64,000 nucleotides of DNA from Bacteroidaceae bacterium. GTDB lineage: Bacteria > Bacteroidota > Bacteroidia > Bacteroidales > Bacteroidaceae. Below the pieces are notes generated by a model that did not search any database, was not told the DNA's origin, and saw nothing but the letters and a program-made list of their open reading frames with translations. A program made the position numbers and the translations under genes. The stretch covers positions 1 through 64,000 of the forward strand of contig JAGBPB010000058.1 in assembly GCA_017633615.1 (NCBI GenBank), in the 5' to 3' direction. Positions 1 through 64,000 of the stretch are shown piece by piece. The first letter of the stretch is position 1; every line of letters begins with the position of its first letter.

Positions 1-477
1 GACAAGGTTATCATGTCAGGTCCTTACGGTGAGTTCCATCCTATCTTTGACTCCAAGAAGGAGATGATTTGGGTTGGTGGCGGTGCCGGTATGGCTCCTC
101 TGCGTGCTCAGATCATGCACATGACCAAGACCCTTAAGACCACTGACCGTGAGATGCATTATTTCTACGGTGCACGTGCCCTTAACGAGGTGTTCTACCT
201 GCAGGATTTCCTGGGCCTGGAGAAGGAGTTCCCCAACTTCCACTTCCATCTGGCTCTGGACCGTCCGGATCCCGCAGCCGATGCAGCAGGCGTAAAGTAC
301 ACCGCAGGATTTGTACACAATGTAATGTACGAGACATATCTTAAGGACCATGAGGCTCCTGAGGATATCGAGTACTACATGTGCGGTCCCGGCCCCATGT
401 CAAAGGCCGTTACCGGTATGCTGGACAATCTGGGTGTTGATCCCGCCTCAATCATGTACGACAACTTTGGCGGATAA
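1..477 (+). CDS. nqrF: Na+-translocating NADH:quinone reductase subunit F, C-terminal part
   Basis: The frame is open at the left edge, so only the last ~158 residues are present. NqrF is the NADH-oxidising, FAD- and 2Fe-2S-containing subunit of the membrane sodium pump that passes electrons from NADH to quinone. The visible part is the ferredoxin-reductase-type domain: SGPYGEF near the start (flavin side), VGGGAGMAPLR (NADH pyrophosphate binding), FYGAR, and the terminal YYMCGPGPM with the conserved Cys-Gly-Pro of the nicotinamide site. The chain ends in the family-typical NFGG. The 2Fe-2S and transmembrane parts must lie upstream. Other nqr genes would be expected to the left. Confidence 0.96.
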   Translation, partial: DKVIMSGPYGEFHPIFDSKKEMIWVGGGAGMAPLRAQIMHMTKTLKTTDREMHYFYGARALNEVFYLQDFLGLEKEFPNFHFHLALDRPDPAADAAGVKYTAGFVHNVMYETYLKDHEAPEDIEYYMCGPGPMSKAVTGMLDNLGVDPASIMYDNFGG

Positions 478-505
478 TACAATTGGGGACTGTCCCCAAT
501 TGTAT
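477..505. repeat. REP-like palindrome, copy 1
   Basis: A near-perfect palindrome, with 14-bp arms around one unpaired base, begins at the last base of the nqrF stop codon. The core is GGGGACTGTCCCC. The same core recurs at 3911-3941, 53388-53424 and, degenerate, at 9895-9925, always directly behind a gene. The form and placement resemble REP elements mobilised by RAYT transposases. No such transposase is in the window. Confidence 0.85.
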
Positions 506-515
506 CATTTTATAA

Positions 516-548
516 AAGGAGCGGACCGATTACTTCGGCCCGCTTCTT
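516..548 (+). terminator. Rho-independent terminator-like hairpin after nqrF
   Basis: A 9-bp stem (516-524 with 540-548, one G-U pair) encloses a 15-base loop ending in TTCGG and is followed by an AT-rich stretch. Stem and loop closely match the hairpin at 3084-3118, so the two are either copies of one element or the same terminator type. Confidence 0.6.
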
Positions 549-757
549 ATTTGCACCACCGGACTATACCCTTTGGGGACACAACGTTCCGTGGCTACTC
601 CGGACCAGTCGATGCCTAAACATCGATCTCCTCCTTTTTAGCCCCCTGCGGGGTCTAACAGTCGTCACACACCGCGATGTTCTTAACGGCATCTTGGTGG
701 TCCTACACTTTACGCCACTGCACTGATGGTCCCCAAAGGGTATAGTCCGGCTCCTGC
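548..757. repeat. ~200-bp imperfect inverted-repeat element (MITE or structured RNA candidate)
   Basis: Positions 559-580 are an exact reverse complement of 729-750 (22 bp). The similarity continues, with gaps, on both sides: outward through TTTGCA and inward through GTGGC, GGACCA, GATGCC and AACATCG blocks. The whole segment can therefore fold on itself or be read as two divergent half-copies. The centre has a GC-rich CCCCTGCGGGG hairpin near 640-655. No convincing protein is encoded. The stretch between nqrF and the next gene (478-856) holds only this element, a terminator and the REP palindrome. Confidence 0.65.
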
Positions 758-856
758 AAATGGGAGCCTTTTCAAAAATGCAACAGTTTTGCAACGCCTA
801 ATCTTTGCTATTTGTTGATTGGGCAAATACTTTTGTGAGCAAATAAGCACTTAAGT

Positions 857-1189
857 ATGAGAATCCACAAGGTTAGAGTATTGTTATCAAAGGGATGGTT
901 CTGCATTATGTATTGCATAACGTTCATAGTGTTCTCTATTATTTCATCTTTTTCCAGCGCAAAGTCTTTATCTCAGGATAAAGATATCAATAAAAAGCTT
1001 CAAGAATCAGGTGATTCAATCAAACTCGACATACCAATACAATCCAGCATCTCTAAAGACAGCATCAATATGAAGATTCCAGAATCGGCCAGAACAATTA
1101 AGATGAAGGAATTTGAGGGCTTGATGTACGGTCCTCCTCGTATTGATGAAAACGATATCAATTATGAATTTGAGATAATTGTAAAATGA
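857..1189 (+). CDS. Hypothetical small secreted or membrane-anchored protein
   Basis: This 110-residue protein is not recognised. Residues about 14-33 form a hydrophobic stretch that ends in small residues (ISSFSSAKS), consistent with a signal peptide or N-terminal anchor. The rest is polar and rich in Lys, Asp, Ile and Ser with no cysteine motif. Its stop codon overlaps the start of the next gene (ATGA), which implies translational coupling. Those neighbours are secreted carboxypeptidase-regulatory-like proteins, so a cell-envelope location is likely. No function can be assigned. Confidence 0.55.
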   Translation: MRIHKVRVLLSKGWFCIMYCITFIVFSIISSFSSAKSLSQDKDINKKLQESGDSIKLDIPIQSSISKDSINMKIPESARTIKMKEFEGLMYGPPRIDENDINYEFEIIVK

Positions 1190-1611
1190 GAAAGAATAAA
1201 CTCATCCTATCAGTATTGCTGCTGCTGTCACAAGCGGTATTGAACATCATCATTGCTCAGGTAAGACCTGTCCCCGGTGATATGATTTCCGGTATTGTCA
1301 TTAGTGATCGTGGCGGATTATCTATGGTTACTGTCACTGAAAGAGATGCGGCTGACCGTATTGTGGCTCATGCTGTCACCGATTTTGAGGGAAAATTCTA
1401 TTTCAAGTTGGTTGATTCTAAGGACAGGATAGTGATTAATCATGTGGATTATGAGACTGTAGATATACCTGTTGATCAAGCATATTTAAGGATAAAGATG
1501 AAATTGAAGGTGACACATTACGCGGATAGTACGGCTTTTCCAATCCCTCTGCGTGAAGCTGCAGGTGCTGTAGATACAATAGACATGTCCTTATTTGAAT
1601 ATTTTATTTAA
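1186..1611 (+). CDS. Secreted protein with carboxypeptidase-regulatory-like domain
   Basis: The protein has 141 residues with an N-terminal signal peptide (about residues 1-25). Residues ~33-108 read as one CarboxypepD_reg-like beta-sandwich: SGIVISDRGG, then VTDFEGKFYFK, then INHVDYET, the usual order of the N-terminal extension of Bacteroidetes TonB receptors. Here it stands alone, without plug or barrel. The start overlaps the stop of the preceding gene. It probably acts in the periplasm or at the outer membrane as a binding or scaffold module. The exact role is unknown. Confidence 0.6.
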   Translation: MRKNKLILSVLLLLSQAVLNIIIAQVRPVPGDMISGIVISDRGGLSMVTVTERDAADRIVAHAVTDFEGKFYFKLVDSKDRIVINHVDYETVDIPVDQAYLRIKMKLKVTHYADSTAFPIPLREAAGAVDTIDMSLFEYFI

Positions 1612-1669
1612 CTCAAGACGCATTTTCAATATAATTCCGTTTAGATAACAGAAGACTAAAAAAACTAAT

Positions 1670-2392
1670 ATGAAAAGAATATCCTTTGTTTTAAGCTGCG
1701 CTGTATTCAGCATGTTTGCAGTTGTGTGTTCAGTATCGGCTCAGGAACTCCCTCCAGACCAGGCCCAAAGGCTTAAGGAGATTGAAGAGATGAATAAGAT
1801 GATTGGGATTGAGAGTTTGCAGAATGATCCCAGGGTTATACAGATGAATAATGAGAGGCGCCAGCCTATAGAAACTGCCCCTACAACCGGAGGTAGAGTG
1901 AACGGTTACATTCTGGATGAGAATGGTAATCCTATTCAGTATCGTGATGTCAAGGCGTGTGAGCGCGATATTGTGGGGCGTGCAGTAATGGAATGGGCTG
2001 CAGCCGGTGACGGATTCTTTGACCTGCTCAAGATAAGTGACATCAACAACAAGATTTCATTTGAGGCCGATGGGTATGAGACTCAGACATTGCCCTTTGA
2101 CCGAGGAACATATCAGATAAGGCTCAAGCCCGCTACCTGCACCCTTAAGCCCGGCGATGTGGTCAGCGGCCGCGTATCGGTGGGTAACTGGGGCAATCCT
2201 GGAGGTGTATTGGTAGAGGAGATTGACAGTGGCGGCAAGGTTGTGGCCAGCACCAAGACAGAGAACGGCCAGTTCAAGCTCACTATAGTAAAGCCGGGTA
2301 ATACGCTCAAGATATCACTGAACGGATACACCACCTTTACCGCCCCCATAGAGATATCGAATTATGTTGTCGGACTGAAAAAAATACAATGA
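1670..2392 (+). CDS. Secreted protein with two carboxypeptidase-regulatory-like domains
   Basis: The protein has 240 residues and a clear signal peptide ending VSAQ near residue 25. A short charged helical segment (~27-65) is followed by two beta-sandwich repeats. The first (~75-155) has GRVNGYILDENGNPI and FEADGYETQTL. The second (~160-238) has SGRVSVGNWGNPGGV and ISLNGYTTFTA. Both resemble CarboxypepD_reg domains. No catalytic residues are visible. The stop overlaps the ATG of the next gene, so the two are probably made together. Confidence 0.6.
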   Translation: MKRISFVLSCAVFSMFAVVCSVSAQELPPDQAQRLKEIEEMNKMIGIESLQNDPRVIQMNNERRQPIETAPTTGGRVNGYILDENGNPIQYRDVKACERDIVGRAVMEWAAAGDGFFDLLKISDINNKISFEADGYETQTLPFDRGTYQIRLKPATCTLKPGDVVSGRVSVGNWGNPGGVLVEEIDSGGKVVASTKTENGQFKLTIVKPGNTLKISLNGYTTFTAPIEISNYVVGLKKIQ

Positions 2393-3072
2393 TTATGAAT
2401 AAGAGTTTCAAACTGGCTGTTTTAGGCCTGATGCTGACGCTGGCATTGCCTATAATGTCACAACGGACCAATGAGTATCTCAAGCCCTGTGATTACAAGG
2501 GTAAGGTTCAACGCAGCGGTGATAATATGCTGTGCTGGGGCCAGAAGGTGGAACCATCATTTGCCGAGAGTTATGAGATACAGTGCTGGTGCAATACCAA
2601 GACAAATGAATTCAGTCTTAAACTGATGGTCCAGAACCAGGAGGACCCTCATATACTTGATATAGATGAGGATTTGGCATATCAGATCAGGACTTTGGTT
2701 GATGCAGCGGTGTTTTCGGCCACAAACCTTCCTGACAAGGAGTGGATGCGTATGACACTGGAGGCGTTGAAAAACGGTACTGGGACTATGGTGTCTGTAG
2801 GGATGGACGGTACTACGTTCCGATTCTATAGCAGAAACTTCGGCGCACAGTGCTGGTCACCGAATAATGGTAACAACGCAGCCCTTGTAAAACTGTTCGA
2901 TGTCATTTATAATGCCATAGGCAATAAGGATGTTGAAAAAATCAAGTCCAAACTGGATGATATCAAGAGCCTGACCCGGAAATACGCATCCCTCTTGCAG
3001 GATCCCTACCGCGAATACTTACTGCTACGCATAGACAAGAAACCAAACAACTGGTGGTGGGCTATAGAATGA
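2389..3072 (+). CDS. Secreted protein of the CWSP family seen twice in this window
   Basis: The protein has 227 residues with a signal peptide (about 1-25, ending PIMSQ). An alternative ATG lies two codons downstream. I do not recognise the family, but residues ~55-213 are clearly homologous to residues ~60-226 of the 683-residue protein at 7806-9857. Both share PSF-x-E-x-Y, SVGxDGTxxxF, a CWSPxxGN motif, alternating charged helices, and a YxEYLL end. This copy ends soon after that region, so it is a stand-alone version of the larger protein's N-terminal domain. Confidence 0.6.
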   Translation: MIMNKSFKLAVLGLMLTLALPIMSQRTNEYLKPCDYKGKVQRSGDNMLCWGQKVEPSFAESYEIQCWCNTKTNEFSLKLMVQNQEDPHILDIDEDLAYQIRTLVDAAVFSATNLPDKEWMRMTLEALKNGTGTMVSVGMDGTTFRFYSRNFGAQCWSPNNGNNAALVKLFDVIYNAIGNKDVEKIKSKLDDIKSLTRKYASLLQDPYREYLLLRIDKKPNNWWWAIE

Positions 3073-3083
3073 CACAATTGGAT

Positions 3084-3120
3084 AAGAAAGCGGACTGATT
3101 ATTTCGGCCCGCTTTCTTTT
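3084..3120 (+). terminator. Rho-independent terminator
   Basis: A 10-bp stem (3084-3093 with 3109-3118) with a 15-base loop is followed by TTTTATTTG. It is a near copy of the hairpin at 516-548, including the TTTCGGCC part of the loop. Confidence 0.7.
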
Positions 3121-3156
3121 ATTTGTATGTTTGCAAAGTCCTAATCTAAAACATAA

Positions 3157-3894
3157 ATGATGATGAAGAAAGTAATGCTTATGGTGGCCGCAATCATTAT
3201 GTGCGGCGTAGTTAATCTGAAAGCTCAGCCTACTTATACTGATATTGGTTTTAATGATATTGCCGATGTGTTTGCTGAGGTAAAAGATAATGAGACTGTT
3301 GTCTTCCTTTTGCGTCACGGTGAGCGCGGCCGCGATTATTCCAAGGCCGGACTGCTTACTGAGAACGGCAAGGCGCAGGCCCGTATGGTGGGCGAGAAGA
3401 TAAAGAACGGTGAGCAGGCTTTCTATGCACACTCTGATTATGATCGCACCAAGCAGACATGTGAGAACATTGCCATAGGTCGCGGCGATGAGTTTATTCA
3501 TGAGGAGTGGGGCATACTTAACGGTGACTGGTACCGCAGGGATATTCCTGCTATCAAACGTAACGGCTGGGATAACTGGGAGTCTCTGTCACAGTGGGCC
3601 TATGAGGGTGGTAAGGAAGAGGGATTCTATAATCTGGAGTACCGCAGCAAGGAGTGGCTGGATTCTCTCAAGTCATACCTTCCCAGAATGAAGCGTATCA
3701 ATGTGCTGGTATCACATGACTATATGGTGACTCCTATGGCTGTGTATGCATCAGAGGGACAGGTTGATCTGCATTATTGGGTTAACCGCAAGTGGATAAA
3801 CTATCTGGCTGGAATAGCAATCATAATCGATAAGGACGGAAACATGCGCTTTAAGACCGTACGCGGCCTTGACAGCGGTGTCCTGGCCAGATAA
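3157..3894 (+). CDS. Exported histidine phosphatase family protein
   Basis: The protein has 245 residues and a signal peptide ending LKAQ near residue 24. The histidine-phosphatase signature follows as LLRHGERG (the phospho-accepting His is in RHG), then a Ser/Asp-x-Asp-Arg-x-Lys-Gln-Thr segment equivalent to the second arginine motif, and a late VSHDYM motif that supplies the second catalytic His. This branch includes secreted phosphoglycerate-mutase-like and phytase-like phosphatases. The substrate cannot be inferred. The gene appears to be a single unit between a terminator upstream and a REP palindrome downstream. Confidence 0.8.
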   Translation: MMMKKVMLMVAAIIMCGVVNLKAQPTYTDIGFNDIADVFAEVKDNETVVFLLRHGERGRDYSKAGLLTENGKAQARMVGEKIKNGEQAFYAHSDYDRTKQTCENIAIGRGDEFIHEEWGILNGDWYRRDIPAIKRNGWDNWESLSQWAYEGGKEEGFYNLEYRSKEWLDSLKSYLPRMKRINVLVSHDYMVTPMAVYASEGQVDLHYWVNRKWINYLAGIAIIIDKDGNMRFKTVRGLDSGVLAR

Positions 3895-3910
3895 TGTAAA
3901 ATTGGGGACA

Positions 3911-3941
3911 TGTGCAATTGGGGACTGTCCCCAATTGCACA
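3911..3941. repeat. REP-like palindrome, copy 2
   Basis: Perfect 15-bp arms (3911-3925 and 3927-3941) flank one central base, with core GGGGACTGTCCCC. A partial extra half-copy lies just upstream at 3900-3910. A T-run follows at 3942, so the element could also end transcription of the phosphatase gene. It belongs with the copies at 477, 9895 and 53388. Confidence 0.85.
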
Positions 3942-3992
3942 TTTTTTGCGCTCTAGTTAGAGAAATATATTTTTCTAACTAGCGAAAAAAAA
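3942..3992. promoter_or_regulatory. Large AT-flanked hairpin upstream of ECF sigma gene
   Basis: CTAGTTAGA (3953-3961) pairs with TCTAACTAG (3974-3982). Beyond these arms a T-rich left flank ending TTTTTTGCG pairs with a right flank CGAAAAAA, making a long stem with small bulges. It could be a bidirectional terminator or an operator for the downstream sigma operon. The sequence cannot decide between the two. Confidence 0.5.
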
Positions 3993-4056
3993 GAACGAAT
4001 AAAAGACGCATTTTTGGTGCTTTGCAGTTTAGTTATCAGAAAGGCCTTAAAAGTTG

Positions 4057-4632
4057 ATGAGTAAACCCTTTCTCACAGAGCAGGAACTTGCTTTAGGGTG
4101 TGCCCGGAGTGACCGGGATGCACAGGCGGAGCTGTATACCAGGTATGCAGGCGGGCTCTATGCGCTCTGTCTGAGATACATTGAGGATAGGGAGGAGGCC
4201 CGGGATGTTATGCATGACGCAATGATTAAGGCAATGGACAATTTCAAGTCTTTCAGGTATGCTGGTGAAGGTTCTATAAACGCCTGGATAAGCCGGATAG
4301 CTGTCAATATGGCTATTGACCGCCTTAAGGAGAACAGACGTTTCAGGCAGATTCCAATTGAACTTGTAAGTGAAGGTGAGATTGAGAATGCTTTGGAGCC
4401 CGATGCTGAATCAGTACGCTCTGTCCCGGATGATGTGCTTGATGAGATAATAGCATCACTGTCTCCTGTAAAACGAACGGTGTTCAATATGTTCTGCATA
4501 GACGGATTCAGCCACAAGGAGATTGCCGGTAAACTGGGCATAACGGAGAGAGGATCGACATCAATAATGGCAAAGGCCCGCGCCAGTGTCAGGAAGGCAA
4601 TACAGAGTTATATAAACAAAACAGGACTATGA
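4057..4632 (+). CDS. ECF-type RNA polymerase sigma factor
   Basis: About 191 residues from the ATG at 4057; a TTG one codon earlier is less likely, and AAGG about 14 bases upstream may serve as a ribosome site. Region 2 spans residues ~25-95 (AELYTRYAGGLYALCLRY, then DVMHDAMIKAM, then WISRIAVNMAIDRL). Region 4 spans ~130-185 (SPVKRTVFNMFCIDGFSHKE, then the helix-turn-helix LGITERGS). The stop overlaps the start of the downstream anti-sigma-like gene (ATGA), the usual arrangement for an ECF sigma factor and its membrane regulator. Confidence 0.9.
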   Translation: MSKPFLTEQELALGCARSDRDAQAELYTRYAGGLYALCLRYIEDREEARDVMHDAMIKAMDNFKSFRYAGEGSINAWISRIAVNMAIDRLKENRRFRQIPIELVSEGEIENALEPDAESVRSVPDDVLDEIIASLSPVKRTVFNMFCIDGFSHKEIAGKLGITERGSTSIMAKARASVRKAIQSYINKTGL

Positions 4633-6056
4633 AGGATTGGGAAGACATAATCAAAGAACGTCAGTTAAGCCGTAAGGCTGAACTGCCGGAGTCTGACTGG
4701 AATGATTTCCTCTCCAGACAGGCTGAGCATGAGCGTGCCGCAAGACGCAGACACAGGCTGATTGCTGCAGCCATATCTTTTCCTGCAGCAGCTGCAGTAC
4801 TGCTGTTGCTGTTCCTTATGCCATTCAAAACAGTTGCTCCGGACAATCAGATATCACAGAACGAACCTTCGGAGCCACAGATTACCATTGACAGCTTGGC
4901 AAATCCGATAGACAGCATCGCAATTGAAAAACCGCAGGTTGAAATAGCGCAAGTCAAGCCACAAGTCAAACCGGAATCAAAACCGGAGAAAAAGCCTGAA
5001 TCAAATTCTGAAATAAGGACTGGAGCAACAGTATTTGGAGGATCAACGTCCCAGCGTTACGGTTCAAGAATGGTTACACAAAATACGTCTTCTGTCAAAG
5101 GTAGTATCTATGATTTTGACTCAGCTGAACCTATGTATTCAGCCGCTGTGATGATTTATAGTGTTAACGGTGCAGACACCACATATATTGGCGGTACTTC
5201 AACCGATGAAAATGGAGAGTTTGTGTTTGATAAACTAAGACCGGGTAACTATATTGCCAACGCCAGATTCATGGGATATGATGACGTCCACAAGAGTTTC
5301 ACAATACGTCCGGATGAAGATAATCACAATCTTGGAAAGATTACCATAAGAGGTGGCAGTTTGCTTTCCGGACTTGCTGTCAATGCTGTGGTAGCCAAGG
5401 TCCAGATGGTTAATGATACCGTACAGTTCAACAGCGCGGCTTACAGACTGCCTGAGGGCACATCGGTTGAGGATTTGGTCCGTAAACTACCCGGTGTAGA
5501 GATTGACAGCGTCGGTAACATTACTGTGAATGGAAAGAGTATACAAAGAATTCTTGTAAACGGTAAGGAGTTCTTCAGTGAGGAAAAACAAAAAGAACTG
5601 ACACAACTGACAGCTGAGATGATTGAGAAGGTCAAGGCGTATGAGAAGCAGAGTGACCTGTCCCGTCAGACCGGTATCGATGACGGTAGGGAAGAGCTGG
5701 TTATGGAATTACAGTTTGTGGGTATGTTGGGAGGAATTACATCGACATTCAAAAAACCGTTGATATTATTTGACGGTGAGGTGGTGGATGTTCCTGAAGA
5801 TAAAGTGACGGTATTTGATTTCAGTAATTCATATAATGACAGGGACAGCCTTTCAAATCTTTTGGGTGTGAGAAGAGGAAAAATCAATGTTGTAAATGCA
5901 ATATCTGGTGAGGCTGCCGTTGCAAAGTGGGGACCATCGGCTGAGAATGGAGTCCTGCAGGTGATGAGCGGAAGGTATTACCGCAAATCTCTTAGAGCCG
6001 GTAAACTTTTATACGGTACATATGAGTTTATTCCCAGAACAAAGCGCTCAAAATAG
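4629..6056 (+). CDS. Anti-sigma-like membrane protein with TonB-like linker and barrel-less TonB-receptor plug
   Basis: The protein has 475 residues. Residues 1-43 are a charged cytoplasmic segment like those of Bacteroidetes anti-sigma proteins. Residues 44-66 form one transmembrane helix. Residues ~100-124 are Pro/Lys-rich, like the periplasm-spanning linker of TonB. Residues ~154-240 are a carboxypeptidase-regulatory domain. Residues ~257-358 are a TonB-receptor plug closely matching that of the barrel protein at 23704-26625 (NSAAYRL, KLPGV, GNITVNGK, NGKE, YEKQSDL, TGIDDG). Residues ~376-448 resemble a second plug strand unit (AVAKWGPSAENGVLQV). No barrel follows. The gene overlaps the sigma gene, so the protein probably controls that factor. 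The sensing role of the plug is inference. Confidence 0.75.
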   Translation: MKDWEDIIKERQLSRKAELPESDWNDFLSRQAEHERAARRRHRLIAAAISFPAAAAVLLLLFLMPFKTVAPDNQISQNEPSEPQITIDSLANPIDSIAIEKPQVEIAQVKPQVKPESKPEKKPESNSEIRTGATVFGGSTSQRYGSRMVTQNTSSVKGSIYDFDSAEPMYSAAVMIYSVNGADTTYIGGTSTDENGEFVFDKLRPGNYIANARFMGYDDVHKSFTIRPDEDNHNLGKITIRGGSLLSGLAVNAVVAKVQMVNDTVQFNSAAYRLPEGTSVEDLVRKLPGVEIDSVGNITVNGKSIQRILVNGKEFFSEEKQKELTQLTAEMIEKVKAYEKQSDLSRQTGIDDGREELVMELQFVGMLGGITSTFKKPLILFDGEVVDVPEDKVTVFDFSNSYNDRDSLSNLLGVRRGKINVVNAISGEAAVAKWGPSAENGVLQVMSGRYYRKSLRAGKLLYGTYEFIPRTKRSK

Positions 6057-7008
6057 GGGAGCGATAACTCTTACAGGGTTGGCGGCGGCTCTTCACTTTA
6101 TGGTGGACTGTCTGTGTCTTTGCTGTTTGTATCTCGTTACGGCTGGGTTTACAGAACTGATCAGATACTTTGTGGCCTATAACGTGCTGGCGTTCCTGAC
6201 ACAGCCTCTTACGGGTATGATGGCGGACAGTATCAGACAGCGTCACTGGTTGCTGCTGGCATCGGTAATACTGCTTATTCTGGCAACGCTGATTTCATCG
6301 GTGGTTTGGTCTGTCTGTTCATCTGTTTTTTTGCTGATGACCATATCGGTGCTGCTGGGTTTGGGTAATTCACTGTTCCATGTTTGGGGCGGAAAGGAGA
6401 CGGCAGTCAATACCGGTAATGATATCCGGGCGTTGGGAGTGTTTGTATCAACCGGAGCATTTGGGCTGGCTGTGGGCACTGTACTTGTATCCTGGGCACT
6501 TCTTTACGGTTTACTTATAAGCATTTCAATCGTGGCACTATTATATCTCAGGACCGATATCCGCCGATTGCATACAGAGGTCGATGCCGATGCACCTGCG
6601 GCAAATGATTACAACAAGTTTCTGGCTTGGGGGATAGTGATACTGCTGATGTTAATTGTTGCTTCAAGATCATATATAGGACAGTCTTTCTCAGGCAATC
6701 AGTCAAAGACAGCCTTGATGGTGATTGCTTTTGGTGCTGTTACTATGCTGGGGAAAATGGCCGGCGGATGGATGGTGAAATGGATGGGCATGACCGCGGC
6801 CATCATACTTATGTTGGCAGGCATTGCCGTATTCTTTGTGTTCAGGGATGTAAGTTTGGGATTTGTGCTGGCAGGACTCTTTGCGGTAAACCTGACCATG
6901 CCGGTTACCCTTTACTGGGCCAACCGTATGATGAAGGGGCGTGAGGGGCTTGCTTTCGGACTGCTTGCCGCCGCACTCATACCCGGGTATCTTATTGCAG
7001 TACTTTGA
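6022..7008 (+). CDS. Polytopic membrane protein, MFS-transporter-like
   Basis: The protein has 328 residues with about ten hydrophobic helices. TQPLTGMMADSIRQRH resembles the loop between helices 2 and 3 of major-facilitator proteins, and GKMAGGWMVKWMG the equivalent loop of the second half. It is shorter than typical MFS carriers (~400). The start overlaps the 3' end of the plug/anti-sigma gene by 35 bases in another frame, so it is likely co-transcribed. The substrate is unknown. Confidence 0.6.
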   Translation: MSLFPEQSAQNRGAITLTGLAAALHFMVDCLCLCCLYLVTAGFTELIRYFVAYNVLAFLTQPLTGMMADSIRQRHWLLLASVILLILATLISSVVWSVCSSVFLLMTISVLLGLGNSLFHVWGGKETAVNTGNDIRALGVFVSTGAFGLAVGTVLVSWALLYGLLISISIVALLYLRTDIRRLHTEVDADAPAANDYNKFLAWGIVILLMLIVASRSYIGQSFSGNQSKTALMVIAFGAVTMLGKMAGGWMVKWMGMTAAIILMLAGIAVFFVFRDVSLGFVLAGLFAVNLTMPVTLYWANRMMKGREGLAFGLLAAALIPGYLIAVL

Positions 7009-7011
7009 ATT

Positions 7012-7347
7012 ATGCATCTGGTTATAGCACTGATACTGACCATACTGATAGAGCTGGGCGTACTGTTGCTCTTGAAGGAACGCAGGATTAAGGTCCTGCT
7101 CTCATCGGTAGCCGTCAATGTGCTTACCAATGTGCCGTTGAATCTATATCTGGCAAGTTCAGACTACACTTGGAGCAGGGTTGTGGTCTGTGAATTGATT
7201 GTGGTTGCCATTGAATCATTGTGGTATCTGTGCTTTACGGGAAATTTCCGTCAATCAGTCATTTACAGTTTTCTATGCAACGCCGTCAGTTTCCTTGTGG
7301 GACTGCTTCTGGTGATTATAGTTGAATATGTCTTGTTATATTGTTGA
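7012..7347 (+). CDS. Small four-helix membrane protein, hypothetical
   Basis: The protein has 111 residues, nearly all hydrophobic, with four predicted transmembrane helices at about 1-21, 27-47, 57-75 and 82-110. No family is recognised. It starts three bases after the MFS-like gene and is followed closely by a single-helix protein gene, so it belongs to the sigma-factor operon that begins at 4057. Confidence 0.6.
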   Translation: MHLVIALILTILIELGVLLLLKERRIKVLLSSVAVNVLTNVPLNLYLASSDYTWSRVVVCELIVVAIESLWYLCFTGNFRQSVIYSFLCNAVSFLVGLLLVIIVEYVLLYC

Positions 7348-7366
7348 ACCATAAATACCGATAGAT

Positions 7367-7744
7367 ATGTTTAGATTTTTGGATGTAGTGTTTACTCCGT
7401 CAGAACTGGAACGGATAAGCAGACAGAAGAACGGACATTTTTTTGAGATGCCCATACCTGAACAGACCAAGCCTGATTTCAGAGTGAACTTTATGGATTC
7501 AGTATATACTCTTCCAGATACTGTTTCCGGTAAAGTAATAACCAATGATGCAGTGGCAGATTCAATCACAAACAAACAGGGAGTAATTGACACGCTTCAT
7601 GCATCAGGAGCGTTAACGGGCGGATTCGGTTCCAATGGAGGAGACTCAACCCTGTTGTGGACGGCATTGGTAGTAATTGCCGCCCTGGCACTGTGCATGG
7701 GTTTTGTTTGGCTGTACCGCCGCCATCTTAAGTATGCACAATAA
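7367..7744 (+). CDS. Hypothetical single-helix membrane protein
   Basis: The protein has 125 residues. The N-terminal ~90 residues are polar, then residues ~96-118 form one transmembrane helix followed by a short basic tail (RRHLKYAQ), suggesting a tail-anchored or N-out topology. There is no signal peptide and no recognised family. Spacing of 19 bases from the preceding gene suggests the same transcript. Confidence 0.5.
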   Translation: MFRFLDVVFTPSELERISRQKNGHFFEMPIPEQTKPDFRVNFMDSVYTLPDTVSGKVITNDAVADSITNKQGVIDTLHASGALTGGFGSNGGDSTLLWTALVVIAALALCMGFVWLYRRHLKYAQ

Positions 7745-7805
7745 GTCCGGTTTATCCACTGCACGAGACGTATTCTGGGCCTTTTTCAGTTTATAAGGAA
7801 AAAAC

Positions 7806-9857
7806 ATGCTTATGAGAAGATTATTATTGGCCGTTTCAGTAACGGTTGCCGCATTGTCCATGTGTACCGGTTTGAATGCTCAGGAGCGCCTCAGCACCAG
7901 CAAGTATATTAGTGACGGGTATCGCAGGACAGTTGAGAAAAAACTGGGAATCAACTCATCAATTGAATGGGGGTACGTGTCAAGGCCTTCATTCTTCAAT
8001 GAATACTCCTTGTATTGCATCATTGATGATATGGGCGCGGAATTGGTCTATTCTGTTGCAGGTGAATCCATCTGGAGTGCCAAGAACAGGGATGCCGTGC
8101 CGGTGGACACATATCGTTTAAGGATAAAAAGGGCTGATGCCGAATCACTTTCTGAATTGATTCAACTGGCAGTTGAGACATCGGATTTTCTTCCTGACAG
8201 AGGAACTATATCTGTCAGTAAGAATGATGATGGAGAGTATATGGTAGTTCGTTCAGTAGGGCTTGACGGCACGATATATCAGTTTTTTCATGACGGACGC
8301 GCTGCAGAGTGCTGGTCTCCAAGAGAGGGTAATTGTTCAAGACTGGTAAAGATAGCCGATGATCTGTGCCCGGCTGTAAAATCGGGTGACAGAGATGAGG
8401 TGCGCAGGATTGTTTCAGAATTGCCTGAACTCAAAGAGTCCTTAAAGAAACTGTTGCCTGACTGGTATAATGAATATCTGTTGGCTGATGCCCAGATTAA
8501 GGCCAAGAACAAGAAGTATTCTTATAATACCAATGCCCAACTGGCGGAGAAGCGTCATATGCACGTTTCATTCAGTGACGGCCAGTATGTGTTTGAGATG
8601 AACGGCAAGTCTCTGGCGGGTGATATGGAAACCATGCTTGATCTGATAAGTGATGCAAATTCAAACTGTCTGCTTATCATAGACAATGGGAACATAACCT
8701 GGGCCGATGCCTCAAGACTGATAAGTGCGGTCAGGGAGAAAGAGGGACGCGCCACAGTAATTACCGATGAGAGTTCCAACCGTTACTGGAAGGAGAGGGG
8801 AATCAAAAACCTCCTGACAGCAATACCCCTTGACAGGGACCTGGACAAGGAGTTCAACGAAAAGAAACTCAAGGATGTTGCTGAGAAACTGAGTGCTGAG
8901 TATTCATCGGACTATGAAAAGAATGGTTCAGTGGTATTGAATCCCAAGAGTTTGAATGTACTTGATCCGGAATCGTTCAGGGTAATAGAGGTGATTATCT
9001 GCCAGAATGAGTGTATCGTACTCTTTGAAACCGGTTTCAAGCATCGAAACGCCATCACAGGCCCTGAACTGAAAATCAAGGCTGGCGGCAATACCTATTC
9101 CCAGACAAAAGCTGAAGGTGTTGCAGATTGGATTGATTATGAAGCCCGTCCATTTGAAAGATTGAGTATCGGGAAGTGTGATAAGGAGTGCAGCGCGGTA
9201 TTATGCGTTCATTTTCCGGCTCTTCCAAAAGAAGTACAGATAATAGATATATGTGAGGATGGATCAGAAAGAACAATGGTTGAAGGACTGGTTCTTTCCA
9301 AATCCAAGGTTGAAGATCCGCTTTCTGCGGTCAATGTTCAGGGAAGGCAGTATTTTCCGGGGTTTATCAATCATGACGGAATCGTCGATACCATTAATTT
9401 TGATATCAAATCAATCAGTTACAATAAGGATAAGACCATTGTGACTGTCTGTTTCAACCTGTATTCACCGGGATTGCTGCGTTCATTCATCCCCAGTCAG
9501 GCCAGTCTTATACTGAATGGAGGACGCAAACTTGATGTCATTGAGGCGCGCACCCAGTCTATCCGTGACATGTCGTTCAATTTCCAGAACAGTTACAGGA
9601 ACTATTATTTCCAGCTGGTGTTCCCGCCCTTGATTGCCGATGAGATTAAAAAGATGGAAAGTACCATAAAGGAAGCGTCCCGCAGCGGATTGCCAGATAT
9701 TCGCAAGATGGAGATTGAGAAGTTCAATAACAAATACATGGATCAGGGCTGGTCTCTGAATTCTATCGGCAAACTTGAGATGCCTGAGGACAATCCTATC
9801 TCTTTTGGGGACAACTCGGCTAAAATCCTCTCTGTTGAGATCTTCCCAACACAATAA
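7806..9857 (+). CDS. Large secreted protein containing the CWSP-family domain
   Basis: The protein has 683 residues with a signal peptide ending LNAQ near residue 26; a second possible ATG lies at codon 3. Residues ~60-226 are homologous to the 227-residue protein at 2389-3072 (PSFxxEY, SVGLDGTIYQF, ECWSPREGN, YNEYLL). A middle part (~240-330) has an alternating hydrophobic pattern (LLIIDNGNITWADASRLI) loosely like the periplasmic domain of ExbD, which is only a weak suggestion. The remaining ~350 residues look beta-rich. No enzyme motif was found. The protein probably works in the periplasm or on the surface. Confidence 0.6.
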   Translation: MLMRRLLLAVSVTVAALSMCTGLNAQERLSTSKYISDGYRRTVEKKLGINSSIEWGYVSRPSFFNEYSLYCIIDDMGAELVYSVAGESIWSAKNRDAVPVDTYRLRIKRADAESLSELIQLAVETSDFLPDRGTISVSKNDDGEYMVVRSVGLDGTIYQFFHDGRAAECWSPREGNCSRLVKIADDLCPAVKSGDRDEVRRIVSELPELKESLKKLLPDWYNEYLLADAQIKAKNKKYSYNTNAQLAEKRHMHVSFSDGQYVFEMNGKSLAGDMETMLDLISDANSNCLLIIDNGNITWADASRLISAVREKEGRATVITDESSNRYWKERGIKNLLTAIPLDRDLDKEFNEKKLKDVAEKLSAEYSSDYEKNGSVVLNPKSLNVLDPESFRVIEVIICQNECIVLFETGFKHRNAITGPELKIKAGGNTYSQTKAEGVADWIDYEARPFERLSIGKCDKECSAVLCVHFPALPKEVQIIDICEDGSERTMVEGLVLSKSKVEDPLSAVNVQGRQYFPGFINHDGIVDTINFDIKSISYNKDKTIVTVCFNLYSPGLLRSFIPSQASLILNGGRKLDVIEARTQSIRDMSFNFQNSYRNYYFQLVFPPLIADEIKKMESTIKEASRSGLPDIRKMEIEKFNNKYMDQGWSLNSIGKLEMPEDNPISFGDNSAKILSVEIFPTQ

Positions 9858-9868
9858 GGTCAGACCCC

Positions 9869-9890
9869 TTTGTGTCAAGAATGACACAAA
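9869..9890. repeat. Short hairpin adjoining the degenerate REP copy
   Basis: TTTGTGTCA (9869-9877) pairs with TGACACAAA (9882-9890) around a 4-base loop, directly before the REP-like copy at 9895. It sits after GGTCAGACCCC, which looks like half of another REP-type palindrome. Two different palindromes are nested behind this gene and may also terminate transcription. Confidence 0.6.
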
Positions 9891-9894
9891 AAAA

Positions 9895-9925
9895 AGTACA
9901 ATTGGGGACAGTCCCCTTTTGTACT
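9895..9925. repeat. REP-like palindrome, copy 3 (degenerate)
   Basis: The 15-base arms (9895-9909 and 9911-9925) match except for two positions. The core is GGGGACAGTCCCC, with A instead of T at the centre. It is followed by a T-run. It is related to the copies at 477, 3911 and 53388. Confidence 0.8.
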
Positions 9926-10008
9926 TTTTTGCCATATTCGTAAAAATTTTCGGGTTTTGCGTAAAAAACGTAGGGGCTGGATTGTCTTATATGTGTAATT
10001 GACAAAAG

Positions 10009-10503
10009 ATGCTGGACAAAAGAATACTTGAAAGGCTTTTCCGCCAGAACTACAGTGGAATGATTCGTCTGGCCAGAACGATTCTGGGTGATGACGGAGA
10101 GGCTGAGGACGTGGTACAGGATGTGTTTGTGCGTGTCATGGAGAATAGCACGACAGAACCGGCTCCAGCTTATCTCTACGCATCGGTCAAATACGGTTGC
10201 ATAAACGTCATCAGGCAGAAACGGGTTCATGAGCAGGTTAAGGAACTGCTGCCCGTGGAGGTTGAGATTGACCTGCAGCCGGTAGAGAAACAGATGGATA
10301 AGCTGGATCAGATAGCCGCTTTTGTTGATGAGTGCATCAAGGACCCGCACCGCACCATCTTCCATATGCGTTTTGATGATGACCTTACGGTGAGTGAGAT
10401 TGCCAAACGCATGGATATGAACCCCAACACCACCTACAAGTATCTTATGCAATGCATCGGTCAAATCAGGCATTTTTTCAATAATGCCGACGTTAAACTT
10501 TAA
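10009..10503 (+). CDS. ECF-type RNA polymerase sigma factor (FecI-like)
   Basis: The protein has 164 residues. Region 2 at ~10-70 contains the FRQNYSGMIRLARTIL helix and EDVVQDVFVRVME. Region 4 at ~110-160 contains FHMRFDDDLTVSEIAKRMDMN followed by a recognition helix. It is followed 11 bases later by a FecR-type anti-sigma gene and then a TonB-receptor gene, the standard Bacteroidetes trans-envelope signalling module. It should direct transcription of the receptor gene when the ligand is bound. Confidence 0.9.
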   Translation: MLDKRILERLFRQNYSGMIRLARTILGDDGEAEDVVQDVFVRVMENSTTEPAPAYLYASVKYGCINVIRQKRVHEQVKELLPVEVEIDLQPVEKQMDKLDQIAAFVDECIKDPHRTIFHMRFDDDLTVSEIAKRMDMNPNTTYKYLMQCIGQIRHFFNNADVKL

Positions 10504-10514
10504 AGATTTAGAGA

Positions 10515-11147
10515 ATGACCAATTCTGAAGACAACATCCGCAAGCTGATGGAGATGCTGGATAATCCCGATGCATACTCAGAGCAGGAGATCCGCGATAT
10601 CATCGGCCAAGATGAGGAGACGCAGGAGACCTATCGCATGATGGTGGAGATAAAACGCAGCAGCCGTCGCTCTCAGAATGATGCGCCCGTTGATGTGGAT
10701 GCGGCATGGAAACGCTTTGAGCAGACACATTACCAGCGCCGTCACAGTAACGCATGGATGAGGGTAGCGGCCGGCTTTATAGGCTTATTGTTTGTGTCAG
10801 GCATATCATTTGCTGCCATAAGTGCGGTCAAGCACCACAATGAACGCAAGCAGGCAGAACAGCAGACCAGGCAAGAGACCGTCATCACCACGAATGCCGC
10901 CGCTGTGGAAAGTGAGGAATCTGCTGATCAATTGGTGGTTTTTACCAACACCAAGCTGGAACAGATGCTCACGGAGATAGCATCATACTATGGAGTAACA
11001 GTTGAGTACAAGAGCGCCGATGTACGAGACCTGCGTTTCTATTACGAGTGGAACCGCAAGGTCGGGATAGAGAGCGTGACAGATGATCTCAACAGGTTTG
11101 CAAAAGTGAATATTACATTGAATAACAAAAAGATAACAGTTGAATAA
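10515..11147 (+). CDS. FecR-like anti-sigma factor
   Basis: The protein has 210 residues. The cytoplasmic part (~1-75) binds the sigma factor in this family. One transmembrane helix lies at about 78-100 (MRVAAGFIGLLFVSGISFA). The C-terminal ~65 residues match the DUF4974 domain that ends Bacteroidetes FecR proteins (LEQMLTEIASYYGVTVEY, then DDLNRFAKVN). It is shorter than standard FecR (~320) because the central FecR domain is largely missing. It lies between its sigma factor and the receptor. Confidence 0.85.
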   Translation: MTNSEDNIRKLMEMLDNPDAYSEQEIRDIIGQDEETQETYRMMVEIKRSSRRSQNDAPVDVDAAWKRFEQTHYQRRHSNAWMRVAAGFIGLLFVSGISFAAISAVKHHNERKQAEQQTRQETVITTNAAAVESEESADQLVVFTNTKLEQMLTEIASYYGVTVEYKSADVRDLRFYYEWNRKVGIESVTDDLNRFAKVNITLNNKKITVE

Positions 11148-11153
11148 TTTATT

Positions 11154-13751
11154 ATGAAAAGATTTTTTACAATATTGATCCTTACTTTGTTTGCATCAGT
11201 AAGTTTGTTTGCACAGAAAGATAACAGAAACGCAGAACCCCAGTACACACTCAGTTTTGAGGAGATTTCACTCTCAGATGCCCTTAAACAGCTGAACGGG
11301 CTGTCAGACAAATACAGGATATCATTCATGTATAATGAACTGGAAGATTTCCGCGTATCAACCAAAATTGTTGACAAGAGCATACCTGAAGCAGTAAACC
11401 AGATAATTGGCCTCTATCCCATAAGCGTAAGCGTAAAGGAGGATGCCGATGAGGTTAAGATATTTGTGGAGTGCATCCAGAAAACCGATATGCGCTATAA
11501 GGGTCGTGTGCTGGATTCAGGCAATGAACCTGTAGCATATGCCAACGTGGTGCTGTTCGCGCCTGAGGATACTGTTCTCGTGGCAGGCGGAATAACCAAT
11601 GAAGACGGTTATTTTGTAATACCTTGCGATAAGCTTCCAGTACTGGCACGTTTCTCATTTGTAGGCTATGAGACCGTATGGATGACATGCCGTACACTGG
11701 AGCTGGGAACCATATTCATGATACCTGAAGGTATAGCATTGGACGGAGTAACCATTGAAGGCCAGGTGCCTCTCTATCAGATGGGCGATGAGGGTCTTTT
11801 GACAAATGTTGAAAACACTCCGCTAAGCAAGCTGGGATCAGCTGAGGATGTTTTCAAGCATGTGCCCGGTCTGGTGCAGAAAGACGGTGAATATGAGGTG
11901 TTCGGCAAGGGCAAGCCTCTGGTATATGTCAATGGCCGCAAGGTTTATGATATGAGTGAATTGAAACAGCTTTCATCGGCCGATATCAAAAGCATTGAAC
12001 TCATTACCAACCCCGGTGCCAAATATGATGCATCAATCAATGCCGTAATCAGGATACGCACCGTACGCAAGGCAGGCGACGGTCTGAGCGTGGATGCAAT
12101 GGCCAAATTTGATCAGGGCAGATATGACAATGAGTATTCTACGCTGTCACTCAACTATCGCAAGAACGGACTGGACCTGTTTGCATCGGTAGCGGCCAGC
12201 AAATCAAATGCACTGTTTGAGTCAGACCCAATGTGGCAGGAGGTGAAGGCTGACACCCTGTGGCGTCAAAGTAACTACCAGCTGGTTCATACCATAGACC
12301 GCAATATCAAGCTGGAGGGCGGATTCAACTACCAGTTCAATGATAACCATGTGACTGGTGCTAAATACTGGTCAAATGTCTTAAACAAGTCACGTACGGG
12401 TAATGACGTAAAATTTGAAAGTGAAGTGACCGCCGACGGCAAATTCTATGACAAATGGGGTAACATGACAAAAGCCACAATAGAGAGGAACTATGACCAT
12501 AACGCTAATGCGTATTATATAGGTAAGGTGGGCAATCTGGGCATTGACTTGAACGTGGATTATGTAGGAAACAAGAATACAGAACACCGTGATATCACGG
12601 AGACATGCCAGGTTGGTGACGACCGTACGCTTTCATCGGACAACGTTGTTGAGAACCGCATGATAGCATCCAAACTCACTCTCAGCGCTCCTGTTATGGG
12701 CGGTATGCTTGACTTTGGCGGCGAATACATCAATACAAACCGTGATGATGACTACATCAACCCGGAGAACTATCTCCCCACATCATACAGCACTCTTAAG
12801 GAGAGCACTATGAGCCCTTATGTGGAATATACCAGAATGACCATGTTCGGCCAGCTCCGTGCCGGTGTGCGTTATGAGCATGTGGCATTTGACTATTATG
12901 CAAACAATGTAAAGGTCGATGAACAGAGCCGCCGATTTGATAACATTTATCCATCAGCATCATTCGCCACGATGGTTGCCGGGATGGGAGTGCAGCTGAG
13001 CTATTCCGTCAAGACCACGCGCCCCACATACAGCCAGCTGAGCAATAACGTGAGTTATGGAAACCGTTTTACAATGCAGACCGGTAACCCGTTGCTGAAC
13101 AACTCTACACGTCATATAGTATCTCTTGCGGGCGGAAATGAATGGCTTAAGTTCTCTCTGGATTATACTAATGAGCGTGACGCCATAATCTATTATGCAG
13201 AGCAGAATCCCACGGATCCAAAGGTTGTAATGATCAACCATAAGAATATAAAGTCTGTCAAGTCATTCACTCCCGGTCTGATACTCTCTCCGTCATTTGG
13301 AGTATGGAGACCTCAGTTTGTGGGAGGCATGTATAAGCAGTGGCTTGAATTTGAGACCATTGAGGGAATCCAGAAGATGAATGATCCCATTTTCAGTGTG
13401 CAGTTCAACAATACGCTTGTGTTCCGTCCGGACCTGATAGGTGAGGTCAACTTTGTCTATCAGAGCCCCGGTGACAATCAGAACGTACATCTGAACTATC
13501 ATGTGACTAATCTTGACGTGGCACTGACCAAGACATTCTTCCGTGACCGTCTGAGCCTGAAGGTAGCCGGACAGGATCTGTTTAACCGCTATAAAACCGG
13601 TGCGCTTATCAGAGCCCCCAAGATTGATATTTACCAACTCAATACAATGGATACCCGCTGCGTATCAGTAACCCTGCGCTACCGCTTCAACACCACTGAT
13701 TCCAAGTATCGCGGTAAGGGTGCCGGTAACGAGGAGAAGGACAGACTCTAA
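11154..13751 (+). CDS. TonB-dependent outer-membrane receptor (signal transducing)
   Basis: The protein has 865 residues with a signal peptide ending LFAQ near residue 21. Residues ~32-105 form an STN-like secretin/TonB domain, the part that contacts FecR-type regulators. Residues ~118-185 are a carboxypeptidase-regulatory domain. Residues ~205-305 are the plug (EDVFKHVPGLVQKDG, LVYVNGRKVY, SIELITNPGAKYDAS). The rest is a beta-barrel of the outer-membrane beta-barrel family (OMP_b-brl_3 type). It begins six bases after the FecR-like gene. The substrate is not evident. Confidence 0.87.
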   Translation: MKRFFTILILTLFASVSLFAQKDNRNAEPQYTLSFEEISLSDALKQLNGLSDKYRISFMYNELEDFRVSTKIVDKSIPEAVNQIIGLYPISVSVKEDADEVKIFVECIQKTDMRYKGRVLDSGNEPVAYANVVLFAPEDTVLVAGGITNEDGYFVIPCDKLPVLARFSFVGYETVWMTCRTLELGTIFMIPEGIALDGVTIEGQVPLYQMGDEGLLTNVENTPLSKLGSAEDVFKHVPGLVQKDGEYEVFGKGKPLVYVNGRKVYDMSELKQLSSADIKSIELITNPGAKYDASINAVIRIRTVRKAGDGLSVDAMAKFDQGRYDNEYSTLSLNYRKNGLDLFASVAASKSNALFESDPMWQEVKADTLWRQSNYQLVHTIDRNIKLEGGFNYQFNDNHVTGAKYWSNVLNKSRTGNDVKFESEVTADGKFYDKWGNMTKATIERNYDHNANAYYIGKVGNLGIDLNVDYVGNKNTEHRDITETCQVGDDRTLSSDNVVENRMIASKLTLSAPVMGGMLDFGGEYINTNRDDDYINPENYLPTSYSTLKESTMSPYVEYTRMTMFGQLRAGVRYEHVAFDYYANNVKVDEQSRRFDNIYPSASFATMVAGMGVQLSYSVKTTRPTYSQLSNNVSYGNRFTMQTGNPLLNNSTRHIVSLAGGNEWLKFSLDYTNERDAIIYYAEQNPTDPKVVMINHKNIKSVKSFTPGLILSPSFGVWRPQFVGGMYKQWLEFETIEGIQKMNDPIFSVQFNNTLVFRPDLIGEVNFVYQSPGDNQNVHLNYHVTNLDVALTKTFFRDRLSLKVAGQDLFNRYKTGALIRAPKIDIYQLNTMDTRCVSVTLRYRFNTTDSKYRGKGAGNEEKDRL

Positions 13752-13793
13752 CTTTTTTGTCTTTTTGTCAGGGTTTTGACGGGGTTTTTGACT

Positions 13794-13828
13794 AAAAGTG
13801 GCGATTTGTAAGATAAATCGCCACTTTT
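13794..13828 (+). terminator. Rho-independent terminator after the TonB-receptor operon
   Basis: A perfect 14-bp stem (13794-13807 with 13815-13828) encloses a 7-base loop. The stem has an A-run on the left and a T-run on the right, so it could work in both directions. Confidence 0.85.
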
Positions 13829-13915
13829 GTTGCAAAGTGTAAAAATTATGGCTTTTGTGGTTTGCAAAATATTTGTATATTGTTCAAAAGTTTATCACTT
13901 TTTTCATTGAAATAA

Positions 13916-13947
13916 TTTGTTTTACCCGAATTAAGGGGCTACCTTTG
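13916..13947 (+). promoter_or_regulatory. Bacteroidetes-type promoter for the serine operon
   Basis: TTTG at 13916-13919 and TACCTTTG at 13940-13947 are separated by 20 bases, matching the -33 (TTTG) and -7 (TAnnTTTG) elements of the Bacteroidetes primary sigma factor. The serC ATG is at 13986, giving a 5' leader of about 30 bases. Confidence 0.75.
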
Positions 13948-13985
13948 CGCCACGAATCAAAAAACTTTAATACTTATACTCTGTT

Positions 13986-15050
13986 ATGAAGCATAATTTT
14001 TGCGCAGGTCCTGCCGTATTACCGCAGGAAGTGATTGAGAAATCAGCTCAGGCTGTTTATGATTTTGCCGGCACAGGCATTTCAATTCTCTCTATCAGTC
14101 ACCGTTCAAGTGAGTTCAAGCCTGTTGTTGATGAGGCTGAGGCTCTGATCAAGGAGATTCTGGATGTACCTGAAGGTTATTCAGTTCTGTTCCTGGCCGG
14201 TGGTGCCAGCATGGAATTCTGTCGCGTTCCTTATAACTTCCTTAATAAGAAGGCCGCTTATCTGAACACCGGTGTTTGGGCCAAGAAGGCTATGAAGGAG
14301 GCAAAGGCTTTCGGTGAGGTTGTTGAGGTCGCTTCATCTGCCGATGCAAACTACACCTTCATTCCCAAGAGCTTTGAGATTCCTGCTGATGCAGATTATT
14401 TCCATTTTACAACAAACAATACCATTTACGGTACTGAGATCCGCAAGGACCTGGACAGCCCGGTTCCATTGATCTCTGACATGTCATCAGATATTTTTTC
14501 ACGTCCTATTGATGTAAGTAAGTACAACTGCATCTATGGTGGCGCACAGAAGAACCTGGCTCCCTCAGGTATGGCTTTCGTTATCGTTAAGAATGATGCT
14601 CTGGGCCATGTTGACCGTTATATCCCCACAATGCTGAACTATCAGACTCATATTGATAACGGTTCAATGTTTAATACTCCTCCTACATTCACTATCTATT
14701 CAGCTATGGAGTCACTCCGCTGGCTCAAGGCTCAGGGTGGTGTCAAGGAGATGGCTAAGCGTGCTGAGGCTCGTGCAGCCAAGGTTTACGGTGAGATTGA
14801 CCGCAACAAGCTGTTCGTTGGTACCGCTAAGGAGGAGGATCGTTCTTATATGAACATCTGCTGGGTTATGGCTCCTGAGTACAAGGAACTTGAGGATGAG
14901 TTCATGAGCTTTGCAAAGGGCAAGGGTATGGTAGGCATCAAGGGTCACCGTTCAGTAGGTGGTTTCCGTGCATCCTGCTACAACGCTCTGCCTATGGAGA
15001 GTGTTGACGCTCTGATAGCCTGCATGAAGGAGTTTGAAAGCAAACATTAA
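13986..15050 (+). CDS. serC: Phosphoserine aminotransferase
   Basis: The protein has 354 residues, the normal family length. It is the PLP enzyme that converts 3-phosphohydroxypyruvate and glutamate to phosphoserine and 2-oxoglutarate, the second step of serine synthesis; it also acts in pyridoxal phosphate synthesis in some bacteria. The start [13 protein letters not shown] is typical, SHRSSEF and GGASMEF bind phosphate and PLP, and GGAQKN carries the Schiff-base lysine (Lys189). The gene heads an operon with serA and a DUF1015 gene, as in other Bacteroidetes, and has its own promoter. Confidence 0.97.
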
Positions 15051-15074
15051 TCACGTTTATTAATAAGGATAGAT

Positions 15075-15995
15075 ATGAAAGTTTTAGTTGCAACATCCAA
15101 ACCTTTTGCAAAGGTTGCAGTTGACGGTATCCGTGAGGTTATAGAAGGTGCAGGCTATGAGCTTGTCCTGCTTGAGAAATATACTGAGAAATCAGCTCTG
15201 CTCAGTGCTGTAGCCGATGTTGACGCTATTATTATTCGTAGCGATATCATAGATGCTGAGGTGTTTGACGCTGCCAAGCAGCTTAAGATTGTGGTTCGTG
15301 CAGGTGCAGGTTATGATAATGTTGATTTGGCATCGGCCACCGCACACGGAGTATGCGTAATGAATACTCCGGGCCAGAACGCCAACGCTGTTGCCGAGTT
15401 GGTAGCCGGTCTGATGGTTTACGCTGTACGTAATTTCTACAACGGCACATCAGGTATTGAACTGCTGGGCAAGAAACTGGGTATCCACGCTTTCGGTAAC
15501 GTAGGCCGCAACGTAGCCCGCATTGCTAAAGGCTTCGGAATGGAGGTTTACGCTTTTGATGCTTACTGCCCTAAAGAGGCTATTGAGGCTGCCGGTGTAC
15601 ATGCAGTTGATAATGTTGAGGATATGTACAAGACCTGCCAGTTCATCTCACTGCACTTGCCTGCAACTGATGAAACCAAGAACTCTATCGGCCGCAAGCT
15701 TGTAAGCCTGATGCCCAAGGGTGCTGTTCTGGTTAACTCGGCCCGTAAGGAGATCATCAATGAGGATGAGCTCATCCAGCTGATGCAGGAACGTGAGGAC
15801 CTCAAGTTCGTATCAGATATTGCACCTGCAGCAGCTACCAAGTTTGAAGAGCTGTTTGCTGGCCGTTACTTTGCAACTCCCAAGAAGATGGGTGCACAGA
15901 CTGCCGAGGCTAATATCAACGCCGGTATCGCAGCTGCCAACCAGATTGTGGGCTTTATCAAGGATGGTTGCACCAAGTTCATGGTAAATCGTTGA
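15075..15995 (+). CDS. serA: D-3-phosphoglycerate dehydrogenase, short lysine type
   Basis: The protein has 306 residues and lacks the C-terminal ACT regulatory domain of long SerA proteins. It oxidises 3-phosphoglycerate to 3-phosphohydroxypyruvate with NAD+, the first step of serine synthesis. The Rossmann motif GIHAFGNVGRNVARI starts near residue 138, and the active-site arginine lies in NSARKEI. The position of the usual catalytic His (HIG in most family members) reads KKMG, so lysine replaces histidine. That is the form known from Entamoeba and Bacteroidales enzymes. The gene follows serC by 24 bases. Confidence 0.93.
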   Translation: MKVLVATSKPFAKVAVDGIREVIEGAGYELVLLEKYTEKSALLSAVADVDAIIIRSDIIDAEVFDAAKQLKIVVRAGAGYDNVDLASATAHGVCVMNTPGQNANAVAELVAGLMVYAVRNFYNGTSGIELLGKKLGIHAFGNVGRNVARIAKGFGMEVYAFDAYCPKEAIEAAGVHAVDNVEDMYKTCQFISLHLPATDETKNSIGRKLVSLMPKGAVLVNSARKEIINEDELIQLMQEREDLKFVSDIAPAAATKFEELFAGRYFATPKKMGAQTAEANINAGIAAANQIVGFIKDGCTKFMVNR

Positions 15996-16002
15996 AATAA
16001 CG

Positions 16003-16055
16003 TTGGCTTTGGCTTTGGCCTTGGCTAAGAACCAACGCCAATGCCAACGCCAAAG
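16003..16055. repeat. Hexamer-based imperfect inverted repeat between serA and the DUF1015 gene
   Basis: The left side repeats TTGGCT/TTGGCC-type hexamers (16003-16025). The right side repeats GCCAAY-type hexamers (16037-16055). The two sides can pair with about two mismatches, forming a long stem inside the operon. It may tune downstream expression or protect mRNA ends, or be slippage-prone repeat DNA. Confidence 0.55.
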
Positions 16056-16067
16056 TAATAATAAGAC

Positions 16068-17315
16068 ATGGCTAAGGTAAAACCGTTTGAGGGCATACGT
16101 CCTCCAAAGGAACTCGTAGAGAAGGTGCAAAGCCGTCCCTACGATGTTCTTAATTCAGAGGAGGCCCGTGCAGAGGCAGCCGGTAACGAGATGTCACTGT
16201 ATCACATCATCAAGCCTGAGATAGACTTTGATCCTATTGCCGAGGAGACTGATCCCCGCGTATATGCCAAGGCTGCTGAGAACTTCAAGAAGTTTCAGGA
16301 TAAGGGCTGGCTCAAGCGTGACAGCAAGGAACAGTACTACATCTATGCTCAGACCATGAACGGCAAGACCCAGTACGGTCTTGTGGTTTGCGCCAATGTT
16401 CAGGATTATCTGGACGGTAACATAAAGAAGCATGAGCTTACCCGTGCCGATAAGGAGGAGGACCGCATGAAGCATGTTCGCGTAAACAATGCAAACATAG
16501 AGCCGGTGTTCTTTGCATATCCTGATGATGCTGTTCTGGACAAGCTTGTTGCGGGATATGTTAAGGGTGCTCCTGAATATGATTACATTGCTCCCGGTGA
16601 CGGTTTCCGCCATCAGCTTTGGATAATAGACAAGGATGAGGATATCAAGACGGTAACAGAGCGTTTTGCACATATCCCGTCACTCTATATAGCTGATGGT
16701 CACCATCGTTCAGCTGCTGCCGCCCTGGTAGGTGCTGAGAAGGCCCGTCAGAATCCCAATCACTGCGGTGATGAGGAGTATAACTGGTTCATGGCAGTAT
16801 GTTTCCCGGCTTCACAGCTAACTATCATTGATTACAACCGTGTTGTCAAGGATCTGAACGGTATGTCATCTGCTGAGTTCCTCAAGGCTCTTGAAAAGAA
16901 CTTTATTGTTGAAAAGAAGGGTAGGGATATCTTCAAACCGTCAGAGTTACACACGTTCTCCCTCTATCTTGATAGCGAATGGTATAAGCTGACCGCAAAG
17001 CCCGGCACCTTCGATGATTCAGACCCGATAGGAGTGCTTGACGTTACAATCTCATCAAACCTCATTCTGGACCAGCTGCTGGGTATCAAGGACCTGCGCC
17101 GCGACAAGAGAATAGACTTTGTAGGCGGAATACGCGGTCTTGGTGAACTCAAGCGCCGTGTTGACAGCGGTGAGATGAAGATGGCTCTGGCTCTCTATCC
17201 AGTTTCAATGAAACAGCTCATGGATATAGCCGATACGGGCAACATCATGCCGCCCAAGACCACCTGGTTTGAGCCAAAACTCCGCTCCGGATTGGTGATA
17301 CATTCACTTGACTGA
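16068..17315 (+). CDS. DUF1015 family protein (SerB-linked)
   Basis: The protein has 415 residues, full length for DUF1015, a widespread family of unproven function often found with serine biosynthesis genes. Visible family motifs are GIRPPKELVEKVQSRPYDVL at the start, YADGHHRSA-like IADGHHRSAAA near residue 207, and a late IDFVGGIRGLGEL. Its place behind serC and serA suggests a role in serine metabolism, and it has been proposed to act as a kinase or phosphatase-like enzyme. I make no firm functional claim. Confidence 0.9.
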   Translation: MAKVKPFEGIRPPKELVEKVQSRPYDVLNSEEARAEAAGNEMSLYHIIKPEIDFDPIAEETDPRVYAKAAENFKKFQDKGWLKRDSKEQYYIYAQTMNGKTQYGLVVCANVQDYLDGNIKKHELTRADKEEDRMKHVRVNNANIEPVFFAYPDDAVLDKLVAGYVKGAPEYDYIAPGDGFRHQLWIIDKDEDIKTVTERFAHIPSLYIADGHHRSAAAALVGAEKARQNPNHCGDEEYNWFMAVCFPASQLTIIDYNRVVKDLNGMSSAEFLKALEKNFIVEKKGRDIFKPSELHTFSLYLDSEWYKLTAKPGTFDDSDPIGVLDVTISSNLILDQLLGIKDLRRDKRIDFVGGIRGLGELKRRVDSGEMKMALALYPVSMKQLMDIADTGNIMPPKTTWFEPKLRSGLVIHSLD

Positions 17316-17321
17316 TACTGA

Positions 17322-17352
17322 AAAAGGCTTGCGAATCAAACGCAAGCCTTTT
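17322..17352. terminator. Bidirectional terminator between convergent genes
   Basis: A perfect 12-bp stem (17322-17333 with 17341-17352) has a 7-base loop, with A-run and T-run flanks. It lies between the DUF1015 gene (plus) and the MmcQ-like gene (minus) and can serve both. Confidence 0.9.
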
Positions 17353-17355
17353 TTG

Positions 17356-17703
17356 TTATAATGATTCAACTCTGTCTTTCCTGGGGAGTTTGGCGTTGAC
17401 CTCGTTGTAGGCGTGGCGGGTGAGTTTCTCTATGAGCGGACGATCCACATCGGCGTCCAGACGTATCTGGTTCCAGTATTTCTTGTTCCAGTGGAAAGCG
17501 CCTTCAATTGCGGCGTAATGGTCACGCAGTTCAAGCGCACGGTCAGGGTCACATTTTAGGACCACTATATCGGGTTTATCGAGCGTAATGCAGGCAAATA
17601 TCTTGCCTTTGAGGCGGAATACCACAACCGTATCGTCAAACGGCATATCCTCTGTTACCAGCGGCAGACTCAGGCAGTATTCGCGGAACAGTTCTATATC
17701 CAT
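17356..17703 (-). CDS. MmcQ/YjbR family protein
   Basis: The protein has 115 residues, the normal length for the MmcQ/YjbR family, a small CyaY-like fold with DNA-binding-like features and unknown biochemical role. Family features are EYCLSLPLVTEDMPFDDTVVVF at the start (broken here into parts), FACITLDKPDIVVLKCDP in the middle and HWNKKYWNQIRLD toward the end. It starts eight bases after msrC on the same strand, so the two are probably co-transcribed. Confidence 0.88.
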   Translation of the reverse strand: MDIELFREYCLSLPLVTEDMPFDDTVVVFRLKGKIFACITLDKPDIVVLKCDPDRALELRDHYAAIEGAFHWNKKYWNQIRLDADVDRPLIEKLTRHAYNEVNAKLPRKDRVESL

Positions 17704-17711
17704 AACGCGTT

Positions 17712-18179
17712 TCAGTTCAACAGTTTGACAATCTGCTCCAGGTAACTGGCGTCGGTCTCATCGAAAGTGTCCAGATACCTGCTGTCAATGTCAAGTACGG
17801 CCGATACCTTATCGGCCTTGAATACGGGAATCACTATCTCACTGCGGGACTCGCTGCTGCAGGCAATGTGTCCCGGGAACTTCTCCACATCGGGTACTAC
17901 AACAGTCTCGCGGCGTTGCCAGGACGCTCCGCACACTCCTCGGCCGAATGCTATCCTTGTACAGGCAATAGGGCCTTGGAAAGGTCCAAGTACCAGTTGC
18001 TCGGCGCCATCCTTATCGGCCCGCACAATATAGAATCCTGTCCACCAGAATCCCATAGTCTCATGGATCAGGGCAGTCAGATTAGCCATATTCGCAATCA
18101 GGTCAGTCTCTCCGTCCAACAATGCAGTGGCTTCTTTAAGTAACTGCGTGTATTTTTGCTCTTTCTCTGGGTCTGTCAT
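17712..18179 (-). CDS. msrC: Free methionine-(R)-sulfoxide reductase (GAF domain)
   Basis: The protein has 155 residues and is a single GAF domain. fRMsr reduces free L-methionine-(R)-sulfoxide using three cysteines and thioredoxin. All three are present: Cys73 in IACTRI, Cys83 in GRGVCG and Cys107 in HIACSSES. The WWTGFY and EIVIPVF segments also match the family. It is cytosolic and acts in oxidative-damage repair. It is divergent from the DUF5131 gene, with only 41 bases between the two starts, so both promoters must lie within or close to that gap. Confidence 0.93.
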   Translation of the reverse strand: MTDPEKEQKYTQLLKEATALLDGETDLIANMANLTALIHETMGFWWTGFYIVRADKDGAEQLVLGPFQGPIACTRIAFGRGVCGASWQRRETVVVPDVEKFPGHIACSSESRSEIVIPVFKADKVSAVLDIDSRYLDTFDETDASYLEQIVKLLN

Positions 18180-18220
18180 ATGCTACAAAATTACTACTTT
18201 TATGACAATTTTAAGTAAAT

Positions 18221-19063
18221 ATGGCGGAGCATTGGAGCATATATGCGGATTGGAACCCTTGGCATGGATGTACCAAGATAAGTCCTGGGTGCAAATACTG
18301 CTATGTATATAGGCAGGATGAGATGTACGGCAGCGAGATAGGCAGCAATCTGGCCCGCAAGACTGCCGCATTCAATCTGCCTGTAAAGCGTAAGCGTGAC
18401 CGTAGCTGGAAGATTGAGCCGGGAAAGGTGGTCTTTACCTGCTTTACATCTGATTTTCTGCTTAAGGATGCCGATGAGTGGCGCCGTGAGTGCTGGCAGA
18501 TGATGCGTGTGCGCAGTGACTTGTATTTCTACTTCTTTACCAAGCGCATAGACCGCTTCATGGAGTGTGTTCCTGATGATTGGGGCAGTGGCTATGACAA
18601 TGTGCTTGTGGGCTGTACTGTAGAGAACCAGCAGATGGCTGATTATCGTTTGCCTATTTTCAAGGAACTGCCCATAAAACATAAATCCATAATTGTATCG
18701 CCATTGATATCGGCTGTGGATATTTCACAGTATCTAGACTGCAGCATAGAGGAAGTGTCGGTTGGTGGAGAATCAGGTGTGGAGGCACGTCCGTGCAATT
18801 ATGACTGGATTCTGGATTTGAGGCGGCAATGTATAGAGAAGGATGTGCCGTTTCGTTTTCATCAGACCGGAGCCCGTTTCATAAAGGATGGCAAGGAGTA
18901 TTACATACGCCGTCCGTTCCAGCTTAGCCAGGCACACAAGGCAAACATCGACTACAAAATAGATAAATTCTACGTACCTGAAAAAGTAAAATTTGAGTGG
19001 AAGGAGTCCGATTACCGTCAGGAAGAGATTACAGCTTTCCTTCAAGCAGATGACATTCCCTAA
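18221..19063 (+). CDS. DUF5131 (phage Gp37/Gp68-like) radical-SAM-related protein
   Basis: The protein has 280 residues. The start has WNPWHGCTKISPGCKYCYVY with cysteines at 17, 24 and 27, the C-x6-C-x2-C cluster of the Gp37/Gp68 family, which is distantly related to radical SAM enzymes and DNA photoproduct lyases. Further motifs are KVVFTCFTSDFLL, FFTKRI, GCTVENQ and VGGESG, all typical. The substrate is unproven. It is common in phages and bacterial chromosomes. Its 3' end overlaps the convergent C10 peptidase gene by 35 bases. Confidence 0.88.
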   Translation: MAEHWSIYADWNPWHGCTKISPGCKYCYVYRQDEMYGSEIGSNLARKTAAFNLPVKRKRDRSWKIEPGKVVFTCFTSDFLLKDADEWRRECWQMMRVRSDLYFYFFTKRIDRFMECVPDDWGSGYDNVLVGCTVENQQMADYRLPIFKELPIKHKSIIVSPLISAVDISQYLDCSIEEVSVGGESGVEARPCNYDWILDLRRQCIEKDVPFRFHQTGARFIKDGKEYYIRRPFQLSQAHKANIDYKIDKFYVPEKVKFEWKESDYRQEEITAFLQADDIP

Positions 19064-20741
19064 AAGCTTTTTTATTCACCTTGGCTGGCTGGTTTAGAAC
19101 CTGCTGTAGAGAACGGCAGTTGTAGAAAGCATCTTCATCAATACGTATGGCGGAATGAGGCAGGGTAATGGTTCTGAGGTTTTGACAGTCTGCAAACATT
19201 CTGTTACCTACAACATTGTCATATTTTGTATGGTATGATATATAGATTCTTCCGGATGAGTCTCTCTCCAGAAACATATCTCCACGGTCATCCAATTTAT
19301 AGTTGACAATGGTTTTCCATTGTTTATCAGTTACATTGGACAGATTGTAGGTATAATTGAAGCTACTATTGTCCGGAGTGACCTCAGTTCCGGAAATAAT
19401 ATATCCGTCAGCATAAAAAACTGCATATGGAGATCCTCCCTTTATGGTCGCTCCAGACAAATCCAGATTCATAAGGGAACCTATACCTTTTGATGGGTTG
19501 TAAACATCAATGGCTCCGGCCATATTCCTGAGCAGCTTGATGTCATCTCCATTAATTGTCCCATTGACAGTAAGCGATGTCAGTCTTTTCCGGGATTCTG
19601 CATCAATCAGCGTTGAAAGCGTTCCGGGAACTAAAACGGTTATGGTATCTGACAAGGTCTCTTCCAAAGGGCTGATTCTTGTTAATATCTCATTGAAAGG
19701 TATTTTATTAGAGGATGTTGCGTCTGATGTAAGAGCCCTGAAAAAGCCATTGCAGCTACCATTCCAACCAAAATTAAGATGCAGATAATCCCGGTCATAT
19801 CCGTCGCAGACAAAGATATGATTCTGGCTGGCAACGATAACAGGCCTGTCATTGTTCAGTTCTGAGTATGTATTGGTTATCAGCTCCATATCGGAAACAT
19901 CGCTTATATTGAGGCATTGCGGGCTATAATTCCAATATGAGATCAAGGCCGATTTGAAATTGTTCAGACTGGTAGTGGAACTTGAGGAACTGACCGATGC
20001 TCCCAGGCTAGCTGCACAGTCAAGCATGAGATTGGCAAGATCAGCATCGGTTTCACTCCAATCAATAGGATGTTCGTTAAGGTTTACGCTGATTTTCTTG
20101 CCGGAGTTCAAATGCAGGAAACCGTTTTCAATGGGTTGTGTGTCAATATGATAGTAACTCAATATATGTGCCAAGGCAACAGGGCCGCAACCGGCTACGC
20201 ATCGGGTTTCATTATCGGCAGTTTCATCCATAGGAAAGAGATTATTGTAAGGTCCTTTCTGACCAAATCTTCTGTCTTCCAATAAGACATGCCCATTCTT
20301 GCTGCTGTCAACATGGACGCTGGTTATTTGTGTGCCGTCATAAATTGATTCAATTGACTTGAGTTCTTTAAGCAGATGGTCATAATTGTTGATAATTTGA
20401 GATAGTGTTATACTGCTCTCTGTGTCTTTGCTTTTCCATAATGGGGAGTCCAGACTGTATGCCAAAACAGGATAATCGAGATAAGATTCATATTGTTCTT
20501 TGGCAATAATGATAAATATCTTTTTCCTGTCATCAGAAAAACCAGCAAGTGTTTCAGTCCCGAATCTGTATTTCAAGCCCTCTGTTTCTGCCCCTTTATT
20601 CTGTAAGAACTCTTTAGCTGTAAACAATTCATGATCATATTGCGTGTTATTCTGGGCAGATGAATAAACCGGAGCTACAATCTTAAGAAAAGAAAGCAGG
20701 CAAATGACGGATAAAATGTATGTTCTCTTTAATGCTATCAT
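19029..20741 (-). CDS. Secreted C10 (streptopain-like) cysteine peptidase with leucine-rich tail
   Basis: The protein has 570 residues. A signal peptide (~1-29) is followed by a pro-region of ~130 residues. The peptidase domain shows the nucleophile Cys181 in RCVAGCGPVALAH, catalytic His308 in QNHIFVCDGY, and the FGWNG motif that forms the oxyanion/Trp region. The remainder (~370-570) has a domain of short beta segments and ends in a BspA-like leucine-rich repeat (LRTITLPHSAIRIDEDAFYNC), likely for binding host or cell-surface ligands. It is expected at the surface or outside the cell. The gene converges on and overlaps the DUF5131 gene. Confidence 0.85.
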   Translation of the reverse strand: MIALKRTYILSVICLLSFLKIVAPVYSSAQNNTQYDHELFTAKEFLQNKGAETEGLKYRFGTETLAGFSDDRKKIFIIIAKEQYESYLDYPVLAYSLDSPLWKSKDTESSITLSQIINNYDHLLKELKSIESIYDGTQITSVHVDSSKNGHVLLEDRRFGQKGPYNNLFPMDETADNETRCVAGCGPVALAHILSYYHIDTQPIENGFLHLNSGKKISVNLNEHPIDWSETDADLANLMLDCAASLGASVSSSSSTTSLNNFKSALISYWNYSPQCLNISDVSDMELITNTYSELNNDRPVIVASQNHIFVCDGYDRDYLHLNFGWNGSCNGFFRALTSDATSSNKIPFNEILTRISPLEETLSDTITVLVPGTLSTLIDAESRKRLTSLTVNGTINGDDIKLLRNMAGAIDVYNPSKGIGSLMNLDLSGATIKGGSPYAVFYADGYIISGTEVTPDNSSFNYTYNLSNVTDKQWKTIVNYKLDDRGDMFLERDSSGRIYISYHTKYDNVVGNRMFADCQNLRTITLPHSAIRIDEDAFYNCRSLQQVLNQPAKVNKKAFRECHLLEGKL

Positions 20742-20862
20742 TACGAGAAGATTTTTTGTGGGTGTCTTACTATCTGCTTATGTGTATCTTATCGACTATG
20801 ATAAATATCCTCAAATATATGTGTTTTATTGTGATTAATGGGGATGTTATTGCTAATTTATT

Positions 20863-20870
20863 TATCTTTG
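20863..20870 (+). promoter_or_regulatory. Bacteroidetes -7 box upstream of the YigZ-like gene
   Basis: TATCTTTG fits TAnnTTTG 13 bases before the ATG at 20884. No well-spaced TTTG -33 element is visible, so this is only a weak promoter call. The divergent region 20742-20883 shows nothing else clear. Confidence 0.4.
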
Positions 20871-20883
20871 ACATTTAAGAAAA

Positions 20884-21543
20884 ATGGTACAGGTTGACTC
20901 ATACTTGACGGTGAAGGGGGAAGTGCAGGCCCAGTTCGTGGAGCAGCGTAGCCGCTTCATATCTTTTATCTGGCACGTTACAACGGCCGACGAGGTCAAG
21001 GAACGTATTGCCGCACTCCAGAAAGAGTACTATGATGCCCGTCATATATGCTATGCCTATATACTTGGTGCTGAGCGGACAGACTGGCGTGCCAACGATA
21101 ACGGCGAGCCGTCAGGTACAGCAGGTAAACCTATTCTTGGACAGATAAACAGTGCCGGACTGACCGATGTGCTTATAGCTGTTGTCCGTTACTTTGGAGG
21201 CGTTAAGTTAGGTACATCCGGTCTCACCGAGGCATACCGTTTAGGCGCAACTCAGGTAATTGAGAAGGCTGAGGTTGTGACCGCATATGTGGAGCGTGAT
21301 GTGACAGTGCTGTTTACCTACAACATGATGAACGTAGTGATGAAAGCAGCCAAGGATCTGGATGTTCAGATGGGTACACAGGATTGGGGCGCATTCAATC
21401 ACGAACAGTCACAGCGCACGTTTGATTGTAAAATGGTCTTGAGGGCACGCCTTTCTGTGGCAGATGAGTTGGAGACAAAACTGCAAGCAATAGCCCGAAC
21501 GCAGCATGATCCGGAACTGTTGATTGTAAAAAACAAACAATAA
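20884..21543 (+). CDS. YigZ/IMPACT family protein
   Basis: The protein has 219 residues, normal for the family. The N-terminal UPF0029/IMPACT domain shows QRSRFISFIWHV, ARHICYAYILG, DNGEPSGTAGKPIL and VRYFGGVKLGTSGL, all diagnostic. The C-terminal ~70 residues form the DUF1949 ferredoxin-like domain. The E. coli relative is a dispensable protein with reported dipeptidase or nucleic-acid-related activity, and the true role is uncertain. It lies six bases before the alpha-glucuronidase gene, probably through simple co-transcription. Confidence 0.9.
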   Translation: MVQVDSYLTVKGEVQAQFVEQRSRFISFIWHVTTADEVKERIAALQKEYYDARHICYAYILGAERTDWRANDNGEPSGTAGKPILGQINSAGLTDVLIAVVRYFGGVKLGTSGLTEAYRLGATQVIEKAEVVTAYVERDVTVLFTYNMMNVVMKAAKDLDVQMGTQDWGAFNHEQSQRTFDCKMVLRARLSVADELETKLQAIARTQHDPELLIVKNKQ

Positions 21544-21549
21544 CCAGAT

Positions 21550-23643
21550 ATGAACAAGACAAGAATTATCTTTTGTGTTTCCATGGCATTGATGGCTATG
21601 GGTATCCAGTCCTGTAGCGGTGCGTCAAGGCCTGCCGATAATGATGGCCATAACCTTTGGCTGGGTGATATAACAGTTAAATCCGGACCTGCAGATATAG
21701 CTGCTTGGAAGATAGAGAGCAAGCGGATAGATCTTAATGCTCTTGGAATTAATGACATAGGCTTTGATGCAAGCGGAATATATAACAAATCTATAGGTGA
21801 TGAAGGATTCAGCATCAACTGTGTTGGAAATCATGTTGCAGTTACTGCCAATACCGATGCAGCCAAACTGTATGCCGTATTCTATCTTAAGAGGATGGCT
21901 GATTGCGGTGAACGTATAGGGGATAATTATCTTGTTACAGAGGTCCCTGCGTTCAGGTATCGTGTCCTGAACCATTGGGATAACCCTAATCTGACTGTGG
22001 AGCGCGGATATGCCGGCAAGTCACTCTGGAAATGGGAGGAACTGCCGGGTAAGATTCGTCCTGAGTATGAGGAGTATGCCCGTGCCAATGCGTCAATCGG
22101 CATAAACGGCACAGTGCTGAACAATGTGAATGCCGATGCCCGTATGCTCAGCCGTGAATATCTGGAAAAGGTTAAGGTGCTGGCCGATATTTTCCGTCCA
22201 TATAATATCAAGGTATATCTTTCACTGAACTTTGCTGCTCCCAAGCATCTGGCTGGCCTTAAGACGAGCGATCCTCTTGACAAAGACGTAATTAAATGGT
22301 GGAATGAAAAGGTGGCGGAGATTTACAGTATCATTCCTGACTTTGGAGGTTTTCTTGTAAAGGCAAACTCGGAGGGCCAGTCTGGCCCCCAGGACTACGG
22401 CCGTACCCATGCCGATGGTGCCAATATGATAGCCGATGCTCTGAAGCCCTATGGCGGCATCGTAATGTGGAGGGCATTCGTGTATGCGCCTGAGTCACCT
22501 GACCGTGCTAAGCAGGCTGTTGAGGAGTTTAAGCCTTTGGACGGTCAGTTTCGTGATAACGTGATTATCCAGATAAAGAACGGTCCGGTTGATTTCCAGC
22601 CGCGTGAGCCGTTCAGCCCGTTGTTCGGACAGTTGGAACATACCAATATCATGGCTGAGATGCAGATAACCCAGGAGTACCTGGGGCATAGCAACCATAT
22701 GGTCTATCTGCACCCCATGTGGAAGGAGTGCCTGGATTCAGATACCTATCAGAATGGTAAGGGCAGTACCGTTGCCGCTGAGACATTGGGTAAGGTGCAC
22801 GGCAACACTGCAATGAGTGCAATAGCCGGTGTTACAAACATTGGTGACAGCGTAAACTGGTGCGGACATCATCTGGCTCAGGCTAACTGGTATGCATTCG
22901 GCCGTATGGCATGGAATCCTGATTTGAGTTCAGAGCAGATTATAGATGAATGGCTTAAACAAACGTTTACAACTGATGAAAAGTTTGTGGAGCCGGTCAA
23001 GGAGATGATGCTTGCATCACGTGAGGCATGTGTGAGTTATGAGATGCCTTTGGGTCTGCATCACACATTCAAAGGCCCGGATCATTACGGCCCCGGTCCA
23101 TGGGACCGTTCGTCACGTCCTGACTGGGAACCTGCATATTATCACAAGGCTGCAGCCGATGGAGTGGGGTTTGACCGCACATCAAAGACCGGAAGTGATG
23201 CCGTTTCACAGTATCACGAGCCGCTCAAGTCACTTTATGACAATGTTGAGACCTGTCCGGAGAACCTTATTCTGTGGTTCCACCATCTGCCATGGGATTA
23301 TAAAATGAAAGACGGACATACCCTTTGGGAAGAATTGTGCTATACTTATCAGAGTGGAATAGATCAGGCCCGCGGGTTTATTGATACCTGGGAGAGCGTG
23401 GAGAAATATGTAGATCCGGTTCGCTACAGGCAGGTTCATGACAAGTTGGTGCGTCAGGCCAAGGATGCCATCTGGTGGCGTGATGCTACAATGCTCTATT
23501 TCCAGCAATATTCAAAGATGGATATTCCCTCTGATTGCACAAAACCGCAGCATACACTTGATGAATTGCGCCGTTTCCGCTTGGGTATATCCAACTATGA
23601 GACTCCTGCTCTTGAGAAATTGCCGGAATATACTCTGGAATAA
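21550..23643 (+). CDS. GH67 alpha-glucuronidase, lipoprotein
   Basis: The protein has 697 residues with a lipoprotein signal whose lipobox Cys is at position 22 (IQSC). GH67 enzymes remove 4-O-methyl-glucuronic acid from xylo-oligosaccharides. The family signature KNGPVDFQPREPFSPLFG and the following AEMQITQEYLG are both present, as are the N-terminal domain motif WDNPNLTVERGYAG and VNLNF-like sugar-binding strands. The lipid anchor suggests the periplasmic or outer face of the outer membrane. With the GH43 lipoprotein at 50670-52085 it points to xylan use, although the genes are not adjacent. Confidence 0.95.
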   Translation: MNKTRIIFCVSMALMAMGIQSCSGASRPADNDGHNLWLGDITVKSGPADIAAWKIESKRIDLNALGINDIGFDASGIYNKSIGDEGFSINCVGNHVAVTANTDAAKLYAVFYLKRMADCGERIGDNYLVTEVPAFRYRVLNHWDNPNLTVERGYAGKSLWKWEELPGKIRPEYEEYARANASIGINGTVLNNVNADARMLSREYLEKVKVLADIFRPYNIKVYLSLNFAAPKHLAGLKTSDPLDKDVIKWWNEKVAEIYSIIPDFGGFLVKANSEGQSGPQDYGRTHADGANMIADALKPYGGIVMWRAFVYAPESPDRAKQAVEEFKPLDGQFRDNVIIQIKNGPVDFQPREPFSPLFGQLEHTNIMAEMQITQEYLGHSNHMVYLHPMWKECLDSDTYQNGKGSTVAAETLGKVHGNTAMSAIAGVTNIGDSVNWCGHHLAQANWYAFGRMAWNPDLSSEQIIDEWLKQTFTTDEKFVEPVKEMMLASREACVSYEMPLGLHHTFKGPDHYGPGPWDRSSRPDWEPAYYHKAAADGVGFDRTSKTGSDAVSQYHEPLKSLYDNVETCPENLILWFHHLPWDYKMKDGHTLWEELCYTYQSGIDQARGFIDTWESVEKYVDPVRYRQVHDKLVRQAKDAIWWRDATMLYFQQYSKMDIPSDCTKPQHTLDELRRFRLGISNYETPALEKLPEYTLE

Positions 23644-23660
23644 ATATGGTTGAAACAAAG

Positions 23661-23699
23661 AAGCGTCGGGTAGGAGAGAGTTCCACTCGACGCTTTTTT
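23661..23699. terminator. Terminator between alpha-glucuronidase and the convergent barrel gene
   Basis: An 8-bp stem (23661-23668 with 23688-23695) with a long loop is followed by TTTTTTG. It lies between convergent genes. Confidence 0.7.
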
Positions 23700-23703
23700 G
23701 TAT

Positions 23704-26625
23704 TTATCGGCGGTAGTTTCCGCCACCACCACCGCGGTTTCCGCCACCACGGTTATTGTTTCCTCCGCGTCCGCGTTGTCCGCGACCGCCCTCCTCATCA
23801 TCCTGGATAAGCTTTCCGTTGAATATGTTCAGCTTATAGGTAAAGTGGAGCATGAAGTACTTATTGATGACATCGTACTCAGTATTGCTGCGGCTTGTCG
23901 CGGAAATGTTGCGTGAATAGTTCTTGCGCTTACCGAGTATGTCAAAGAACTGTACGGACAGTATGGCGGACTTGTTTTTGAGGAATGACTTCTGTATCTC
24001 TGCATTCCAGATAAGTTCATCTGTATTGTATGTGGCATCTTCATATCCGCGACGGCTGCTGTTGAAGAGGTCCATTGCTATGCGGATATTGTATGGCAGG
24101 TTGACATTACCGTTCATACCGTAATTGAAGTTCCATGTATCCATATTACCGGTAGGACGACGGTCATTGCGTGAGTGATTCAGGTTGACATCACCTGAAA
24201 GGGTTATTTCAACCTTCTCATCACGGAATGAGGCGGAAAGCCTTTCTGAGGGCACCAACTGTTTGGTGGTGGCTTTCATTGTCTCCTGGTTCTGGTACAG
24301 ATAACCTACCTGATTTGAATAATTGATACCGGTGCTGGAGTTGATAGTAAAACGCTGGTCCGGCAGTGTTATGTTACCGCCAATGTTACCGTTTATGTTC
24401 CAGTTGCCGTTTATGTTGTCAGGACGTGTGGTCTGTCCGCCGGTTTCTGCGTTATACTCCACACGGTTGCTGATGCTGTTGCTTGTAGTGCGGTAGCTCA
24501 TCCAAGCGGTGAAACTGTTCTGTTTATCAACATTATAAGTATTGAAGTTCAGATTGAAGTTGGTGGTAAAAGAGGGTTTCAGATTAGGGTTACCCTGAGT
24601 GATATTCAGCGGATTTGTGTTATCCGTTATGTCAAGCAGGTTGGTCATTGAGGGCTGTGAACTGTTTCCGTTTATGCGGAACCTTAAGTTTGTATGTTCA
24701 GTGAACATGTATCGGAAATCAAATGTGGGGTTCCAGTTAATGACATTCTGTATAGGTGTATGCAGTTTGCCCTGTGTGCGATATTTGAGTTCAGTATGTT
24801 GAGGCTGTATGCGAACGCCTGTGTTGAGACGGAACTTCTCACGGTTCACTCTCAGGCTTAACTGAATATCATGTCCCAATGTGGTATATTCAGAGTATTT
24901 ACTCAGAGCGGTATCTGCCGGGAATTGCTTATAGGTATCAATCTGCTCCATAAACTGATAACCCATATTGTCCAGAGAATATGTCTGGCGGTCATTTTCG
25001 TTCCAGTTGTAGTTTAAACGGTAGCTGAACTGCAGAAAAGCCTTGTTGAATACAGGTTCAGAATATATAACCTGTGCGCTGTAGTTGTTCCTGGCTGACG
25101 GCGTCTCTGTAAAGCGGTTACGGAGATCATCAGGCCTACCCGTCTGATAATACCTCGTGGTATTGTATGACCAGTTGTTGTTAGTTCCTTTGTTTATATC
25201 GGCCGACAGGCGCAGCGTGATATTGCGCCCCTTGTTGCCGAGCTTACGGTTAGCCTGGATTGAGCCACCTCCTGACAGGTTATCGTTCTCACCGTGTGAC
25301 TGACCGGTATTGCGGTTTACAAAAACACTGTTATATCCTGCGGTCTTGGCAGCAACGGTATCAAGCATATCAAACAGAGGATCATCCATATACTCATATG
25401 GATCAGAGTTATATGTAGCCGATGCACTCTCAGAATTGCTCTCTGACAATGATTTGTTCAGGTAAGGACGCAGAATAATGTTGGTCATGCTGTCCGGCCT
25501 CCATTCTACATAGAAATTGGCACGGTAACTGTTTGAGTTATTGGTGTTTTTGCTGAAGTTGTTTGAGAATGAGCTTGAAGAGCCAAAAAAACGCTCAGAG
25601 TTACCTTTCTGGCTGAAGACATTTTCCCTGTGCATCATGCTCAGATTGGCATTCACGTCAATCTTATCATTGGTGTAAGCGTAACTGGCTTCAATCTCCT
25701 GCGTGGTGTTTATACCACGGTTGTTGCCCCACTGACGGCCACCGTTACCTATACCCTGATCTATGACATTGTTGGCGTGGCCCCACAGGGTGAATGAATT
25801 ATGGTCAGTAAAACGGTTCACCATTACCTGACCGCTGTAAAGGTCATGCTTGCCGTAATCAGAACCGTAGGCAAGATCATATGTATTGAGCAGGCCGCCC
25901 TTCATCTCCTCTTTGGTATGGAGGTCAAACACCGTCTGCTCCTCACCGTCATCAATACCGGTAATACGAGCCAGATCACTCTTTTTCTCATATGTCTTGA
26001 GGCGGTCAATCACGTTGGCCGGCAGGTTCTCCAACAGCGTGGTTATATTCTCACCCAGATACTCCTTTCCGTTTATCAGGATCTGTGTCACAGCCTTTCC
26101 GTTAACGGTTATGTTACCGTCAGAATCCATATCCACTCCCGGCAATTTCTTTATAAGCTCCTGTATGGTGGCTGTCTCAGAAAGACGGTATGCGGCGCTG
26201 TTGAACACTATAGTGTCCTTGATGGCCTGCACCTTAGGAACTTCAGCTGTGATGGTTGTTTCGGCCAGCATTTTGGAGTCAGTAACCATCTTGATCTGCT
26301 GAATACGTACGTTTCTCTCAGACCTGGCTGTAAGACTCAGCTTGGTTTCACTATCCTTATATCCTATATAACTTACCTTGATTACATAGTTTCCGTTCTT
26401 TAGTCCGGATATTGAATATTTGCCGTCATTGTCAGTAACGGCACCCTTGGCCATGGAACTGTCAGGCAAAGAAAGAACCTGAACGGCTGCGATAGGCAGA
26501 GGTTCATTCATATCGCCGTCAAATACGGTTCCTGATATATTGTGATTGTTGATATTCTGTGCCGATGCACATACACAACCTGTTACAGCCAACAGGATAG
26601 TCCATATCTGCTTATAGGCTTTCAT
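23704..26625 (-). CDS. Outer-membrane beta-barrel protein with plug and Gly/Arg-rich tail
   Basis: The protein has 973 residues from the ATG at 26625, chosen because a signal peptide (ending CASAQ) follows directly; an upstream ATG at 26739 would add 38 residues before it. Residues ~28-110 form a carboxypeptidase-regulatory domain. Residues ~115-240 are the plug (NSAAYRL, KLPGVDMDSDGNITVNGK, TGIDDG). The rest is a barrel of the OMP_b-brl_3 type. Unusually, after the last strand (MLHFTYKLNIF) there is a ~35-residue extension, DDEEGG followed by Gly, Arg and Asn repeats. The plug is the closest relative here to that of the barrel-less protein at 4629. Confidence 0.85.
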   Translation of the reverse strand: MKAYKQIWTILLAVTGCVCASAQNINNHNISGTVFDGDMNEPLPIAAVQVLSLPDSSMAKGAVTDNDGKYSISGLKNGNYVIKVSYIGYKDSETKLSLTARSERNVRIQQIKMVTDSKMLAETTITAEVPKVQAIKDTIVFNSAAYRLSETATIQELIKKLPGVDMDSDGNITVNGKAVTQILINGKEYLGENITTLLENLPANVIDRLKTYEKKSDLARITGIDDGEEQTVFDLHTKEEMKGGLLNTYDLAYGSDYGKHDLYSGQVMVNRFTDHNSFTLWGHANNVIDQGIGNGGRQWGNNRGINTTQEIEASYAYTNDKIDVNANLSMMHRENVFSQKGNSERFFGSSSSFSNNFSKNTNNSNSYRANFYVEWRPDSMTNIILRPYLNKSLSESNSESASATYNSDPYEYMDDPLFDMLDTVAAKTAGYNSVFVNRNTGQSHGENDNLSGGGSIQANRKLGNKGRNITLRLSADINKGTNNNWSYNTTRYYQTGRPDDLRNRFTETPSARNNYSAQVIYSEPVFNKAFLQFSYRLNYNWNENDRQTYSLDNMGYQFMEQIDTYKQFPADTALSKYSEYTTLGHDIQLSLRVNREKFRLNTGVRIQPQHTELKYRTQGKLHTPIQNVINWNPTFDFRYMFTEHTNLRFRINGNSSQPSMTNLLDITDNTNPLNITQGNPNLKPSFTTNFNLNFNTYNVDKQNSFTAWMSYRTTSNSISNRVEYNAETGGQTTRPDNINGNWNINGNIGGNITLPDQRFTINSSTGINYSNQVGYLYQNQETMKATTKQLVPSERLSASFRDEKVEITLSGDVNLNHSRNDRRPTGNMDTWNFNYGMNGNVNLPYNIRIAMDLFNSSRRGYEDATYNTDELIWNAEIQKSFLKNKSAILSVQFFDILGKRKNYSRNISATSRSNTEYDVINKYFMLHFTYKLNIFNGKLIQDDEEGGRGQRGRGGNNNRGGGNRGGGGGNYRR

Positions 26626-26800
26626 GCGGGAATAAGTGCGGTTATTGACATTTCGATTTACAAATGTCGGCTTTCTTTCTGAGATATTATGAATTATGGA
26701 GTTAAGAAATCCTATTTTACGTTTTTTTGCAGCGTTCATGAATTTGTTTCTTTTGATTAAAAAATCTTTAATTATGTAATAGTGATTTGTAAAAACTGAT

Positions 26801-26808
26801 TATATTTG
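26801..26808 (+). promoter_or_regulatory. Bacteroidetes -7 box upstream of small barrel protein
   Basis: TATATTTG matches TAnnTTTG exactly, 31 bases before the ATG at 26840. A well-placed -33 TTTG is not obvious. This lies in the 214-base divergent gap 26626-26839, where nothing else was recognised. Confidence 0.55.
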
Positions 26809-26839
26809 CCTCACAAATTATTAATCAACAAAAAGGATT

Positions 26840-27433
26840 ATGAAGAAATTATTGTTTTTAGCCGCAGTTCTGCTCACAGCAGGTGCAGCAAGTGCACAGA
26901 TCACTTATTCACTTGGTTACATCAGCACCAGTACAAAAGCTGAATACACTTTGGGTGGTATTACATCTTCAAAGACTACCAGCATGAACGGATTGACAAT
27001 ATCTGTTGATGACAATATCAATCTGACCGGTGATTTAAATGTTGCCCCTGGTGTAGGAATGGATTTCTCAATGAGAAAAGACGGCGATATCAAGTATAAG
27101 AAATTTGGTCTTTATGTACCGGTAGATTTCAACTACGGCTTTGCTCTTAGTTCAAATCTTAAGCTCTTTGTTTATGCTGGTCCTACTTTTGATTTGGGTA
27201 TCATCAAAGATGCCAAGGACGACAATGGCAATAAGGTAAATTATTATGACAAGGATTTGGTTGTTAACTATAGCCGTTTCGATCTTCTTCTGGGTGGTGG
27301 CGCATGGCTCACATTCCAGGATCAGCTTCGTTTCAAGGTTGGTTACAAGGTCGGTATGCTGAATACATGCAAGGCTGACAATTACACTGTTAAGAACAAT
27401 GTCCTCTCAGTTTCAGTAGGTTATATCTTCTGA
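26840..27433 (+). CDS. Small outer-membrane beta-barrel protein
   Basis: The protein has 197 residues with a signal peptide ending ASAQ near residue 19. The rest alternates hydrophobic and polar residues in amphipathic strands and ends in the aromatic C-terminal strand VLSVSVGYIF, the signal for outer-membrane insertion. It resembles the porin-like OMP_b-brl family of eight-stranded barrels. GPTFDLG and FDLLLGGGAWLTFQDQLRFKVGY fit such strands. The function is unknown. It appears to be a single gene between its own promoter and a strong terminator. Confidence 0.8.
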   Translation: MKKLLFLAAVLLTAGAASAQITYSLGYISTSTKAEYTLGGITSSKTTSMNGLTISVDDNINLTGDLNVAPGVGMDFSMRKDGDIKYKKFGLYVPVDFNYGFALSSNLKLFVYAGPTFDLGIIKDAKDDNGNKVNYYDKDLVVNYSRFDLLLGGGAWLTFQDQLRFKVGYKVGMLNTCKADNYTVKNNVLSVSVGYIF

Positions 27434-27481
27434 TAGAAATTCATACAAAAGGATAGGATATTGTCCTGTCTTCGGTTTAAT

Positions 27482-27510
27482 AAAAAAGCGCCCTTGCGGG
27501 GCGCTTTTTT
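27482..27510. terminator. Bidirectional terminator between barrel gene and tRNA
   Basis: A long GC-rich stem, AAAAGCGCCC with GGGCGCTTTT, has a loop of about four bases and A/T-runs on each side. It can end the plus-strand barrel gene and the minus-strand tRNA. Confidence 0.9.
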
Positions 27511-27514
27511 ATTG

Positions 27515-27589
<75 letters not shown>

Positions 27590-27657
27590 GATTCGGCCGC
27601 GAAGGTAGTAAAAATAATTTGGCTGTATCGGCTTTTTTGAGTTAATTTGCGATTTAA

Positions 27658-27676
27658 TATAGGTATTATACCTATA
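27658..27676 (+). promoter_or_regulatory. Perfect palindrome upstream of the polyene operon (operator candidate)
   Basis: TATAGGTAT (27658-27666) and ATACCTATA (27668-27676) are exact 9-base inverted repeats around one base, 25 bases before the ATG of the first operon gene. Size and symmetry suit a dimeric repressor or activator. No regulator gene lies in the operon, and no clear TAnnTTTG box is visible just upstream. Confidence 0.6.
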
Positions 27677-27700
27677 AATTTTTTAATCGTTGGAATTACA

Positions 27701-28429
27701 ATGAAATACGCTTTGGTAACCGGTGGCTCAAGAGGCTTGGGGCGTGCAGTCTGCCTGAGGTTGGCAGAACAGGGATACCCTGTGCTTATAAACTTCAAGT
27801 CAAATGAAGAAGCTGCCCTTGAGACCAAGAAACTGGTGGAGGACGTGGGCGGTCAGGCTGAACTGCTGCCGTTTGATGTTTCCAATCAGGATGAGGTGGA
27901 AACTGCTGTTGACAAGTGGCAGGATGCGCACAAGGAGGATTATATAGCAGTTCTTGTGAACAATGCCGGAATACGTCGTGATAACCTTATGGTTTTCATG
28001 CAGGATGATGATTGGAACAGTGTTCTTAAAACCAATCTGAACAGTTTCTTCTATCTGACACGTCGTCTGCTCAAGGATATGCTGTCAAAGCGTTGGGGCA
28101 GGATAGTGAATATGGCATCACTTTCAGGCATTAAGGGATTGGCCGGACAGGTAAACTATTCAGCAGCCAAAGCCGCACTGATAGGTGCCACCAAGGCATT
28201 GGCACAGGAGGTCGCAGCCCGCAAGGTTACAGTCAATGCCGTGGCACCCGGTTTCATTGCCACTGATATGACCAAAGAACTTCCTGAGGATGAACTTAAG
28301 AAAATGATTCCTGTGGGGCGTTTTGGCCGTCCCGATGAGGTGGCTGCCACCGTGGGATTCCTGGTATCTGAAGAGGCTTCATACATTACGGGTGAGGTTA
28401 TCTCAGTTAATGGAGGTCTTTATACTTGA
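27701..28429 (+). CDS. 3-ketoacyl-ACP reductase of the polyene operon (FabG/ApeQ-like)
   Basis: The protein has 242 residues from ATG 27701; an upstream extension in frame has no better start. It is a short-chain dehydrogenase that reduces 3-ketoacyl-ACP with NADPH. The cofactor motif is TGGSRGLG near residue 8, NNAG is near residue 86, and the catalytic Ser-Tyr-Lys is seen in MASLSG and YSAAKAAL. The C-terminal PGFIATDM is typical of FabG. It is the first gene of the 25-gene operon and the only ketoreductase in it, so it should act in each elongation cycle of the polyene. Confidence 0.92.
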   Translation: MKYALVTGGSRGLGRAVCLRLAEQGYPVLINFKSNEEAALETKKLVEDVGGQAELLPFDVSNQDEVETAVDKWQDAHKEDYIAVLVNNAGIRRDNLMVFMQDDDWNSVLKTNLNSFFYLTRRLLKDMLSKRWGRIVNMASLSGIKGLAGQVNYSAAKAALIGATKALAQEVAARKVTVNAVAPGFIATDMTKELPEDELKKMIPVGRFGRPDEVAATVGFLVSEEASYITGEVISVNGGLYT

Positions 28430-28468
28430 ATTTAATACATTAACAATCAATTATAAATTTTATTTGAA

Positions 28469-29011
28469 ATGAAAAAGTTCCTGTTTTTCTCATTGTTTGC
28501 TGCATTGTTCATTACATCTAATGCGCAGAATACGGTTGTAAACGGTGTGCGTGTACCAGGTGGTTATCAGGGGCACATAGAGTATTCAAACCTTTTTTAT
28601 TATGACGGAGGTACAGCTATGGAGGTCTCCACAACTCACGGTTTCTTCTATACGAGTAATATGTATGTAGGCCTTGGCATAGGTTTTCACGTATCACCTA
28701 AGGATGTTTTTGTTCCGGTGTACGCAGCTGCAAAATATGTTTTTAACCCTGTAGCCAAGAGTTCACCAACGCTCCAGTTCAGGATGGGTTCATTCTTCAA
28801 TGAGGGGGCAAAACCGTATGGTGACCTGTCATTCGGATTGAGGTTTGCGTCAGACCGTGATTTTGCATTCTCCATTCAGGCATGCGGATCATTCTATGCT
28901 CCGTTTGATCATGCTACGGGAGAATATGATAATGTTAAACAGACATGGGTTGATACTACAGAGCGTGTCAATCTGTCAAGCATTGGAATAAGGCTTGGCA
29001 TAGAATGGTAA
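28469..29011 (+). CDS. Outer-membrane barrel-like protein inside the polyene operon
   Basis: The protein has 180 residues with a signal peptide ending SNAQ near residue 20. The mature part is strand-rich (GYQGHIEYSNLFYY, YVGLGIGFHVSP, KPYGDLSFGLRF) and ends ...LSSIGIRLGIEW, an aromatic terminal strand consistent with outer-membrane insertion. The family is not recognised. Its position as second gene, between the ketoreductase and the first ketosynthase, suggests it helps receive or hold the product in the outer membrane. This is inference. Confidence 0.6.
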   Translation: MKKFLFFSLFAALFITSNAQNTVVNGVRVPGGYQGHIEYSNLFYYDGGTAMEVSTTHGFFYTSNMYVGLGIGFHVSPKDVFVPVYAAAKYVFNPVAKSSPTLQFRMGSFFNEGAKPYGDLSFGLRFASDRDFAFSIQACGSFYAPFDHATGEYDNVKQTWVDTTERVNLSSIGIRLGIEW

Positions 29012-29030
29012 TTACCGTTATTTCAAACAT

Positions 29031-30251
29031 ATGGGTAGAGTTGTTATAACAGGAATGGGAATATGGGGGTGCCTTGGTCAGAATCTTGATCAAGTGCGAG
29101 ATTCCCTCTTTGCCGGAAAGTCCGGAATAGGCATTGAGCCGGCCCGCAAGGAATACGGCTATCGTTCTGCATTGACCGGAATAGTTCCAAAACCGGTGCT
29201 CAAAGGTGTGCTTGACCGCCGTACGCGTGCCGGTATGAGCGAGGAGGCTGAATATGCCTATATGGCATCGGCCGAGGCATTCCGCGGGGCAGGTGTTGAT
29301 GACGATTATCTGCTCAATAATGAGGTGGGCGTCATTTTTGGCAATGATTCCAGCGCACAGCCGGTCATAGAGACAGCCAGGATAATGAGTGAGTACCGCG
29401 ACTCTGCCATGTGCGGTTCAGGACTGATATTCCAGTCCATGAACTCAACGGTAAACATGAACATGAGTACCATTTTCCATCTGCGTGGTATAAACTTTAC
29501 CGTGAGCGCGGCCTGTGCAAGCGGATCACATGCCATAGGTCTGGGTTTCATGATGATTCAGCAGGGGTTGCAGGAAATGGTTCTTTGCGGCGGCGCCCAG
29601 GAGACAAACCATATGTCAATGGCATCATTTGATGCTCTGTCTGCTTTCTCTATACGTCATGATGAGCCCCAGCGTGCTTCACGTCCGTTTGACCGTGACC
29701 GTGACGGCCTGGTGCCCAGCGGCGGTGCTGCAGCCGTGGTGCTTGAGGATTACGACCATGCAGTGAAGCGTGGCGCTCGCATACTGGCTGAGGTTCTTGG
29801 CTACGGATTCTCATCAAATGGCACGGGTGGCATATCACAACCCAATTCTGATGCATCATTCCTGGCAATGACCCGCGCTCTTGACCATGCAGGGATGCAG
29901 CCGGATGATATAGATTACATAAATGCTCACGCCACATCCACTCCTCAGGGCGATGCCTATGAGGCGATTGCTCTGGGCCGTCTGTTTGAGGGCCGCAAGG
30001 CATGGATAAGCTCCACCAAGTCAATGACAGGGCATGAGTGCTGGATGGCCGGAGCAAGTGAGATAGTCTATTCCACTCTGATGCTTGAAAACGGCTTTGT
30101 GGCTCCCAATATAAACTTTGAGAACCCTGATGAGTATTCAGCCAAACTCAAGATTGCGGCAGAGACAAAGCAGACTGAGATTAAGACTGTCCTCTCCAAT
30201 TCATTCGGATTCGGAGGAACCAACAGCGCACTTGTAATAAAGAAGATCTGA
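29031..30251 (+). CDS. Beta-ketoacyl-ACP synthase (FabF-like), first of three complete KSs
   Basis: The protein has 406 residues, full KAS-II length. The complete Cys-His-His triad is present: Cys162 in AACASGSHAIG, His300 in INAHATSTP and His335 in KSMTGHE. It should condense malonyl-ACP with an acyl chain. In the GHECWMAGASE segment Cys-Trp replaces the usual small residues after the second His, which may shape the pocket. It is co-directional, 19 bases after the barrel-like gene and two bases before the methyltransferase gene. Confidence 0.93.
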   Translation: MGRVVITGMGIWGCLGQNLDQVRDSLFAGKSGIGIEPARKEYGYRSALTGIVPKPVLKGVLDRRTRAGMSEEAEYAYMASAEAFRGAGVDDDYLLNNEVGVIFGNDSSAQPVIETARIMSEYRDSAMCGSGLIFQSMNSTVNMNMSTIFHLRGINFTVSAACASGSHAIGLGFMMIQQGLQEMVLCGGAQETNHMSMASFDALSAFSIRHDEPQRASRPFDRDRDGLVPSGGAAAVVLEDYDHAVKRGARILAEVLGYGFSSNGTGGISQPNSDASFLAMTRALDHAGMQPDDIDYINAHATSTPQGDAYEAIALGRLFEGRKAWISSTKSMTGHECWMAGASEIVYSTLMLENGFVAPNINFENPDEYSAKLKIAAETKQTEIKTVLSNSFGFGGTNSALVIKKI

Positions 30252-30253
30252 TT

Positions 30254-31354
30254 ATGAATCTGTCACCAGCCTTGAAGGAGGCTTACACCAAGGAACATCT
30301 GAGCGCCCGTGACGCACAGCGTCTTGCTGAGTTCATCGCTTGGGGCCCCATAGTTTTTCAGGCATCGCGCCTGATGATAAAATTCGGAATACTTGACCTT
30401 TTGCGTGACAATATTGACGGACTTACACAGCAGGAGATTGCAGATAAGACCAAACTGTCACTTTATGCGGTTAAGGTTCTGACAGAGGCATCGCTCTCAA
30501 TAGGGACTGTTCTGCTGGATCCTGATACTGACCGTTTCAGCCTGTCCAAGACCGGATGGTTCCTGCTTACAGACCCTGCCACTCGCGTTAATATTGACTT
30601 TAACCATGATGTCAATTATGAGGGCTGGTTCAAGCTTGAGGAGTCTCTCAAGGAGGGGCGTCCTGCAGGGTTGGAGCATTTTGGCAGTTGGCCAACCGTA
30701 TATGAGGGTCTATCACAGTTACCAGAACAGGTACAGAAGAGCTGGTTCGGTTTTGATCATTTCTACTCTGACCACTCATTTGATGAGGCTCTTAAGATTG
30801 TATTTGACGGAGGTAAGACGGAGTCTCTGGTTGATGTGGGCGGCAATACCGGCCGTTGGGCATTGCGCTGTGTTGATTACAGTGACAAGGTAAAGGTTAC
30901 CATAATGGACCTGCCTCAGCAGCTTGAGATGATGCGTAAACAGACCGCCGGAAAGAGGGGTGCTGACCGCATCGAGGGATTCGGCATAAACCTGCTGGAT
31001 CGTGCCCAGAAGTTCCCTCAGGGCCGTCATTTTGATGCCATATGGATGAGCCAGTTCCTGGATTGTTTCTCAGAGGAAGAGATCCTGAGCATACTGACAC
31101 GTGCCACAGCCTCTATGGATAAGGATACGCATCTTTATATCATGGAGACATTCTGGGACCGTCAGCGTTTTGAGCCGGGCGCATTGTGCCTGACCATGAC
31201 AAGCCTCTATTTTACTGCCATTGCCAACGGCAACAGCAAGATGTATCACTCTGAATGCATGGAGCGTCTTGTGGAGCAGGCCGGCATGAAGGTGGATAGG
31301 ATCCATGACGGACTGGGACAGGGACACAGTATTATGGTTTGTTCTTTAAAATAG
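30254..31354 (+). CDS. SAM-dependent methyltransferase (O-methyltransferase fold)
   Basis: The protein has 366 residues. The N-terminal ~100 residues form a winged-helix dimerisation domain (IVFQASRLMIKFGILDLL, LSLYAVKVLTEASL) as in plant- and polyketide-type O-methyltransferases. The SAM-binding glycine motif LVDVGGNTGRWAL is near residue 190, with IMDLPQQLE and IWMSQFLDCFSEEE following. Aryl-polyene and flexirubin clusters carry a methyltransferase for the aromatic head group, and the same role is likely here. Whether it methylates O or C cannot be told. Confidence 0.85.
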   Translation: MNLSPALKEAYTKEHLSARDAQRLAEFIAWGPIVFQASRLMIKFGILDLLRDNIDGLTQQEIADKTKLSLYAVKVLTEASLSIGTVLLDPDTDRFSLSKTGWFLLTDPATRVNIDFNHDVNYEGWFKLEESLKEGRPAGLEHFGSWPTVYEGLSQLPEQVQKSWFGFDHFYSDHSFDEALKIVFDGGKTESLVDVGGNTGRWALRCVDYSDKVKVTIMDLPQQLEMMRKQTAGKRGADRIEGFGINLLDRAQKFPQGRHFDAIWMSQFLDCFSEEEILSILTRATASMDKDTHLYIMETFWDRQRFEPGALCLTMTSLYFTAIANGNSKMYHSECMERLVEQAGMKVDRIHDGLGQGHSIMVCSLK

Positions 31355-31390
31355 TGATTATCAAACAAGTAAAATTATAAAATTCAACAA

Positions 31391-31633
31391 ATGGAAAGAA
31401 GTGAAATTGAAGCCAAGGTCAGGAACTTTATGATTGAAGACCTTGAGATTGATGAAGAGAAGATTAATCCCGATGCACATCTTATGAAGGATTTAGGCAT
31501 AGACAGCCTGGATTTCATTGATATTGTGGTTATAGTTGAGAAGACCTTCGGAGTTAAGATCAAGAGTGAGGAGATGGCTGGCGTGGATACCTTCAGCAAG
31601 TTCTGTGACTATATAGAAAGTAAAGTTGGTTAA
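31391..31633 (+). CDS. Acyl carrier protein 1 of the polyene operon
   Basis: The protein has 80 residues, standard ACP size. The phosphopantetheine-attachment serine is Ser39 in DLGIDSLDF. Acidic helices match the ACP fold. It is one of two carrier proteins in the operon; E. coli aryl-polyene systems also use two (ApeE and ApeF). Its last bases overlap the start region of the acyltransferase gene. Confidence 0.93.
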   Translation: MERSEIEAKVRNFMIEDLEIDEEKINPDAHLMKDLGIDSLDFIDIVVIVEKTFGVKIKSEEMAGVDTFSKFCDYIESKVG

Positions 31634-32522
31634 AAGAACGGACAAACCTGTTGAGTGGAAGGGTAAGACAGACGGTCTGCCGTGGATGATCCGCTCACTT
31701 GTAGTTGTGATGAAGGTATTGGACCGACGGGCCATCTATCTGGTAATGGCGCTGGTTGTCCCCTTCTATATGATTTTCAATCACAAGGGTTACAAGTCAA
31801 TATACAGGTTTTTCCGTGACAGGTTCAGTTACGGGCCTTTGAAATCATTCTTTAAAGTCTATGCCAACCATTTCCGTTTCGGTCAGGTGATTGTGGACCG
31901 CTACGCTGCATATGCCGGTAAAAAGTTCAAGTTTGCCTTTGAAGGCAATGACATGTTTCTGGCTATGCTTGATGAGCCGGGCGGTTTTGTCCAGCTCAGT
32001 TCACACATAGGGAACTATGAGATGGTAGGGTACAGTCTTACATCAACCTCCAAACGCATAAACGGACTCTTTTATGGCGGTGAGACTGAGGTGATGATGA
32101 ATTTCAGACGCAAGATACTGAGCATGCACAATGTGGGGCTTATAGAGGTGGACGGCAGTATGTCACACATATTCCAGATGAATGCGGCGCTTGACCGTGG
32201 CGAGATTGTGAGTATGACGGGTGACCGTATGCTTGGCTCAGCCAAGTCTTTACGCTGTTCATTCATGGGTGCCGATGCCAATTTCCCCATGGGACCGTTT
32301 GCACTTGCAGTGCAGAAGGAGGTGCCTATAATGGCCGTTTTCTGCATGCGTGACAAGTGGGGCGTCTATAAGGTCTATGTCCGCAAGATAATACCAGCAC
32401 CGGGCCTGGCAGCAAGGGCATCAATGAAGGATATGGCCCAGAAGTTTGCGGCAGAGTTGGAGACAATGGTGCGCCTTTATCCTACACAGTGGTTTAACTT
32501 TTATGATTTCTGGAGTGCCTGA
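31626..32522 (+). CDS. LpxL/HtrB-like lysophospholipid acyltransferase
   Basis: The protein has up to 298 residues from a TTG at 31626 that overlaps the ACP stop; the first ATG is at 31686, so the start is uncertain. LPLAT features: an N-terminal hydrophobic segment (VMALVVPFYMIF-like), GGFVQLSSHIGNYEM with the catalytic His, GDRMLGSAKS, and FPMGPFALAVQKEVPIM. LpxL-type enzymes transfer acyl groups from ACP to lipids at the inner membrane. Here it likely helps attach the polyene acyl chain, or a fatty acid, to the lipid part of the product. Confidence 0.85.
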   Translation: MVKRTDKPVEWKGKTDGLPWMIRSLVVVMKVLDRRAIYLVMALVVPFYMIFNHKGYKSIYRFFRDRFSYGPLKSFFKVYANHFRFGQVIVDRYAAYAGKKFKFAFEGNDMFLAMLDEPGGFVQLSSHIGNYEMVGYSLTSTSKRINGLFYGGETEVMMNFRRKILSMHNVGLIEVDGSMSHIFQMNAALDRGEIVSMTGDRMLGSAKSLRCSFMGADANFPMGPFALAVQKEVPIMAVFCMRDKWGVYKVYVRKIIPAPGLAARASMKDMAQKFAAELETMVRLYPTQWFNFYDFWSA

Positions 32523-32523
32523 T

Positions 32524-32961
32524 ATGGATGAGTTCAGCCGATATGATATTCTGGAACTGCTGCCGCAGCGCAGGCCGTTTGTCATGGTTGACAGCCTGCT
32601 TTACTGTGACACAATCATAACCAGGACACAGCTGGAGGTAAGGGAGGATAACATCTTCAATGACGGAGGCCGTCTGTCAACAGCAGGAATGTGTGAGAAT
32701 ATTGCACAGACCTGCGCCGCCCGTATAGGATATCTCAGTCTTGCGTCGGGGCAACCGGTCAGACTGGGTTTTATAGGCGCCATAAGCAACATGCAGGTTT
32801 ACAGGACTCCGTTGACAGGTGAGACTGTGGTGACAGAGATAAAGGTATTGCAGGAGGTGTTCAATATTACATTGGTGCACGCTGTGATGAAATGCGGAGA
32901 AGAGATGATAGCTGAGACAGACCTCAAGATTGCACTGGGTGATGATGAGGCTCAAAATTGA
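32524..32961 (+). CDS. Hot-dog 3-hydroxyacyl-ACP dehydratase (ApeP-like)
   Basis: The protein has 145 residues. The ATG at 32524 follows the acyltransferase stop by one base; a longer in-frame reading would lie inside that gene. The N-terminal LLPQRRPFVMVDSLL and central ENIAQTCAAR are hallmarks of the FabA/FabZ-like dehydratase subgroup found in aryl-polyene clusters. It is one of two dehydratases here, the other being at 38610. The pair is expected to introduce the repeated double bonds. Confidence 0.82.
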   Translation: MDEFSRYDILELLPQRRPFVMVDSLLYCDTIITRTQLEVREDNIFNDGGRLSTAGMCENIAQTCAARIGYLSLASGQPVRLGFIGAISNMQVYRTPLTGETVVTEIKVLQEVFNITLVHAVMKCGEEMIAETDLKIALGDDEAQN

Positions 32962-32968
32962 GAATGCT

Positions 32969-33385
32969 ATGAAGGAACTGAAAGAGACAATACCGTTCAG
33001 GGTCAGGTTCAGTGAGGTTGACTCAATGAACATAGTATGGCACGGTTCATACCCGCTCTATTTTGAGGATGCCCGTGAGGCATTCGGCCGTAAATACGGC
33101 TTGGGGTATTATGACATATTTGACAACGGATATTATGCGCCTCTTGTTGAACTCACGTTCAAGTACAAGAAGCCTATTACATACGGCATGAAACCGGAGA
33201 TAACGATCATTTACCGTTATACTGATTCGGCCAAGATTGTGTTTGATTACGAGATAACGGACTCCGTAAACGGTGATTTGCTGGCTGAAGGTCATTCGGT
33301 CCAGGTCTTTATGGATCGCAACTACCAGTTGGTTTGGGCCAATCCGGAGTTCTATGAGGAGTGGAAAAAGAGATGGCAAGATTGA
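32969..33385 (+). CDS. Acyl thioesterase, 4-hydroxybenzoyl-CoA type (ApeK-like)
   Basis: The protein has 138 residues from ATG 32969, just past the dehydratase stop. It is a hot-dog thioesterase with RVRFSEVDSMNIVWHGSY near the start (the Asp-x-x-x-x-x-x-His-Gly motif of the 4-HBT family) and LYFEDAREAFG in the central helix. Thioesterases of this kind are in most aryl-polyene clusters and probably edit or release acyl-ACP. The 3' end overlaps the next gene by 13 bases. Confidence 0.87.
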   Translation: MKELKETIPFRVRFSEVDSMNIVWHGSYPLYFEDAREAFGRKYGLGYYDIFDNGYYAPLVELTFKYKKPITYGMKPEITIIYRYTDSAKIVFDYEITDSVNGDLLAEGHSVQVFMDRNYQLVWANPEFYEEWKKRWQD

Positions 33386-34521
33386 TACAGTGTATTGCTG
33401 ACAACGTGGTTTCACCGCTTGGACTTACATCAGCGGATAATTACGCCGGTGTCAAGGCAGGCAGGAGCGGGCTTGCACGATATGAGGAGATGGGTAATGT
33501 ATGCTCCCCGTTCATGCTGTCCCGTATAGACCGTGATGTCATAGACAGGCTCTGTAAGGATCTTGGCATACCTGAAGGCTATACCTTCTTTGAGAAGCTG
33601 CTTTTATGCAGCAGCGTTCAGGCTGTAAGGCAGTCAGGTATTGACGCATCATCTGAAAGGGTTCTGTTTATCATATCCACCACCAAGGGTAATGTGGCTC
33701 TGCTGGATTCACGTATCACGAGCTTTCCGCGTGAAAGAGTGCTGCTTGGTGAATCAGCCCGTTTGGTGGCACGCTACTTTGGCAATCCTAACACTCCCAT
33801 AGTGGTATGCAATGCCTGCATATCGGGCGTATGTGCCCAGATAGAGGCTATGCGTGCTCTGCGCAGCGGTCGTTATGATTACGCTGTAGTGATAGGTGCC
33901 GATGAACAGTCACCGTTCATAATATCGGGATTTCTTTCATTCAAGGCGCTTACCGATACTCCGTGCCGTCCGTTTGACAAGGACCGCACCGGACTTAATC
34001 TTGGTGAATGTGCGGCTACGGTTGTACTTAAAGCCGTTGATGACAGTGTGACTGATGGATGGGTGCTTGAGTGCGGAGCCATAAGGAATGACTCCAACCA
34101 TATTTCCGGACCGTCCAGAACGGGCGAGGGCAGTTATCTGGCACTAATGGAGGTTTTGAAGGAATGCGGCCGTGAGGGTCTGGCATTCCTGAACGTACAC
34201 GGCACAGCCACTGCTTATAATGATGAGATGGAGTCAATAGCCATTTACCGCGCGGGACTGATTGATGTTCCGGTTACAGGGCTCAAAGGCTATTACGGAC
34301 ACACAATGGGTGCCGCAGGCATAATGGAGAGCATCCTCTCCATGTATGCTGTACAGGATGGTACGGTGCTTGCCACACGCGGATACACTGAGCAGGGTGT
34401 TACATATCCGGTAAGTGTCAGCCCTGAGAACAGGCCGGCCCAGGGAAACAGCTTTATTAAACTGCTGTCCGGATTCGGCGGCTGCAATGCTGCGCTGGCA
34501 TACAGATATTACAAGAGCTAA
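33373..34521 (+). CDS. Beta-ketoacyl-ACP synthase, second complete KS
   Basis: The protein has 382 residues from the ATG at 33373; a GTG four codons earlier is possible. The triad is complete: Cys149 in CNACISGVCA, His276 in NVHGTAT and His310 in GYYGHTMGAAG. It is slightly shorter than FabF and divergent from the other KSs at its N-terminus. The start lies within the thioesterase gene's end, implying coupling. It is followed by a short KS-like partner, so the two may form a complex. Confidence 0.9.
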   Translation: MARLIQCIADNVVSPLGLTSADNYAGVKAGRSGLARYEEMGNVCSPFMLSRIDRDVIDRLCKDLGIPEGYTFFEKLLLCSSVQAVRQSGIDASSERVLFIISTTKGNVALLDSRITSFPRERVLLGESARLVARYFGNPNTPIVVCNACISGVCAQIEAMRALRSGRYDYAVVIGADEQSPFIISGFLSFKALTDTPCRPFDKDRTGLNLGECAATVVLKAVDDSVTDGWVLECGAIRNDSNHISGPSRTGEGSYLALMEVLKECGREGLAFLNVHGTATAYNDEMESIAIYRAGLIDVPVTGLKGYYGHTMGAAGIMESILSMYAVQDGTVLATRGYTEQGVTYPVSVSPENRPAQGNSFIKLLSGFGGCNAALAYRYYKS

Positions 34522-34526
34522 GGGTT

Positions 34527-35162
34527 ATGGAGCAGAGAACCAGACTTAAATACACGGTTATCACTGACAAGGCAGCTCAGGTTAACGGACGCCCGCTTGA
34601 ACATGAGCAGACGGGTTCTGCCATGCTCTCTGAACTGTATCGTGCTCATGTGGCGGACTGGCCCAAGTTCTTCAAGATGGATACCCTTAGCAAGGTGGGA
34701 TTCCTGGCATCAGAACTGTTGCTTAAGGAGTGTGGTATAAAACGGTTGGAAGGCGAAGAGTTTACATCGGAACGGGCAGTGGTGTTATTCGGCACAACGG
34801 CTTCACTTTGTGCCGACCGGAATTATCAGGAGACCATACAGGACAAGGATAATTATTATCCCAGCCCGGCCCTGTTTGTATATACTCTGCCCAACATCGT
34901 AACGGGTGAGATAGCCATACGTAACCACTATCGCGGAGAGACATCATTCTATGTCCTGGACGGATATGATGCAGCAGCTATGGCTTTCCATATACAGTGT
35001 GCATTCCAGGACAACGTGACGGAAAGTGTGCTGGCCGGATGGGTGGACAGCGGCTCCAATGATGATTTCAGGTGTTTCTTTACCCTGGTGAACAGGTGTG
35101 ATGCACAGGACTTGTCAAAGTTGGAAAAAGAGATAAGAGAAATAATGGATAACTTAAAATAA
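34527..35162 (+). CDS. Truncated KS-like protein without catalytic cysteine
   Basis: The protein has 211 residues, about half a ketosynthase. It resembles the N-terminal half of the thiolase fold: VVLFGTTASLCADRN, then YYPSPALFVYTLPNI, as in KS chains, then GETSFYVLDGYDAAA at the place of the nucleophile elbow, with no Cys. No His motifs follow. It sits between a full KS gene and an ACP gene. I infer a non-catalytic partner or chain-length factor. Similar short KS-like genes accompany Bacteroidetes polyene clusters, as far as I recall. Confidence 0.65.
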   Translation: MEQRTRLKYTVITDKAAQVNGRPLEHEQTGSAMLSELYRAHVADWPKFFKMDTLSKVGFLASELLLKECGIKRLEGEEFTSERAVVLFGTTASLCADRNYQETIQDKDNYYPSPALFVYTLPNIVTGEIAIRNHYRGETSFYVLDGYDAAAMAFHIQCAFQDNVTESVLAGWVDSGSNDDFRCFFTLVNRCDAQDLSKLEKEIREIMDNLK

Positions 35163-35171
35163 TGACTATTT

Positions 35172-35429
35172 ATGGAAGAGATGATTCTTAAACTGAAACA
35201 GGAGATTATTGAAGTCCTTAATCTTGAGGATGTAAAACCTGAGGATATTGACAATGATGCTCCTCTGTTCGGCGAAGGTCTGGGACTGGATTCAATTGAC
35301 GCTCTTGAACTGATTGTGCTCATGGAGAAGAACTACGGCATCAAGCTGCAGGATCCCGCCAAGGGCAAGGAGATTTTCAAGTCCATCAACGTGATGGCTG
35401 ATTATATTCAGAAAAACCGCACAAGATAA
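35172..35429 (+). CDS. Acyl carrier protein 2 of the polyene operon
   Basis: The protein has 85 residues. The attachment site is Ser41 in GLGLDSIDALEL, with the usual three acidic helices. It ends on the first base of the next KS gene's ATG, so expression is tightly coupled. It probably carries the growing polyene chain with one of the KS pairs. Which KS uses which ACP is unknown. Confidence 0.93.
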   Translation: MEEMILKLKQEIIEVLNLEDVKPEDIDNDAPLFGEGLGLDSIDALELIVLMEKNYGIKLQDPAKGKEIFKSINVMADYIQKNRTR

Positions 35430-36640
35430 TGGCTCAGGGAAAGTCAGTGCTCATAACCGGTTGTGGCATAATAAGTGCCATTGGAAACGGTAAGCAGGAG
35501 GTGCTGGATGCGCTTCTCTCTAACCGTACCGGTATAGGGCCGCTCAGATACCTCAAGACACAGCACACTGAGTTCCCGGTAGGTGAGGTCAAGATGTCGG
35601 ACAGTGAGATGGAGCAAGCCATGGGTATTGAGCCCGGTACTCCCACAACCCGTACGGCACTGATGGGCATGATAGCCCTGCATGAAGCTCTTGCTGAAGC
35701 CGGCCTGGACCGCAGTGACCTGCCGCGGGTGGCGTTTGTGAACGGTACCACTGTGGGCGGAATGGACAAGAGTGAGCAATATTACACTGACTTTATTGAG
35801 AATGATATCCGTAACGAGTATATCAAGACTCATGACTGCGGCTCCTGCTCAGAGATGACAGCCGGCAGGTTCGGTCGTTTCAGGTACATCACCACCATAT
35901 CCACAGCCTGCTCATCGGCAGCCAATGCCATTGAGCTGGGAGCTGACATGATACGTGCGGGTGAGGCCGATATCGTGGTGGCAGGAGGCTCGGAATGCAT
36001 AACCAAGTTTCATCTTAACGGATTCAACTCACTTATGATACTGGATCATGGTCAGTGCCGTCCGTTTGATGCTGAGCGTGCCGGTCTGAACTTAGGTGAG
36101 GGGGCTGCTTATCTGGTGCTGGAGTCTGCAGAGTCTGCCGCACGTCGCGGAGCAAAGGCGGTTGCGTTGCTTTCAGGCTATGGTAATGCCTGTGACGCAT
36201 TCCATCAGACAGCATCATCACCAGATGGTGAAGGTGCCTTTCAGGCCATGTCAAAGGCTCTGGCTGATGCCGGTCTCAAACCGTCAGACATTGATTACAT
36301 AAATGCGCATGGAACAGGTACTCCCAATAATGATGTGAGTGAGAGCCAGGCAATGAAACGTCTGTTCGGTGAACAGCTTCCGCCGGTATCTTCTACCAAA
36401 TCACTTACCGGGCATACCACCAGTGCATCGGGGTCAGTAGAGGCTGTTATCTGCATACTGGCTTTGCAGAACGGTTTTGTTCCGGTCAATTACGCATGGG
36501 CAAACCCGATGGAGGATGGCATCATACCCAATATGGAGTTGAAACCGTCACGTAAACTGAGGCACATACTGTGCAACTCATTCGGATTTGGCGGTAATGA
36601 TTCATCATTGGTATTAACCTTGGCAGATCAGGCGGTATGA
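35429..36640 (+). CDS. Beta-ketoacyl-ACP synthase, third complete KS
   Basis: The protein has 403 residues, FabF length. The triad is complete: Cys161 in STACSSAANA, His294 in INAHGTGTP and His329 in KSLTGHTTSASG. It is followed, with a 4-base overlap, by a cysteine-less KS-like protein. The arrangement is that of a KS with its chain-length factor, as in ApeO/ApeC of E. coli. It most likely performs the iterative condensations that build the polyene. Confidence 0.93.
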   Translation: MAQGKSVLITGCGIISAIGNGKQEVLDALLSNRTGIGPLRYLKTQHTEFPVGEVKMSDSEMEQAMGIEPGTPTTRTALMGMIALHEALAEAGLDRSDLPRVAFVNGTTVGGMDKSEQYYTDFIENDIRNEYIKTHDCGSCSEMTAGRFGRFRYITTISTACSSAANAIELGADMIRAGEADIVVAGGSECITKFHLNGFNSLMILDHGQCRPFDAERAGLNLGEGAAYLVLESAESAARRGAKAVALLSGYGNACDAFHQTASSPDGEGAFQAMSKALADAGLKPSDIDYINAHGTGTPNNDVSESQAMKRLFGEQLPPVSSTKSLTGHTTSASGSVEAVICILALQNGFVPVNYAWANPMEDGIIPNMELKPSRKLRHILCNSFGFGGNDSSLVLTLADQAV

Positions 36641-37659
36641 CTCAGGATAAAAGCATAAAAGTGTTGTCTGCCAAGCAGATTTCCATTCAGAAACCGCTCT
36701 CCGAGGAGTGGATGGAGAGTCCTGAGATATATCAGGATAGTTATGTCAAGGCCATTGATCCGGACTTTAAGCAATTCATATCAGCCGGCGATGCACGCCG
36801 TTTGGGCAAACTGCTCAAGCGTGCGCTTGCCACATCACTGTCAGTATTGCAGGAGGGTGGAATAACAAATCCTGATGCCATAGTTACCGGAACGGGATTC
36901 GGCAGTGTTGAGAATACGGAACTGTTCCTGGATGCCATGGTACGTGAGGGAGAGCAGATGCTCAAACCCACTCAGTTTATGCAATCCACTCACAACACTG
37001 CATCTTCATTGATTGGAATTAATACACACAGCCACGGATATAACTCAACCTATACCCAGAAAGGGCTCTCGTTTGACAGTGCCCTGTATGATGCATGGCT
37101 GCAGTTCCGTCTGGGCAAGATAAACTCAGCGCTGGTGGGCGGTCATGATGAGATGACCCCTGTATTTGCGGGCTTCATGCGTAAGGCTGGTCACGTAAAA
37201 GATGGTGAGATATGCAGTGAGGCTGCTGTCTCAGTGCTTCTTTCCAGTCAACCGGATGCCCCCGCACTCTGTACGCTTGAAGGGCTGAAGTTGTTGAATG
37301 AGCCGGAGCCTGCAGAACTGGCTGATGCCATACGTTCAATTACGGGTGGCAATGTCCCGTCGGCCATTATGACCGGAATGAGCGGCAACAGTGAGAATGA
37401 CAGCTGGTACGGATTCCTTAGGGATCTGCTTCCCGGCGTGCCGTTGCTCCGTTACAAGCATCTGTTCGGGGTGAATTTCTCATCATCGGCCATTGGATTC
37501 TACGCTGTGGCATGTTGTATAAAAAAAGGAATTATTCCTGCCTGTCTCGCTTTGGATGGTGCTCCTGTAAAAACAGATCAGGGCATACTCATAGTCAACG
37601 CTGTAGAGGGCAGACATTACTCAATATCATTATTGAAACCGATATGTGGAGGACTTTGA
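36637..37659 (+). CDS. Chain-length-factor-like KS partner
   Basis: The protein has 340 residues and is related to ketosynthases. The nucleophile elbow reads NSTYTQKGLSFDSALYDA, with no cysteine, and the normal His motifs are not recognisable. KPTQFMQSTHNTASS and ALVGGHDEMTP match the KS scaffold. The gene overlaps the KS upstream by four bases and ends inside the permease gene start. It very likely forms the KS-CLF heterodimer with the protein at 35429 and sets chain length. Confidence 0.8.
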   Translation: MTQDKSIKVLSAKQISIQKPLSEEWMESPEIYQDSYVKAIDPDFKQFISAGDARRLGKLLKRALATSLSVLQEGGITNPDAIVTGTGFGSVENTELFLDAMVREGEQMLKPTQFMQSTHNTASSLIGINTHSHGYNSTYTQKGLSFDSALYDAWLQFRLGKINSALVGGHDEMTPVFAGFMRKAGHVKDGEICSEAAVSVLLSSQPDAPALCTLEGLKLLNEPEPAELADAIRSITGGNVPSAIMTGMSGNSENDSWYGFLRDLLPGVPLLRYKHLFGVNFSSSAIGFYAVACCIKKGIIPACLALDGAPVKTDQGILIVNAVEGRHYSISLLKPICGGL

Positions 37660-38000
37660 TACCACTGTCCCTGTTGCAGAGCTTTACACTTGCTACAGGT
37701 CAGATGATGCTTAAACTTGCCCTAAAGAAGATGGGGCATTATTCCGGTTTCGGACAGTTCATCCTGGGTGAGTTGACCAACTGGTGGTGGTATGCTTGCG
37801 GCACGTTGTTGTCAGGAGCCATGCTGCTGTGGATGTATATCCTGAAACATTACCCGTTCAGTATAGCGTACCCGTTGAGCTGCTTGAGTTTTGTATTCGG
37901 TATGCTGGGGGCGTGGGTCTTCCTGGGTGAGGCCGTTCCGCCCATCCGTTGGGTTGGTGTGGCTCTGATTCTGATAGGTGCATACTTCATAGCGAGATAG
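37644..38000 (+). CDS. Small four-helix permease (EamA/SMR-like)
   Basis: The protein has 118 residues from ATG 37644, inside the end of the CLF-like gene. It has four transmembrane helices, with WGxx-like WVFLGEAVPPIRWVGVALILIGAYFI at the C-terminus (shown here in two parts: VFLGEAVPP and GVALILIGAYF), a typical ending of EamA/ArnE-like small transporters. It probably moves a lipid-linked intermediate or an undecaprenyl-type carrier across the inner membrane. The substrate is inferred from context only. Confidence 0.72.
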   Translation: MWRTLIPLSLLQSFTLATGQMMLKLALKKMGHYSGFGQFILGELTNWWWYACGTLLSGAMLLWMYILKHYPFSIAYPLSCLSFVFGMLGAWVFLGEAVPPIRWVGVALILIGAYFIAR

Positions 38001-38002
38001 CG

Positions 38003-38626
38003 ATGAAAAAGGGTGTTTCAGCAATACTGGCTCTGTTCCTGATGATAGGTATCGGCCTGGTCTATGCCGGGACGCGTAACCCTGTTGAGAATGATATAAT
38101 AGAGAGGATTGCAGCTCAATGTGCCTCTATGAAATCCATGAAGTGTGATTTCAGGCAGGTTCGTACGGTTCCGCTGATGGATGATCCTCAGATATCATCA
38201 GGAGAGATGCTTTACAGACAGCCGTCATCACTCAAATGGATATATAAGAAACCTTTCATTTACTCAATCACTATTGACAATGACAATATCTCAGTTGAAA
38301 CCGATCAGGGAGGAACTGAGATGGGGAGTGATGCCAGCCGTATGTTCAGAGGCCTGGTCGGGATCGTATTGGGCTGTATGTCAGGTGAGAACCTTAAGGA
38401 TAAACGCCTGTTCCAGACAACGGTAACGGAGCAGGATAATGAATGGGTGGCCGTACTCGTTCCGCAGCGCAGGGAGATGAAACGTCTGTTTTCAGAGATA
38501 GTCATGGTGTTTGATCCGGCCACATCACTGCTCAAACGTCTTGATATGAAGGACCAGAATGGCGGCAGCACCGCGATAGAGATTAGTAACGTGTCTATAA
38601 ACGGAGATTATGAAGCTGAATGGTGA
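38003..38626 (+). CDS. LolA-like periplasmic lipid/lipoprotein carrier
   Basis: The protein has 207 residues with a signal peptide (about 1-22, ending VYAG). The mature chain fits the LolA-like fold: MKSMKCDFRQVRTVPLM and GEMLYRQPSSLKWIYKKPF are typical of the open beta-barrel of LolA homologues in aryl-polyene clusters. It should shuttle the hydrophobic product through the periplasm. The start is two bases past the permease stop, and the end overlaps the next dehydratase gene by 17 bases. Confidence 0.85.
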   Translation: MKKGVSAILALFLMIGIGLVYAGTRNPVENDIIERIAAQCASMKSMKCDFRQVRTVPLMDDPQISSGEMLYRQPSSLKWIYKKPFIYSITIDNDNISVETDQGGTEMGSDASRMFRGLVGIVLGCMSGENLKDKRLFQTTVTEQDNEWVAVLVPQRREMKRLFSEIVMVFDPATSLLKRLDMKDQNGGSTAIEISNVSINGDYEAEW

Positions 38627-39005
38627 TTTCTATACGGTTGAGCACTCTCTACCCGCATCGGATGGGATGGTATATGGCTTTGACGTCAGACTCAATCCTG
38701 ACCATTTCATCTTCAAGGCTCATTTTCCGGGGCATCCCATTACCCCGGGCGTGTGTCTGATGCAGATGATAGCAGAACTGGCATCGATGGCTGAGGGCTG
38801 CAATCTGCTGGTGCGTAATGTCAAAAACGCCAAATATACGGGAGTTGTATCTCCTGATGAGATTACCGGCTTGCGTTTTATCTTCACTTCAAGGACAGAA
38901 ACTGGGGATGGCGGACTCAAGGTACAGACGCTGGTTACCGCTGCCGATAATCCTGAGGTACTCTATTCCAAATTCTCAGTCACATTAGTCAAGGAACAGT
39001 TTTGA
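38610..39005 (+). CDS. FabZ-like 3-hydroxyacyl-ACP dehydratase (ApeI-like)
   Basis: The protein has 131 residues. The FabZ active-site sequence AHFPGHPITPGVCLMQMI places catalytic His38 in a hot-dog fold. It should dehydrate 3-hydroxyacyl-ACP intermediates. It is the second dehydratase of the operon. The start overlaps the LolA-like gene and the stop is three bases before the glycosyltransferase gene. Confidence 0.88.
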   Translation: MKLNGDFYTVEHSLPASDGMVYGFDVRLNPDHFIFKAHFPGHPITPGVCLMQMIAELASMAEGCNLLVRNVKNAKYTGVVSPDEITGLRFIFTSRTETGDGGLKVQTLVTAADNPEVLYSKFSVTLVKEQF

Positions 39006-39008
39006 GCC

Positions 39009-39749
39009 ATGTCTGCCAACCGCTACTGCATCATTATCCCCACATACAACAACTGCCGGACTGTGGCGGATGTGGTGGAACGTGCTCATGCGGTCTGTAG
39101 TGATGTCATAGTGGTAAATGATGGCAGTACGGACAATACTGCTGAGGTGCTTTGCGGGCTGGACGTAACGGTTCTTGACCATGACCGTAACCGTGGCAAG
39201 GGGCACGCACTCAAGACAGGTCTGCGGTATGCTCATGATAAAGGATATACCCACGCAGTAACTATTGATTCTGACGGACAGCATTTCCCTGAGGATATAC
39301 CCGTGCTGCAGGAGGCTTCAGATAAAGCTCCGGCGGATATCATTGTGGGCTGCCGTAATCTGACGAGTGAGAATATGCCTCGTCAGAACACCTTTGCAAA
39401 CCGTTTTTCAAACTTCTGGTTCAGGCTGCAGACGGCTCAGAGGCTGGATGATACACAATCCGGATTCCGCATTTATCCGCTTGGCTCACTCCACGGAATG
39501 GGGCTTATAACCTCACGTTATGAGGCTGAACTGGAGCTTATGGTATATGCAGCATGGCACGGGACGCGAGTCACGGGGGTGCCGGTAAGGGTGCTGTATC
39601 AGCCGGAGGGGGAGCGCGTGTCGCATTTCCGTCCGTTCCGGGATTTTTTCAGGATAACCATACTGAATACGCTGCTCTGTTTCGGGGCCGTGTTTTACGG
39701 ACTGCCGGCAGCATTGTTCAGAAAGATAAGCGGTAAGAACCATGGTTGA
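39009..39749 (+). CDS. Family 2 glycosyltransferase
   Basis: The protein has 246 residues. It is a GT-A fold with IIPTYNNCRTVADVV at the start, VVNDGSTDNT, and the metal-binding DSDGQHFPED motif. The last ~35 residues are hydrophobic (TILNTLLCFGAVFYGLPAALF), suggesting membrane association. It resembles dolichol- or polyprenyl-phosphate-mannose-synthase-type enzymes. In polyene clusters a related enzyme glycosylates the lipid carrier or product. The 3' end overlaps the exporter gene by eight bases. Confidence 0.88.
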   Translation: MSANRYCIIIPTYNNCRTVADVVERAHAVCSDVIVVNDGSTDNTAEVLCGLDVTVLDHDRNRGKGHALKTGLRYAHDKGYTHAVTIDSDGQHFPEDIPVLQEASDKAPADIIVGCRNLTSENMPRQNTFANRFSNFWFRLQTAQRLDDTQSGFRIYPLGSLHGMGLITSRYEAELELMVYAAWHGTRVTGVPVRVLYQPEGERVSHFRPFRDFFRITILNTLLCFGAVFYGLPAALFRKISGKNHG

Positions 39750-42681
39750 TTTCTTTCTCAGGATATATGACTGGCTCAAATGTCGCAAGGGAGTGGCTGC
39801 GCTGATAGTGGTCATTTGCATGGCTCTGTGCGTATTTTCGCTTTGCCGGCTTCATTATGAGGAGGATATAGCGGGATTTCTGCCGATAGACCGTTCTGAC
39901 AGCCGTCAGACTGAGTTTATGGAATCTGTTTTGCGTCAGAATAGTGTGGCGGTCATTTTTCGAGCCGATGCGGGAGCTGGGGATGATGAGATCACAGGTG
40001 CCATGGATCTGTTTGAGGACCTGTGGTTTGAGAACGATACTCTTGGTCTGGTTCCGGATTTGAGTGCTCAGGCCGATGAGTCTATGGCTCTGGAACTTAT
40101 ACAGTTTGTTCAGGAGCATTATGCCAGCTTCCTTACTCCCGCCGATTACCGTCGTATGGACTCATTGCTCTCACTGCCGGGTTATGTGGAACGTAGTCTT
40201 GAGGCCGACAAACGTTCCCTACAGATGCTGAGCGGCAGTTTTACCGCAAATACCATACCGTATGATCCGCTCAATCTGTTCAGTGAAATATTGCTTGGGC
40301 TGGCTGATTTGGGCAGTGATGGCGGATACCGTCTGGCCGATGGGCATATTATGCATCGCACCGAGCCGGCTGGTTTGCTTCTGTTTGAATCACCGTTCGG
40401 TGAGAGTGAATCCGGACAGAATGCACGGTTGGTTGAGCTGGTGGAGAAAACCGGCGCACAGGTTACAGCTGAGACCGGCATACATGTGTCATCTGTGGGT
40501 GCTCCTGTAATAGCCGTGACTAATGCTGATCGTATCAAGAAAGACAGTATTCTGGCCGTTGCATTGGCTGTCATAGGAATTCTGGCAGTCCTGCTATTCT
40601 CATTCAAACGGTTTGATTATATATTCTGGATAGCTGCCACCCTGATTTTCGGAGCTGTATTCTCACTTGGAATAATAGGTCTGATAAAAAACTCCATATC
40701 AATCATTGTGATAGGCCTGGGTTCTGTTATCGTGGGAATTGCAGCAAACTATCCGCTTCATTTCCTGCATTCCCTGCGTGATACTGCCGATAGTCGTACA
40801 TCATTGGGTGAGATGGTTACACCCTTGCTTGTGGGCAATATCACCACCGTAAGTGCTTTCCTGTGCCTGCTGTTCCTTAAAGCGCAGGCCATGCATGACC
40901 TGGCACTGTTCGGATCATTCATGTTGGCGGGAACAATTATATTCTCACTGATATTCCTTCCGGTTTTTGCCAAGGCGGGCGGCAAGCAGCATAAAATAAA
41001 GGAGAGTATAGAAGATAAACCTGCTGTAGGCGGCAGCCGCATAGGCAGAATAGTATCTCCTGTTGTTATCCTGATAACCATTGCCATGCTGATCTGGGGC
41101 GGGAACACCAAATTTGACACAGACCTCAACCACATAAACTATATGACTTCTCAACAGCAGGTTGATCTGGAGTTCATATCCGGTAGCGTGGGCGATGCCG
41201 GTGCTGACCGTCTGTCAGTACTGGCCGGTAAACTTGCTCCGGAATCAGAGAAGGAGGCTGTTGCTCAGCGTTGGACGGAATTCTGGAAAAATCATTCGGC
41301 GGCACTGTCGGAACTTGAGACGGAAGCACGGAATTACGGATTCAAAGAAGGCGCTTTTGCTCCGTTCATTGAGTCTGTGCGTACGGAACCTGTAATTGTA
41401 TCGGCCCAGGATGTCACTCCCGTCAATATGAGTGAGGTTATGGCATCACTTGTAAGGTCACTGTCCGATGATTTCAATATGGTGCTGTTCCTGTGCGGGT
41501 TCATAGTATTTGCATTCCTGTGGATATCATTCGGAAAACTGGAACTGGCCCTTATCTCATTCCTGCCGCTTACGGTGGGTTGGATTTGGATATTGAGCAT
41601 AATGAATATGCTGGGCATCAGTTTCAATATAGTGAGCATTATTCTGGCCACATTCATATTCGGTCAGGGTGATGACTATACGATTTTTATTACAGAAGGA
41701 CTGATATATGAATACAAGTACGGACGCCGCACGGTTGATGACCGCAGAAAGAGCGTGATACTGTCGGCCGTGATTATGTTCATAGGCATAGGGACTCTCA
41801 TTTTTGCCAAGCACCCCGCCATGCGCTCACTTGCGGAGATTACCATGATAGGTATGTTCGTGGTGGTGGTTATGGCCCATTTCCTGCCTGAGTGGCTTTT
41901 CCGCTGGCTGACAGAGAAAAAAGGACAGCGCAGGGAGGTTCCGGTAACATTATGGGGAATAGCCAAGACGGTATATGCTTTTGCTTTCCTTGTAGTATCT
42001 GTAATTGTGGTCACTCCTATAGCGTTCGTGTTGTTCCTTGGCAGGAAGCGGGAATGGAAGGACCGCTGGCTTCATGGCGTACTGTACCGTTTCTCTAATT
42101 TTGTCATCCGCAGAGTTCCCGGGGTGGGATTCACTTTGGACAACAGTGTAGGTGAGACTTTTGAGAAACCTGCAGTAATAATCAGCAACCACCAGTCACA
42201 TCTGGACCTGATGTGTGTGCTTATGCTCACTCCCAAGATGGTGGTCATTACCAATGAATGGGTGTGGCGTAACCCGATATACGGACCTCTGATACGGCGT
42301 GCCGAGTTTGTGCCGGCTGCAGAGGGGGTGGAGAACTTCATGCCTCAGTTGCGCAGCCTGGTGGAGCGCGGATATTCAATCATGGTGTTCCCTGAGGGGA
42401 CACGTTCAGAGGATTGCCGTATCCTGCGTTTCCACAAGGGAGCATTTCATCTGGCTCAGGAATTGAATCTGGACATTGTTCCGGTCTGTCTGAATGGGGT
42501 GGGATATGTTTTGCCCAAGAAGGAACTGATGCTGCGTAAAGGAAAGATTACTGTGACTGTCGGAAAACGAGTAGCGGCCGACGATGCATCATGGGGTGCA
42601 GATTCGCGTTCCCGTACGCAGGCATTCCACAAACATTACATTGAGTGGTACAATGAATTGGACTCAAAGTTGAAGCGTTGA
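39742..42681 (+). CDS. MMPL/RND-type exporter fused to a PlsC-type acyltransferase
   Basis: The protein has 979 residues. The first ~780 are an MMPL-type exporter with one N-terminal helix (~14-32), a periplasmic loop, a helix bundle (~265-410), a second loop and a second bundle (~560-720). VGIAANYPLHFLHSL and FGQGDDYTIFITEGL are the matching helix-4 signatures of each half. From ~790 a 1-acylglycerol-3-phosphate acyltransferase follows, with NHQSHLD (His817, Asp822) and FPEGTR (883-888). Coupling export to acylation suggests the product is moved and anchored by one protein. It is the largest gene of the operon. Confidence 0.9.
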   Translation: MVDFFLRIYDWLKCRKGVAALIVVICMALCVFSLCRLHYEEDIAGFLPIDRSDSRQTEFMESVLRQNSVAVIFRADAGAGDDEITGAMDLFEDLWFENDTLGLVPDLSAQADESMALELIQFVQEHYASFLTPADYRRMDSLLSLPGYVERSLEADKRSLQMLSGSFTANTIPYDPLNLFSEILLGLADLGSDGGYRLADGHIMHRTEPAGLLLFESPFGESESGQNARLVELVEKTGAQVTAETGIHVSSVGAPVIAVTNADRIKKDSILAVALAVIGILAVLLFSFKRFDYIFWIAATLIFGAVFSLGIIGLIKNSISIIVIGLGSVIVGIAANYPLHFLHSLRDTADSRTSLGEMVTPLLVGNITTVSAFLCLLFLKAQAMHDLALFGSFMLAGTIIFSLIFLPVFAKAGGKQHKIKESIEDKPAVGGSRIGRIVSPVVILITIAMLIWGGNTKFDTDLNHINYMTSQQQVDLEFISGSVGDAGADRLSVLAGKLAPESEKEAVAQRWTEFWKNHSAALSELETEARNYGFKEGAFAPFIESVRTEPVIVSAQDVTPVNMSEVMASLVRSLSDDFNMVLFLCGFIVFAFLWISFGKLELALISFLPLTVGWIWILSIMNMLGISFNIVSIILATFIFGQGDDYTIFITEGLIYEYKYGRRTVDDRRKSVILSAVIMFIGIGTLIFAKHPAMRSLAEITMIGMFVVVVMAHFLPEWLFRWLTEKKGQRREVPVTLWGIAKTVYAFAFLVVSVIVVTPIAFVLFLGRKREWKDRWLHGVLYRFSNFVIRRVPGVGFTLDNSVGETFEKPAVIISNHQSHLDLMCVLMLTPKMVVITNEWVWRNPIYGPLIRRAEFVPAAEGVENFMPQLRSLVERGYSIMVFPEGTRSEDCRILRFHKGAFHLAQELNLDIVPVCLNGVGYVLPKKELMLRKGKITVTVGKRVAADDASWGADSRSRTQAFHKHYIEWYNELDSKLKR

Positions 42682-44186
42682 TGGATAGCAGTTGTGTCAT
42701 AATAGGAGCCGGTCTTGGAGGCCTTTCATGCGGTGCTGTATTGGCACGTCACGGGTTCAGGGTTACACTTCTGGAACAGCAGCGTCAGGCAGGAGGCTGT
42801 CTGCAGACATTCATGCGTGACGGGCTTAAATATGAGACCGGAATGCATTTCATAGGCAGTGCCGGACGTGGTGAGTTGCTTGATTCATTGCTTCGTTATC
42901 TGGGAATAAAAGATGGCCTTGAACTGCATGAACTGGACCACAACGGTTATGAGACAGTGACGTATAAAGGTCAGGATTTCCGTTTCAGGAACGGCAAGGA
43001 GGCCTTTGTAGAAGGATTGACAGAGTTCTTTCCGCACCAGAGGGATAATCTGGCACGATATATAGAGACTGTCTACAGAGCATCGGCCGCATCATCGGTG
43101 GAGAGTTTCAATCCCACGCGTGTGATGGACTCAAATGATACGGTTTGGCATACCCGCAGTGTGGATAGCGTGATAGATGAGCTGGTTGATGATGCAGACC
43201 TGCGTCAGATCCTGGCCGGCAACCAGCCGTTATATGCGGGAGTTAAAGGACATACACCGTTTGCACTGCATGCCTTCATAACATCATTCTATAACCGCAG
43301 CGCATGGCGTATAGCAGGTGGCAGTGATGCCATTGCCAAACTCCTGATAAAGCGGATAACCGATGCCGGTGGCTCTGTATTGACTGGTTGCAAGGCTCTG
43401 GAGATAGTGTGTGATGAGACTCAGGCAACGGGTGTAAGGTACATTAAAGGAGTTGATGAGGGTGTAATCAATGCAGACTGGGTTATATCTACCATACATC
43501 CGTCACTGACGGTGGGGATGGTACATTCTCCATTACTCAGACCGGCTTTCAGAAAAAGAATTCAGGATTTGCCTGATACGATTGGCGTTTTTGAATTATA
43601 TTTGAAGTTTAAAAACAACTCTGTACCTTACATGAACTTCAACCGTTTCTGCTACAGAGACGGAACTATTTGGGGATGTGACAGTTATACGGATGCCGAC
43701 TGGCCGCGTGGCTTTTTGTACATGCACCAGTATCCGCAAAAGGACAGCCGTTATGCCGATGCCGGAGTCATTCTGGCATATTTGCGTAATGATGAACTGG
43801 CACAGTGGAGCGGCACACAGACAGGCCGCCGCGGTGATGACTACAGGGAGTTCAAGGAGCGTAAGGCAGAAAGGCTTATAGCCGCTGCAGCAGAGCATTA
43901 TCCTGAACTAAGGGACAGAGTGGAGCGTTGGTGGACATCGACACCCCTTACGTATCGTGATTATACCGGTGCAGTGGGAGGCGGGTTGTACGGTGTCGCA
44001 AAAGATGTTGAACTGGGATTGTCCGGCAGGGTGCCTTACCGTACTCGTGTAAGAAACCTGTTTATGGCCGGTCAGTCTGTTAATTCACATGGCATCCTGG
44101 GTGTCCTGGTGGGCAGCATGGTGGTGTGTGACAATATTTTAGGAAACGGAACCCTGTATGAAGGAATCATACGGGCAACCGATTGA
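42681..44186 (+). CDS. Phytoene-desaturase-like FAD-dependent oxidoreductase 1
   Basis: The protein has 501 residues from the ATG at 42681, which shares a base with the upstream stop. The N-terminal dinucleotide motif is IIGAGLGGLSCGAVLARHG, and the C-terminal FAD motif is NLFMAGQSVNSHGILGV. Length and layout match the CrtI/RetSat (phytoene desaturase or retinol saturase) superfamily. Such enzymes act on conjugated polyenes, as desaturase, isomerase or saturase. It is followed by a paralogue. Here it may adjust the polyene chain or its ring end. Confidence 0.85.
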   Translation: MDSSCVIIGAGLGGLSCGAVLARHGFRVTLLEQQRQAGGCLQTFMRDGLKYETGMHFIGSAGRGELLDSLLRYLGIKDGLELHELDHNGYETVTYKGQDFRFRNGKEAFVEGLTEFFPHQRDNLARYIETVYRASAASSVESFNPTRVMDSNDTVWHTRSVDSVIDELVDDADLRQILAGNQPLYAGVKGHTPFALHAFITSFYNRSAWRIAGGSDAIAKLLIKRITDAGGSVLTGCKALEIVCDETQATGVRYIKGVDEGVINADWVISTIHPSLTVGMVHSPLLRPAFRKRIQDLPDTIGVFELYLKFKNNSVPYMNFNRFCYRDGTIWGCDSYTDADWPRGFLYMHQYPQKDSRYADAGVILAYLRNDELAQWSGTQTGRRGDDYREFKERKAERLIAAAAEHYPELRDRVERWWTSTPLTYRDYTGAVGGGLYGVAKDVELGLSGRVPYRTRVRNLFMAGQSVNSHGILGVLVGSMVVCDNILGNGTLYEGIIRATD

Positions 44187-44192
44187 GCAAGT

Positions 44193-45680
44193 ATGGATAT
44201 TATAGTGATAGGTGCCGGTTTGGGTGGCCTTTTTTGTGGAGCGCTGCTTTCCAAGGAGGGACACAGAGTGACTGTGCTTGAGAAAAACCCGCTTATAGGT
44301 GGCGGACTGCAGACCTTTGTCCGTAAAGGAGAGAGGTATGAGACCGGTATGCATGTGGCGGGCGGATTCCACGATAAAGGTTCATTATACCGTATATGCA
44401 AATACCTGGGCATATGGGACAGGATAGATATAGCATCATCTGATCTTGTATCAAGTGTAACATATCTCAAGGAAGGACTCACATTTAATATACCTGCCGG
44501 CAGGGAAGCGTTCGTTGAGTACCTGTCATCAATTTATCCTGATGAGAGTGACGGCATAAGGAATTATACCGATGCTCTTTTCCGCCTGTCAGAGGAGGAG
44601 AAACTCTTCTACATGAAAAGTGGCGGAACCGGTTATCCTGAGCATTCTGATGAGTTCATGATGCCTGCTGACCGCTTTATCGCCAAATATATAAGGAATG
44701 AGCAGCTGCAGTCACTTCTGGCTTTTGTGAACTCTCTGTACGCAGGTGTGGCAGGGCATTCACCTACATATCTGCATGCCATGATATCAGTGATGTTCAT
44801 TGATACGCCGTGCAGGTTTGCAGGAGGCAGCAGCCAGCTGGCCGATGCACTGGCATGGGTTATAGAGCAGGGCGGCGGAGCTGTACTGACACGCCGCAAT
44901 GTGGAGCGTATTCTGGTTGAGGACCGTATGATAAAGTGTGTCATTGACTCTGAAGGCCGTGAATACAGGGCTGACTCATATATATCGGATATTCATCCCT
45001 GTATGCTTCTGGATAAGATTGAAGGCAAGGCATTCACTCCCGGTTATAGGGAACGTCTCAGAACTATTCCTGATACGGTATCGGCTTTCAAGGTATTTCT
45101 CAAACTCAAACCCGGAACGGTTCCTTTTGTGGAACATCCTGTATCTGTGCTTGATTCCATGTCAAATGCCTGGAAACTCTGTGAGTATGATGTGCAGGGC
45201 TGGCCTCATGCAGTGGGTTGTTTCATGACACCGTCTGCTGACGGCAAGTGGGCTACCCATATATCGGCATTGTCACTTATGAGTTGGGATGAGGTGAGCT
45301 GTTGGGCAGATACATGTACTGGGCATCGTACACCTGAATATGAGGAGTGGAAACGTTCCCGCACCGAGAAGGTGCTTGATATGGTTGAGAAGGTATTTCC
45401 TGATATCAGGGAGTGCATGGATGACTGTTTTGCCGCATCACCGCTCACGTTCCGTGATTGGCTGGGCAGCAGGAACGGTTCCATATACGGCTATTTCAAG
45501 GACAGCGAGAACCTGATTCTTTCCCAGTTGCCCATACGGACAAAAGTGGGTAACCTCTTGCTTACAGGACAGAACGTAAATATGCACGGCATAGGCGGCG
45601 TGCCTATGACGGCAATCGAGACAGCTGAGGTTTTGACAGGTAATGATGTGATAGTCAGTAAGATTAATAAAACAACATAA
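44193..45680 (+). CDS. Phytoene-desaturase-like FAD-dependent oxidoreductase 2
   Basis: The protein has 495 residues, a tandem paralogue of the previous gene, six bases downstream. The FAD motifs are VIGAGLGGLFCGALLSKEG at the start and NLLLTGQNVNMHGIGGV at the end. Shared internal blocks include ETGMH near residue 50 and YAGVxGHxP near residue 190. The two are clearly diverged, so they likely act on different positions or form a heteromer. The substrate is inferred to be the operon product. Confidence 0.85.
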   Translation: MDIIVIGAGLGGLFCGALLSKEGHRVTVLEKNPLIGGGLQTFVRKGERYETGMHVAGGFHDKGSLYRICKYLGIWDRIDIASSDLVSSVTYLKEGLTFNIPAGREAFVEYLSSIYPDESDGIRNYTDALFRLSEEEKLFYMKSGGTGYPEHSDEFMMPADRFIAKYIRNEQLQSLLAFVNSLYAGVAGHSPTYLHAMISVMFIDTPCRFAGGSSQLADALAWVIEQGGGAVLTRRNVERILVEDRMIKCVIDSEGREYRADSYISDIHPCMLLDKIEGKAFTPGYRERLRTIPDTVSAFKVFLKLKPGTVPFVEHPVSVLDSMSNAWKLCEYDVQGWPHAVGCFMTPSADGKWATHISALSLMSWDEVSCWADTCTGHRTPEYEEWKRSRTEKVLDMVEKVFPDIRECMDDCFAASPLTFRDWLGSRNGSIYGYFKDSENLILSQLPIRTKVGNLLLTGQNVNMHGIGGVPMTAIETAEVLTGNDVIVSKINKTT

Positions 45681-45687
45681 AGGGACT

Positions 45688-46983
45688 ATGAATTCTTTTA
45701 AACTGAAACTGATATATCCCAAGTGGCAGAAGCTGAGAGGACAGACCACCTTCAACCTGCCGCCTCACGGACCGGTGGCATTTGCAGCTACCCTGCCTGA
45801 GTGGGTTGATGTTTCATTCACGGATGAGAATGTTGAGCCGATAGATTTCAATGAGGAGTGTGACGGTGTGGCTCTCTCAATGATGCTCAGCACCCAGGTA
45901 AAACGCGGGTGGGAGATAGCTGAGGAGTATCACAAGCGCGGTAAACTGGTTATGGCGGGCGGTATATCAACTATGCTGCATGCTGAGGATACCGTGAATC
46001 ATGTGGATTGTGTGTTCCTGGGTGAATCAGAGGGCCGCATGGAAGAGGTTATGCAGGACTGGGTAAACGGCAAACTGCGTAAGTTCTACAACTATATGGG
46101 CAATATGCCTCCTATTGAATCAGTGGGTCCGTGCCGTCGTGATCTCTACAAGCGTGAGCTCTACAACCATAAGGGCGTACAGATGGTTGACCTGTTCCAT
46201 GCCAGCCGCGGATGCCGTTTCAGCTGCTATCCGTGCGCTGTGTCATATCTGGGAGGCCGTAAGTTCCGCCCGCGTCCCATTGACAAGGTTGTTGAGGATA
46301 TGGCTGCCATTGAGAACAACCGTCTGTTCATAGTGGATAATTCACTGGCCCAGAACAAGGAATGGGAAAAGGAGCTGTTCACAGCCATAGCTCCGCTCAA
46401 GAAGAAATGGATAAGCCATACCATAGAGGATGATCCTGAGGTTCTGGATCTGGCAGCCAAGGCAGGTGCCTGGTATGTGTATCAGGCGGTCTATGATACA
46501 TCGGATTACATCAAGGAGCGTGTTAAAAGATATCACGACTACGGCATAGGAGTAGAGGGTACAATCCTTCTGGGACTTGACAACCAGACGGAGGATGACA
46601 TAAAGCGTCTGATTGATTTCCTGGGTGAGATTGACCTTGACCTGGCAGAGTTTACGGTCATGACTCCGTTCCCGCATACCAAGGGATATGATGACCTGCT
46701 GCGTCAGGGCCGCATATTTGATTTTGACTGGAACCATTACAATGCCGGTCAGGTGGTGTTCCAGCCCAAGCATATGAGTCCGGAGCGCCTACAGGAACTC
46801 TATGACTATGCTTGGAAAAGTTTCTATGCCAGCGAGAGCCAGGAGCAGAAGATGTTCCGACTGTTCTGCAATGTTGCATTGCGTGAAATGGAAGAGGGGA
46901 CCTACCGTCCGCGTGACCGCCGTCTTGCCAACAAGTCATTCGGCCGTGATGTTGACAGAAGTATAAGAAATGTAAATATATGA
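45688..46983 (+). CDS. Radical SAM protein with B12-binding-like N-terminal domain
   Basis: The protein has 431 residues. The N-terminal ~140 residues have the Rossmann-like form of cobalamin-binding domains (VALSMMLSTQ, KLVMAGGISTML, VFLGESEG), although the classical Asp-x-His-x-x-Gly motif is not obvious. The 4Fe-4S/SAM site is Cys176, Cys180 and Cys183 in RGCRFSCYPCAV (C-x3-C-x2-C). The rest is a partial TIM barrel, including GTILLGLDNQTEDD. Class B radical SAM enzymes of this form methylate or rearrange unactivated carbons. It overlaps the next gene by four bases. Confidence 0.87.
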   Translation: MNSFKLKLIYPKWQKLRGQTTFNLPPHGPVAFAATLPEWVDVSFTDENVEPIDFNEECDGVALSMMLSTQVKRGWEIAEEYHKRGKLVMAGGISTMLHAEDTVNHVDCVFLGESEGRMEEVMQDWVNGKLRKFYNYMGNMPPIESVGPCRRDLYKRELYNHKGVQMVDLFHASRGCRFSCYPCAVSYLGGRKFRPRPIDKVVEDMAAIENNRLFIVDNSLAQNKEWEKELFTAIAPLKKKWISHTIEDDPEVLDLAAKAGAWYVYQAVYDTSDYIKERVKRYHDYGIGVEGTILLGLDNQTEDDIKRLIDFLGEIDLDLAEFTVMTPFPHTKGYDDLLRQGRIFDFDWNHYNAGQVVFQPKHMSPERLQELYDYAWKSFYASESQEQKMFRLFCNVALREMEEGTYRPRDRRLANKSFGRDVDRSIRNVNI

Positions 46984-47342
46984 AAGTATCACCTGATTAT
47001 TACGACGAGATATTCAGCTTTAAAGGCGAATGGGATATGCCATCGGCTTGCGGCCTCAAGATTCGCCAGTCGGAGGGCAAAACATACGTTATTGTAACAG
47101 AACTGTATCAGGATAATCCCGGTACTTCAGTGACATATGCCGGACAGAAGCTGGCTGATCAGATTTGTGAGGCAAAGGGTTTGAAACTCAGTGATATAGT
47201 CTATATAGAGTGCAATCCCAATACTAACTCCAAACTGTCTTTTTATGATGAGGAGTTCTTTCAGGTTAGTTTTGATGCAGACTTGCAACACCGTTACAGG
47301 CAGCTTGACAGGTCAGAGATAATGAAAATAACGGCAGAGTGA
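46980..47342 (+). CDS. Hypothetical 120-residue cytosolic protein
   Basis: The protein has 120 residues, no signal peptide and no recognised family. It is strand-rich and acidic (KTYVIVTELYQDNPGTSVT, IVYIECNPNTNSKLSF). Its start overlaps the radical SAM stop and its stop shares a base with the hydrolase start, so it is strongly coupled to both. It may be a partner or small accessory enzyme of the radical SAM protein. No function can be assigned from sequence. Confidence 0.6.
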   Translation: MKVSPDYYDEIFSFKGEWDMPSACGLKIRQSEGKTYVIVTELYQDNPGTSVTYAGQKLADQICEAKGLKLSDIVYIECNPNTNSKLSFYDEEFFQVSFDADLQHRYRQLDRSEIMKITAE

Positions 47343-48223
47343 TGCTCGGAAGGTTATTACTGCTTATTCCACTCATAGTTATTCCCGGCAAGAACAGTAT
47401 GAATCCCTGGGCTGAAGAAGATAAACGTGCTGAAGAGGTGGTATTCACACCTTATCTTGCCGATGGAGGAAATGATTCTCCTGCGGTCATTGTCTGCCCG
47501 GGCGGAAGCTACTGCTGGCTTGACGTGAAGGGTGAAGGTATTGAGGTGGCAGAGTGGTTGCAGAGTCAGGGGATATCGGCTTTCCTGCTGCAATACAGGA
47601 CAGCCGGATTCGGGGCCTATTTTACGCGTTACCGATATGTGTCACGCGGCAACAGGCATCCCGATATGATATGTGATTTGCAGAGAGCAATCCGATATGT
47701 CCGCGAGAACGCTGAAAGTTTGGGTATTAACCCGGATAAACTGGGTGTTCTGGGTTTCTCGGCAGGCGGGCATCTGGCATTGTGCTCAGCCTGTTTCAGT
47801 GCCACAGACTATACGGATCTGCCTGAAGGACCGGCCAAGGTGTCATTGAGACCGGCTTTTGTAGGTGCCATATATCCTGTGGTGACTCTAAGCGGTGAGT
47901 ATGCACATAAACGTTCGCGCCGCGGGTTGCTGGGTGAGTGGGGCAAGCACAACAGAAAACTCAGAGAGAATCTCTCTGTTGAGAAAAATATCCCAGCTGA
48001 TTGTCCGCCGGTGTTCATTGCAAACTGCAAGGATGATCCTGTTGTGGATTGGCACAACTCAGTTTTGCTTGATGAGGCTCTGACAGCGGCTGGAATTGAG
48101 CACACCTATATACAGTATGAGACCGGCCGTCATGGATTCGGAGTGAGCGAGGTGTACGGCAGCAAAGAGTCCAGAGAGTGGAAACTGAGGTTTAAGGAAT
48201 GGTTGAACGGCTTAAAAATCTAG
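47342..48223 (+). CDS. Alpha/beta hydrolase (acetyl-xylan-esterase-like)
   Basis: The protein has 293 residues from ATG 47342; a GTG one codon earlier is less likely. The N-terminus has a hydrophobic segment (LLLLIPLIVIPG) that may be a weak signal or anchor. The oxyanion region is VIVCPGGSYCW, the nucleophile elbow GFSAGGHLA, the acid CKDDPVVD and the catalytic His in GRHGFG. It belongs to the esterase/lipase group that includes carbohydrate esterases. In this operon it could instead release or edit an ester of the polyene lipid. Confidence 0.8.
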   Translation: MLGRLLLLIPLIVIPGKNSMNPWAEEDKRAEEVVFTPYLADGGNDSPAVIVCPGGSYCWLDVKGEGIEVAEWLQSQGISAFLLQYRTAGFGAYFTRYRYVSRGNRHPDMICDLQRAIRYVRENAESLGINPDKLGVLGFSAGGHLALCSACFSATDYTDLPEGPAKVSLRPAFVGAIYPVVTLSGEYAHKRSRRGLLGEWGKHNRKLRENLSVEKNIPADCPPVFIANCKDDPVVDWHNSVLLDEALTAAGIEHTYIQYETGRHGFGVSEVYGSKESREWKLRFKEWLNGLKI

Positions 48224-48226
48224 GTT

Positions 48227-49522
48227 ATGGTAAAGGATATAGAATTTGAAAGTCCTGAACGGATCAAGGAGTTTCAGGAGAAACTGCTCAAGAAACATCT
48301 GGTTTATCTGAGTGAGAACTCCCCATATTACAGGAGATTGTTTGACAGCTACGGTATAAGGATTGACAAGATAAGACATCTGGAGGATCTTGTAAGGATT
48401 CCGTTTACTGAGAAAAAGGACTTGCAGCTCTATAATGATGACTTTTGCTGTGTTCCACGCAAAAAGATAATCGACTACATAACCACATCAGGTACACTGG
48501 GTGATCCAGTCCTGTTCGGTTGCACGGAAAAAGACCTGCAGCGCCTTGCCTTCAATGAGAAGAAGTCATTTGAGTGCGCCGGCCTTACTGATGAGAGCGT
48601 ACTGCAGCTGATGACCACGCTTGACAAGCGTTTCATGGCCGGTATGGCCTATTTCCTGGGCCTCAGGGAGATGGGGGCAGGTGTAATTCGTGTAGGTAAC
48701 GGTATTCCTGAACTGCAGTGGGATACCATACGCCGTTTCCATCCTGATGCCATAATGTGCGTGCCGTCATTCATTCTCAAGCTGATAGATTATGCTGAGG
48801 CGCACGATATTGATTATCGCTCCAGCAGCATACGCCGTATAATTGGCATAGGTGAGGGACTGCGTGACCAGAAGTTCAATCTAAATCTGTTGGGCAGCCA
48901 GATTCATGAGAAATGGCCCCAGGTACAGCTGTTTGCAACATACTCATCGACAGAGATGGGAGCCACCTTCAGCGAGTGTGAGTACGGTATGGGCGGTCAC
49001 GTACATCCTGAACTCATCATCGTGGAGATTATAGGTGATGACGGTATGCCTGTGGCCGACGGTCAGCCGGGTGAGGTGGTGGTTACCACACTTGGAGTTG
49101 AGGGAATGCCTCTGCTCCGTTTCCGTACGGGTGATATAGCTTGCAAGCATGTGGAGCAGTGCCGTTGCGGCCGATGGTCTTACCGCCTGTCACCTCTGCT
49201 GGGACGCAAGAACAATATGATCAAGCTCAAGGGCACCACGCTCTATCCGCCAGCCATAAATGATGTGCTGGACAATACTGATTATGTTGATAATTACGTT
49301 GTTATAGTACGCAACAGCGATGCCGGAACAGATGATGTGCTGGTTAAGGTCGGGCTTAGACATGATCCTGGCTTTGATGCCGTAAAGGAACTCAAGGACC
49401 GTTTCCGCTCACGCATTCGTGTGGCCCCGGAGATTGAGATTTGCCCAGTTGATGAGATTCATGCAATCAACTATCCGCCCACAGGCCGCAAGCCGGTCAA
49501 GTTCATTGATGAAAGGAAATAA
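48227..49522 (+). CDS. Phenylacetate-CoA-ligase-like acyl-activating enzyme
   Basis: The protein has 431 residues, PaaK length. The AMP-binding loop is YITTSGTLGDPVLFG near residue 85. RFRTGDIA and KLKGTTLYPPAI mark the hinge and C-terminal domain, as in phenylacetate-CoA ligases. It should activate an aromatic or other carboxylic acid as an adenylate and pass it to CoA or ACP. In E. coli the related step uses ApeH to load 4-hydroxybenzoate. This is the only candidate starter-loading enzyme here. It starts three bases after the hydrolase gene. Confidence 0.87.
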   Translation: MVKDIEFESPERIKEFQEKLLKKHLVYLSENSPYYRRLFDSYGIRIDKIRHLEDLVRIPFTEKKDLQLYNDDFCCVPRKKIIDYITTSGTLGDPVLFGCTEKDLQRLAFNEKKSFECAGLTDESVLQLMTTLDKRFMAGMAYFLGLREMGAGVIRVGNGIPELQWDTIRRFHPDAIMCVPSFILKLIDYAEAHDIDYRSSSIRRIIGIGEGLRDQKFNLNLLGSQIHEKWPQVQLFATYSSTEMGATFSECEYGMGGHVHPELIIVEIIGDDGMPVADGQPGEVVVTTLGVEGMPLLRFRTGDIACKHVEQCRCGRWSYRLSPLLGRKNNMIKLKGTTLYPPAINDVLDNTDYVDNYVVIVRNSDAGTDDVLVKVGLRHDPGFDAVKELKDRFRSRIRVAPEIEICPVDEIHAINYPPTGRKPVKFIDERK

Positions 49523-50655
49523 TGACTATGGAGAGAGAGACCCGTTTTGATGATATCCGTCCGTATTGGGATGAGGAGATACCCGCCGCAATGCAGCGCA
49601 TAGTATCTGATCCGTATTTTCCGCCAGTGGCACAGTATGTCTATCCGGACCGTACTGTAGCTGAGGTAAAGGATATCATGCTCAATTGCCGTAATATCTA
49701 CGAGTTCCAGACTACGGTCATGAAACAGGTAAATGAGCAGGTGATAGAACGTACCACCGATGGTCTTACATATGGTGGCATAGAGCGTCTTGATCCTTCA
49801 AAACGATACCTTTTTGTAAGCAATCACAGGGATATAGTCCTTGACTCATGCCTGCTTATGTATATCCTGCATACCAATGGCCACAAGATTGGTGAGATTA
49901 CCTTTGGTTCCAATCTCATGAAAGGTCAGATGGTCATAGACATAGGCAAGAGCAACAAGATGTTCAAGGTGGAGCGTGGCGGTAATCCGCGTGAGCTTTA
50001 CATTACGTCGGTGCATCTTTCAGAATATATCCGGTATGCAATTACAGAGAAGCATGAGTCCGTATGGATAGCCCAGCGCAACGGCCGTACCAAGGATGGT
50101 ATTGACCGGACAGACCAGGGATTGATCAAGATGTTCGGCCTAAGCGGCGGAAAGGATCGCGTGCAGGCTCTTGCAGAACTTAACATTGTTCCCGTATCGG
50201 TTTCATATGAGTGGGAGTCATGTGACATTCTGAAAGCCCTTGAACTTTATGCATCACGTGACGGCAAGCCTTATGTAAAGAAACCGGGTGAGGACCTTAA
50301 CAGCATTCTTACCGGAATAACCCAGCCTAAGGGCAGGGTACACATTGAACTGTGCGAGCCTCTGACCGCTGCAGACTTGAGTGCTATCCCGTCAGATTAT
50401 GCCGATGCACAGTTCCGTCACAGTGTGGCGGATATAATGGATGAACGCATCTGCAAAGGCTACCGTCTGTATCCCAATGCCTATATAGCACATGATATCC
50501 GTTCAGGCAGCAACCGTTATGCAGACCGATACAATCAGGAACAGTACAACGCATTCAAGGCCCGCTTGGCAGATCTGGAAAAGTACGGTAGTGACCCTGC
50601 GTTAAAGGATATATTCCTTGGCATCTACGCCAATCCGATTGATAATAGTTATTGA
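49522..50655 (+). CDS. PlsC-like glycerol-phosphate/lipid acyltransferase
   Basis: The protein has 377 residues. The acyltransferase site is SNHRDIVLDS at residues ~100-109, an H-x5-D spacing rather than the usual H-x4-D. WIAQRNGRTKDG takes the place of FPEGTR. It is the third acyltransferase domain of the operon, after 31626 and the exporter fusion. The start overlaps the ligase stop. It may attach the activated acyl chain to a glycerol-type lipid. It is the last gene before a GH43 gene that follows 14 bases later. Confidence 0.8.
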   Translation: MTMERETRFDDIRPYWDEEIPAAMQRIVSDPYFPPVAQYVYPDRTVAEVKDIMLNCRNIYEFQTTVMKQVNEQVIERTTDGLTYGGIERLDPSKRYLFVSNHRDIVLDSCLLMYILHTNGHKIGEITFGSNLMKGQMVIDIGKSNKMFKVERGGNPRELYITSVHLSEYIRYAITEKHESVWIAQRNGRTKDGIDRTDQGLIKMFGLSGGKDRVQALAELNIVPVSVSYEWESCDILKALELYASRDGKPYVKKPGEDLNSILTGITQPKGRVHIELCEPLTAADLSAIPSDYADAQFRHSVADIMDERICKGYRLYPNAYIAHDIRSGSNRYADRYNQEQYNAFKARLADLEKYGSDPALKDIFLGIYANPIDNSY

Positions 50656-50669
50656 CAAGTATAGAGATT

Positions 50670-52085
50670 ATGAGAATTAAATCCTTTGTTATTATGGCTG
50701 TTGCAGCAGTGTCTTTGCTTATGACCGGTTGCAATGAGCAGAAAGCTCCCATCAAAGTGTGCATATTCCCGGGTGACTATCCTGATCCCACCATCCTCAG
50801 GGACGGTAATGATTATTACATGGCCCATTCCAACTTTACCTATTATCCCGGACTGCTTATATGGCATTCTACGGATCTGCTTCATTGGGAGCCTATAGCG
50901 CGTGCGGTGCAGGGACATGACTATTCAATTTATGCCCCTGACCTTTGCAAGGTGAACGGCAAATACTACATCTACTATCCCACCAGTACGGGTGAGAACT
51001 TTGTGGTTACCGCCGATAAGATTGAAGGCCCCTGGAGTGATCCTGTCAAACTGCGTGTAAGCGGTATTGACCCCGGTCATGCAATTGATGCCGATGGCAA
51101 CCGCTACCTCTATACCAATAACGGCCATGTGGCACCTCTGTCTGCTGACGGTCTCTCCATAACTGGTCAGAACAAGAAGGTATATGATCCTTGGCAGTAT
51201 CCTGAGGAGTGGGAGACAGAGGGCATGTGGCTTGAGTCACCTAAAATCCTCAAGCGCGGTGAGTATTATTATCTGGTTAGTGCTGAGGGAGGTACGGCAG
51301 GCCCCGCCACCAGCCATATGTGCGTAGTGGCCCGCAGCAAGTCAGTTACAGGTCCTTGGGAGAACAGCCCTTACAATCCGCTGGTACATACCTATTCTAT
51401 AGATGAGGAGTGGTGGTCAAAAGGTCACGGCACTTTGGTTGATGATCCTGACGGCAACTGGTATATAGTTTATCATGCCTACCGCAACGGCTATCATACA
51501 CTTGGCCGCAGTACCATTATTGAAAGCGTAAACTGGACCAAGGACGGCTGGCCCGTTCTGGCAGAGAAGGATGGTGCCAAGTGGGAGAACGGCGGCCTGC
51601 AGGACTACGATTACCTGCGTCACTATGAGAATCCGCTCATGTGGGCCAAATGGGAGCCAGGCTTTGATAACGGCACCCTTATGACCACAACAGCTGTAGA
51701 TACCAAGTATGAGATAAAAGCCAAGTTCAGCATAGGAGAGGGTGGCCGTGCCGGACTCTACCTGTTCTATAATGAGGATGCGTTCATCGGTATTCAGGGA
51801 ACGGAATCAGAGGCTACATTCAAAAATCATCAGAACAAGGGCACTGTAACAATAGGTACCCAACATGATGCAAGCAATACCTTATACGTCAAGATAATCA
51901 ACGATTGCAACAAGGTAACAATATCGCAGAGTCTGGACGGTAAGACCTGGCTTGACATAAACAAAGACGTGGATGTATCAGAATACCACCACAACGTCTA
52001 TAAAGGTTTCTTTGCTCTGCGTCCAGCCTACTTCCTGGCTGGTGACGCCAAGTTGGAATCCTTTGACTATAAGGTAATAGAGTGA
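50670..52085 (+). CDS. GH43 glycoside hydrolase lipoprotein (beta-xylosidase/arabinofuranosidase type)
   Basis: The protein has 471 residues from ATG 50670, which gives a lipoprotein signal with Cys21 in LLMTGCNEQ. The catalytic base Asp lies in GDYPDPTILRDG, the pKa-tuning Asp in PGHAIDADGNRYLY, and the acid Glu in EGMWLESPKI, the five-bladed propeller order of GH43. The C-terminal ~150 residues form a beta-sandwich like the GH43 C-terminal domain. It probably cuts xylan or arabinan side chains on the cell surface. Only 14 bases separate it from the operon, so read-through is possible. Confidence 0.9.
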   Translation: MRIKSFVIMAVAAVSLLMTGCNEQKAPIKVCIFPGDYPDPTILRDGNDYYMAHSNFTYYPGLLIWHSTDLLHWEPIARAVQGHDYSIYAPDLCKVNGKYYIYYPTSTGENFVVTADKIEGPWSDPVKLRVSGIDPGHAIDADGNRYLYTNNGHVAPLSADGLSITGQNKKVYDPWQYPEEWETEGMWLESPKILKRGEYYYLVSAEGGTAGPATSHMCVVARSKSVTGPWENSPYNPLVHTYSIDEEWWSKGHGTLVDDPDGNWYIVYHAYRNGYHTLGRSTIIESVNWTKDGWPVLAEKDGAKWENGGLQDYDYLRHYENPLMWAKWEPGFDNGTLMTTTAVDTKYEIKAKFSIGEGGRAGLYLFYNEDAFIGIQGTESEATFKNHQNKGTVTIGTQHDASNTLYVKIINDCNKVTISQSLDGKTWLDINKDVDVSEYHHNVYKGFFALRPAYFLAGDAKLESFDYKVIE

Positions 52086-52136
52086 TATTGATGGTGTTTT
52101 TTGTGATAAAATAGAAGAATTATTCAGATAGTTCTT

Positions 52137-52144
52137 TATATTTG
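52137..52144 (+). promoter_or_regulatory. Bacteroidetes -7 box upstream of secreted protein
   Basis: TATATTTG fits TAnnTTTG exactly, with the ATG at 52193 about 48 bases later. No clear TTTG lies at the expected -33 spacing. Confidence 0.55.
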
Positions 52145-52192
52145 CGATAGATAAATGTTATCCCGTTGGTTCGGGAAGATAATTAAAAGATT

Positions 52193-52660
52193 ATGAAAAA
52201 GCTATTGTTATTTTTATCAGTTTTATTGCTGGTAAGCCCTGTGTTCAGTCAGAATACTCTGACTATCTACCAGAAGGACGGTACGCAAATAAGTGTAGGG
52301 TTTGATGACAAACCTGTAGTTACATTCACTGATAATGAACTTGTGGTCAAAACCACAAAGACAACGCTTCGCTACGAATTTGCTCAAGTGGCAAAGTTTA
52401 CTTTTGACAAGAATGAAACGGGCGTGAATGGTGTTATTGATGATGCCTCACAAGCCGGCATTACTCTTGATGAATATACGGTATACATAACAGGTGCAAA
52501 AGCTGATGCTGTTGTGTGCCTGATAGGTGCTGACGGCAAACAATTGCAGTCATACAAAACAGATGCTGACGGCTCTGTTACATTCAGTATCGCTCAACTG
52601 CCTGAGGGGATGTATATTATATCTTCTGAATCATTAACGTGTAAAATTTTAAAGAAATGA
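52193..52660 (+). CDS. Secreted protein with sorting-domain-like C-terminus
   Basis: The protein has 155 residues with a signal peptide ending VFSQ near residue 20. The N-terminal part (LTIYQKDGTQISVGFDDKP) is a short strand-rich module also found at the start of the next protein. The last ~65 residues (EYTVYITGAKADAVVCLIG ... LPEGMYIISSE) resemble type IX secretion C-terminal sorting domains, with the final basic strand CKILKK. This suggests secretion across the outer membrane or surface display. The family call is moderate. It overlaps the next gene by four bases. Confidence 0.6.
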   Translation: MKKLLLFLSVLLLVSPVFSQNTLTIYQKDGTQISVGFDDKPVVTFTDNELVVKTTKTTLRYEFAQVAKFTFDKNETGVNGVIDDASQAGITLDEYTVYITGAKADAVVCLIGADGKQLQSYKTDADGSVTFSIAQLPEGMYIISSESLTCKILKK

Positions 52661-53379
52661 AACTTATAGCATCAAAACAGGCGTCTATACGCTTTGCGGC
52701 AATATTAATGTTGCTTTTGGGATCATTGTCAGCATCCGCTCAGTATTACATGAACATACGCAAGGGTGACGGAACAAGTGTTCAATATGTCGTTTCTGAA
52801 ATTGACAGTGTCTGGTTCTCACCGGCTCCACAGTATGTGGATCTGGGCCTGAGCGTGAAATGGGCCACATTCAATGTTGGTGCAACTGCCCCTGAAGAGG
52901 CTGGTGATTATTTTGCCTGGGGTGAGGTTCAAACCAAAGAAGAGTATAAAGAAAACAATTACAAATGGTATAATGGAGGCAGTTATGATATTATGAAGTA
53001 TAATGCTACTGATAATAAAACAACGCTTGATTTAGATGATGATGTAGCTCGTGTATTATGGGGCGGTGAATGGCGAATGCCAACTAAAGACGAGTTTCAA
53101 GAGTTGATGGATAACTGTACATGGGTATGGAAAGAAAATGGTTATGAGGTGAAAAGTAATAAAACAGATTACGCCGATAAATCAATTTTCATTCCTGCGG
53201 CTGGCGTTATTAGTGGGGGTGAACTAGGTGGTGTTGGCGCTTTGGGTTATTATTGGACTAGCTCGCTTAAGGACATTAGTGTGTATGCAGCTCACGGTGT
53301 TTTGTTTTTTTCTTTTACGAAGTCAATGACGGACTTTCAACGCTATGACGCACTCACGGTACGTCCTGTCTGCCCATAA
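52657..53379 (+). CDS. Secreted protein with FISUMP/C-type-lectin-like domain
   Basis: The protein has 240 residues with a signal peptide ending ASAQ near residue 29. A short strand module (MNIRKGDGTSVQYVV) matches the start of the preceding protein. From ~66 on is the major-paralogous-domain type (VDLGLSVKWATFNVGATAP, GDYFAWGE, WRMPTKDEFQELM, YYWTSSL, TVRPVC), a formylglycine-enzyme/C-lectin-like fold often seen in large surface families of Bacteroidales. The second half of the gene is markedly more AT-rich than its neighbours, so it may be recently acquired or variable. It overlaps the upstream gene (ATGA). Confidence 0.7.
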   Translation: MKLIASKQASIRFAAILMLLLGSLSASAQYYMNIRKGDGTSVQYVVSEIDSVWFSPAPQYVDLGLSVKWATFNVGATAPEEAGDYFAWGEVQTKEEYKENNYKWYNGGSYDIMKYNATDNKTTLDLDDDVARVLWGGEWRMPTKDEFQELMDNCTWVWKENGYEVKSNKTDYADKSIFIPAAGVISGGELGGVGALGYYWTSSLKDISVYAAHGVLFFSFTKSMTDFQRYDALTVRPVCP

Positions 53380-53387
53380 GCTTATCA

Positions 53388-53424
53388 AATAGAACAATTG
53401 GGGACTGTCCCCAATTGTTCTATT
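53388..53424. repeat. REP-like palindrome, copy 4
   Basis: Perfect 18-bp arms (53388-53405 and 53407-53424) flank one base, with core GGGGACTGTCCCC. It lies behind the C-lectin-like gene and ahead of the convergent dehydrogenase gene. It is the longest of the four copies. Confidence 0.85.
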
Positions 53425-53444
53425 CTAGTATGGACCTTGTCTAT

Positions 53445-53485
53445 ACCCCCTAAATCCCCGGAGGGGACTTGGTCGCTTCGCTCCT
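53445..53485. repeat. Short GC hairpin and CTCC-rich element between convergent genes
   Basis: CCCC-GGA-GGGG pairs at about 53455-53466 within the string TAAATCCCCGGAGGGGACTT. It is followed by GCGAAGC-like CGCTTCGCTCC. It may be a terminator for the minus-strand gene or another dispersed intergenic element. Confidence 0.35.
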
Positions 53486-53491
53486 AATTAT

Positions 53492-54460
53492 TTAGTCCAT
53501 TGGATAGATCACGCCCCACTGCTGGCGTAGTCTATCCATTATTTTCATGATGTCCAGAGTCTCCTGGTGCGGCATGTAAGGAGATTCCAGCCATCCGTTC
53601 TTCAGAGCCTCCTTGCAGGCCAGTACCTGATACTCATAACCGGTAATCTGCTCGGTGGGCTTGTCAAATTTAGCAACAGGAGTGTAATCTTTAAATATGG
53701 TGATACTCTGCGGGCAGTTGATGTTGTCCACAAGCAGATAACCCTCAGTTCCGCAAATCTGACCTATTCTGCCACATAAGCACATTGCGCTGGACTGTAG
53801 GTTTGCAATGCGTCCGTCTGCGTATGACCAGCTGATGTTGTTATGCATATCCATTCCGGTAGGGCCTTTTATGCAGTTTGATGTCTCATTAATGACATCG
53901 GCTCCAAAATACATACGGCAGAAGTTGATGCTATAGACACCCAGGTCAAGCAGTGCGCCGCCGCAAAGGTCCGGACGCAGAATGCGCTCCTTGAACTCCA
54001 TCATATAGCACAGGCTGGCATTAAGCAGGCGCGGTTTACCTATAGCACCGCTGTTAAGCAGTTCCTTAACTTTAAGTGACAGAGGCATATAGCGTGTCCA
54101 GATTGCCTCAGTAATGAAAATACCTTTTTTGTGCGCCAGATTGAGCAGGGCATCGGCCTCACGTGCATTGGCGGTGAAAGCCTTCTCACAAAGCACCGGC
54201 TTACCGGCATTAATGGCTAAACTTGCATGCTCAAAATGGTGTGAGTGGGGTGTTGCAATATACACCAGATCCACATCAGGATCCTCCACAAGTTCCCTGT
54301 AAGAACCATAAGACTTGGCAAATCCCCACTGACGTGCAAAACTGGCGGCCCTCTCACCGTCACGCGCCGCAATGGCATACTTCATAGCCGGATCCAGCCC
54401 CGAAAGAGTCTCCGCCATTTTATCGGCTATCCAGCCCGCTCCAATAATTCCAATCTTCAT
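53492..54460 (-). CDS. Gfo/Idh/MocA family NAD(P)-dependent dehydrogenase
   Basis: The protein has 322 residues. The Rossmann motif GIIGAGWIADKMAETL is at the N-terminus. YIATPHSHHFEHA and the signature CEKAFTANAREA (the E-K-P-type motif, here E-K-A, with the catalytic Lys) follow. The substrate domain includes AIWTRYMPLS and GGALLDLGVYSINF. The family oxidises or reduces sugars, inositols or related alcohols, and the exact substrate is unknown. It stands alone on the minus strand between the secreted proteins and carA. Confidence 0.87.
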   Translation of the reverse strand: MKIGIIGAGWIADKMAETLSGLDPAMKYAIAARDGERAASFARQWGFAKSYGSYRELVEDPDVDLVYIATPHSHHFEHASLAINAGKPVLCEKAFTANAREADALLNLAHKKGIFITEAIWTRYMPLSLKVKELLNSGAIGKPRLLNASLCYMMEFKERILRPDLCGGALLDLGVYSINFCRMYFGADVINETSNCIKGPTGMDMHNNISWSYADGRIANLQSSAMCLCGRIGQICGTEGYLLVDNINCPQSITIFKDYTPVAKFDKPTEQITGYEYQVLACKEALKNGWLESPYMPHQETLDIMKIMDRLRQQWGVIYPMD

Positions 54461-54556
54461 AACAATAAGGTTAGCAATGATTATTCTTGTTTCGCGAATA
54501 TACTAAAAATGTTGAAAACTTATTCACCTTATTATACATGATTGCAGGAAAAGCAG

Positions 54557-54564
54557 TACCTTTG
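54557..54564 (+). promoter_or_regulatory. Bacteroidetes -7 box for carAB
   Basis: TACCTTTG, the same sequence as in the serC promoter, lies about 170 bases upstream of carA. The transcript would begin near 54571 and include the terminator-like hairpin at 54656-54692. The -33 element is not clear. Confidence 0.6.
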
Positions 54565-54655
54565 CAGCATGTTGAGAAAAAGAGGAAATATAAGTTGCTC
54601 ACCAAAGCATAAGCAGACCGGTGGGGATAATGTTTCCGAGAGAAATATTTTCTAG

Positions 54656-54692
54656 AAGGAGGAATTGTTTTTTACAGTTTCTCCTTTTTTTT
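54656..54692 (+). terminator. Intrinsic terminator-like hairpin in the carA leader (attenuator candidate)
   Basis: A 12-bp stem (54656-54667 with 54675-54686, two G-U pairs) encloses a 7-base loop and is followed by a continuous T-run. It lies between the likely promoter and the carA ATG at 54734, so transcripts could end early. A 28-codon reading frame starting at 54569 stops at 54655, just before the stem, but its start is about where transcription would begin, so a leader peptide is doubtful. Confidence 0.6.
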
Positions 54693-54733
54693 ACCGCAAG
54701 GTTGAGAAGAGTTTAACAACAATAATAGAGAGA

Positions 54734-55795
54734 ATGACAGTATCATTGATTTTGGCCGACGGCACCTGCTTCAAGGGTGAATCATTCGGCTATGAACATC
54801 CCGTAAGCGGTGAGTTGGTATTCAATACCGCTATGGCAGGTTATCCTGAGATCCTGACTGAGCCTGCATCACGCGGTCAGTTGATTGTAATGACCTATCC
54901 GGTCATTGGTAACTATGGTATCCAGCCCATGACTCCCGATGAGAACGGGCTTCCTACCAATGCTGAGAGTGCTGAGGCACAGGCACGCGCCCTGATAGTA
55001 AGTGAAATCAGTGACTATTACAGCCACTGGAACGCCAAGGAGTCACTTGCAGAGTGGATGAAGAGCAATAAGATTGTAGGCGTTATGGGTGTCGATACCC
55101 GTGAGCTTACCAAGCACATCCGTAACCACGGCAGCATGACCGCCAAGATCCTGTTTGACGGACAGAAGAAACCCGATGAGTACGCATACACCAATATGCT
55201 TCCGGAGGTATCGGTCAAGGAACCTGTTACCTATAATGAAGGTGGTTCCAAGACAGTGGTTCTGGTGGACTGTGGCGTAAAGGCCGGCGTGGTACGTTGC
55301 CTTATAAATGAAGATCTCAAGGTGGTACGTGTTCCCTGGAACTATGACTACTCAAAGATAAAGATGGACGGACTGGTTATTTCAGACGGTCCGGGCAACC
55401 CCAGCTATTGCAGTGAGGTGGTAACCAAATTACAGAAGTTCATGGCTAAGAATGATACTCCGATACTGGGTATTGGTATGGGATGCCTGCTGTTGGGACT
55501 GGCTGGCGGTATGGATACCTACAAGCTTAAGTTCGGACACCACACTCAGAACCAGCCCGTGATACTTGCAGGTACAGAGCGCTGCTACATCACCACCCAG
55601 AACCACAACTACGCTATCCGTGAGGATTCAGTAGTAGGTCAGTGGAAGGTATATCTCAAGAACCTGAATGACGGTTCTGTTGAGGGTATATACAACACAC
55701 GCAAGCCTTGGGTAGGCGTGATGTTCCACTCAGAGAGTGATCAGGTCAACACTGACGCTATGTTTATTTACGATGATTTTGTTTCAAAACTCTAA
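54734..55795 (+). CDS. carA: Carbamoyl-phosphate synthase small-chain homologue lacking the nucleophile cysteine
   Basis: The protein has 353 residues from the ATG at 54734; a longer in-frame reading starts inside the leader. CarA normally hydrolyses glutamine and passes ammonia to CarB. The N-terminal domain is normal (LADGTCFKGESFGY, FNTAMAGYPE). The GATase domain has VKAGVVRCL, SDGPGNPSY and the FGHHTQNQPV and TTQNHNYAI motifs. The nucleophile elbow, usually G-I-C-x-G-H/N-Q, reads GIGMGCLLL, so Gly takes the Cys place. The last motif is FHSESD in place of HPEA. The domain is probably inactive. It lies directly before carB. Confidence 0.88.
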   Translation: MTVSLILADGTCFKGESFGYEHPVSGELVFNTAMAGYPEILTEPASRGQLIVMTYPVIGNYGIQPMTPDENGLPTNAESAEAQARALIVSEISDYYSHWNAKESLAEWMKSNKIVGVMGVDTRELTKHIRNHGSMTAKILFDGQKKPDEYAYTNMLPEVSVKEPVTYNEGGSKTVVLVDCGVKAGVVRCLINEDLKVVRVPWNYDYSKIKMDGLVISDGPGNPSYCSEVVTKLQKFMAKNDTPILGIGMGCLLLGLAGGMDTYKLKFGHHTQNQPVILAGTERCYITTQNHNYAIREDSVVGQWKVYLKNLNDGSVEGIYNTRKPWVGVMFHSESDQVNTDAMFIYDDFVSKL

Positions 55796-55807
55796 CACCC
55801 TGATATT

Positions 55808-58800
55808 ATGGCATTGAAGAAATACAAGAAAGTGCTGCTCCTGGGATCGGGCGCACTCAAGATAGGTGAGGCCGGCGAATTCGATTACTCTGGTTCACAG
55901 GCCCTCAAGGCCCTCAAGGAAGAGGGTATAGAGACCATCCTCATCAACCCCAATATCGCAACCGTACAGACTAGTGAGGGTGTTGCTGACAGAGTTTATT
56001 TCTACCCTGTAACCCCGTTCTTTGTAGAGAAGGTGATTGCCAAGGAGCGTCCTGATGCAATCCTGCTGGCATTCGGCGGTCAGACCGCTCTTAACTGCGG
56101 TGTGGCTTTGGAACAGAACGGTGTTTTGGCCAAATATAAGGTTAAGGTGCTGGGTACTCAGGTCCAGGCCATTATGGATACTGAGGACCGCGACCTCTTT
56201 ATAAAGCGCCTGGATGAGATTGGTGTTCAGACCATCAAGAGCCACGCTGTTGAGACTATGGATGATGCACGCGCAGCTGCACGTGAGCTGGGCTATCCGG
56301 TTATCATCCGTTCTGCATACGCTCTGGGCGGTCTGGGTTCAGGTTTCTGCGACAATGAGGAGGAACTGAACAAACTGGCAGAGAAGTCATTCTCATTCTC
56401 ACCGCAGATTCTGGTTGAGAAGAGCCTCAAGGGCTGGAAGGAGATTGAGTTTGAGTGCGTGAACGATAAGAGCGGCAACTCAATCATTGTCTGCTCAATG
56501 GAGAACTTTGACCCGCTGGGCATCCATACCGGTGAGAGTATAATAGTTGCTCCTACACAGACTCTGACACATCATGAGGTGCAGAAACTTGAGGAACTGA
56601 CCATCCGCATAGCACGCCATATAGGTATAGTAGGTGAGTGCAACATCCAGTTTGCATTCGATCCCATGAGTGAGGAGTACCGCGTGATTGAGGTTAACGC
56701 CCGCTTGAGCCGTTCATCGGCCCTGGCATCAAAGGCTACAGGTTATCCTCTGGCATTCGTTGCCTGCAAGTTGGGATTGGGTTACAACCTGTATGAGCTT
56801 AAGAACTCCATTACCAAGGATACAACCGATTTCTTTGAACCCTCTGTTGACTACGTAGTCTGCAAGATACCGCGTTGGGATTTGAGCAAGTTCCACGGCG
56901 TGGACCGCGAGATTGGTTCATCAATGAAGTCTGTAGGTGAGGTCATGTCTATTGGCCGCAGCTTTGAGGAGGTTATCCAGAAGGGCATCCGTATGATAGG
57001 CCAGGGCATGCACGGATTTGTGGAGAACAAGAGCATCAAGTTTGCCGATCTGGACAAGGCACTCAAGGAGCCTACCGATAAGCGTCTGTTTGCTATCAGC
57101 CAGGCCTTCAGCGAGGGTTACACAATAGACCGCATCTATGAACTGACCAAGATTGACAAGTGGTTCCTTAACCGCCTGAAGGGTATTGTTGACCTGTCCA
57201 AGCAACTGCATAAGTGCAAGGGTCTGGATGCTCTGAGCGAGGATCTGTTGCGCAAGGCCAAGAAGATTGGATACTCTGATTTCCAGATTTCACGTGCCAT
57301 AGGTCTTGAAAAGAGCATGGGCTCACAGGCCGGCCTGCTGGCTGTACGTAACAAGCGTAAGAGTCTGGGCATTGTGCCTTTTGTTAAGCAGATAGATACA
57401 CTGGGTGGTGAGTATCAGGCCAAGGAGAACTACCTCTATATGACATATAACGGCAGTGCACATGATATACCGTTCTTTGATGACAAGAAGTCAATCATCG
57501 TTATAGGTTCAGGTGCATACCGTATAGGTTCATCAGTTGAGTTTGACTGGTGCGGCGTTCAGGCTCTGAATACTGTCCGTAAGGAGGGGTACCGCAACAT
57601 CGTTATCAACTGCAACCCTGAGACTGTAAGTACTGACTACGACGTTACAGATCGTCTGTTCTTTGATGAGCTGACATTTGAGCGTGTAATGGATATCATC
57701 GAGCTGGAGAATCCCTACGGTGTGATTGTATCAACCGGCGGACAGATCCCCAACAATCTGGCCATGAAGCTTGACGCCATGAACGTGCCTATCCTGGGTA
57801 CAAGCGCCAAGGACATTGATAACGCCGAGGACCGTGAGAAGTTCTCAGCCATGCTTGACCGCATCGGTGTTGACCAGCCTGAGTGGAGTGAGCTTACATC
57901 TATGAAGGAGATAGGCAAGTTCATAGACAAGGTCGGATTCCCCGTACTGGTTCGTCCTTCATACGTTCTTTCAGGTGCTGCCATGAATGTTTGCAGTAAC
58001 CAGGAGGAGCTGGAGCGTTTCCTGCAGCTGGCCGCTGAGGTTTCAAAGGAGCATCCGGTTGTAGTAAGCCGCTTCATCGAGAACGCCAAGGAGGTTGAGA
58101 TGGATGCGGTTGCAAAGGACGGTGAGATAATTGCTTACGCCATCAGTGAGCACATTGAGTTTGCCGGCGTACACTCAGGTGACGCTACCATCCAGTTCCC
58201 GCCCCAGAAACTTTACGTTGAGACCGTAAAGCGTATCAAGCGCATAAGTCGTCAGATTGCCAAGGAACTTCATATAAACGGACCTTTCAACATCCAGTAT
58301 CTTGCCCGTGAGAACGATATCAAGGTTATTGAGTGTAACCTGCGCGCTTCACGTTCATTCCCGTTCGTAAGCAAGGTTCTCAAAATCAACCTGATTGAGA
58401 TAGCTACCAAGATTATGCTGGGTATTCCTGTAGAGGCACCTGAGAAGAGCCTGTTCGATATCGACTACGTAGGTATCAAGGCTTCACAGTTCTCATTCAA
58501 CCGTCTGCAGAAGGCCGATCCTGTACTTGGTGTGGATATGGCATCTACCGGTGAGGTGGGCTGCCTGGGTGATGACCAGCGTTACGCGATACTGGAGTCA
58601 ATGCTCTCAGTCGGCTACCGTATCCCCAAGAAGAACATTCTGCTCTCAACCGGTACAGCCAAGCAGAAAGCTGCCATGCTGGATGCAGCCAAGATGCTGG
58701 TTTCAAACGGATTCAACCTGTATGCTACCGGTGGAACATCAAAGTATCTTGAGGAGAACGGCATAAAGAACACCCGTGTATACTGGCCCAGCGAGGAGGG

Positions 58801-59035
58801 ACAGCAGCCTCAGGCTCTTGATATGCTTCACAACAAGCAGATTGACATGGTTGTGAACATTCCCAAGAATCTGACTCAGCATGAGCTCACCAACGGTTAC
58901 AAGATCCGTCGTGCAGCCATTGACCTGAACATCCCGCTGATAACGAACGCCCGCTTGGCCAGCTCGTTCATCAATGCCTTCTGCACAGTAAACATTGATG
59001 ATATACCTATCAAGAGTTGGGACAGCTTCAAGTAA
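55808..59035 (+). CDS. carB: Carbamoyl-phosphate synthase large chain
   Basis: The protein has 1075 residues, full length. It makes carbamoyl phosphate from bicarbonate, ammonia and two ATP for pyrimidine and arginine synthesis. The two ATP-grasp halves are seen at ~1-400 (LLLGSGALKIGEAGEFDYSG, IIRSAYALGGLGSGF) and ~560-940 (VIGSGAYRIGSSVEFDWCG, VLVRPSYVLSGAAM). The C-terminal ~130 residues form the allosteric MGS-like domain (LYATGGTSKYLEE). All expected parts are present, so the large chain looks functional even though the paired CarA is degenerate. It follows carA by 12 bases. Confidence 0.97.
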   Translation: MALKKYKKVLLLGSGALKIGEAGEFDYSGSQALKALKEEGIETILINPNIATVQTSEGVADRVYFYPVTPFFVEKVIAKERPDAILLAFGGQTALNCGVALEQNGVLAKYKVKVLGTQVQAIMDTEDRDLFIKRLDEIGVQTIKSHAVETMDDARAAARELGYPVIIRSAYALGGLGSGFCDNEEELNKLAEKSFSFSPQILVEKSLKGWKEIEFECVNDKSGNSIIVCSMENFDPLGIHTGESIIVAPTQTLTHHEVQKLEELTIRIARHIGIVGECNIQFAFDPMSEEYRVIEVNARLSRSSALASKATGYPLAFVACKLGLGYNLYELKNSITKDTTDFFEPSVDYVVCKIPRWDLSKFHGVDREIGSSMKSVGEVMSIGRSFEEVIQKGIRMIGQGMHGFVENKSIKFADLDKALKEPTDKRLFAISQAFSEGYTIDRIYELTKIDKWFLNRLKGIVDLSKQLHKCKGLDALSEDLLRKAKKIGYSDFQISRAIGLEKSMGSQAGLLAVRNKRKSLGIVPFVKQIDTLGGEYQAKENYLYMTYNGSAHDIPFFDDKKSIIVIGSGAYRIGSSVEFDWCGVQALNTVRKEGYRNIVINCNPETVSTDYDVTDRLFFDELTFERVMDIIELENPYGVIVSTGGQIPNNLAMKLDAMNVPILGTSAKDIDNAEDREKFSAMLDRIGVDQPEWSELTSMKEIGKFIDKVGFPVLVRPSYVLSGAAMNVCSNQEELERFLQLAAEVSKEHPVVVSRFIENAKEVEMDAVAKDGEIIAYAISEHIEFAGVHSGDATIQFPPQKLYVETVKRIKRISRQIAKELHINGPFNIQYLARENDIKVIECNLRASRSFPFVSKVLKINLIEIATKIMLGIPVEAPEKSLFDIDYVGIKASQFSFNRLQKADPVLGVDMASTGEVGCLGDDQRYAILESMLSVGYRIPKKNILLSTGTAKQKAAMLDAAKMLVSNGFNLYATGGTSKYLEENGIKNTRVYWPSEEGQQPQALDMLHNKQIDMVVNIPKNLTQHELTNGYKIRRAAIDLNIPLITNARLASSFINAFCTVNIDDIPIKSWDSFK

Positions 59036-59055
59036 ACTGTTACAATCCTTTATAC

Positions 59056-59088
59056 GATAATGGCTTGCGATAACCGCAAGCCATTATC
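59056..59088. terminator. Terminator after carB, shared with the convergent DUF4249 gene
   Basis: A perfect 14-bp stem (59056-59069 with 59075-59088) has a 5-base loop and a T-rich tail. It ends one base before the minus-strand DUF4249 gene. Confidence 0.88.
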
Positions 59089-59089
59089 T

Positions 59090-59926
59090 TTATTGTTCAA
59101 GTTTGATTCTTAACCCGTAATATGTGGTTCCATATCCGAACCAGTACCCTAGTCCGCCGGATATGTTGCTTTTGAGATTGTTGTAGTATGGCAGCAGGGC
59201 CACGTGGCTGAACATGACGTTTTCATCTAATTTGCGCCAGAATTCATATGCATCGCTCTCTATAGATGCCAGTTTGAACCGTACGCTGTCGTTCATGGAA
59301 TAATAATAGTCATTCTCATATATGGGGTGGTTCCTGCCTCGGTTTACGGCAATCATGTCGTTCTTGTTGAGCTGGCAGTCAAACGTTCCCAGATACGAGG
59401 GGGTATATGTGGAGTCTTTTCCGATCGCCATGCCGAAGAAACGATAATATCTTACCTCAGGGGCCGGATCTATATGTACCTTTACAAGATACATGGTGTC
59501 TATAGTCTGATGGCGCTCTATCTTTATGGAATCGACATGGCCGGGAGCTGGTATCGAGGTCTGGGCATCCGCATGCATTCCTTTCCAATCTACATCAAGT
59601 CTGTAAATGCCTCCAACCTCTCCTTTGAGCTTATCGGTGGTGTAACATACCCTTAGCAGGTAATCATCGTTTATGGTGGGTGAAAGCTTATATGTCTGTC
59701 CGTTATGAGTTACCGTAACCGTGGCATCAAGGGCTACATGTCCGATAAGGTCGGCCAGGCTCTTGTCATCAAGCGTGGTCTGCAGTGATGATGTGACGAA
59801 TACCACAGGGGCCTTATCATTCTCAATCCATCCCTCAACCACAAGCATTCCGGGACTGTCCGGCAGTTCCGGGCTGCATGCGGCTACGGTCAGCAAAGCT
59901 ATCAGTGTGTAAATATATCTTTTCAT
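59090..59926 (-). CDS. DUF4249 domain lipoprotein
   Basis: The protein has 278 residues and a lipoprotein signal with Cys17 in AACSPELP. The DUF4249 beta-sandwich shows LVVEGWIENDKAPVVFVTSS at the start and VALDATVTVTHNGQTY in the middle. Such proteins are regularly encoded beside a TonB-dependent receptor and are thought to sit on the outer membrane as its substrate-binding or accessory partner. The receptor gene lies one base upstream on the same strand, so the pair forms an operon. Confidence 0.85.
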   Translation of the reverse strand: MKRYIYTLIALLTVAACSPELPDSPGMLVVEGWIENDKAPVVFVTSSLQTTLDDKSLADLIGHVALDATVTVTHNGQTYKLSPTINDDYLLRVCYTTDKLKGEVGGIYRLDVDWKGMHADAQTSIPAPGHVDSIKIERHQTIDTMYLVKVHIDPAPEVRYYRFFGMAIGKDSTYTPSYLGTFDCQLNKNDMIAVNRGRNHPIYENDYYYSMNDSVRFKLASIESDAYEFWRKLDENVMFSHVALLPYYNNLKSNISGGLGYWFGYGTTYYGLRIKLEQ

Positions 59927-59927
59927 A

Positions 59928-61946
59928 TCAGAATTGGCATGAATAGCTTATTGAAGGGATTACGGGTATCACCAGTTTGGCAAGCTTGTATCGGATGACC
60001 TGTTTGTCAACATCGGTGTTTATATAGCCCATAGTGTAGTTCTTGTGGGCTGTCGCGTTGAAAACCGAGAAGTTGAGGCTGTGGTCCATCCGTCCCTTGC
60101 GCGGAAGGTTATACGTTACTGACAGGTCCAGACGCATATAAGGCGGGAACCTGGCTGAGTTATAACTGTCATAGTATATGACAAGCATGTTTGACAGCAG
60201 ATAGAGATTCTTGGCCGGGGTGTACGGACATCCGGATGCCAGATTGAAGCTGCCTCCCAGGTCAAAACGGCCTTTCTTGTATGACATGACGGCATTCAAC
60301 TCGTGACGGCGCTCATGTGACGAGTGGAACAGTTTGGGGAATATGACTCCGTCGCCTTCACGGATAGACTGGCCGTATGAATAACTTATCCATCCTGTCA
60401 GGTCGCCGGCTTGTCTGCTAAGCATGACATTAAAACCGTAGTTATAGCCTGAACAGATGAGCAGGTTGTCCTCAAGCCGGTAGGGGCGTGTAAAGATATC
60501 GAATATGAATCCCGTATATTCAAGCTGGTTCTGAAGACGTTTTCCATAGGCCTGCACAGAGAGGACGTATTTAGACTGCAGGAACTCCTTGTCATACGAT
60601 ATGGTGGCGTATGCAGACTGTTGAGGCTTGAAATAGCGTCCGGCGGCAACCCAGAACTCAACAGGAAGTCCCGCATCGCTCATGCCGGTCTGCGAAACAT
60701 ACTGATGCCTGATTCCGGTTTCAAACGTGATCATGCCGTGACGGAACATGTTGTACTCCGCCGAAAGGACAGGATCGGCGTTGAAGCAGTGATATTGTCC
60801 TTTCTCGCTGTAACCTGACATAAGCAGATGCGGCGTAACTCCCAACCCGTGTCCGGCATGGAATGTACGTCCTAAATATATGTTGCCCAGATATGCTTCC
60901 TGGGCGGGTTGTGATGCCGTACCGGAAATGTTAACCTGTAGCTGTGGGTCCTGCGGCAGTATATTGAACAGGCTGGCGTCGGCTTCAAGTCTTGTGGCGT
61001 GGGGTAGCTGGATGCTGGTCTTTATGCCGGTTTGGGTTATATGGGCTGGCATATGTCCCGTAAAAATTCCATTGTCCATGCCGCAAGCCATGTAATAGCG
61101 GGTCATGAACAGTGATGTGGCTGATTTTATCCTGGTGCCGCTGTGTCGCCAACGGACCGATGCAAGGGTGTTGCCCCATGTGCAGTCCATCGTGATTTTG
61201 GAACGTCCGTACTCGGTATTTCCTTTGTCATGAATCATAAGTAGGTTCAGGTCAACGGTGTTGAGCGTGTCAACCCGGTGCATCAGGGTGAGATTGGCAT
61301 CGGTAAATCCGTATCTGAACGGACTCCCGTCAAATTCAAGTAACGGTCCGTAAAAAGTATTGATGAATGATTGGCGCAGAGACATGGTGAGCGCCGTGTT
61401 TGATGAAAACGGCGCTTGGATGGTTGCCTGTCCCGATATCAGTCCAAGTGTGGCTGTACCGGACAGCTGTCGTGGAATAGTGTCGGCATGGTCCATGGAG
61501 AGCTGGGCTCCGATAAACGGGGATCTGGTGGATGTGCTGAATTCAGTCACCGGAAGGTGGTCCTGGTTGAAAATTGAGAAGAGTCCGGTAAAGTTCACGG
61601 CACCAAAGACCGGCACATCCGATACCATCAGAAGGTTATGCGATGTCTCTCCTCCCTGCACATGGAGTCCTCCGGTCTGATCGGAGTTGGTGCTCACTCC
61701 GGGAAGGGACTGGAGATAGCGCATAGGGTCCGTATATCCGAACAGCTTTGGGTATGTCTTCATGAGTTTGGGATCTATGCGGATTCCGCTGGCCATGGTG
61801 CCTGATATGGCCGATACGTTCCGATGTTCGGTAAGCGTGACCTCATCAAGCCAATAGTGTATGGAATCCACATCTTCGGCATGTGAGATACCGGGGATTG
61901 TCAAGGCTATGACAAAAGAGAGTATATGCGACAGATAGTCCTTCAT
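59928..61946 (-). CDS. TonB-dependent outer-membrane receptor
   Basis: The protein has 672 residues from ATG 61946; a TTG three codons earlier is possible. The signal peptide ends ISHAED near residue 24. The plug (about 40-155) has DPMRYLQSLPGV, GGLHVQGGETSHNLLMVSDVPVFG and the VNFTGLFSIFN strand. The rest is a barrel ending in the aromatic strand VIPSISYSCQF. It lacks the carboxypeptidase-regulatory domain seen in the other receptors here. It is paired with a DUF4249 lipoprotein gene. The nutrient is unknown. Confidence 0.88.
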   Translation of the reverse strand: MKDYLSHILSFVIALTIPGISHAEDVDSIHYWLDEVTLTEHRNVSAISGTMASGIRIDPKLMKTYPKLFGYTDPMRYLQSLPGVSTNSDQTGGLHVQGGETSHNLLMVSDVPVFGAVNFTGLFSIFNQDHLPVTEFSTSTRSPFIGAQLSMDHADTIPRQLSGTATLGLISGQATIQAPFSSNTALTMSLRQSFINTFYGPLLEFDGSPFRYGFTDANLTLMHRVDTLNTVDLNLLMIHDKGNTEYGRSKITMDCTWGNTLASVRWRHSGTRIKSATSLFMTRYYMACGMDNGIFTGHMPAHITQTGIKTSIQLPHATRLEADASLFNILPQDPQLQVNISGTASQPAQEAYLGNIYLGRTFHAGHGLGVTPHLLMSGYSEKGQYHCFNADPVLSAEYNMFRHGMITFETGIRHQYVSQTGMSDAGLPVEFWVAAGRYFKPQQSAYATISYDKEFLQSKYVLSVQAYGKRLQNQLEYTGFIFDIFTRPYRLEDNLLICSGYNYGFNVMLSRQAGDLTGWISYSYGQSIREGDGVIFPKLFHSSHERRHELNAVMSYKKGRFDLGGSFNLASGCPYTPAKNLYLLSNMLVIYYDSYNSARFPPYMRLDLSVTYNLPRKGRMDHSLNFSVFNATAHKNYTMGYINTDVDKQVIRYKLAKLVIPVIPSISYSCQF

Positions 61947-61971
61947 CAACCGCAAATATACGGTTTATTGC

Positions 61972-63645
61972 TCAATTGTTCCACTTCAAGACTACGCCTG
62001 ATTGAACCGGAACGGTAATACGGAGGGGTGAGTCAGGTCTGATATTGATACGGAACGCCTGTTCTGAGAGCAGATCCTGGACCATAACCCCTTCTTTCTC
62101 TTTGATTTCCATGTAATCAAAGGCATGGTCGGGTATGTTGACGGCTGTATAGAGCGGCTGGTCTGTGAAGTTTGTCACAACCAGTATGATATCCTTACCG
62201 TCGGAACGCAGGAAAGCGTACTGGCGGTGTGGGTTGAAATCCGATGACTGCGGGTTTACGTACATCAGGTCAAAGAATTTGCCGTTCCTGATACAGTTTT
62301 CCTGATTGCAGATGCGTAACAGAGTGGAGTAGAAATGCCTCAACTCACGCTCAGGTACAGTGAGGCGTTCATCATCCCAAAGACCGTCATTGTAGAGGCG
62401 GGTAAGGGTATCGGGAGCCCAATAATCAAATATAGTGGTGCGTCCGTCAACTCCGCTGAATCCTTCCTGGTTCATGCCTTTTTCTCCTATTTCCTGACCG
62501 GCATAGACCATTACAGGACAGGTGTCTATGAGTGCAGATACTATCATGGGCGCACGTCCCTTCTCGGCCTTGTCAGCAAAAAAGCTGGAGGCTATGCGCT
62601 GCTCGTCATGGTTTTCCATGAAATGGAGCATATGAGGCCCGTTGTAACCGTTCTGCTGCCAGCAACGGGTGATGGCGGTGGCCGATTCAGCCCCTATGGT
62701 TACGGCACGTAAAGTGTCGTATAATCCTACCTTATCATATATATAATCAAAGTGCCCGCGGTTTATGTAATCCCAGTATGAACCGGGGTTATAGATTTCT
62801 GCTATAAACTGTACGTTTTTATGGGCTTTCTTGACTCTTGAAACGGCCCAGTCCCAGAACTCCACGGGTACCATCTCAGCCATGTCACAGCGGAATGCGT
62901 CAACACCTTTTGCTGCCCAGAAAAGCAGAATGTCAAGCATCTTTTTCCATGTGTCAGGAACGGGGTCGAAACAGCGCTTGCCGCCAGCCATGTAATCAAC
63001 TCCATAGTTGAGCTTGACTGTTTCATACCAATCTGAATATGAAGGCGTTGCGCTGAATTTGTCATTGCCTGTAGCACGGGCTGGAAACTCCTTGTAATCA
63101 CCCCAATCCGGCTCGCCTGAGAGCTGTTGTCCGGGCAGGTAATAGAAGTTGTTCTGCGGGCTGAAAGAGAGTTGCTGATTATCAGTTTCACCAAGGTCTT
63201 TTACACCCTCTGGCTTGGCTATTGAACGGTACTCGCGGGCCACGTGATTGGGTACGAAATCCATGATGAATTTCATACCGGCAGCATGAACCCTGTTCAC
63301 CAGTGCCTGGAACTCTTCCATACGGTCAGAAACTGACACGGCAAGGTCCGGATCTATGTCATAATAGTCACGTATGGCATAGGGAGAACCTGCGCGTCCT
63401 TTTACTGTTCCGGCATGTGATTCCGGAATGCCGTATTTGCGGTAACTGCTGCAGGAAGCATGGGCTATAAGGCCTGTGAACCATATATGAGTAACTCCCA
63501 TCGACTTGATCTGCTCAAGTACGGTGGGAGTAAAACTGTTCAGTTTGCCTGAGCCGTTGGTCTTGATGTCACCTCCGGAAACGTTTTTTCCGCCACTGTT
63601 GCAGCAGACTCTGGTAAATATCTGGTAGATGACAGCTTTTTCCAT
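61972..63645 (-). CDS. GH13 alpha-amylase family protein
   Basis: The protein has 557 residues from ATG 63645; a longer frame reaches into fabD. GH13 motifs are in order: MDFVPNH (region I), DAFRCDMAE with the nucleophile Asp (region II), FIAEIYNP with the acid Glu (region III) and FMENHDEQ with the stabilising Asp (region IV). No signal peptide is seen, so it is probably cytosolic and acts on maltodextrins or glycogen. The C-terminal ~100 residues form the beta-sandwich of the family. The gene follows fabD with a small gap. Confidence 0.92.
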   Translation of the reverse strand: MEKAVIYQIFTRVCCNSGGKNVSGGDIKTNGSGKLNSFTPTVLEQIKSMGVTHIWFTGLIAHASCSSYRKYGIPESHAGTVKGRAGSPYAIRDYYDIDPDLAVSVSDRMEEFQALVNRVHAAGMKFIMDFVPNHVAREYRSIAKPEGVKDLGETDNQQLSFSPQNNFYYLPGQQLSGEPDWGDYKEFPARATGNDKFSATPSYSDWYETVKLNYGVDYMAGGKRCFDPVPDTWKKMLDILLFWAAKGVDAFRCDMAEMVPVEFWDWAVSRVKKAHKNVQFIAEIYNPGSYWDYINRGHFDYIYDKVGLYDTLRAVTIGAESATAITRCWQQNGYNGPHMLHFMENHDEQRIASSFFADKAEKGRAPMIVSALIDTCPVMVYAGQEIGEKGMNQEGFSGVDGRTTIFDYWAPDTLTRLYNDGLWDDERLTVPERELRHFYSTLLRICNQENCIRNGKFFDLMYVNPQSSDFNPHRQYAFLRSDGKDIILVVTNFTDQPLYTAVNIPDHAFDYMEIKEKEGVMVQDLLSEQAFRINIRPDSPLRITVPVQSGVVLKWNN

Positions 63646-63650
63646 ATGGC

Positions 63651-64000
63651 TTAGCCTCTGATTCTCTTGATAAGACCGGTCAGGACTGCGCCGGGACCGC
63701 ACTCTGTGAACTCTTCAGCACCATCGGCAATCATGTTGAGCACGCTCTGTGTCCAACGAACCGGTGAGTTGAGCTGGGTTACCAGATTTGCCTTGATTTC
63801 ATCGGGGTTTACGTGCGGTTTTGCATCCACGTTCTGGTATATGGGGCATACCGGAGTGTTGAACTGAGTCTCGCTGATAGCAAGGGCAAGCTCATCCTTG
63901 GCGGGAGTCATAAGGGGTGAATGGAAAGCACCGCCTACAACAAGGGGCAGGGCACGCTTGGCGCCGGCCTCTGTCATGAGCGGACATGCGGCGGCTATAG
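63651..64000 (-). CDS. fabD: Malonyl-CoA:ACP transacylase, C-terminal part
   Basis: The frame continues past the right edge; about the last 115 residues are present. FabD loads malonate from CoA to ACP for fatty-acid synthesis, and probably supplies the malonyl-ACP used by the polyene enzymes too. The visible parts are GGAFHSPLMTPAKDEL with the catalytic His, YQNVDAKPH, LVTQLNSPVRWTQSV and the ending ECGPGAVLTGLIKRI. All match FabD. The catalytic Ser lies beyond the window. Confidence 0.95.
   Translation of the reverse strand, partial: IAAACPLMTEAGAKRALPLVVGGAFHSPLMTPAKDELALAISETQFNTPVCPIYQNVDAKPHVNPDEIKANLVTQLNSPVRWTQSVLNMIADGAEEFTECGPGAVLTGLIKRIRG

Follow-up and report, generated by a model that had tools for sequence, protein, structure and literature searches.

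The window, that is, the whole stretch of 64,000 nucleotides analyzed, comes from a gut bacterium with rumen species among its relatives. It carries 25 plus-strand genes between 27701 and 50655 (Table 1), all of which were present when the open reading frames were checked. At the chosen starts, 11 of the 24 junctions overlapped, by up to 17 bases, and the widest gap was 39 bases, in agreement with the tight packing described in the initial annotation. The gene order was found again in loci of other genomes, from related gut Bacteroidales, indicating that the operon is not a chance arrangement and that its tail (the CrtI-like pair to the last acyltransferase) is part of it.

Table 1. Genes of the operon and the adjoining glycosidase gene.
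Feature	Position	Strand	Basis
FlxB-type ketoreductase (SDR)	27701..28429	+	NF053542, 410.4 bits (cut-off 340)
Small protein, apparent signal peptide, barrel-like by appearance only	28469..29011	+	No Pfam or NCBIfam match
KS1, FabB-like ketosynthase, Cys-His-His	29031..30251	+	PF00109/PF02801; triad by eye
FlxJ-family methyltransferase	30254..31354	+	NF053543, 605.2 bits (cut-off 560)
Acyl carrier protein 1	31391..31633	+	PF00550
LpxL-like acyltransferase	31626..32522	+	PF03279, 59.7 bits
Dehydratase-like hotdog protein 1	32524..32961	+	Weak FabZ, 28.7 bits (cut-off 113), scored on a longer ORF; start refined
Hotdog thioesterase	32969..33385	+	PF13279
KS2 ketosynthase, Cys-His-His	33373..34521	+	PF00109/PF02801; triad by eye
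KS-like partner 1 (short)	34527..35162	+	No Pfam match; named from initial annotation and synteny
Acyl carrier protein 2	35172..35429	+	NF006617, 88.3 bits (cut-off 70)
KS3 ketosynthase, Cys-His-His	35429..36640	+	PF00109/PF02801; triad by eye
KS-like partner 2, chain-length-factor-like, active-site residues lost (by eye)	36637..37659	+	PF13723, 33.3 bits
EamA/ArnE-like membrane protein	37644..38000	+	PF00892, 35.4 bits; NF011625, 44.1 bits (below cut-off 92)
LolA2, flexirubin-type periplasmic carrier	38003..38626	+	NF053544, 149.7 bits (cut-off 125)
Dehydratase-like hotdog protein 2	38610..39005	+	PF07977, 27.6 bits (cut-off 23)
GT2 glycosyltransferase	39009..39749	+	PF00535
MMPL exporter fused to PlsC-type acyltransferase	39742..42681	+	PF03176, 21.7 bits; PF01553, 79 bits
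CrtI-like FAD oxidoreductase A	42681..44186	+	PF01593; best NCBIfam CrtD, 106 of 550 bits
CrtI-like FAD oxidoreductase B	44193..45680	+	PF01593
Radical SAM enzyme, N-terminal B12-binding-like domain	45688..46983	+	PF04055, 33.5 bits (cut-off 29.5)
120-residue protein, partner of radical SAM gene	46980..47342	+	1489 homologues; no Pfam domain in the 120 listed
Alpha/beta hydrolase, BD-FAE-like esterase, apparent signal peptide by eye	47342..48223	+	PF20434, 79.8 bits
FlxY, flexirubin acyl-CoA ligase	48227..49522	+	NF053551, 682.9 bits (cut-off 520)
PlsC-like acyltransferase, last operon gene	49522..50655	+	PF01553, 22.5 bits (slightly under cut-off 23)
GH43 glycosidase	50670..52085	+	PF04616, 290 bits

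Pfam and NCBIfam searches agreed with the gene inventory given previously: one ketoreductase, three ketosynthases (KSs), two KS-like partners, two acyl carrier proteins (ACPs), two dehydratase-like proteins, a thioesterase, a methyltransferase, a PaaK-type ligase, a GT2 glycosyltransferase, a LolA protein and an MMPL exporter, within the limits that one KS-like partner had no Pfam match and one dehydratase-like protein was weakly FabZ-like. That inventory did not include the LpxL-like acyltransferase, the PlsC domain fused to the MMPL protein, the third acyltransferase-like protein at the operon end or the EamA/ArnE-like membrane protein. The best NCBIfam matches of the GT2 protein were polyprenyl-phosphate-type (the AglJ and PpgS models), below cut-off, and the small barrel-like protein gave a tblastn match in three of 25 other stretches (G003, 66%; G009, 37%; G008, 36%). 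The GH43 gene begins 14 bases downstream of the last operon gene and was present in 13 of the 20 loci of the window group and in none of the 60 other loci; possibly the same-strand run continues into it, as an operon member in the window group only.

The locus had been described as aryl-polyene/flexirubin-like. This was correct, with stronger support for the flexirubin side, since FlxB, FlxJ, LolA2 and FlxY all scored above the cut-offs of curated NCBI flexirubin models. By these models the four proteins are common to the operon, the Chitinophaga pinensis flxA-flxY cluster and its Flavobacterium johnsoniae counterpart. The C. pinensis cluster, as far as described in the available part of its report (PMC3992019), also holds several KSs, dehydratases, a thioesterase, LolA, a glycosyltransferase and an exporter in one block, and LolA2/LolB2 have been reported to be located in flexirubin loci (PMC11885536, in part). 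Five loci (G212, G236, G128, G248 and G027) stood in for the C. pinensis and F. johnsoniae clusters in the gene comparison, in which the operon differed by the lack of FlxA, DarB, DarH and the C45 acyltransferase around it, and by the additional presence of the radical SAM gene, the 120-residue protein, a second CrtI-like gene and an extra acyltransferase. The cluster is thus of the known flexirubin type, but without the starter and dialkylresorcinol genes and with a conserved radical SAM enzyme and its small partner.

The E. coli ape locus, in the accessible portion of its description (PMC8253772), likewise has a KS with a chain-length partner, two dehydratases, two ACPs, a methyltransferase, acyltransferases, a LolA-like protein and an RND/MMPL exporter. 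This closeness of the function lists would fit an E. coli-type aryl polyene pathway with a 4-hydroxybenzoate starter. However, the sole ligase of the operon passes the FlxY model, apparently a family different from that of the E. coli starter ligase, and the ketoreductase, methyltransferase and LolA are of flexirubin types; ApeH and the other Ape proteins were compared by description. Such a pathway is therefore improbable, and the product is in all likelihood a flexirubin-type polyene. The initial annotation had also considered the tail foreign to the ape pathway and unusual. The first point held for the apeA-apeP part of the 18-gene E. coli list, where the same portion of that source gives none of the tail functions, CrtI-like and radical SAM genes included. 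The second held less well: the ligase is FlxY, two of the five flexirubin-type loci lacking the radical SAM gene also have CrtI-like enzymes (G236 and G248, 33-34%; the G212 match was 25%), and the G236 locus has an esterase-like gene (35%) nearby. The last acyltransferase had no match in the stretches around these five loci.

The starter of the polyene was considered from the ligase and the missing lyase. FlxY scored above cut-off in all 19 close relatives (L001-L014, L016, L018, L019, L022 and L034), which form an open fork on the radical SAM tree rather than one supported branch. Its dN/dS was 0.035-0.071 in the four comparisons obtained, indicating purifying selection. On the other hand, FlxA, the tyrosine ammonia-lyase that makes the 4-coumarate starter, was found neither at positions 20001-60000 of the window nor in the genomes of the 19 relatives, which are mostly MAGs; tyrosine ammonia-lyase status was searched in 58 of 80 genomes. 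In C. pinensis the flexirubin-cluster ligase FlxY has been characterized as a 4-coumarate-CoA ligase (PMC3992019, in part). Judged from these gene patterns, the aryl acid starter may be supplied from outside the cell, with the plant cell wall perhaps as its source. FlxY is also related to phenylacetate-CoA ligases; its substrate could therefore be a different aryl acid, possibly of intracellular origin. Ten Prevotella-type and Caecibacteroides relatives had neither FlxA nor an above-cut-off FlxY and yet kept the radical SAM gene, suggesting that a hydroxycinnamate starter is not needed in every member.

The dialkylresorcinol half of flexirubin was likewise missing: DarB, DarH and the C45 acyltransferase were not found at positions 20001-60000, and DarB gave no match above 21 bits in any of the 19 relatives' genomes. 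An ordinary flexirubin could still be made if FlxA and the dialkylresorcinol enzymes were encoded elsewhere: in C. pinensis the dar genes are located apart from the flx genes (PMC3992019, in part), and two related gut genomes carry a DarB-like gene on another contig (G473, 531 bits; G476, 509 bits; slightly under the cut-off of 550). Given the absences in the relatives and around the operon, this explanation is very unlikely, and the polyene is very probably not joined to a dialkylresorcinol in this group.

Both CrtI-like proteins scored below the CrtI phytoene desaturase model TIGR02734 (A, 87.9 bits; B, 67.9 bits; cut-off 238.1). A fused CrtI-CrtI protein was present in 27 of 80 related loci, the best 80 of 339 picked by radical SAM similarity, and 16 of the 19 close relatives had one CrtI-like gene rather than two. 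Where both are present, the pair probably works as one unit. The esterase fell below the cut-offs for the named esterases PaeX, AxeA1 and lp_1002, and neither it nor the last acyltransferase was seen in five Muribaculaceae-branch loci (L051, L058, L060, L063 and L079).

The CX3CX2C motif of the radical SAM enzyme (C176, C180 and C183) was invariant in 20 of 20 alignment rows and, together with the PF04055 match, places the protein in the radical SAM superfamily. Its B12-binding-like domain reached 25.4 bits with PF02310, below the Pfam cut-off of 32.1, which leaves the earlier 'B12-type' label putative, and the best fold match of a predicted model (mean pLDDT 62) was AprD4, an enzyme not known to use B12. 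Among the operon genes measured, the radical SAM gene had the lowest dN/dS, in comparisons obtained in four loci, two of which lacked some of the genes, with synonymous sites near saturation (pS 0.49-0.74). In anammox bacteria, candidate ladderane clusters hold fatty acid genes together with radical SAM and CrtI-like ones, and the enzymes of the operon might by analogy convert the polyene to a fused-ring, ladderane-like lipid. TIGR04072, the ladderane-associated radical SAM family, matched with 39.8 bits against a cut-off of 360 and no sign of cyclisation was seen among the operon genes, which makes this conversion extremely unlikely.

Of 28 genomes with a radical SAM match, 23 also encoded the 120-residue protein, against none of five without; the five exceptions among the 28 include G303, where the contig ends in the gene, and G426, with a 36% relative. 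Neither the radical SAM gene nor its partner gave a genome-wide match in five of five FlxJ-bearing genomes of another sort, a search without a positive control that included G027, with few other polyene genes around FlxJ; the same radical SAM query matched 19 of 198 genomes of the order. The high identity of this enzyme among the 80 loci partly reflects the way they were picked, and its conservation is more fairly judged from the dN/dS values and the deeper genomes.

In the stretches fetched from the deep lineages G283, G396 and G384 no polyene core was seen around the radical SAM gene, as would be expected if the tail were a separate pathway merely lying downstream. In gut genomes, however, the tail is syntenic with the core and FlxY sits inside it, and in the deep lineages the radical SAM gene adjoins a C45 gene, or a BtrH-like gene and an ACP, or sits near FlxA. 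A separate tail pathway is thus very improbable.

Taken as one pathway, the 25 genes very probably make a coloured polyene lipid of the membrane, akin to the flexirubins. In the steps proposed here, all read from protein families and synteny, FlxY would activate a 4-hydroxycinnamic-type acid taken up from outside, and the three KSs, their partners, FlxB and the two dehydratases would extend this starter on the ACPs to a conjugated polyene. FlxJ would methylate the ring and the CrtI-like pair, as one complex, would adjust double bonds by isomerisation or desaturation. The radical SAM enzyme, aided by the 120-residue protein, would carry out an additional anaerobic step, possibly C-methylation or the loss of a hydroxyl group, although each named reaction taken singly is unlikely. 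The acyltransferases and the GT2 protein would attach the polyene to a lipid, which the MMPL protein would export and LolA2 would carry to the outer membrane, where the polyene would scavenge oxidants. The likeliest product is thus a polyene lipid destined for the outer membrane, and the model as a whole, a flexirubin-type aryl polyene anchored to a membrane lipid instead of a dialkylresorcinol, is probable. It is rather doubtful that rumen-type Bacteroidales gave up their own starter and use plant-wall hydroxycinnamic acids for this lipid, with the radical SAM enzyme and its dedicated partner adding a modification new to flexirubins and aryl polyenes; on that reading the cluster would link the breakdown of fibre to the protection of the membrane. 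If the starter is of dietary origin, plant phenolics should be needed for the pigment to form.

No described product for such gut clusters was found in the portions of the literature consulted. The operon offers three testable handles: a ligase kept without the lyase, a natural CrtI-like fusion, and a radical SAM enzyme that evolves slowly and has an orphan partner. A flexirubin-like cluster of a gut Bacteroides has been reported among the persistent gene clusters of the human gut, and synteny with the flexirubin cluster of Chitinophaga has been reported for the arylpolyene cluster pBGC-12 of Bacteroides xylanisolvens (PMC12940132); a radical SAM gene is not named in the available part of its description, and pBGC-12 is possibly of the same kind as the operon.

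All 25 genes of the tightly packed, overlapping block described in the initial annotation were present on the plus strand, and at the starts chosen the 24 junctions spanned -17 to +39 bases, 11 of them overlapping. Protein families were assigned by Pfam and NCBIfam. Four curated NCBIfam flexirubin equivalogs were passed, FlxB (410 bits, cut-off 340), FlxJ (605 bits, cut-off 560), LolA2 (150 bits, cut-off 125) and FlxY (683 bits, cut-off 520), supporting the flexirubin side of the earlier aryl-polyene/flexirubin-like reading. Judged from sequence, the operon is a flexirubin-type cluster. The E. coli ape cluster has the same general functions, whereas its list as far as apeP (PMC8253772) contains neither CrtI-like nor radical SAM genes, both of which the window operon carries, as the initial annotation had stated. 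A flexirubin-like cluster is known from genome mining in a gut Bacteroides (PMC12940132), and LolA2/LolB2 have been described as encoded within flexirubin-type loci (PMC11885536), so that the general kind is known. The variant features of the operon were not met in the literature searched, and no paper combining flexirubin and radical SAM was found, looser searches included. We propose a flexirubin-type cluster variant with an additional radical SAM step and, probably, a changed starter supply.

The best 80 of 339 loci by radical SAM protein similarity, some of them cut by contig ends, were scanned by tblastn with the window proteins. The 120-residue protein was matched in all 80 of these radical SAM-selected loci, the esterase in 74, FlxY in 67 and the last acyltransferase in 65, while GT2 was matched in 71 and MMPL in 74; esterase and last acyltransferase were both missing from five Muribaculaceae-branch loci. 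Longer stretches of 25 genomes were also examined gene by gene and tabulated. The tail genes, as gene content and order indicate, are part of the operon. The window is bacterial DNA; its radical SAM protein shares 97% identity with the one from Bacteroidales MAG RUG12752, and many of its nearest records are titled MAGs from ruminants, deer or horses. One locus (L079) lies on a 1.24 Mb contig of a record titled Clostridiales and clusters with Muribaculaceae rows in the tree; this record is probably a mislabelled MAG.

In Chitinophaga pinensis FlxA converts tyrosine to 4-coumarate, and the flexirubin cluster encodes a characterised 4-coumarate-CoA ligase (PMC3992019). With a relative scoring 805 bits against the FlxA model (cut-off 700) as query, no FlxA was found in the genomes of any of the 19 close relatives forming our working group (searched as 3 + 16). 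Among the 58 genomes searched for FlxA, out of those with the 80 loci, 28 had a FlxA-like gene, all with FlxY at the cluster; FlxA was absent from 30 (including G488, with a 36% match only), of which 20 kept FlxY and 10 did not. On the radical SAM tree, rows without FlxA but with FlxY need 3 changes versus a shuffled mean of 16.6, and rows without both need 3 versus 9.4; the FlxA-less states arose in few events, yet more than one. A genome-wide search agreed with FlxY status at the loci: FlxY was over cut-off in 25 of 35 genomes (all 19 close relatives, G476 and five FlxA-bearing genomes), with weaker matches only in the other ten, of Prevotella-type and Caecibacteroides. Between the window and four relatives FlxY dN/dS was 0.035-0.071, indicating that the kept gene is not decaying; the radical SAM gene (0.021-0.033) was the only measured gene below it. 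Ten Prevotella-type and Caecibacteroides loci (L061, L062, L064, L067, L069, L072, L073, L074, L078, L080) keep the radical SAM gene in genomes without FlxA or over-cut-off FlxY, and because both are missing their starter unit may be another one.

Genes in and beside the operon hint at a possible source of the starter. Within the window group, GH43 follows the operon in 13 of 20 loci, against none of the 60 loci outside it, and GH67 lies upstream in both members with a fetched upstream stretch (G003 and G004), where GH43 flanks the operon as well. The operon esterase matches the feruloyl/acetyl-xylan esterase family (79.8 bits). Together, these hemicellulases and the esterase suggest a possible link to plant hydroxycinnamates, which we infer only tentatively since the esterase passes no curated esterase model and is also present in FlxA-bearing relatives.

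Features flanking the operon in the window
Feature	Position	Strand	Remark
C10-family peptidase domain and BspA-type leucine-rich repeats	19029-20741	minus	
GH67 glucuronidase	21550-23643		flanks operon upstream
tRNA-Thr (CGT)	27514-27587	minus	immediately upstream of operon
GH43 enzyme	50670-52085		starts 14 bases past operon

DarB, responsible for the dialkylresorcinol half of flexirubin, was over the cut-off of 550 bits in none of the 58 genomes with the gut-type cluster; both positive controls (G236 and G352) exceeded it. Two of the 58, G473 (531 bits) and G476 (509 bits), probably have DarB, to judge by these scores. The DarB-like gene of each is on a contig separate from the cluster (L029 and L037, respectively), and G476 also lacks FlxA. 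Besides these two, scores reached at most about 41 bits, and at most 21 bits in the 19 close relatives.

Among 198 genomes drawn from the order, 19 had a radical SAM match at E <= 1e-60, one merely 36% identical, and strong DarB matches (52-58% identity) occurred in 7 of 18 genomes of this draw. In deep lineages the radical SAM gene adjoins the C45 acyltransferase gene (G295, G303, G355, G407, G412) or lies one gene from FlxA (G384); no polyene gene was seen around it in G283 and G396. In G352, G411 and G302, likewise of deep lineages, a BtrH-like gene precedes it, together with an ACP gene and one that we take to be sulfotransferase-like. The G352 module (L193-L194) adjoins a flexirubin-type cluster and comprises HTH-like, BtrH-like, ACP, sulfotransferase-like, radical SAM and 120-residue protein genes, together with an ACP-like match and AcpS-like and FabD-like genes (HTH, sulfotransferase, AcpS and FabD names assigned by eye). 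Of 28 genomes with a radical SAM match, 23 also had the 120-residue protein, which was not found in any of five genomes without such a match. In five genomes whose FlxJ matches score 394-633 bits, a search run without a positive control turned up no match to the radical SAM protein.

The radical SAM motif cysteines are conserved without exception across the 20 aligned proteins. The B12-type assignment made earlier is a candidate reading: by sequence the enzyme lies near the B12-type families TIGR04013, HpnJ and BchE, but all score far under cut-off, and a fold search with a weak structure model ranked the diol dehydratase AprD4 first. Methylation and dehydration are thus both candidate reactions.

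The window has two separate CrtI-like genes, A and B. Of the 80 loci, 22 carry both genes separately, 27 a single gene, 27 a fused protein (over 850 residues, both halves matching) and 4 none or a cut gene. The four fusions inspected (L023, L026, L056 and L070; 23 other loci also carry one) had 989-999 residues in A-then-B order. Fusion in 27 of 80 loci argues that the two enzymes act together, and the B-like gene alone in 16 of the 19 close relatives suggests that A is not always needed. CrtI-like relatives with 33-34% identity also occur in two flexirubin-type loci, those of G236 and G248, where no radical SAM gene was found.
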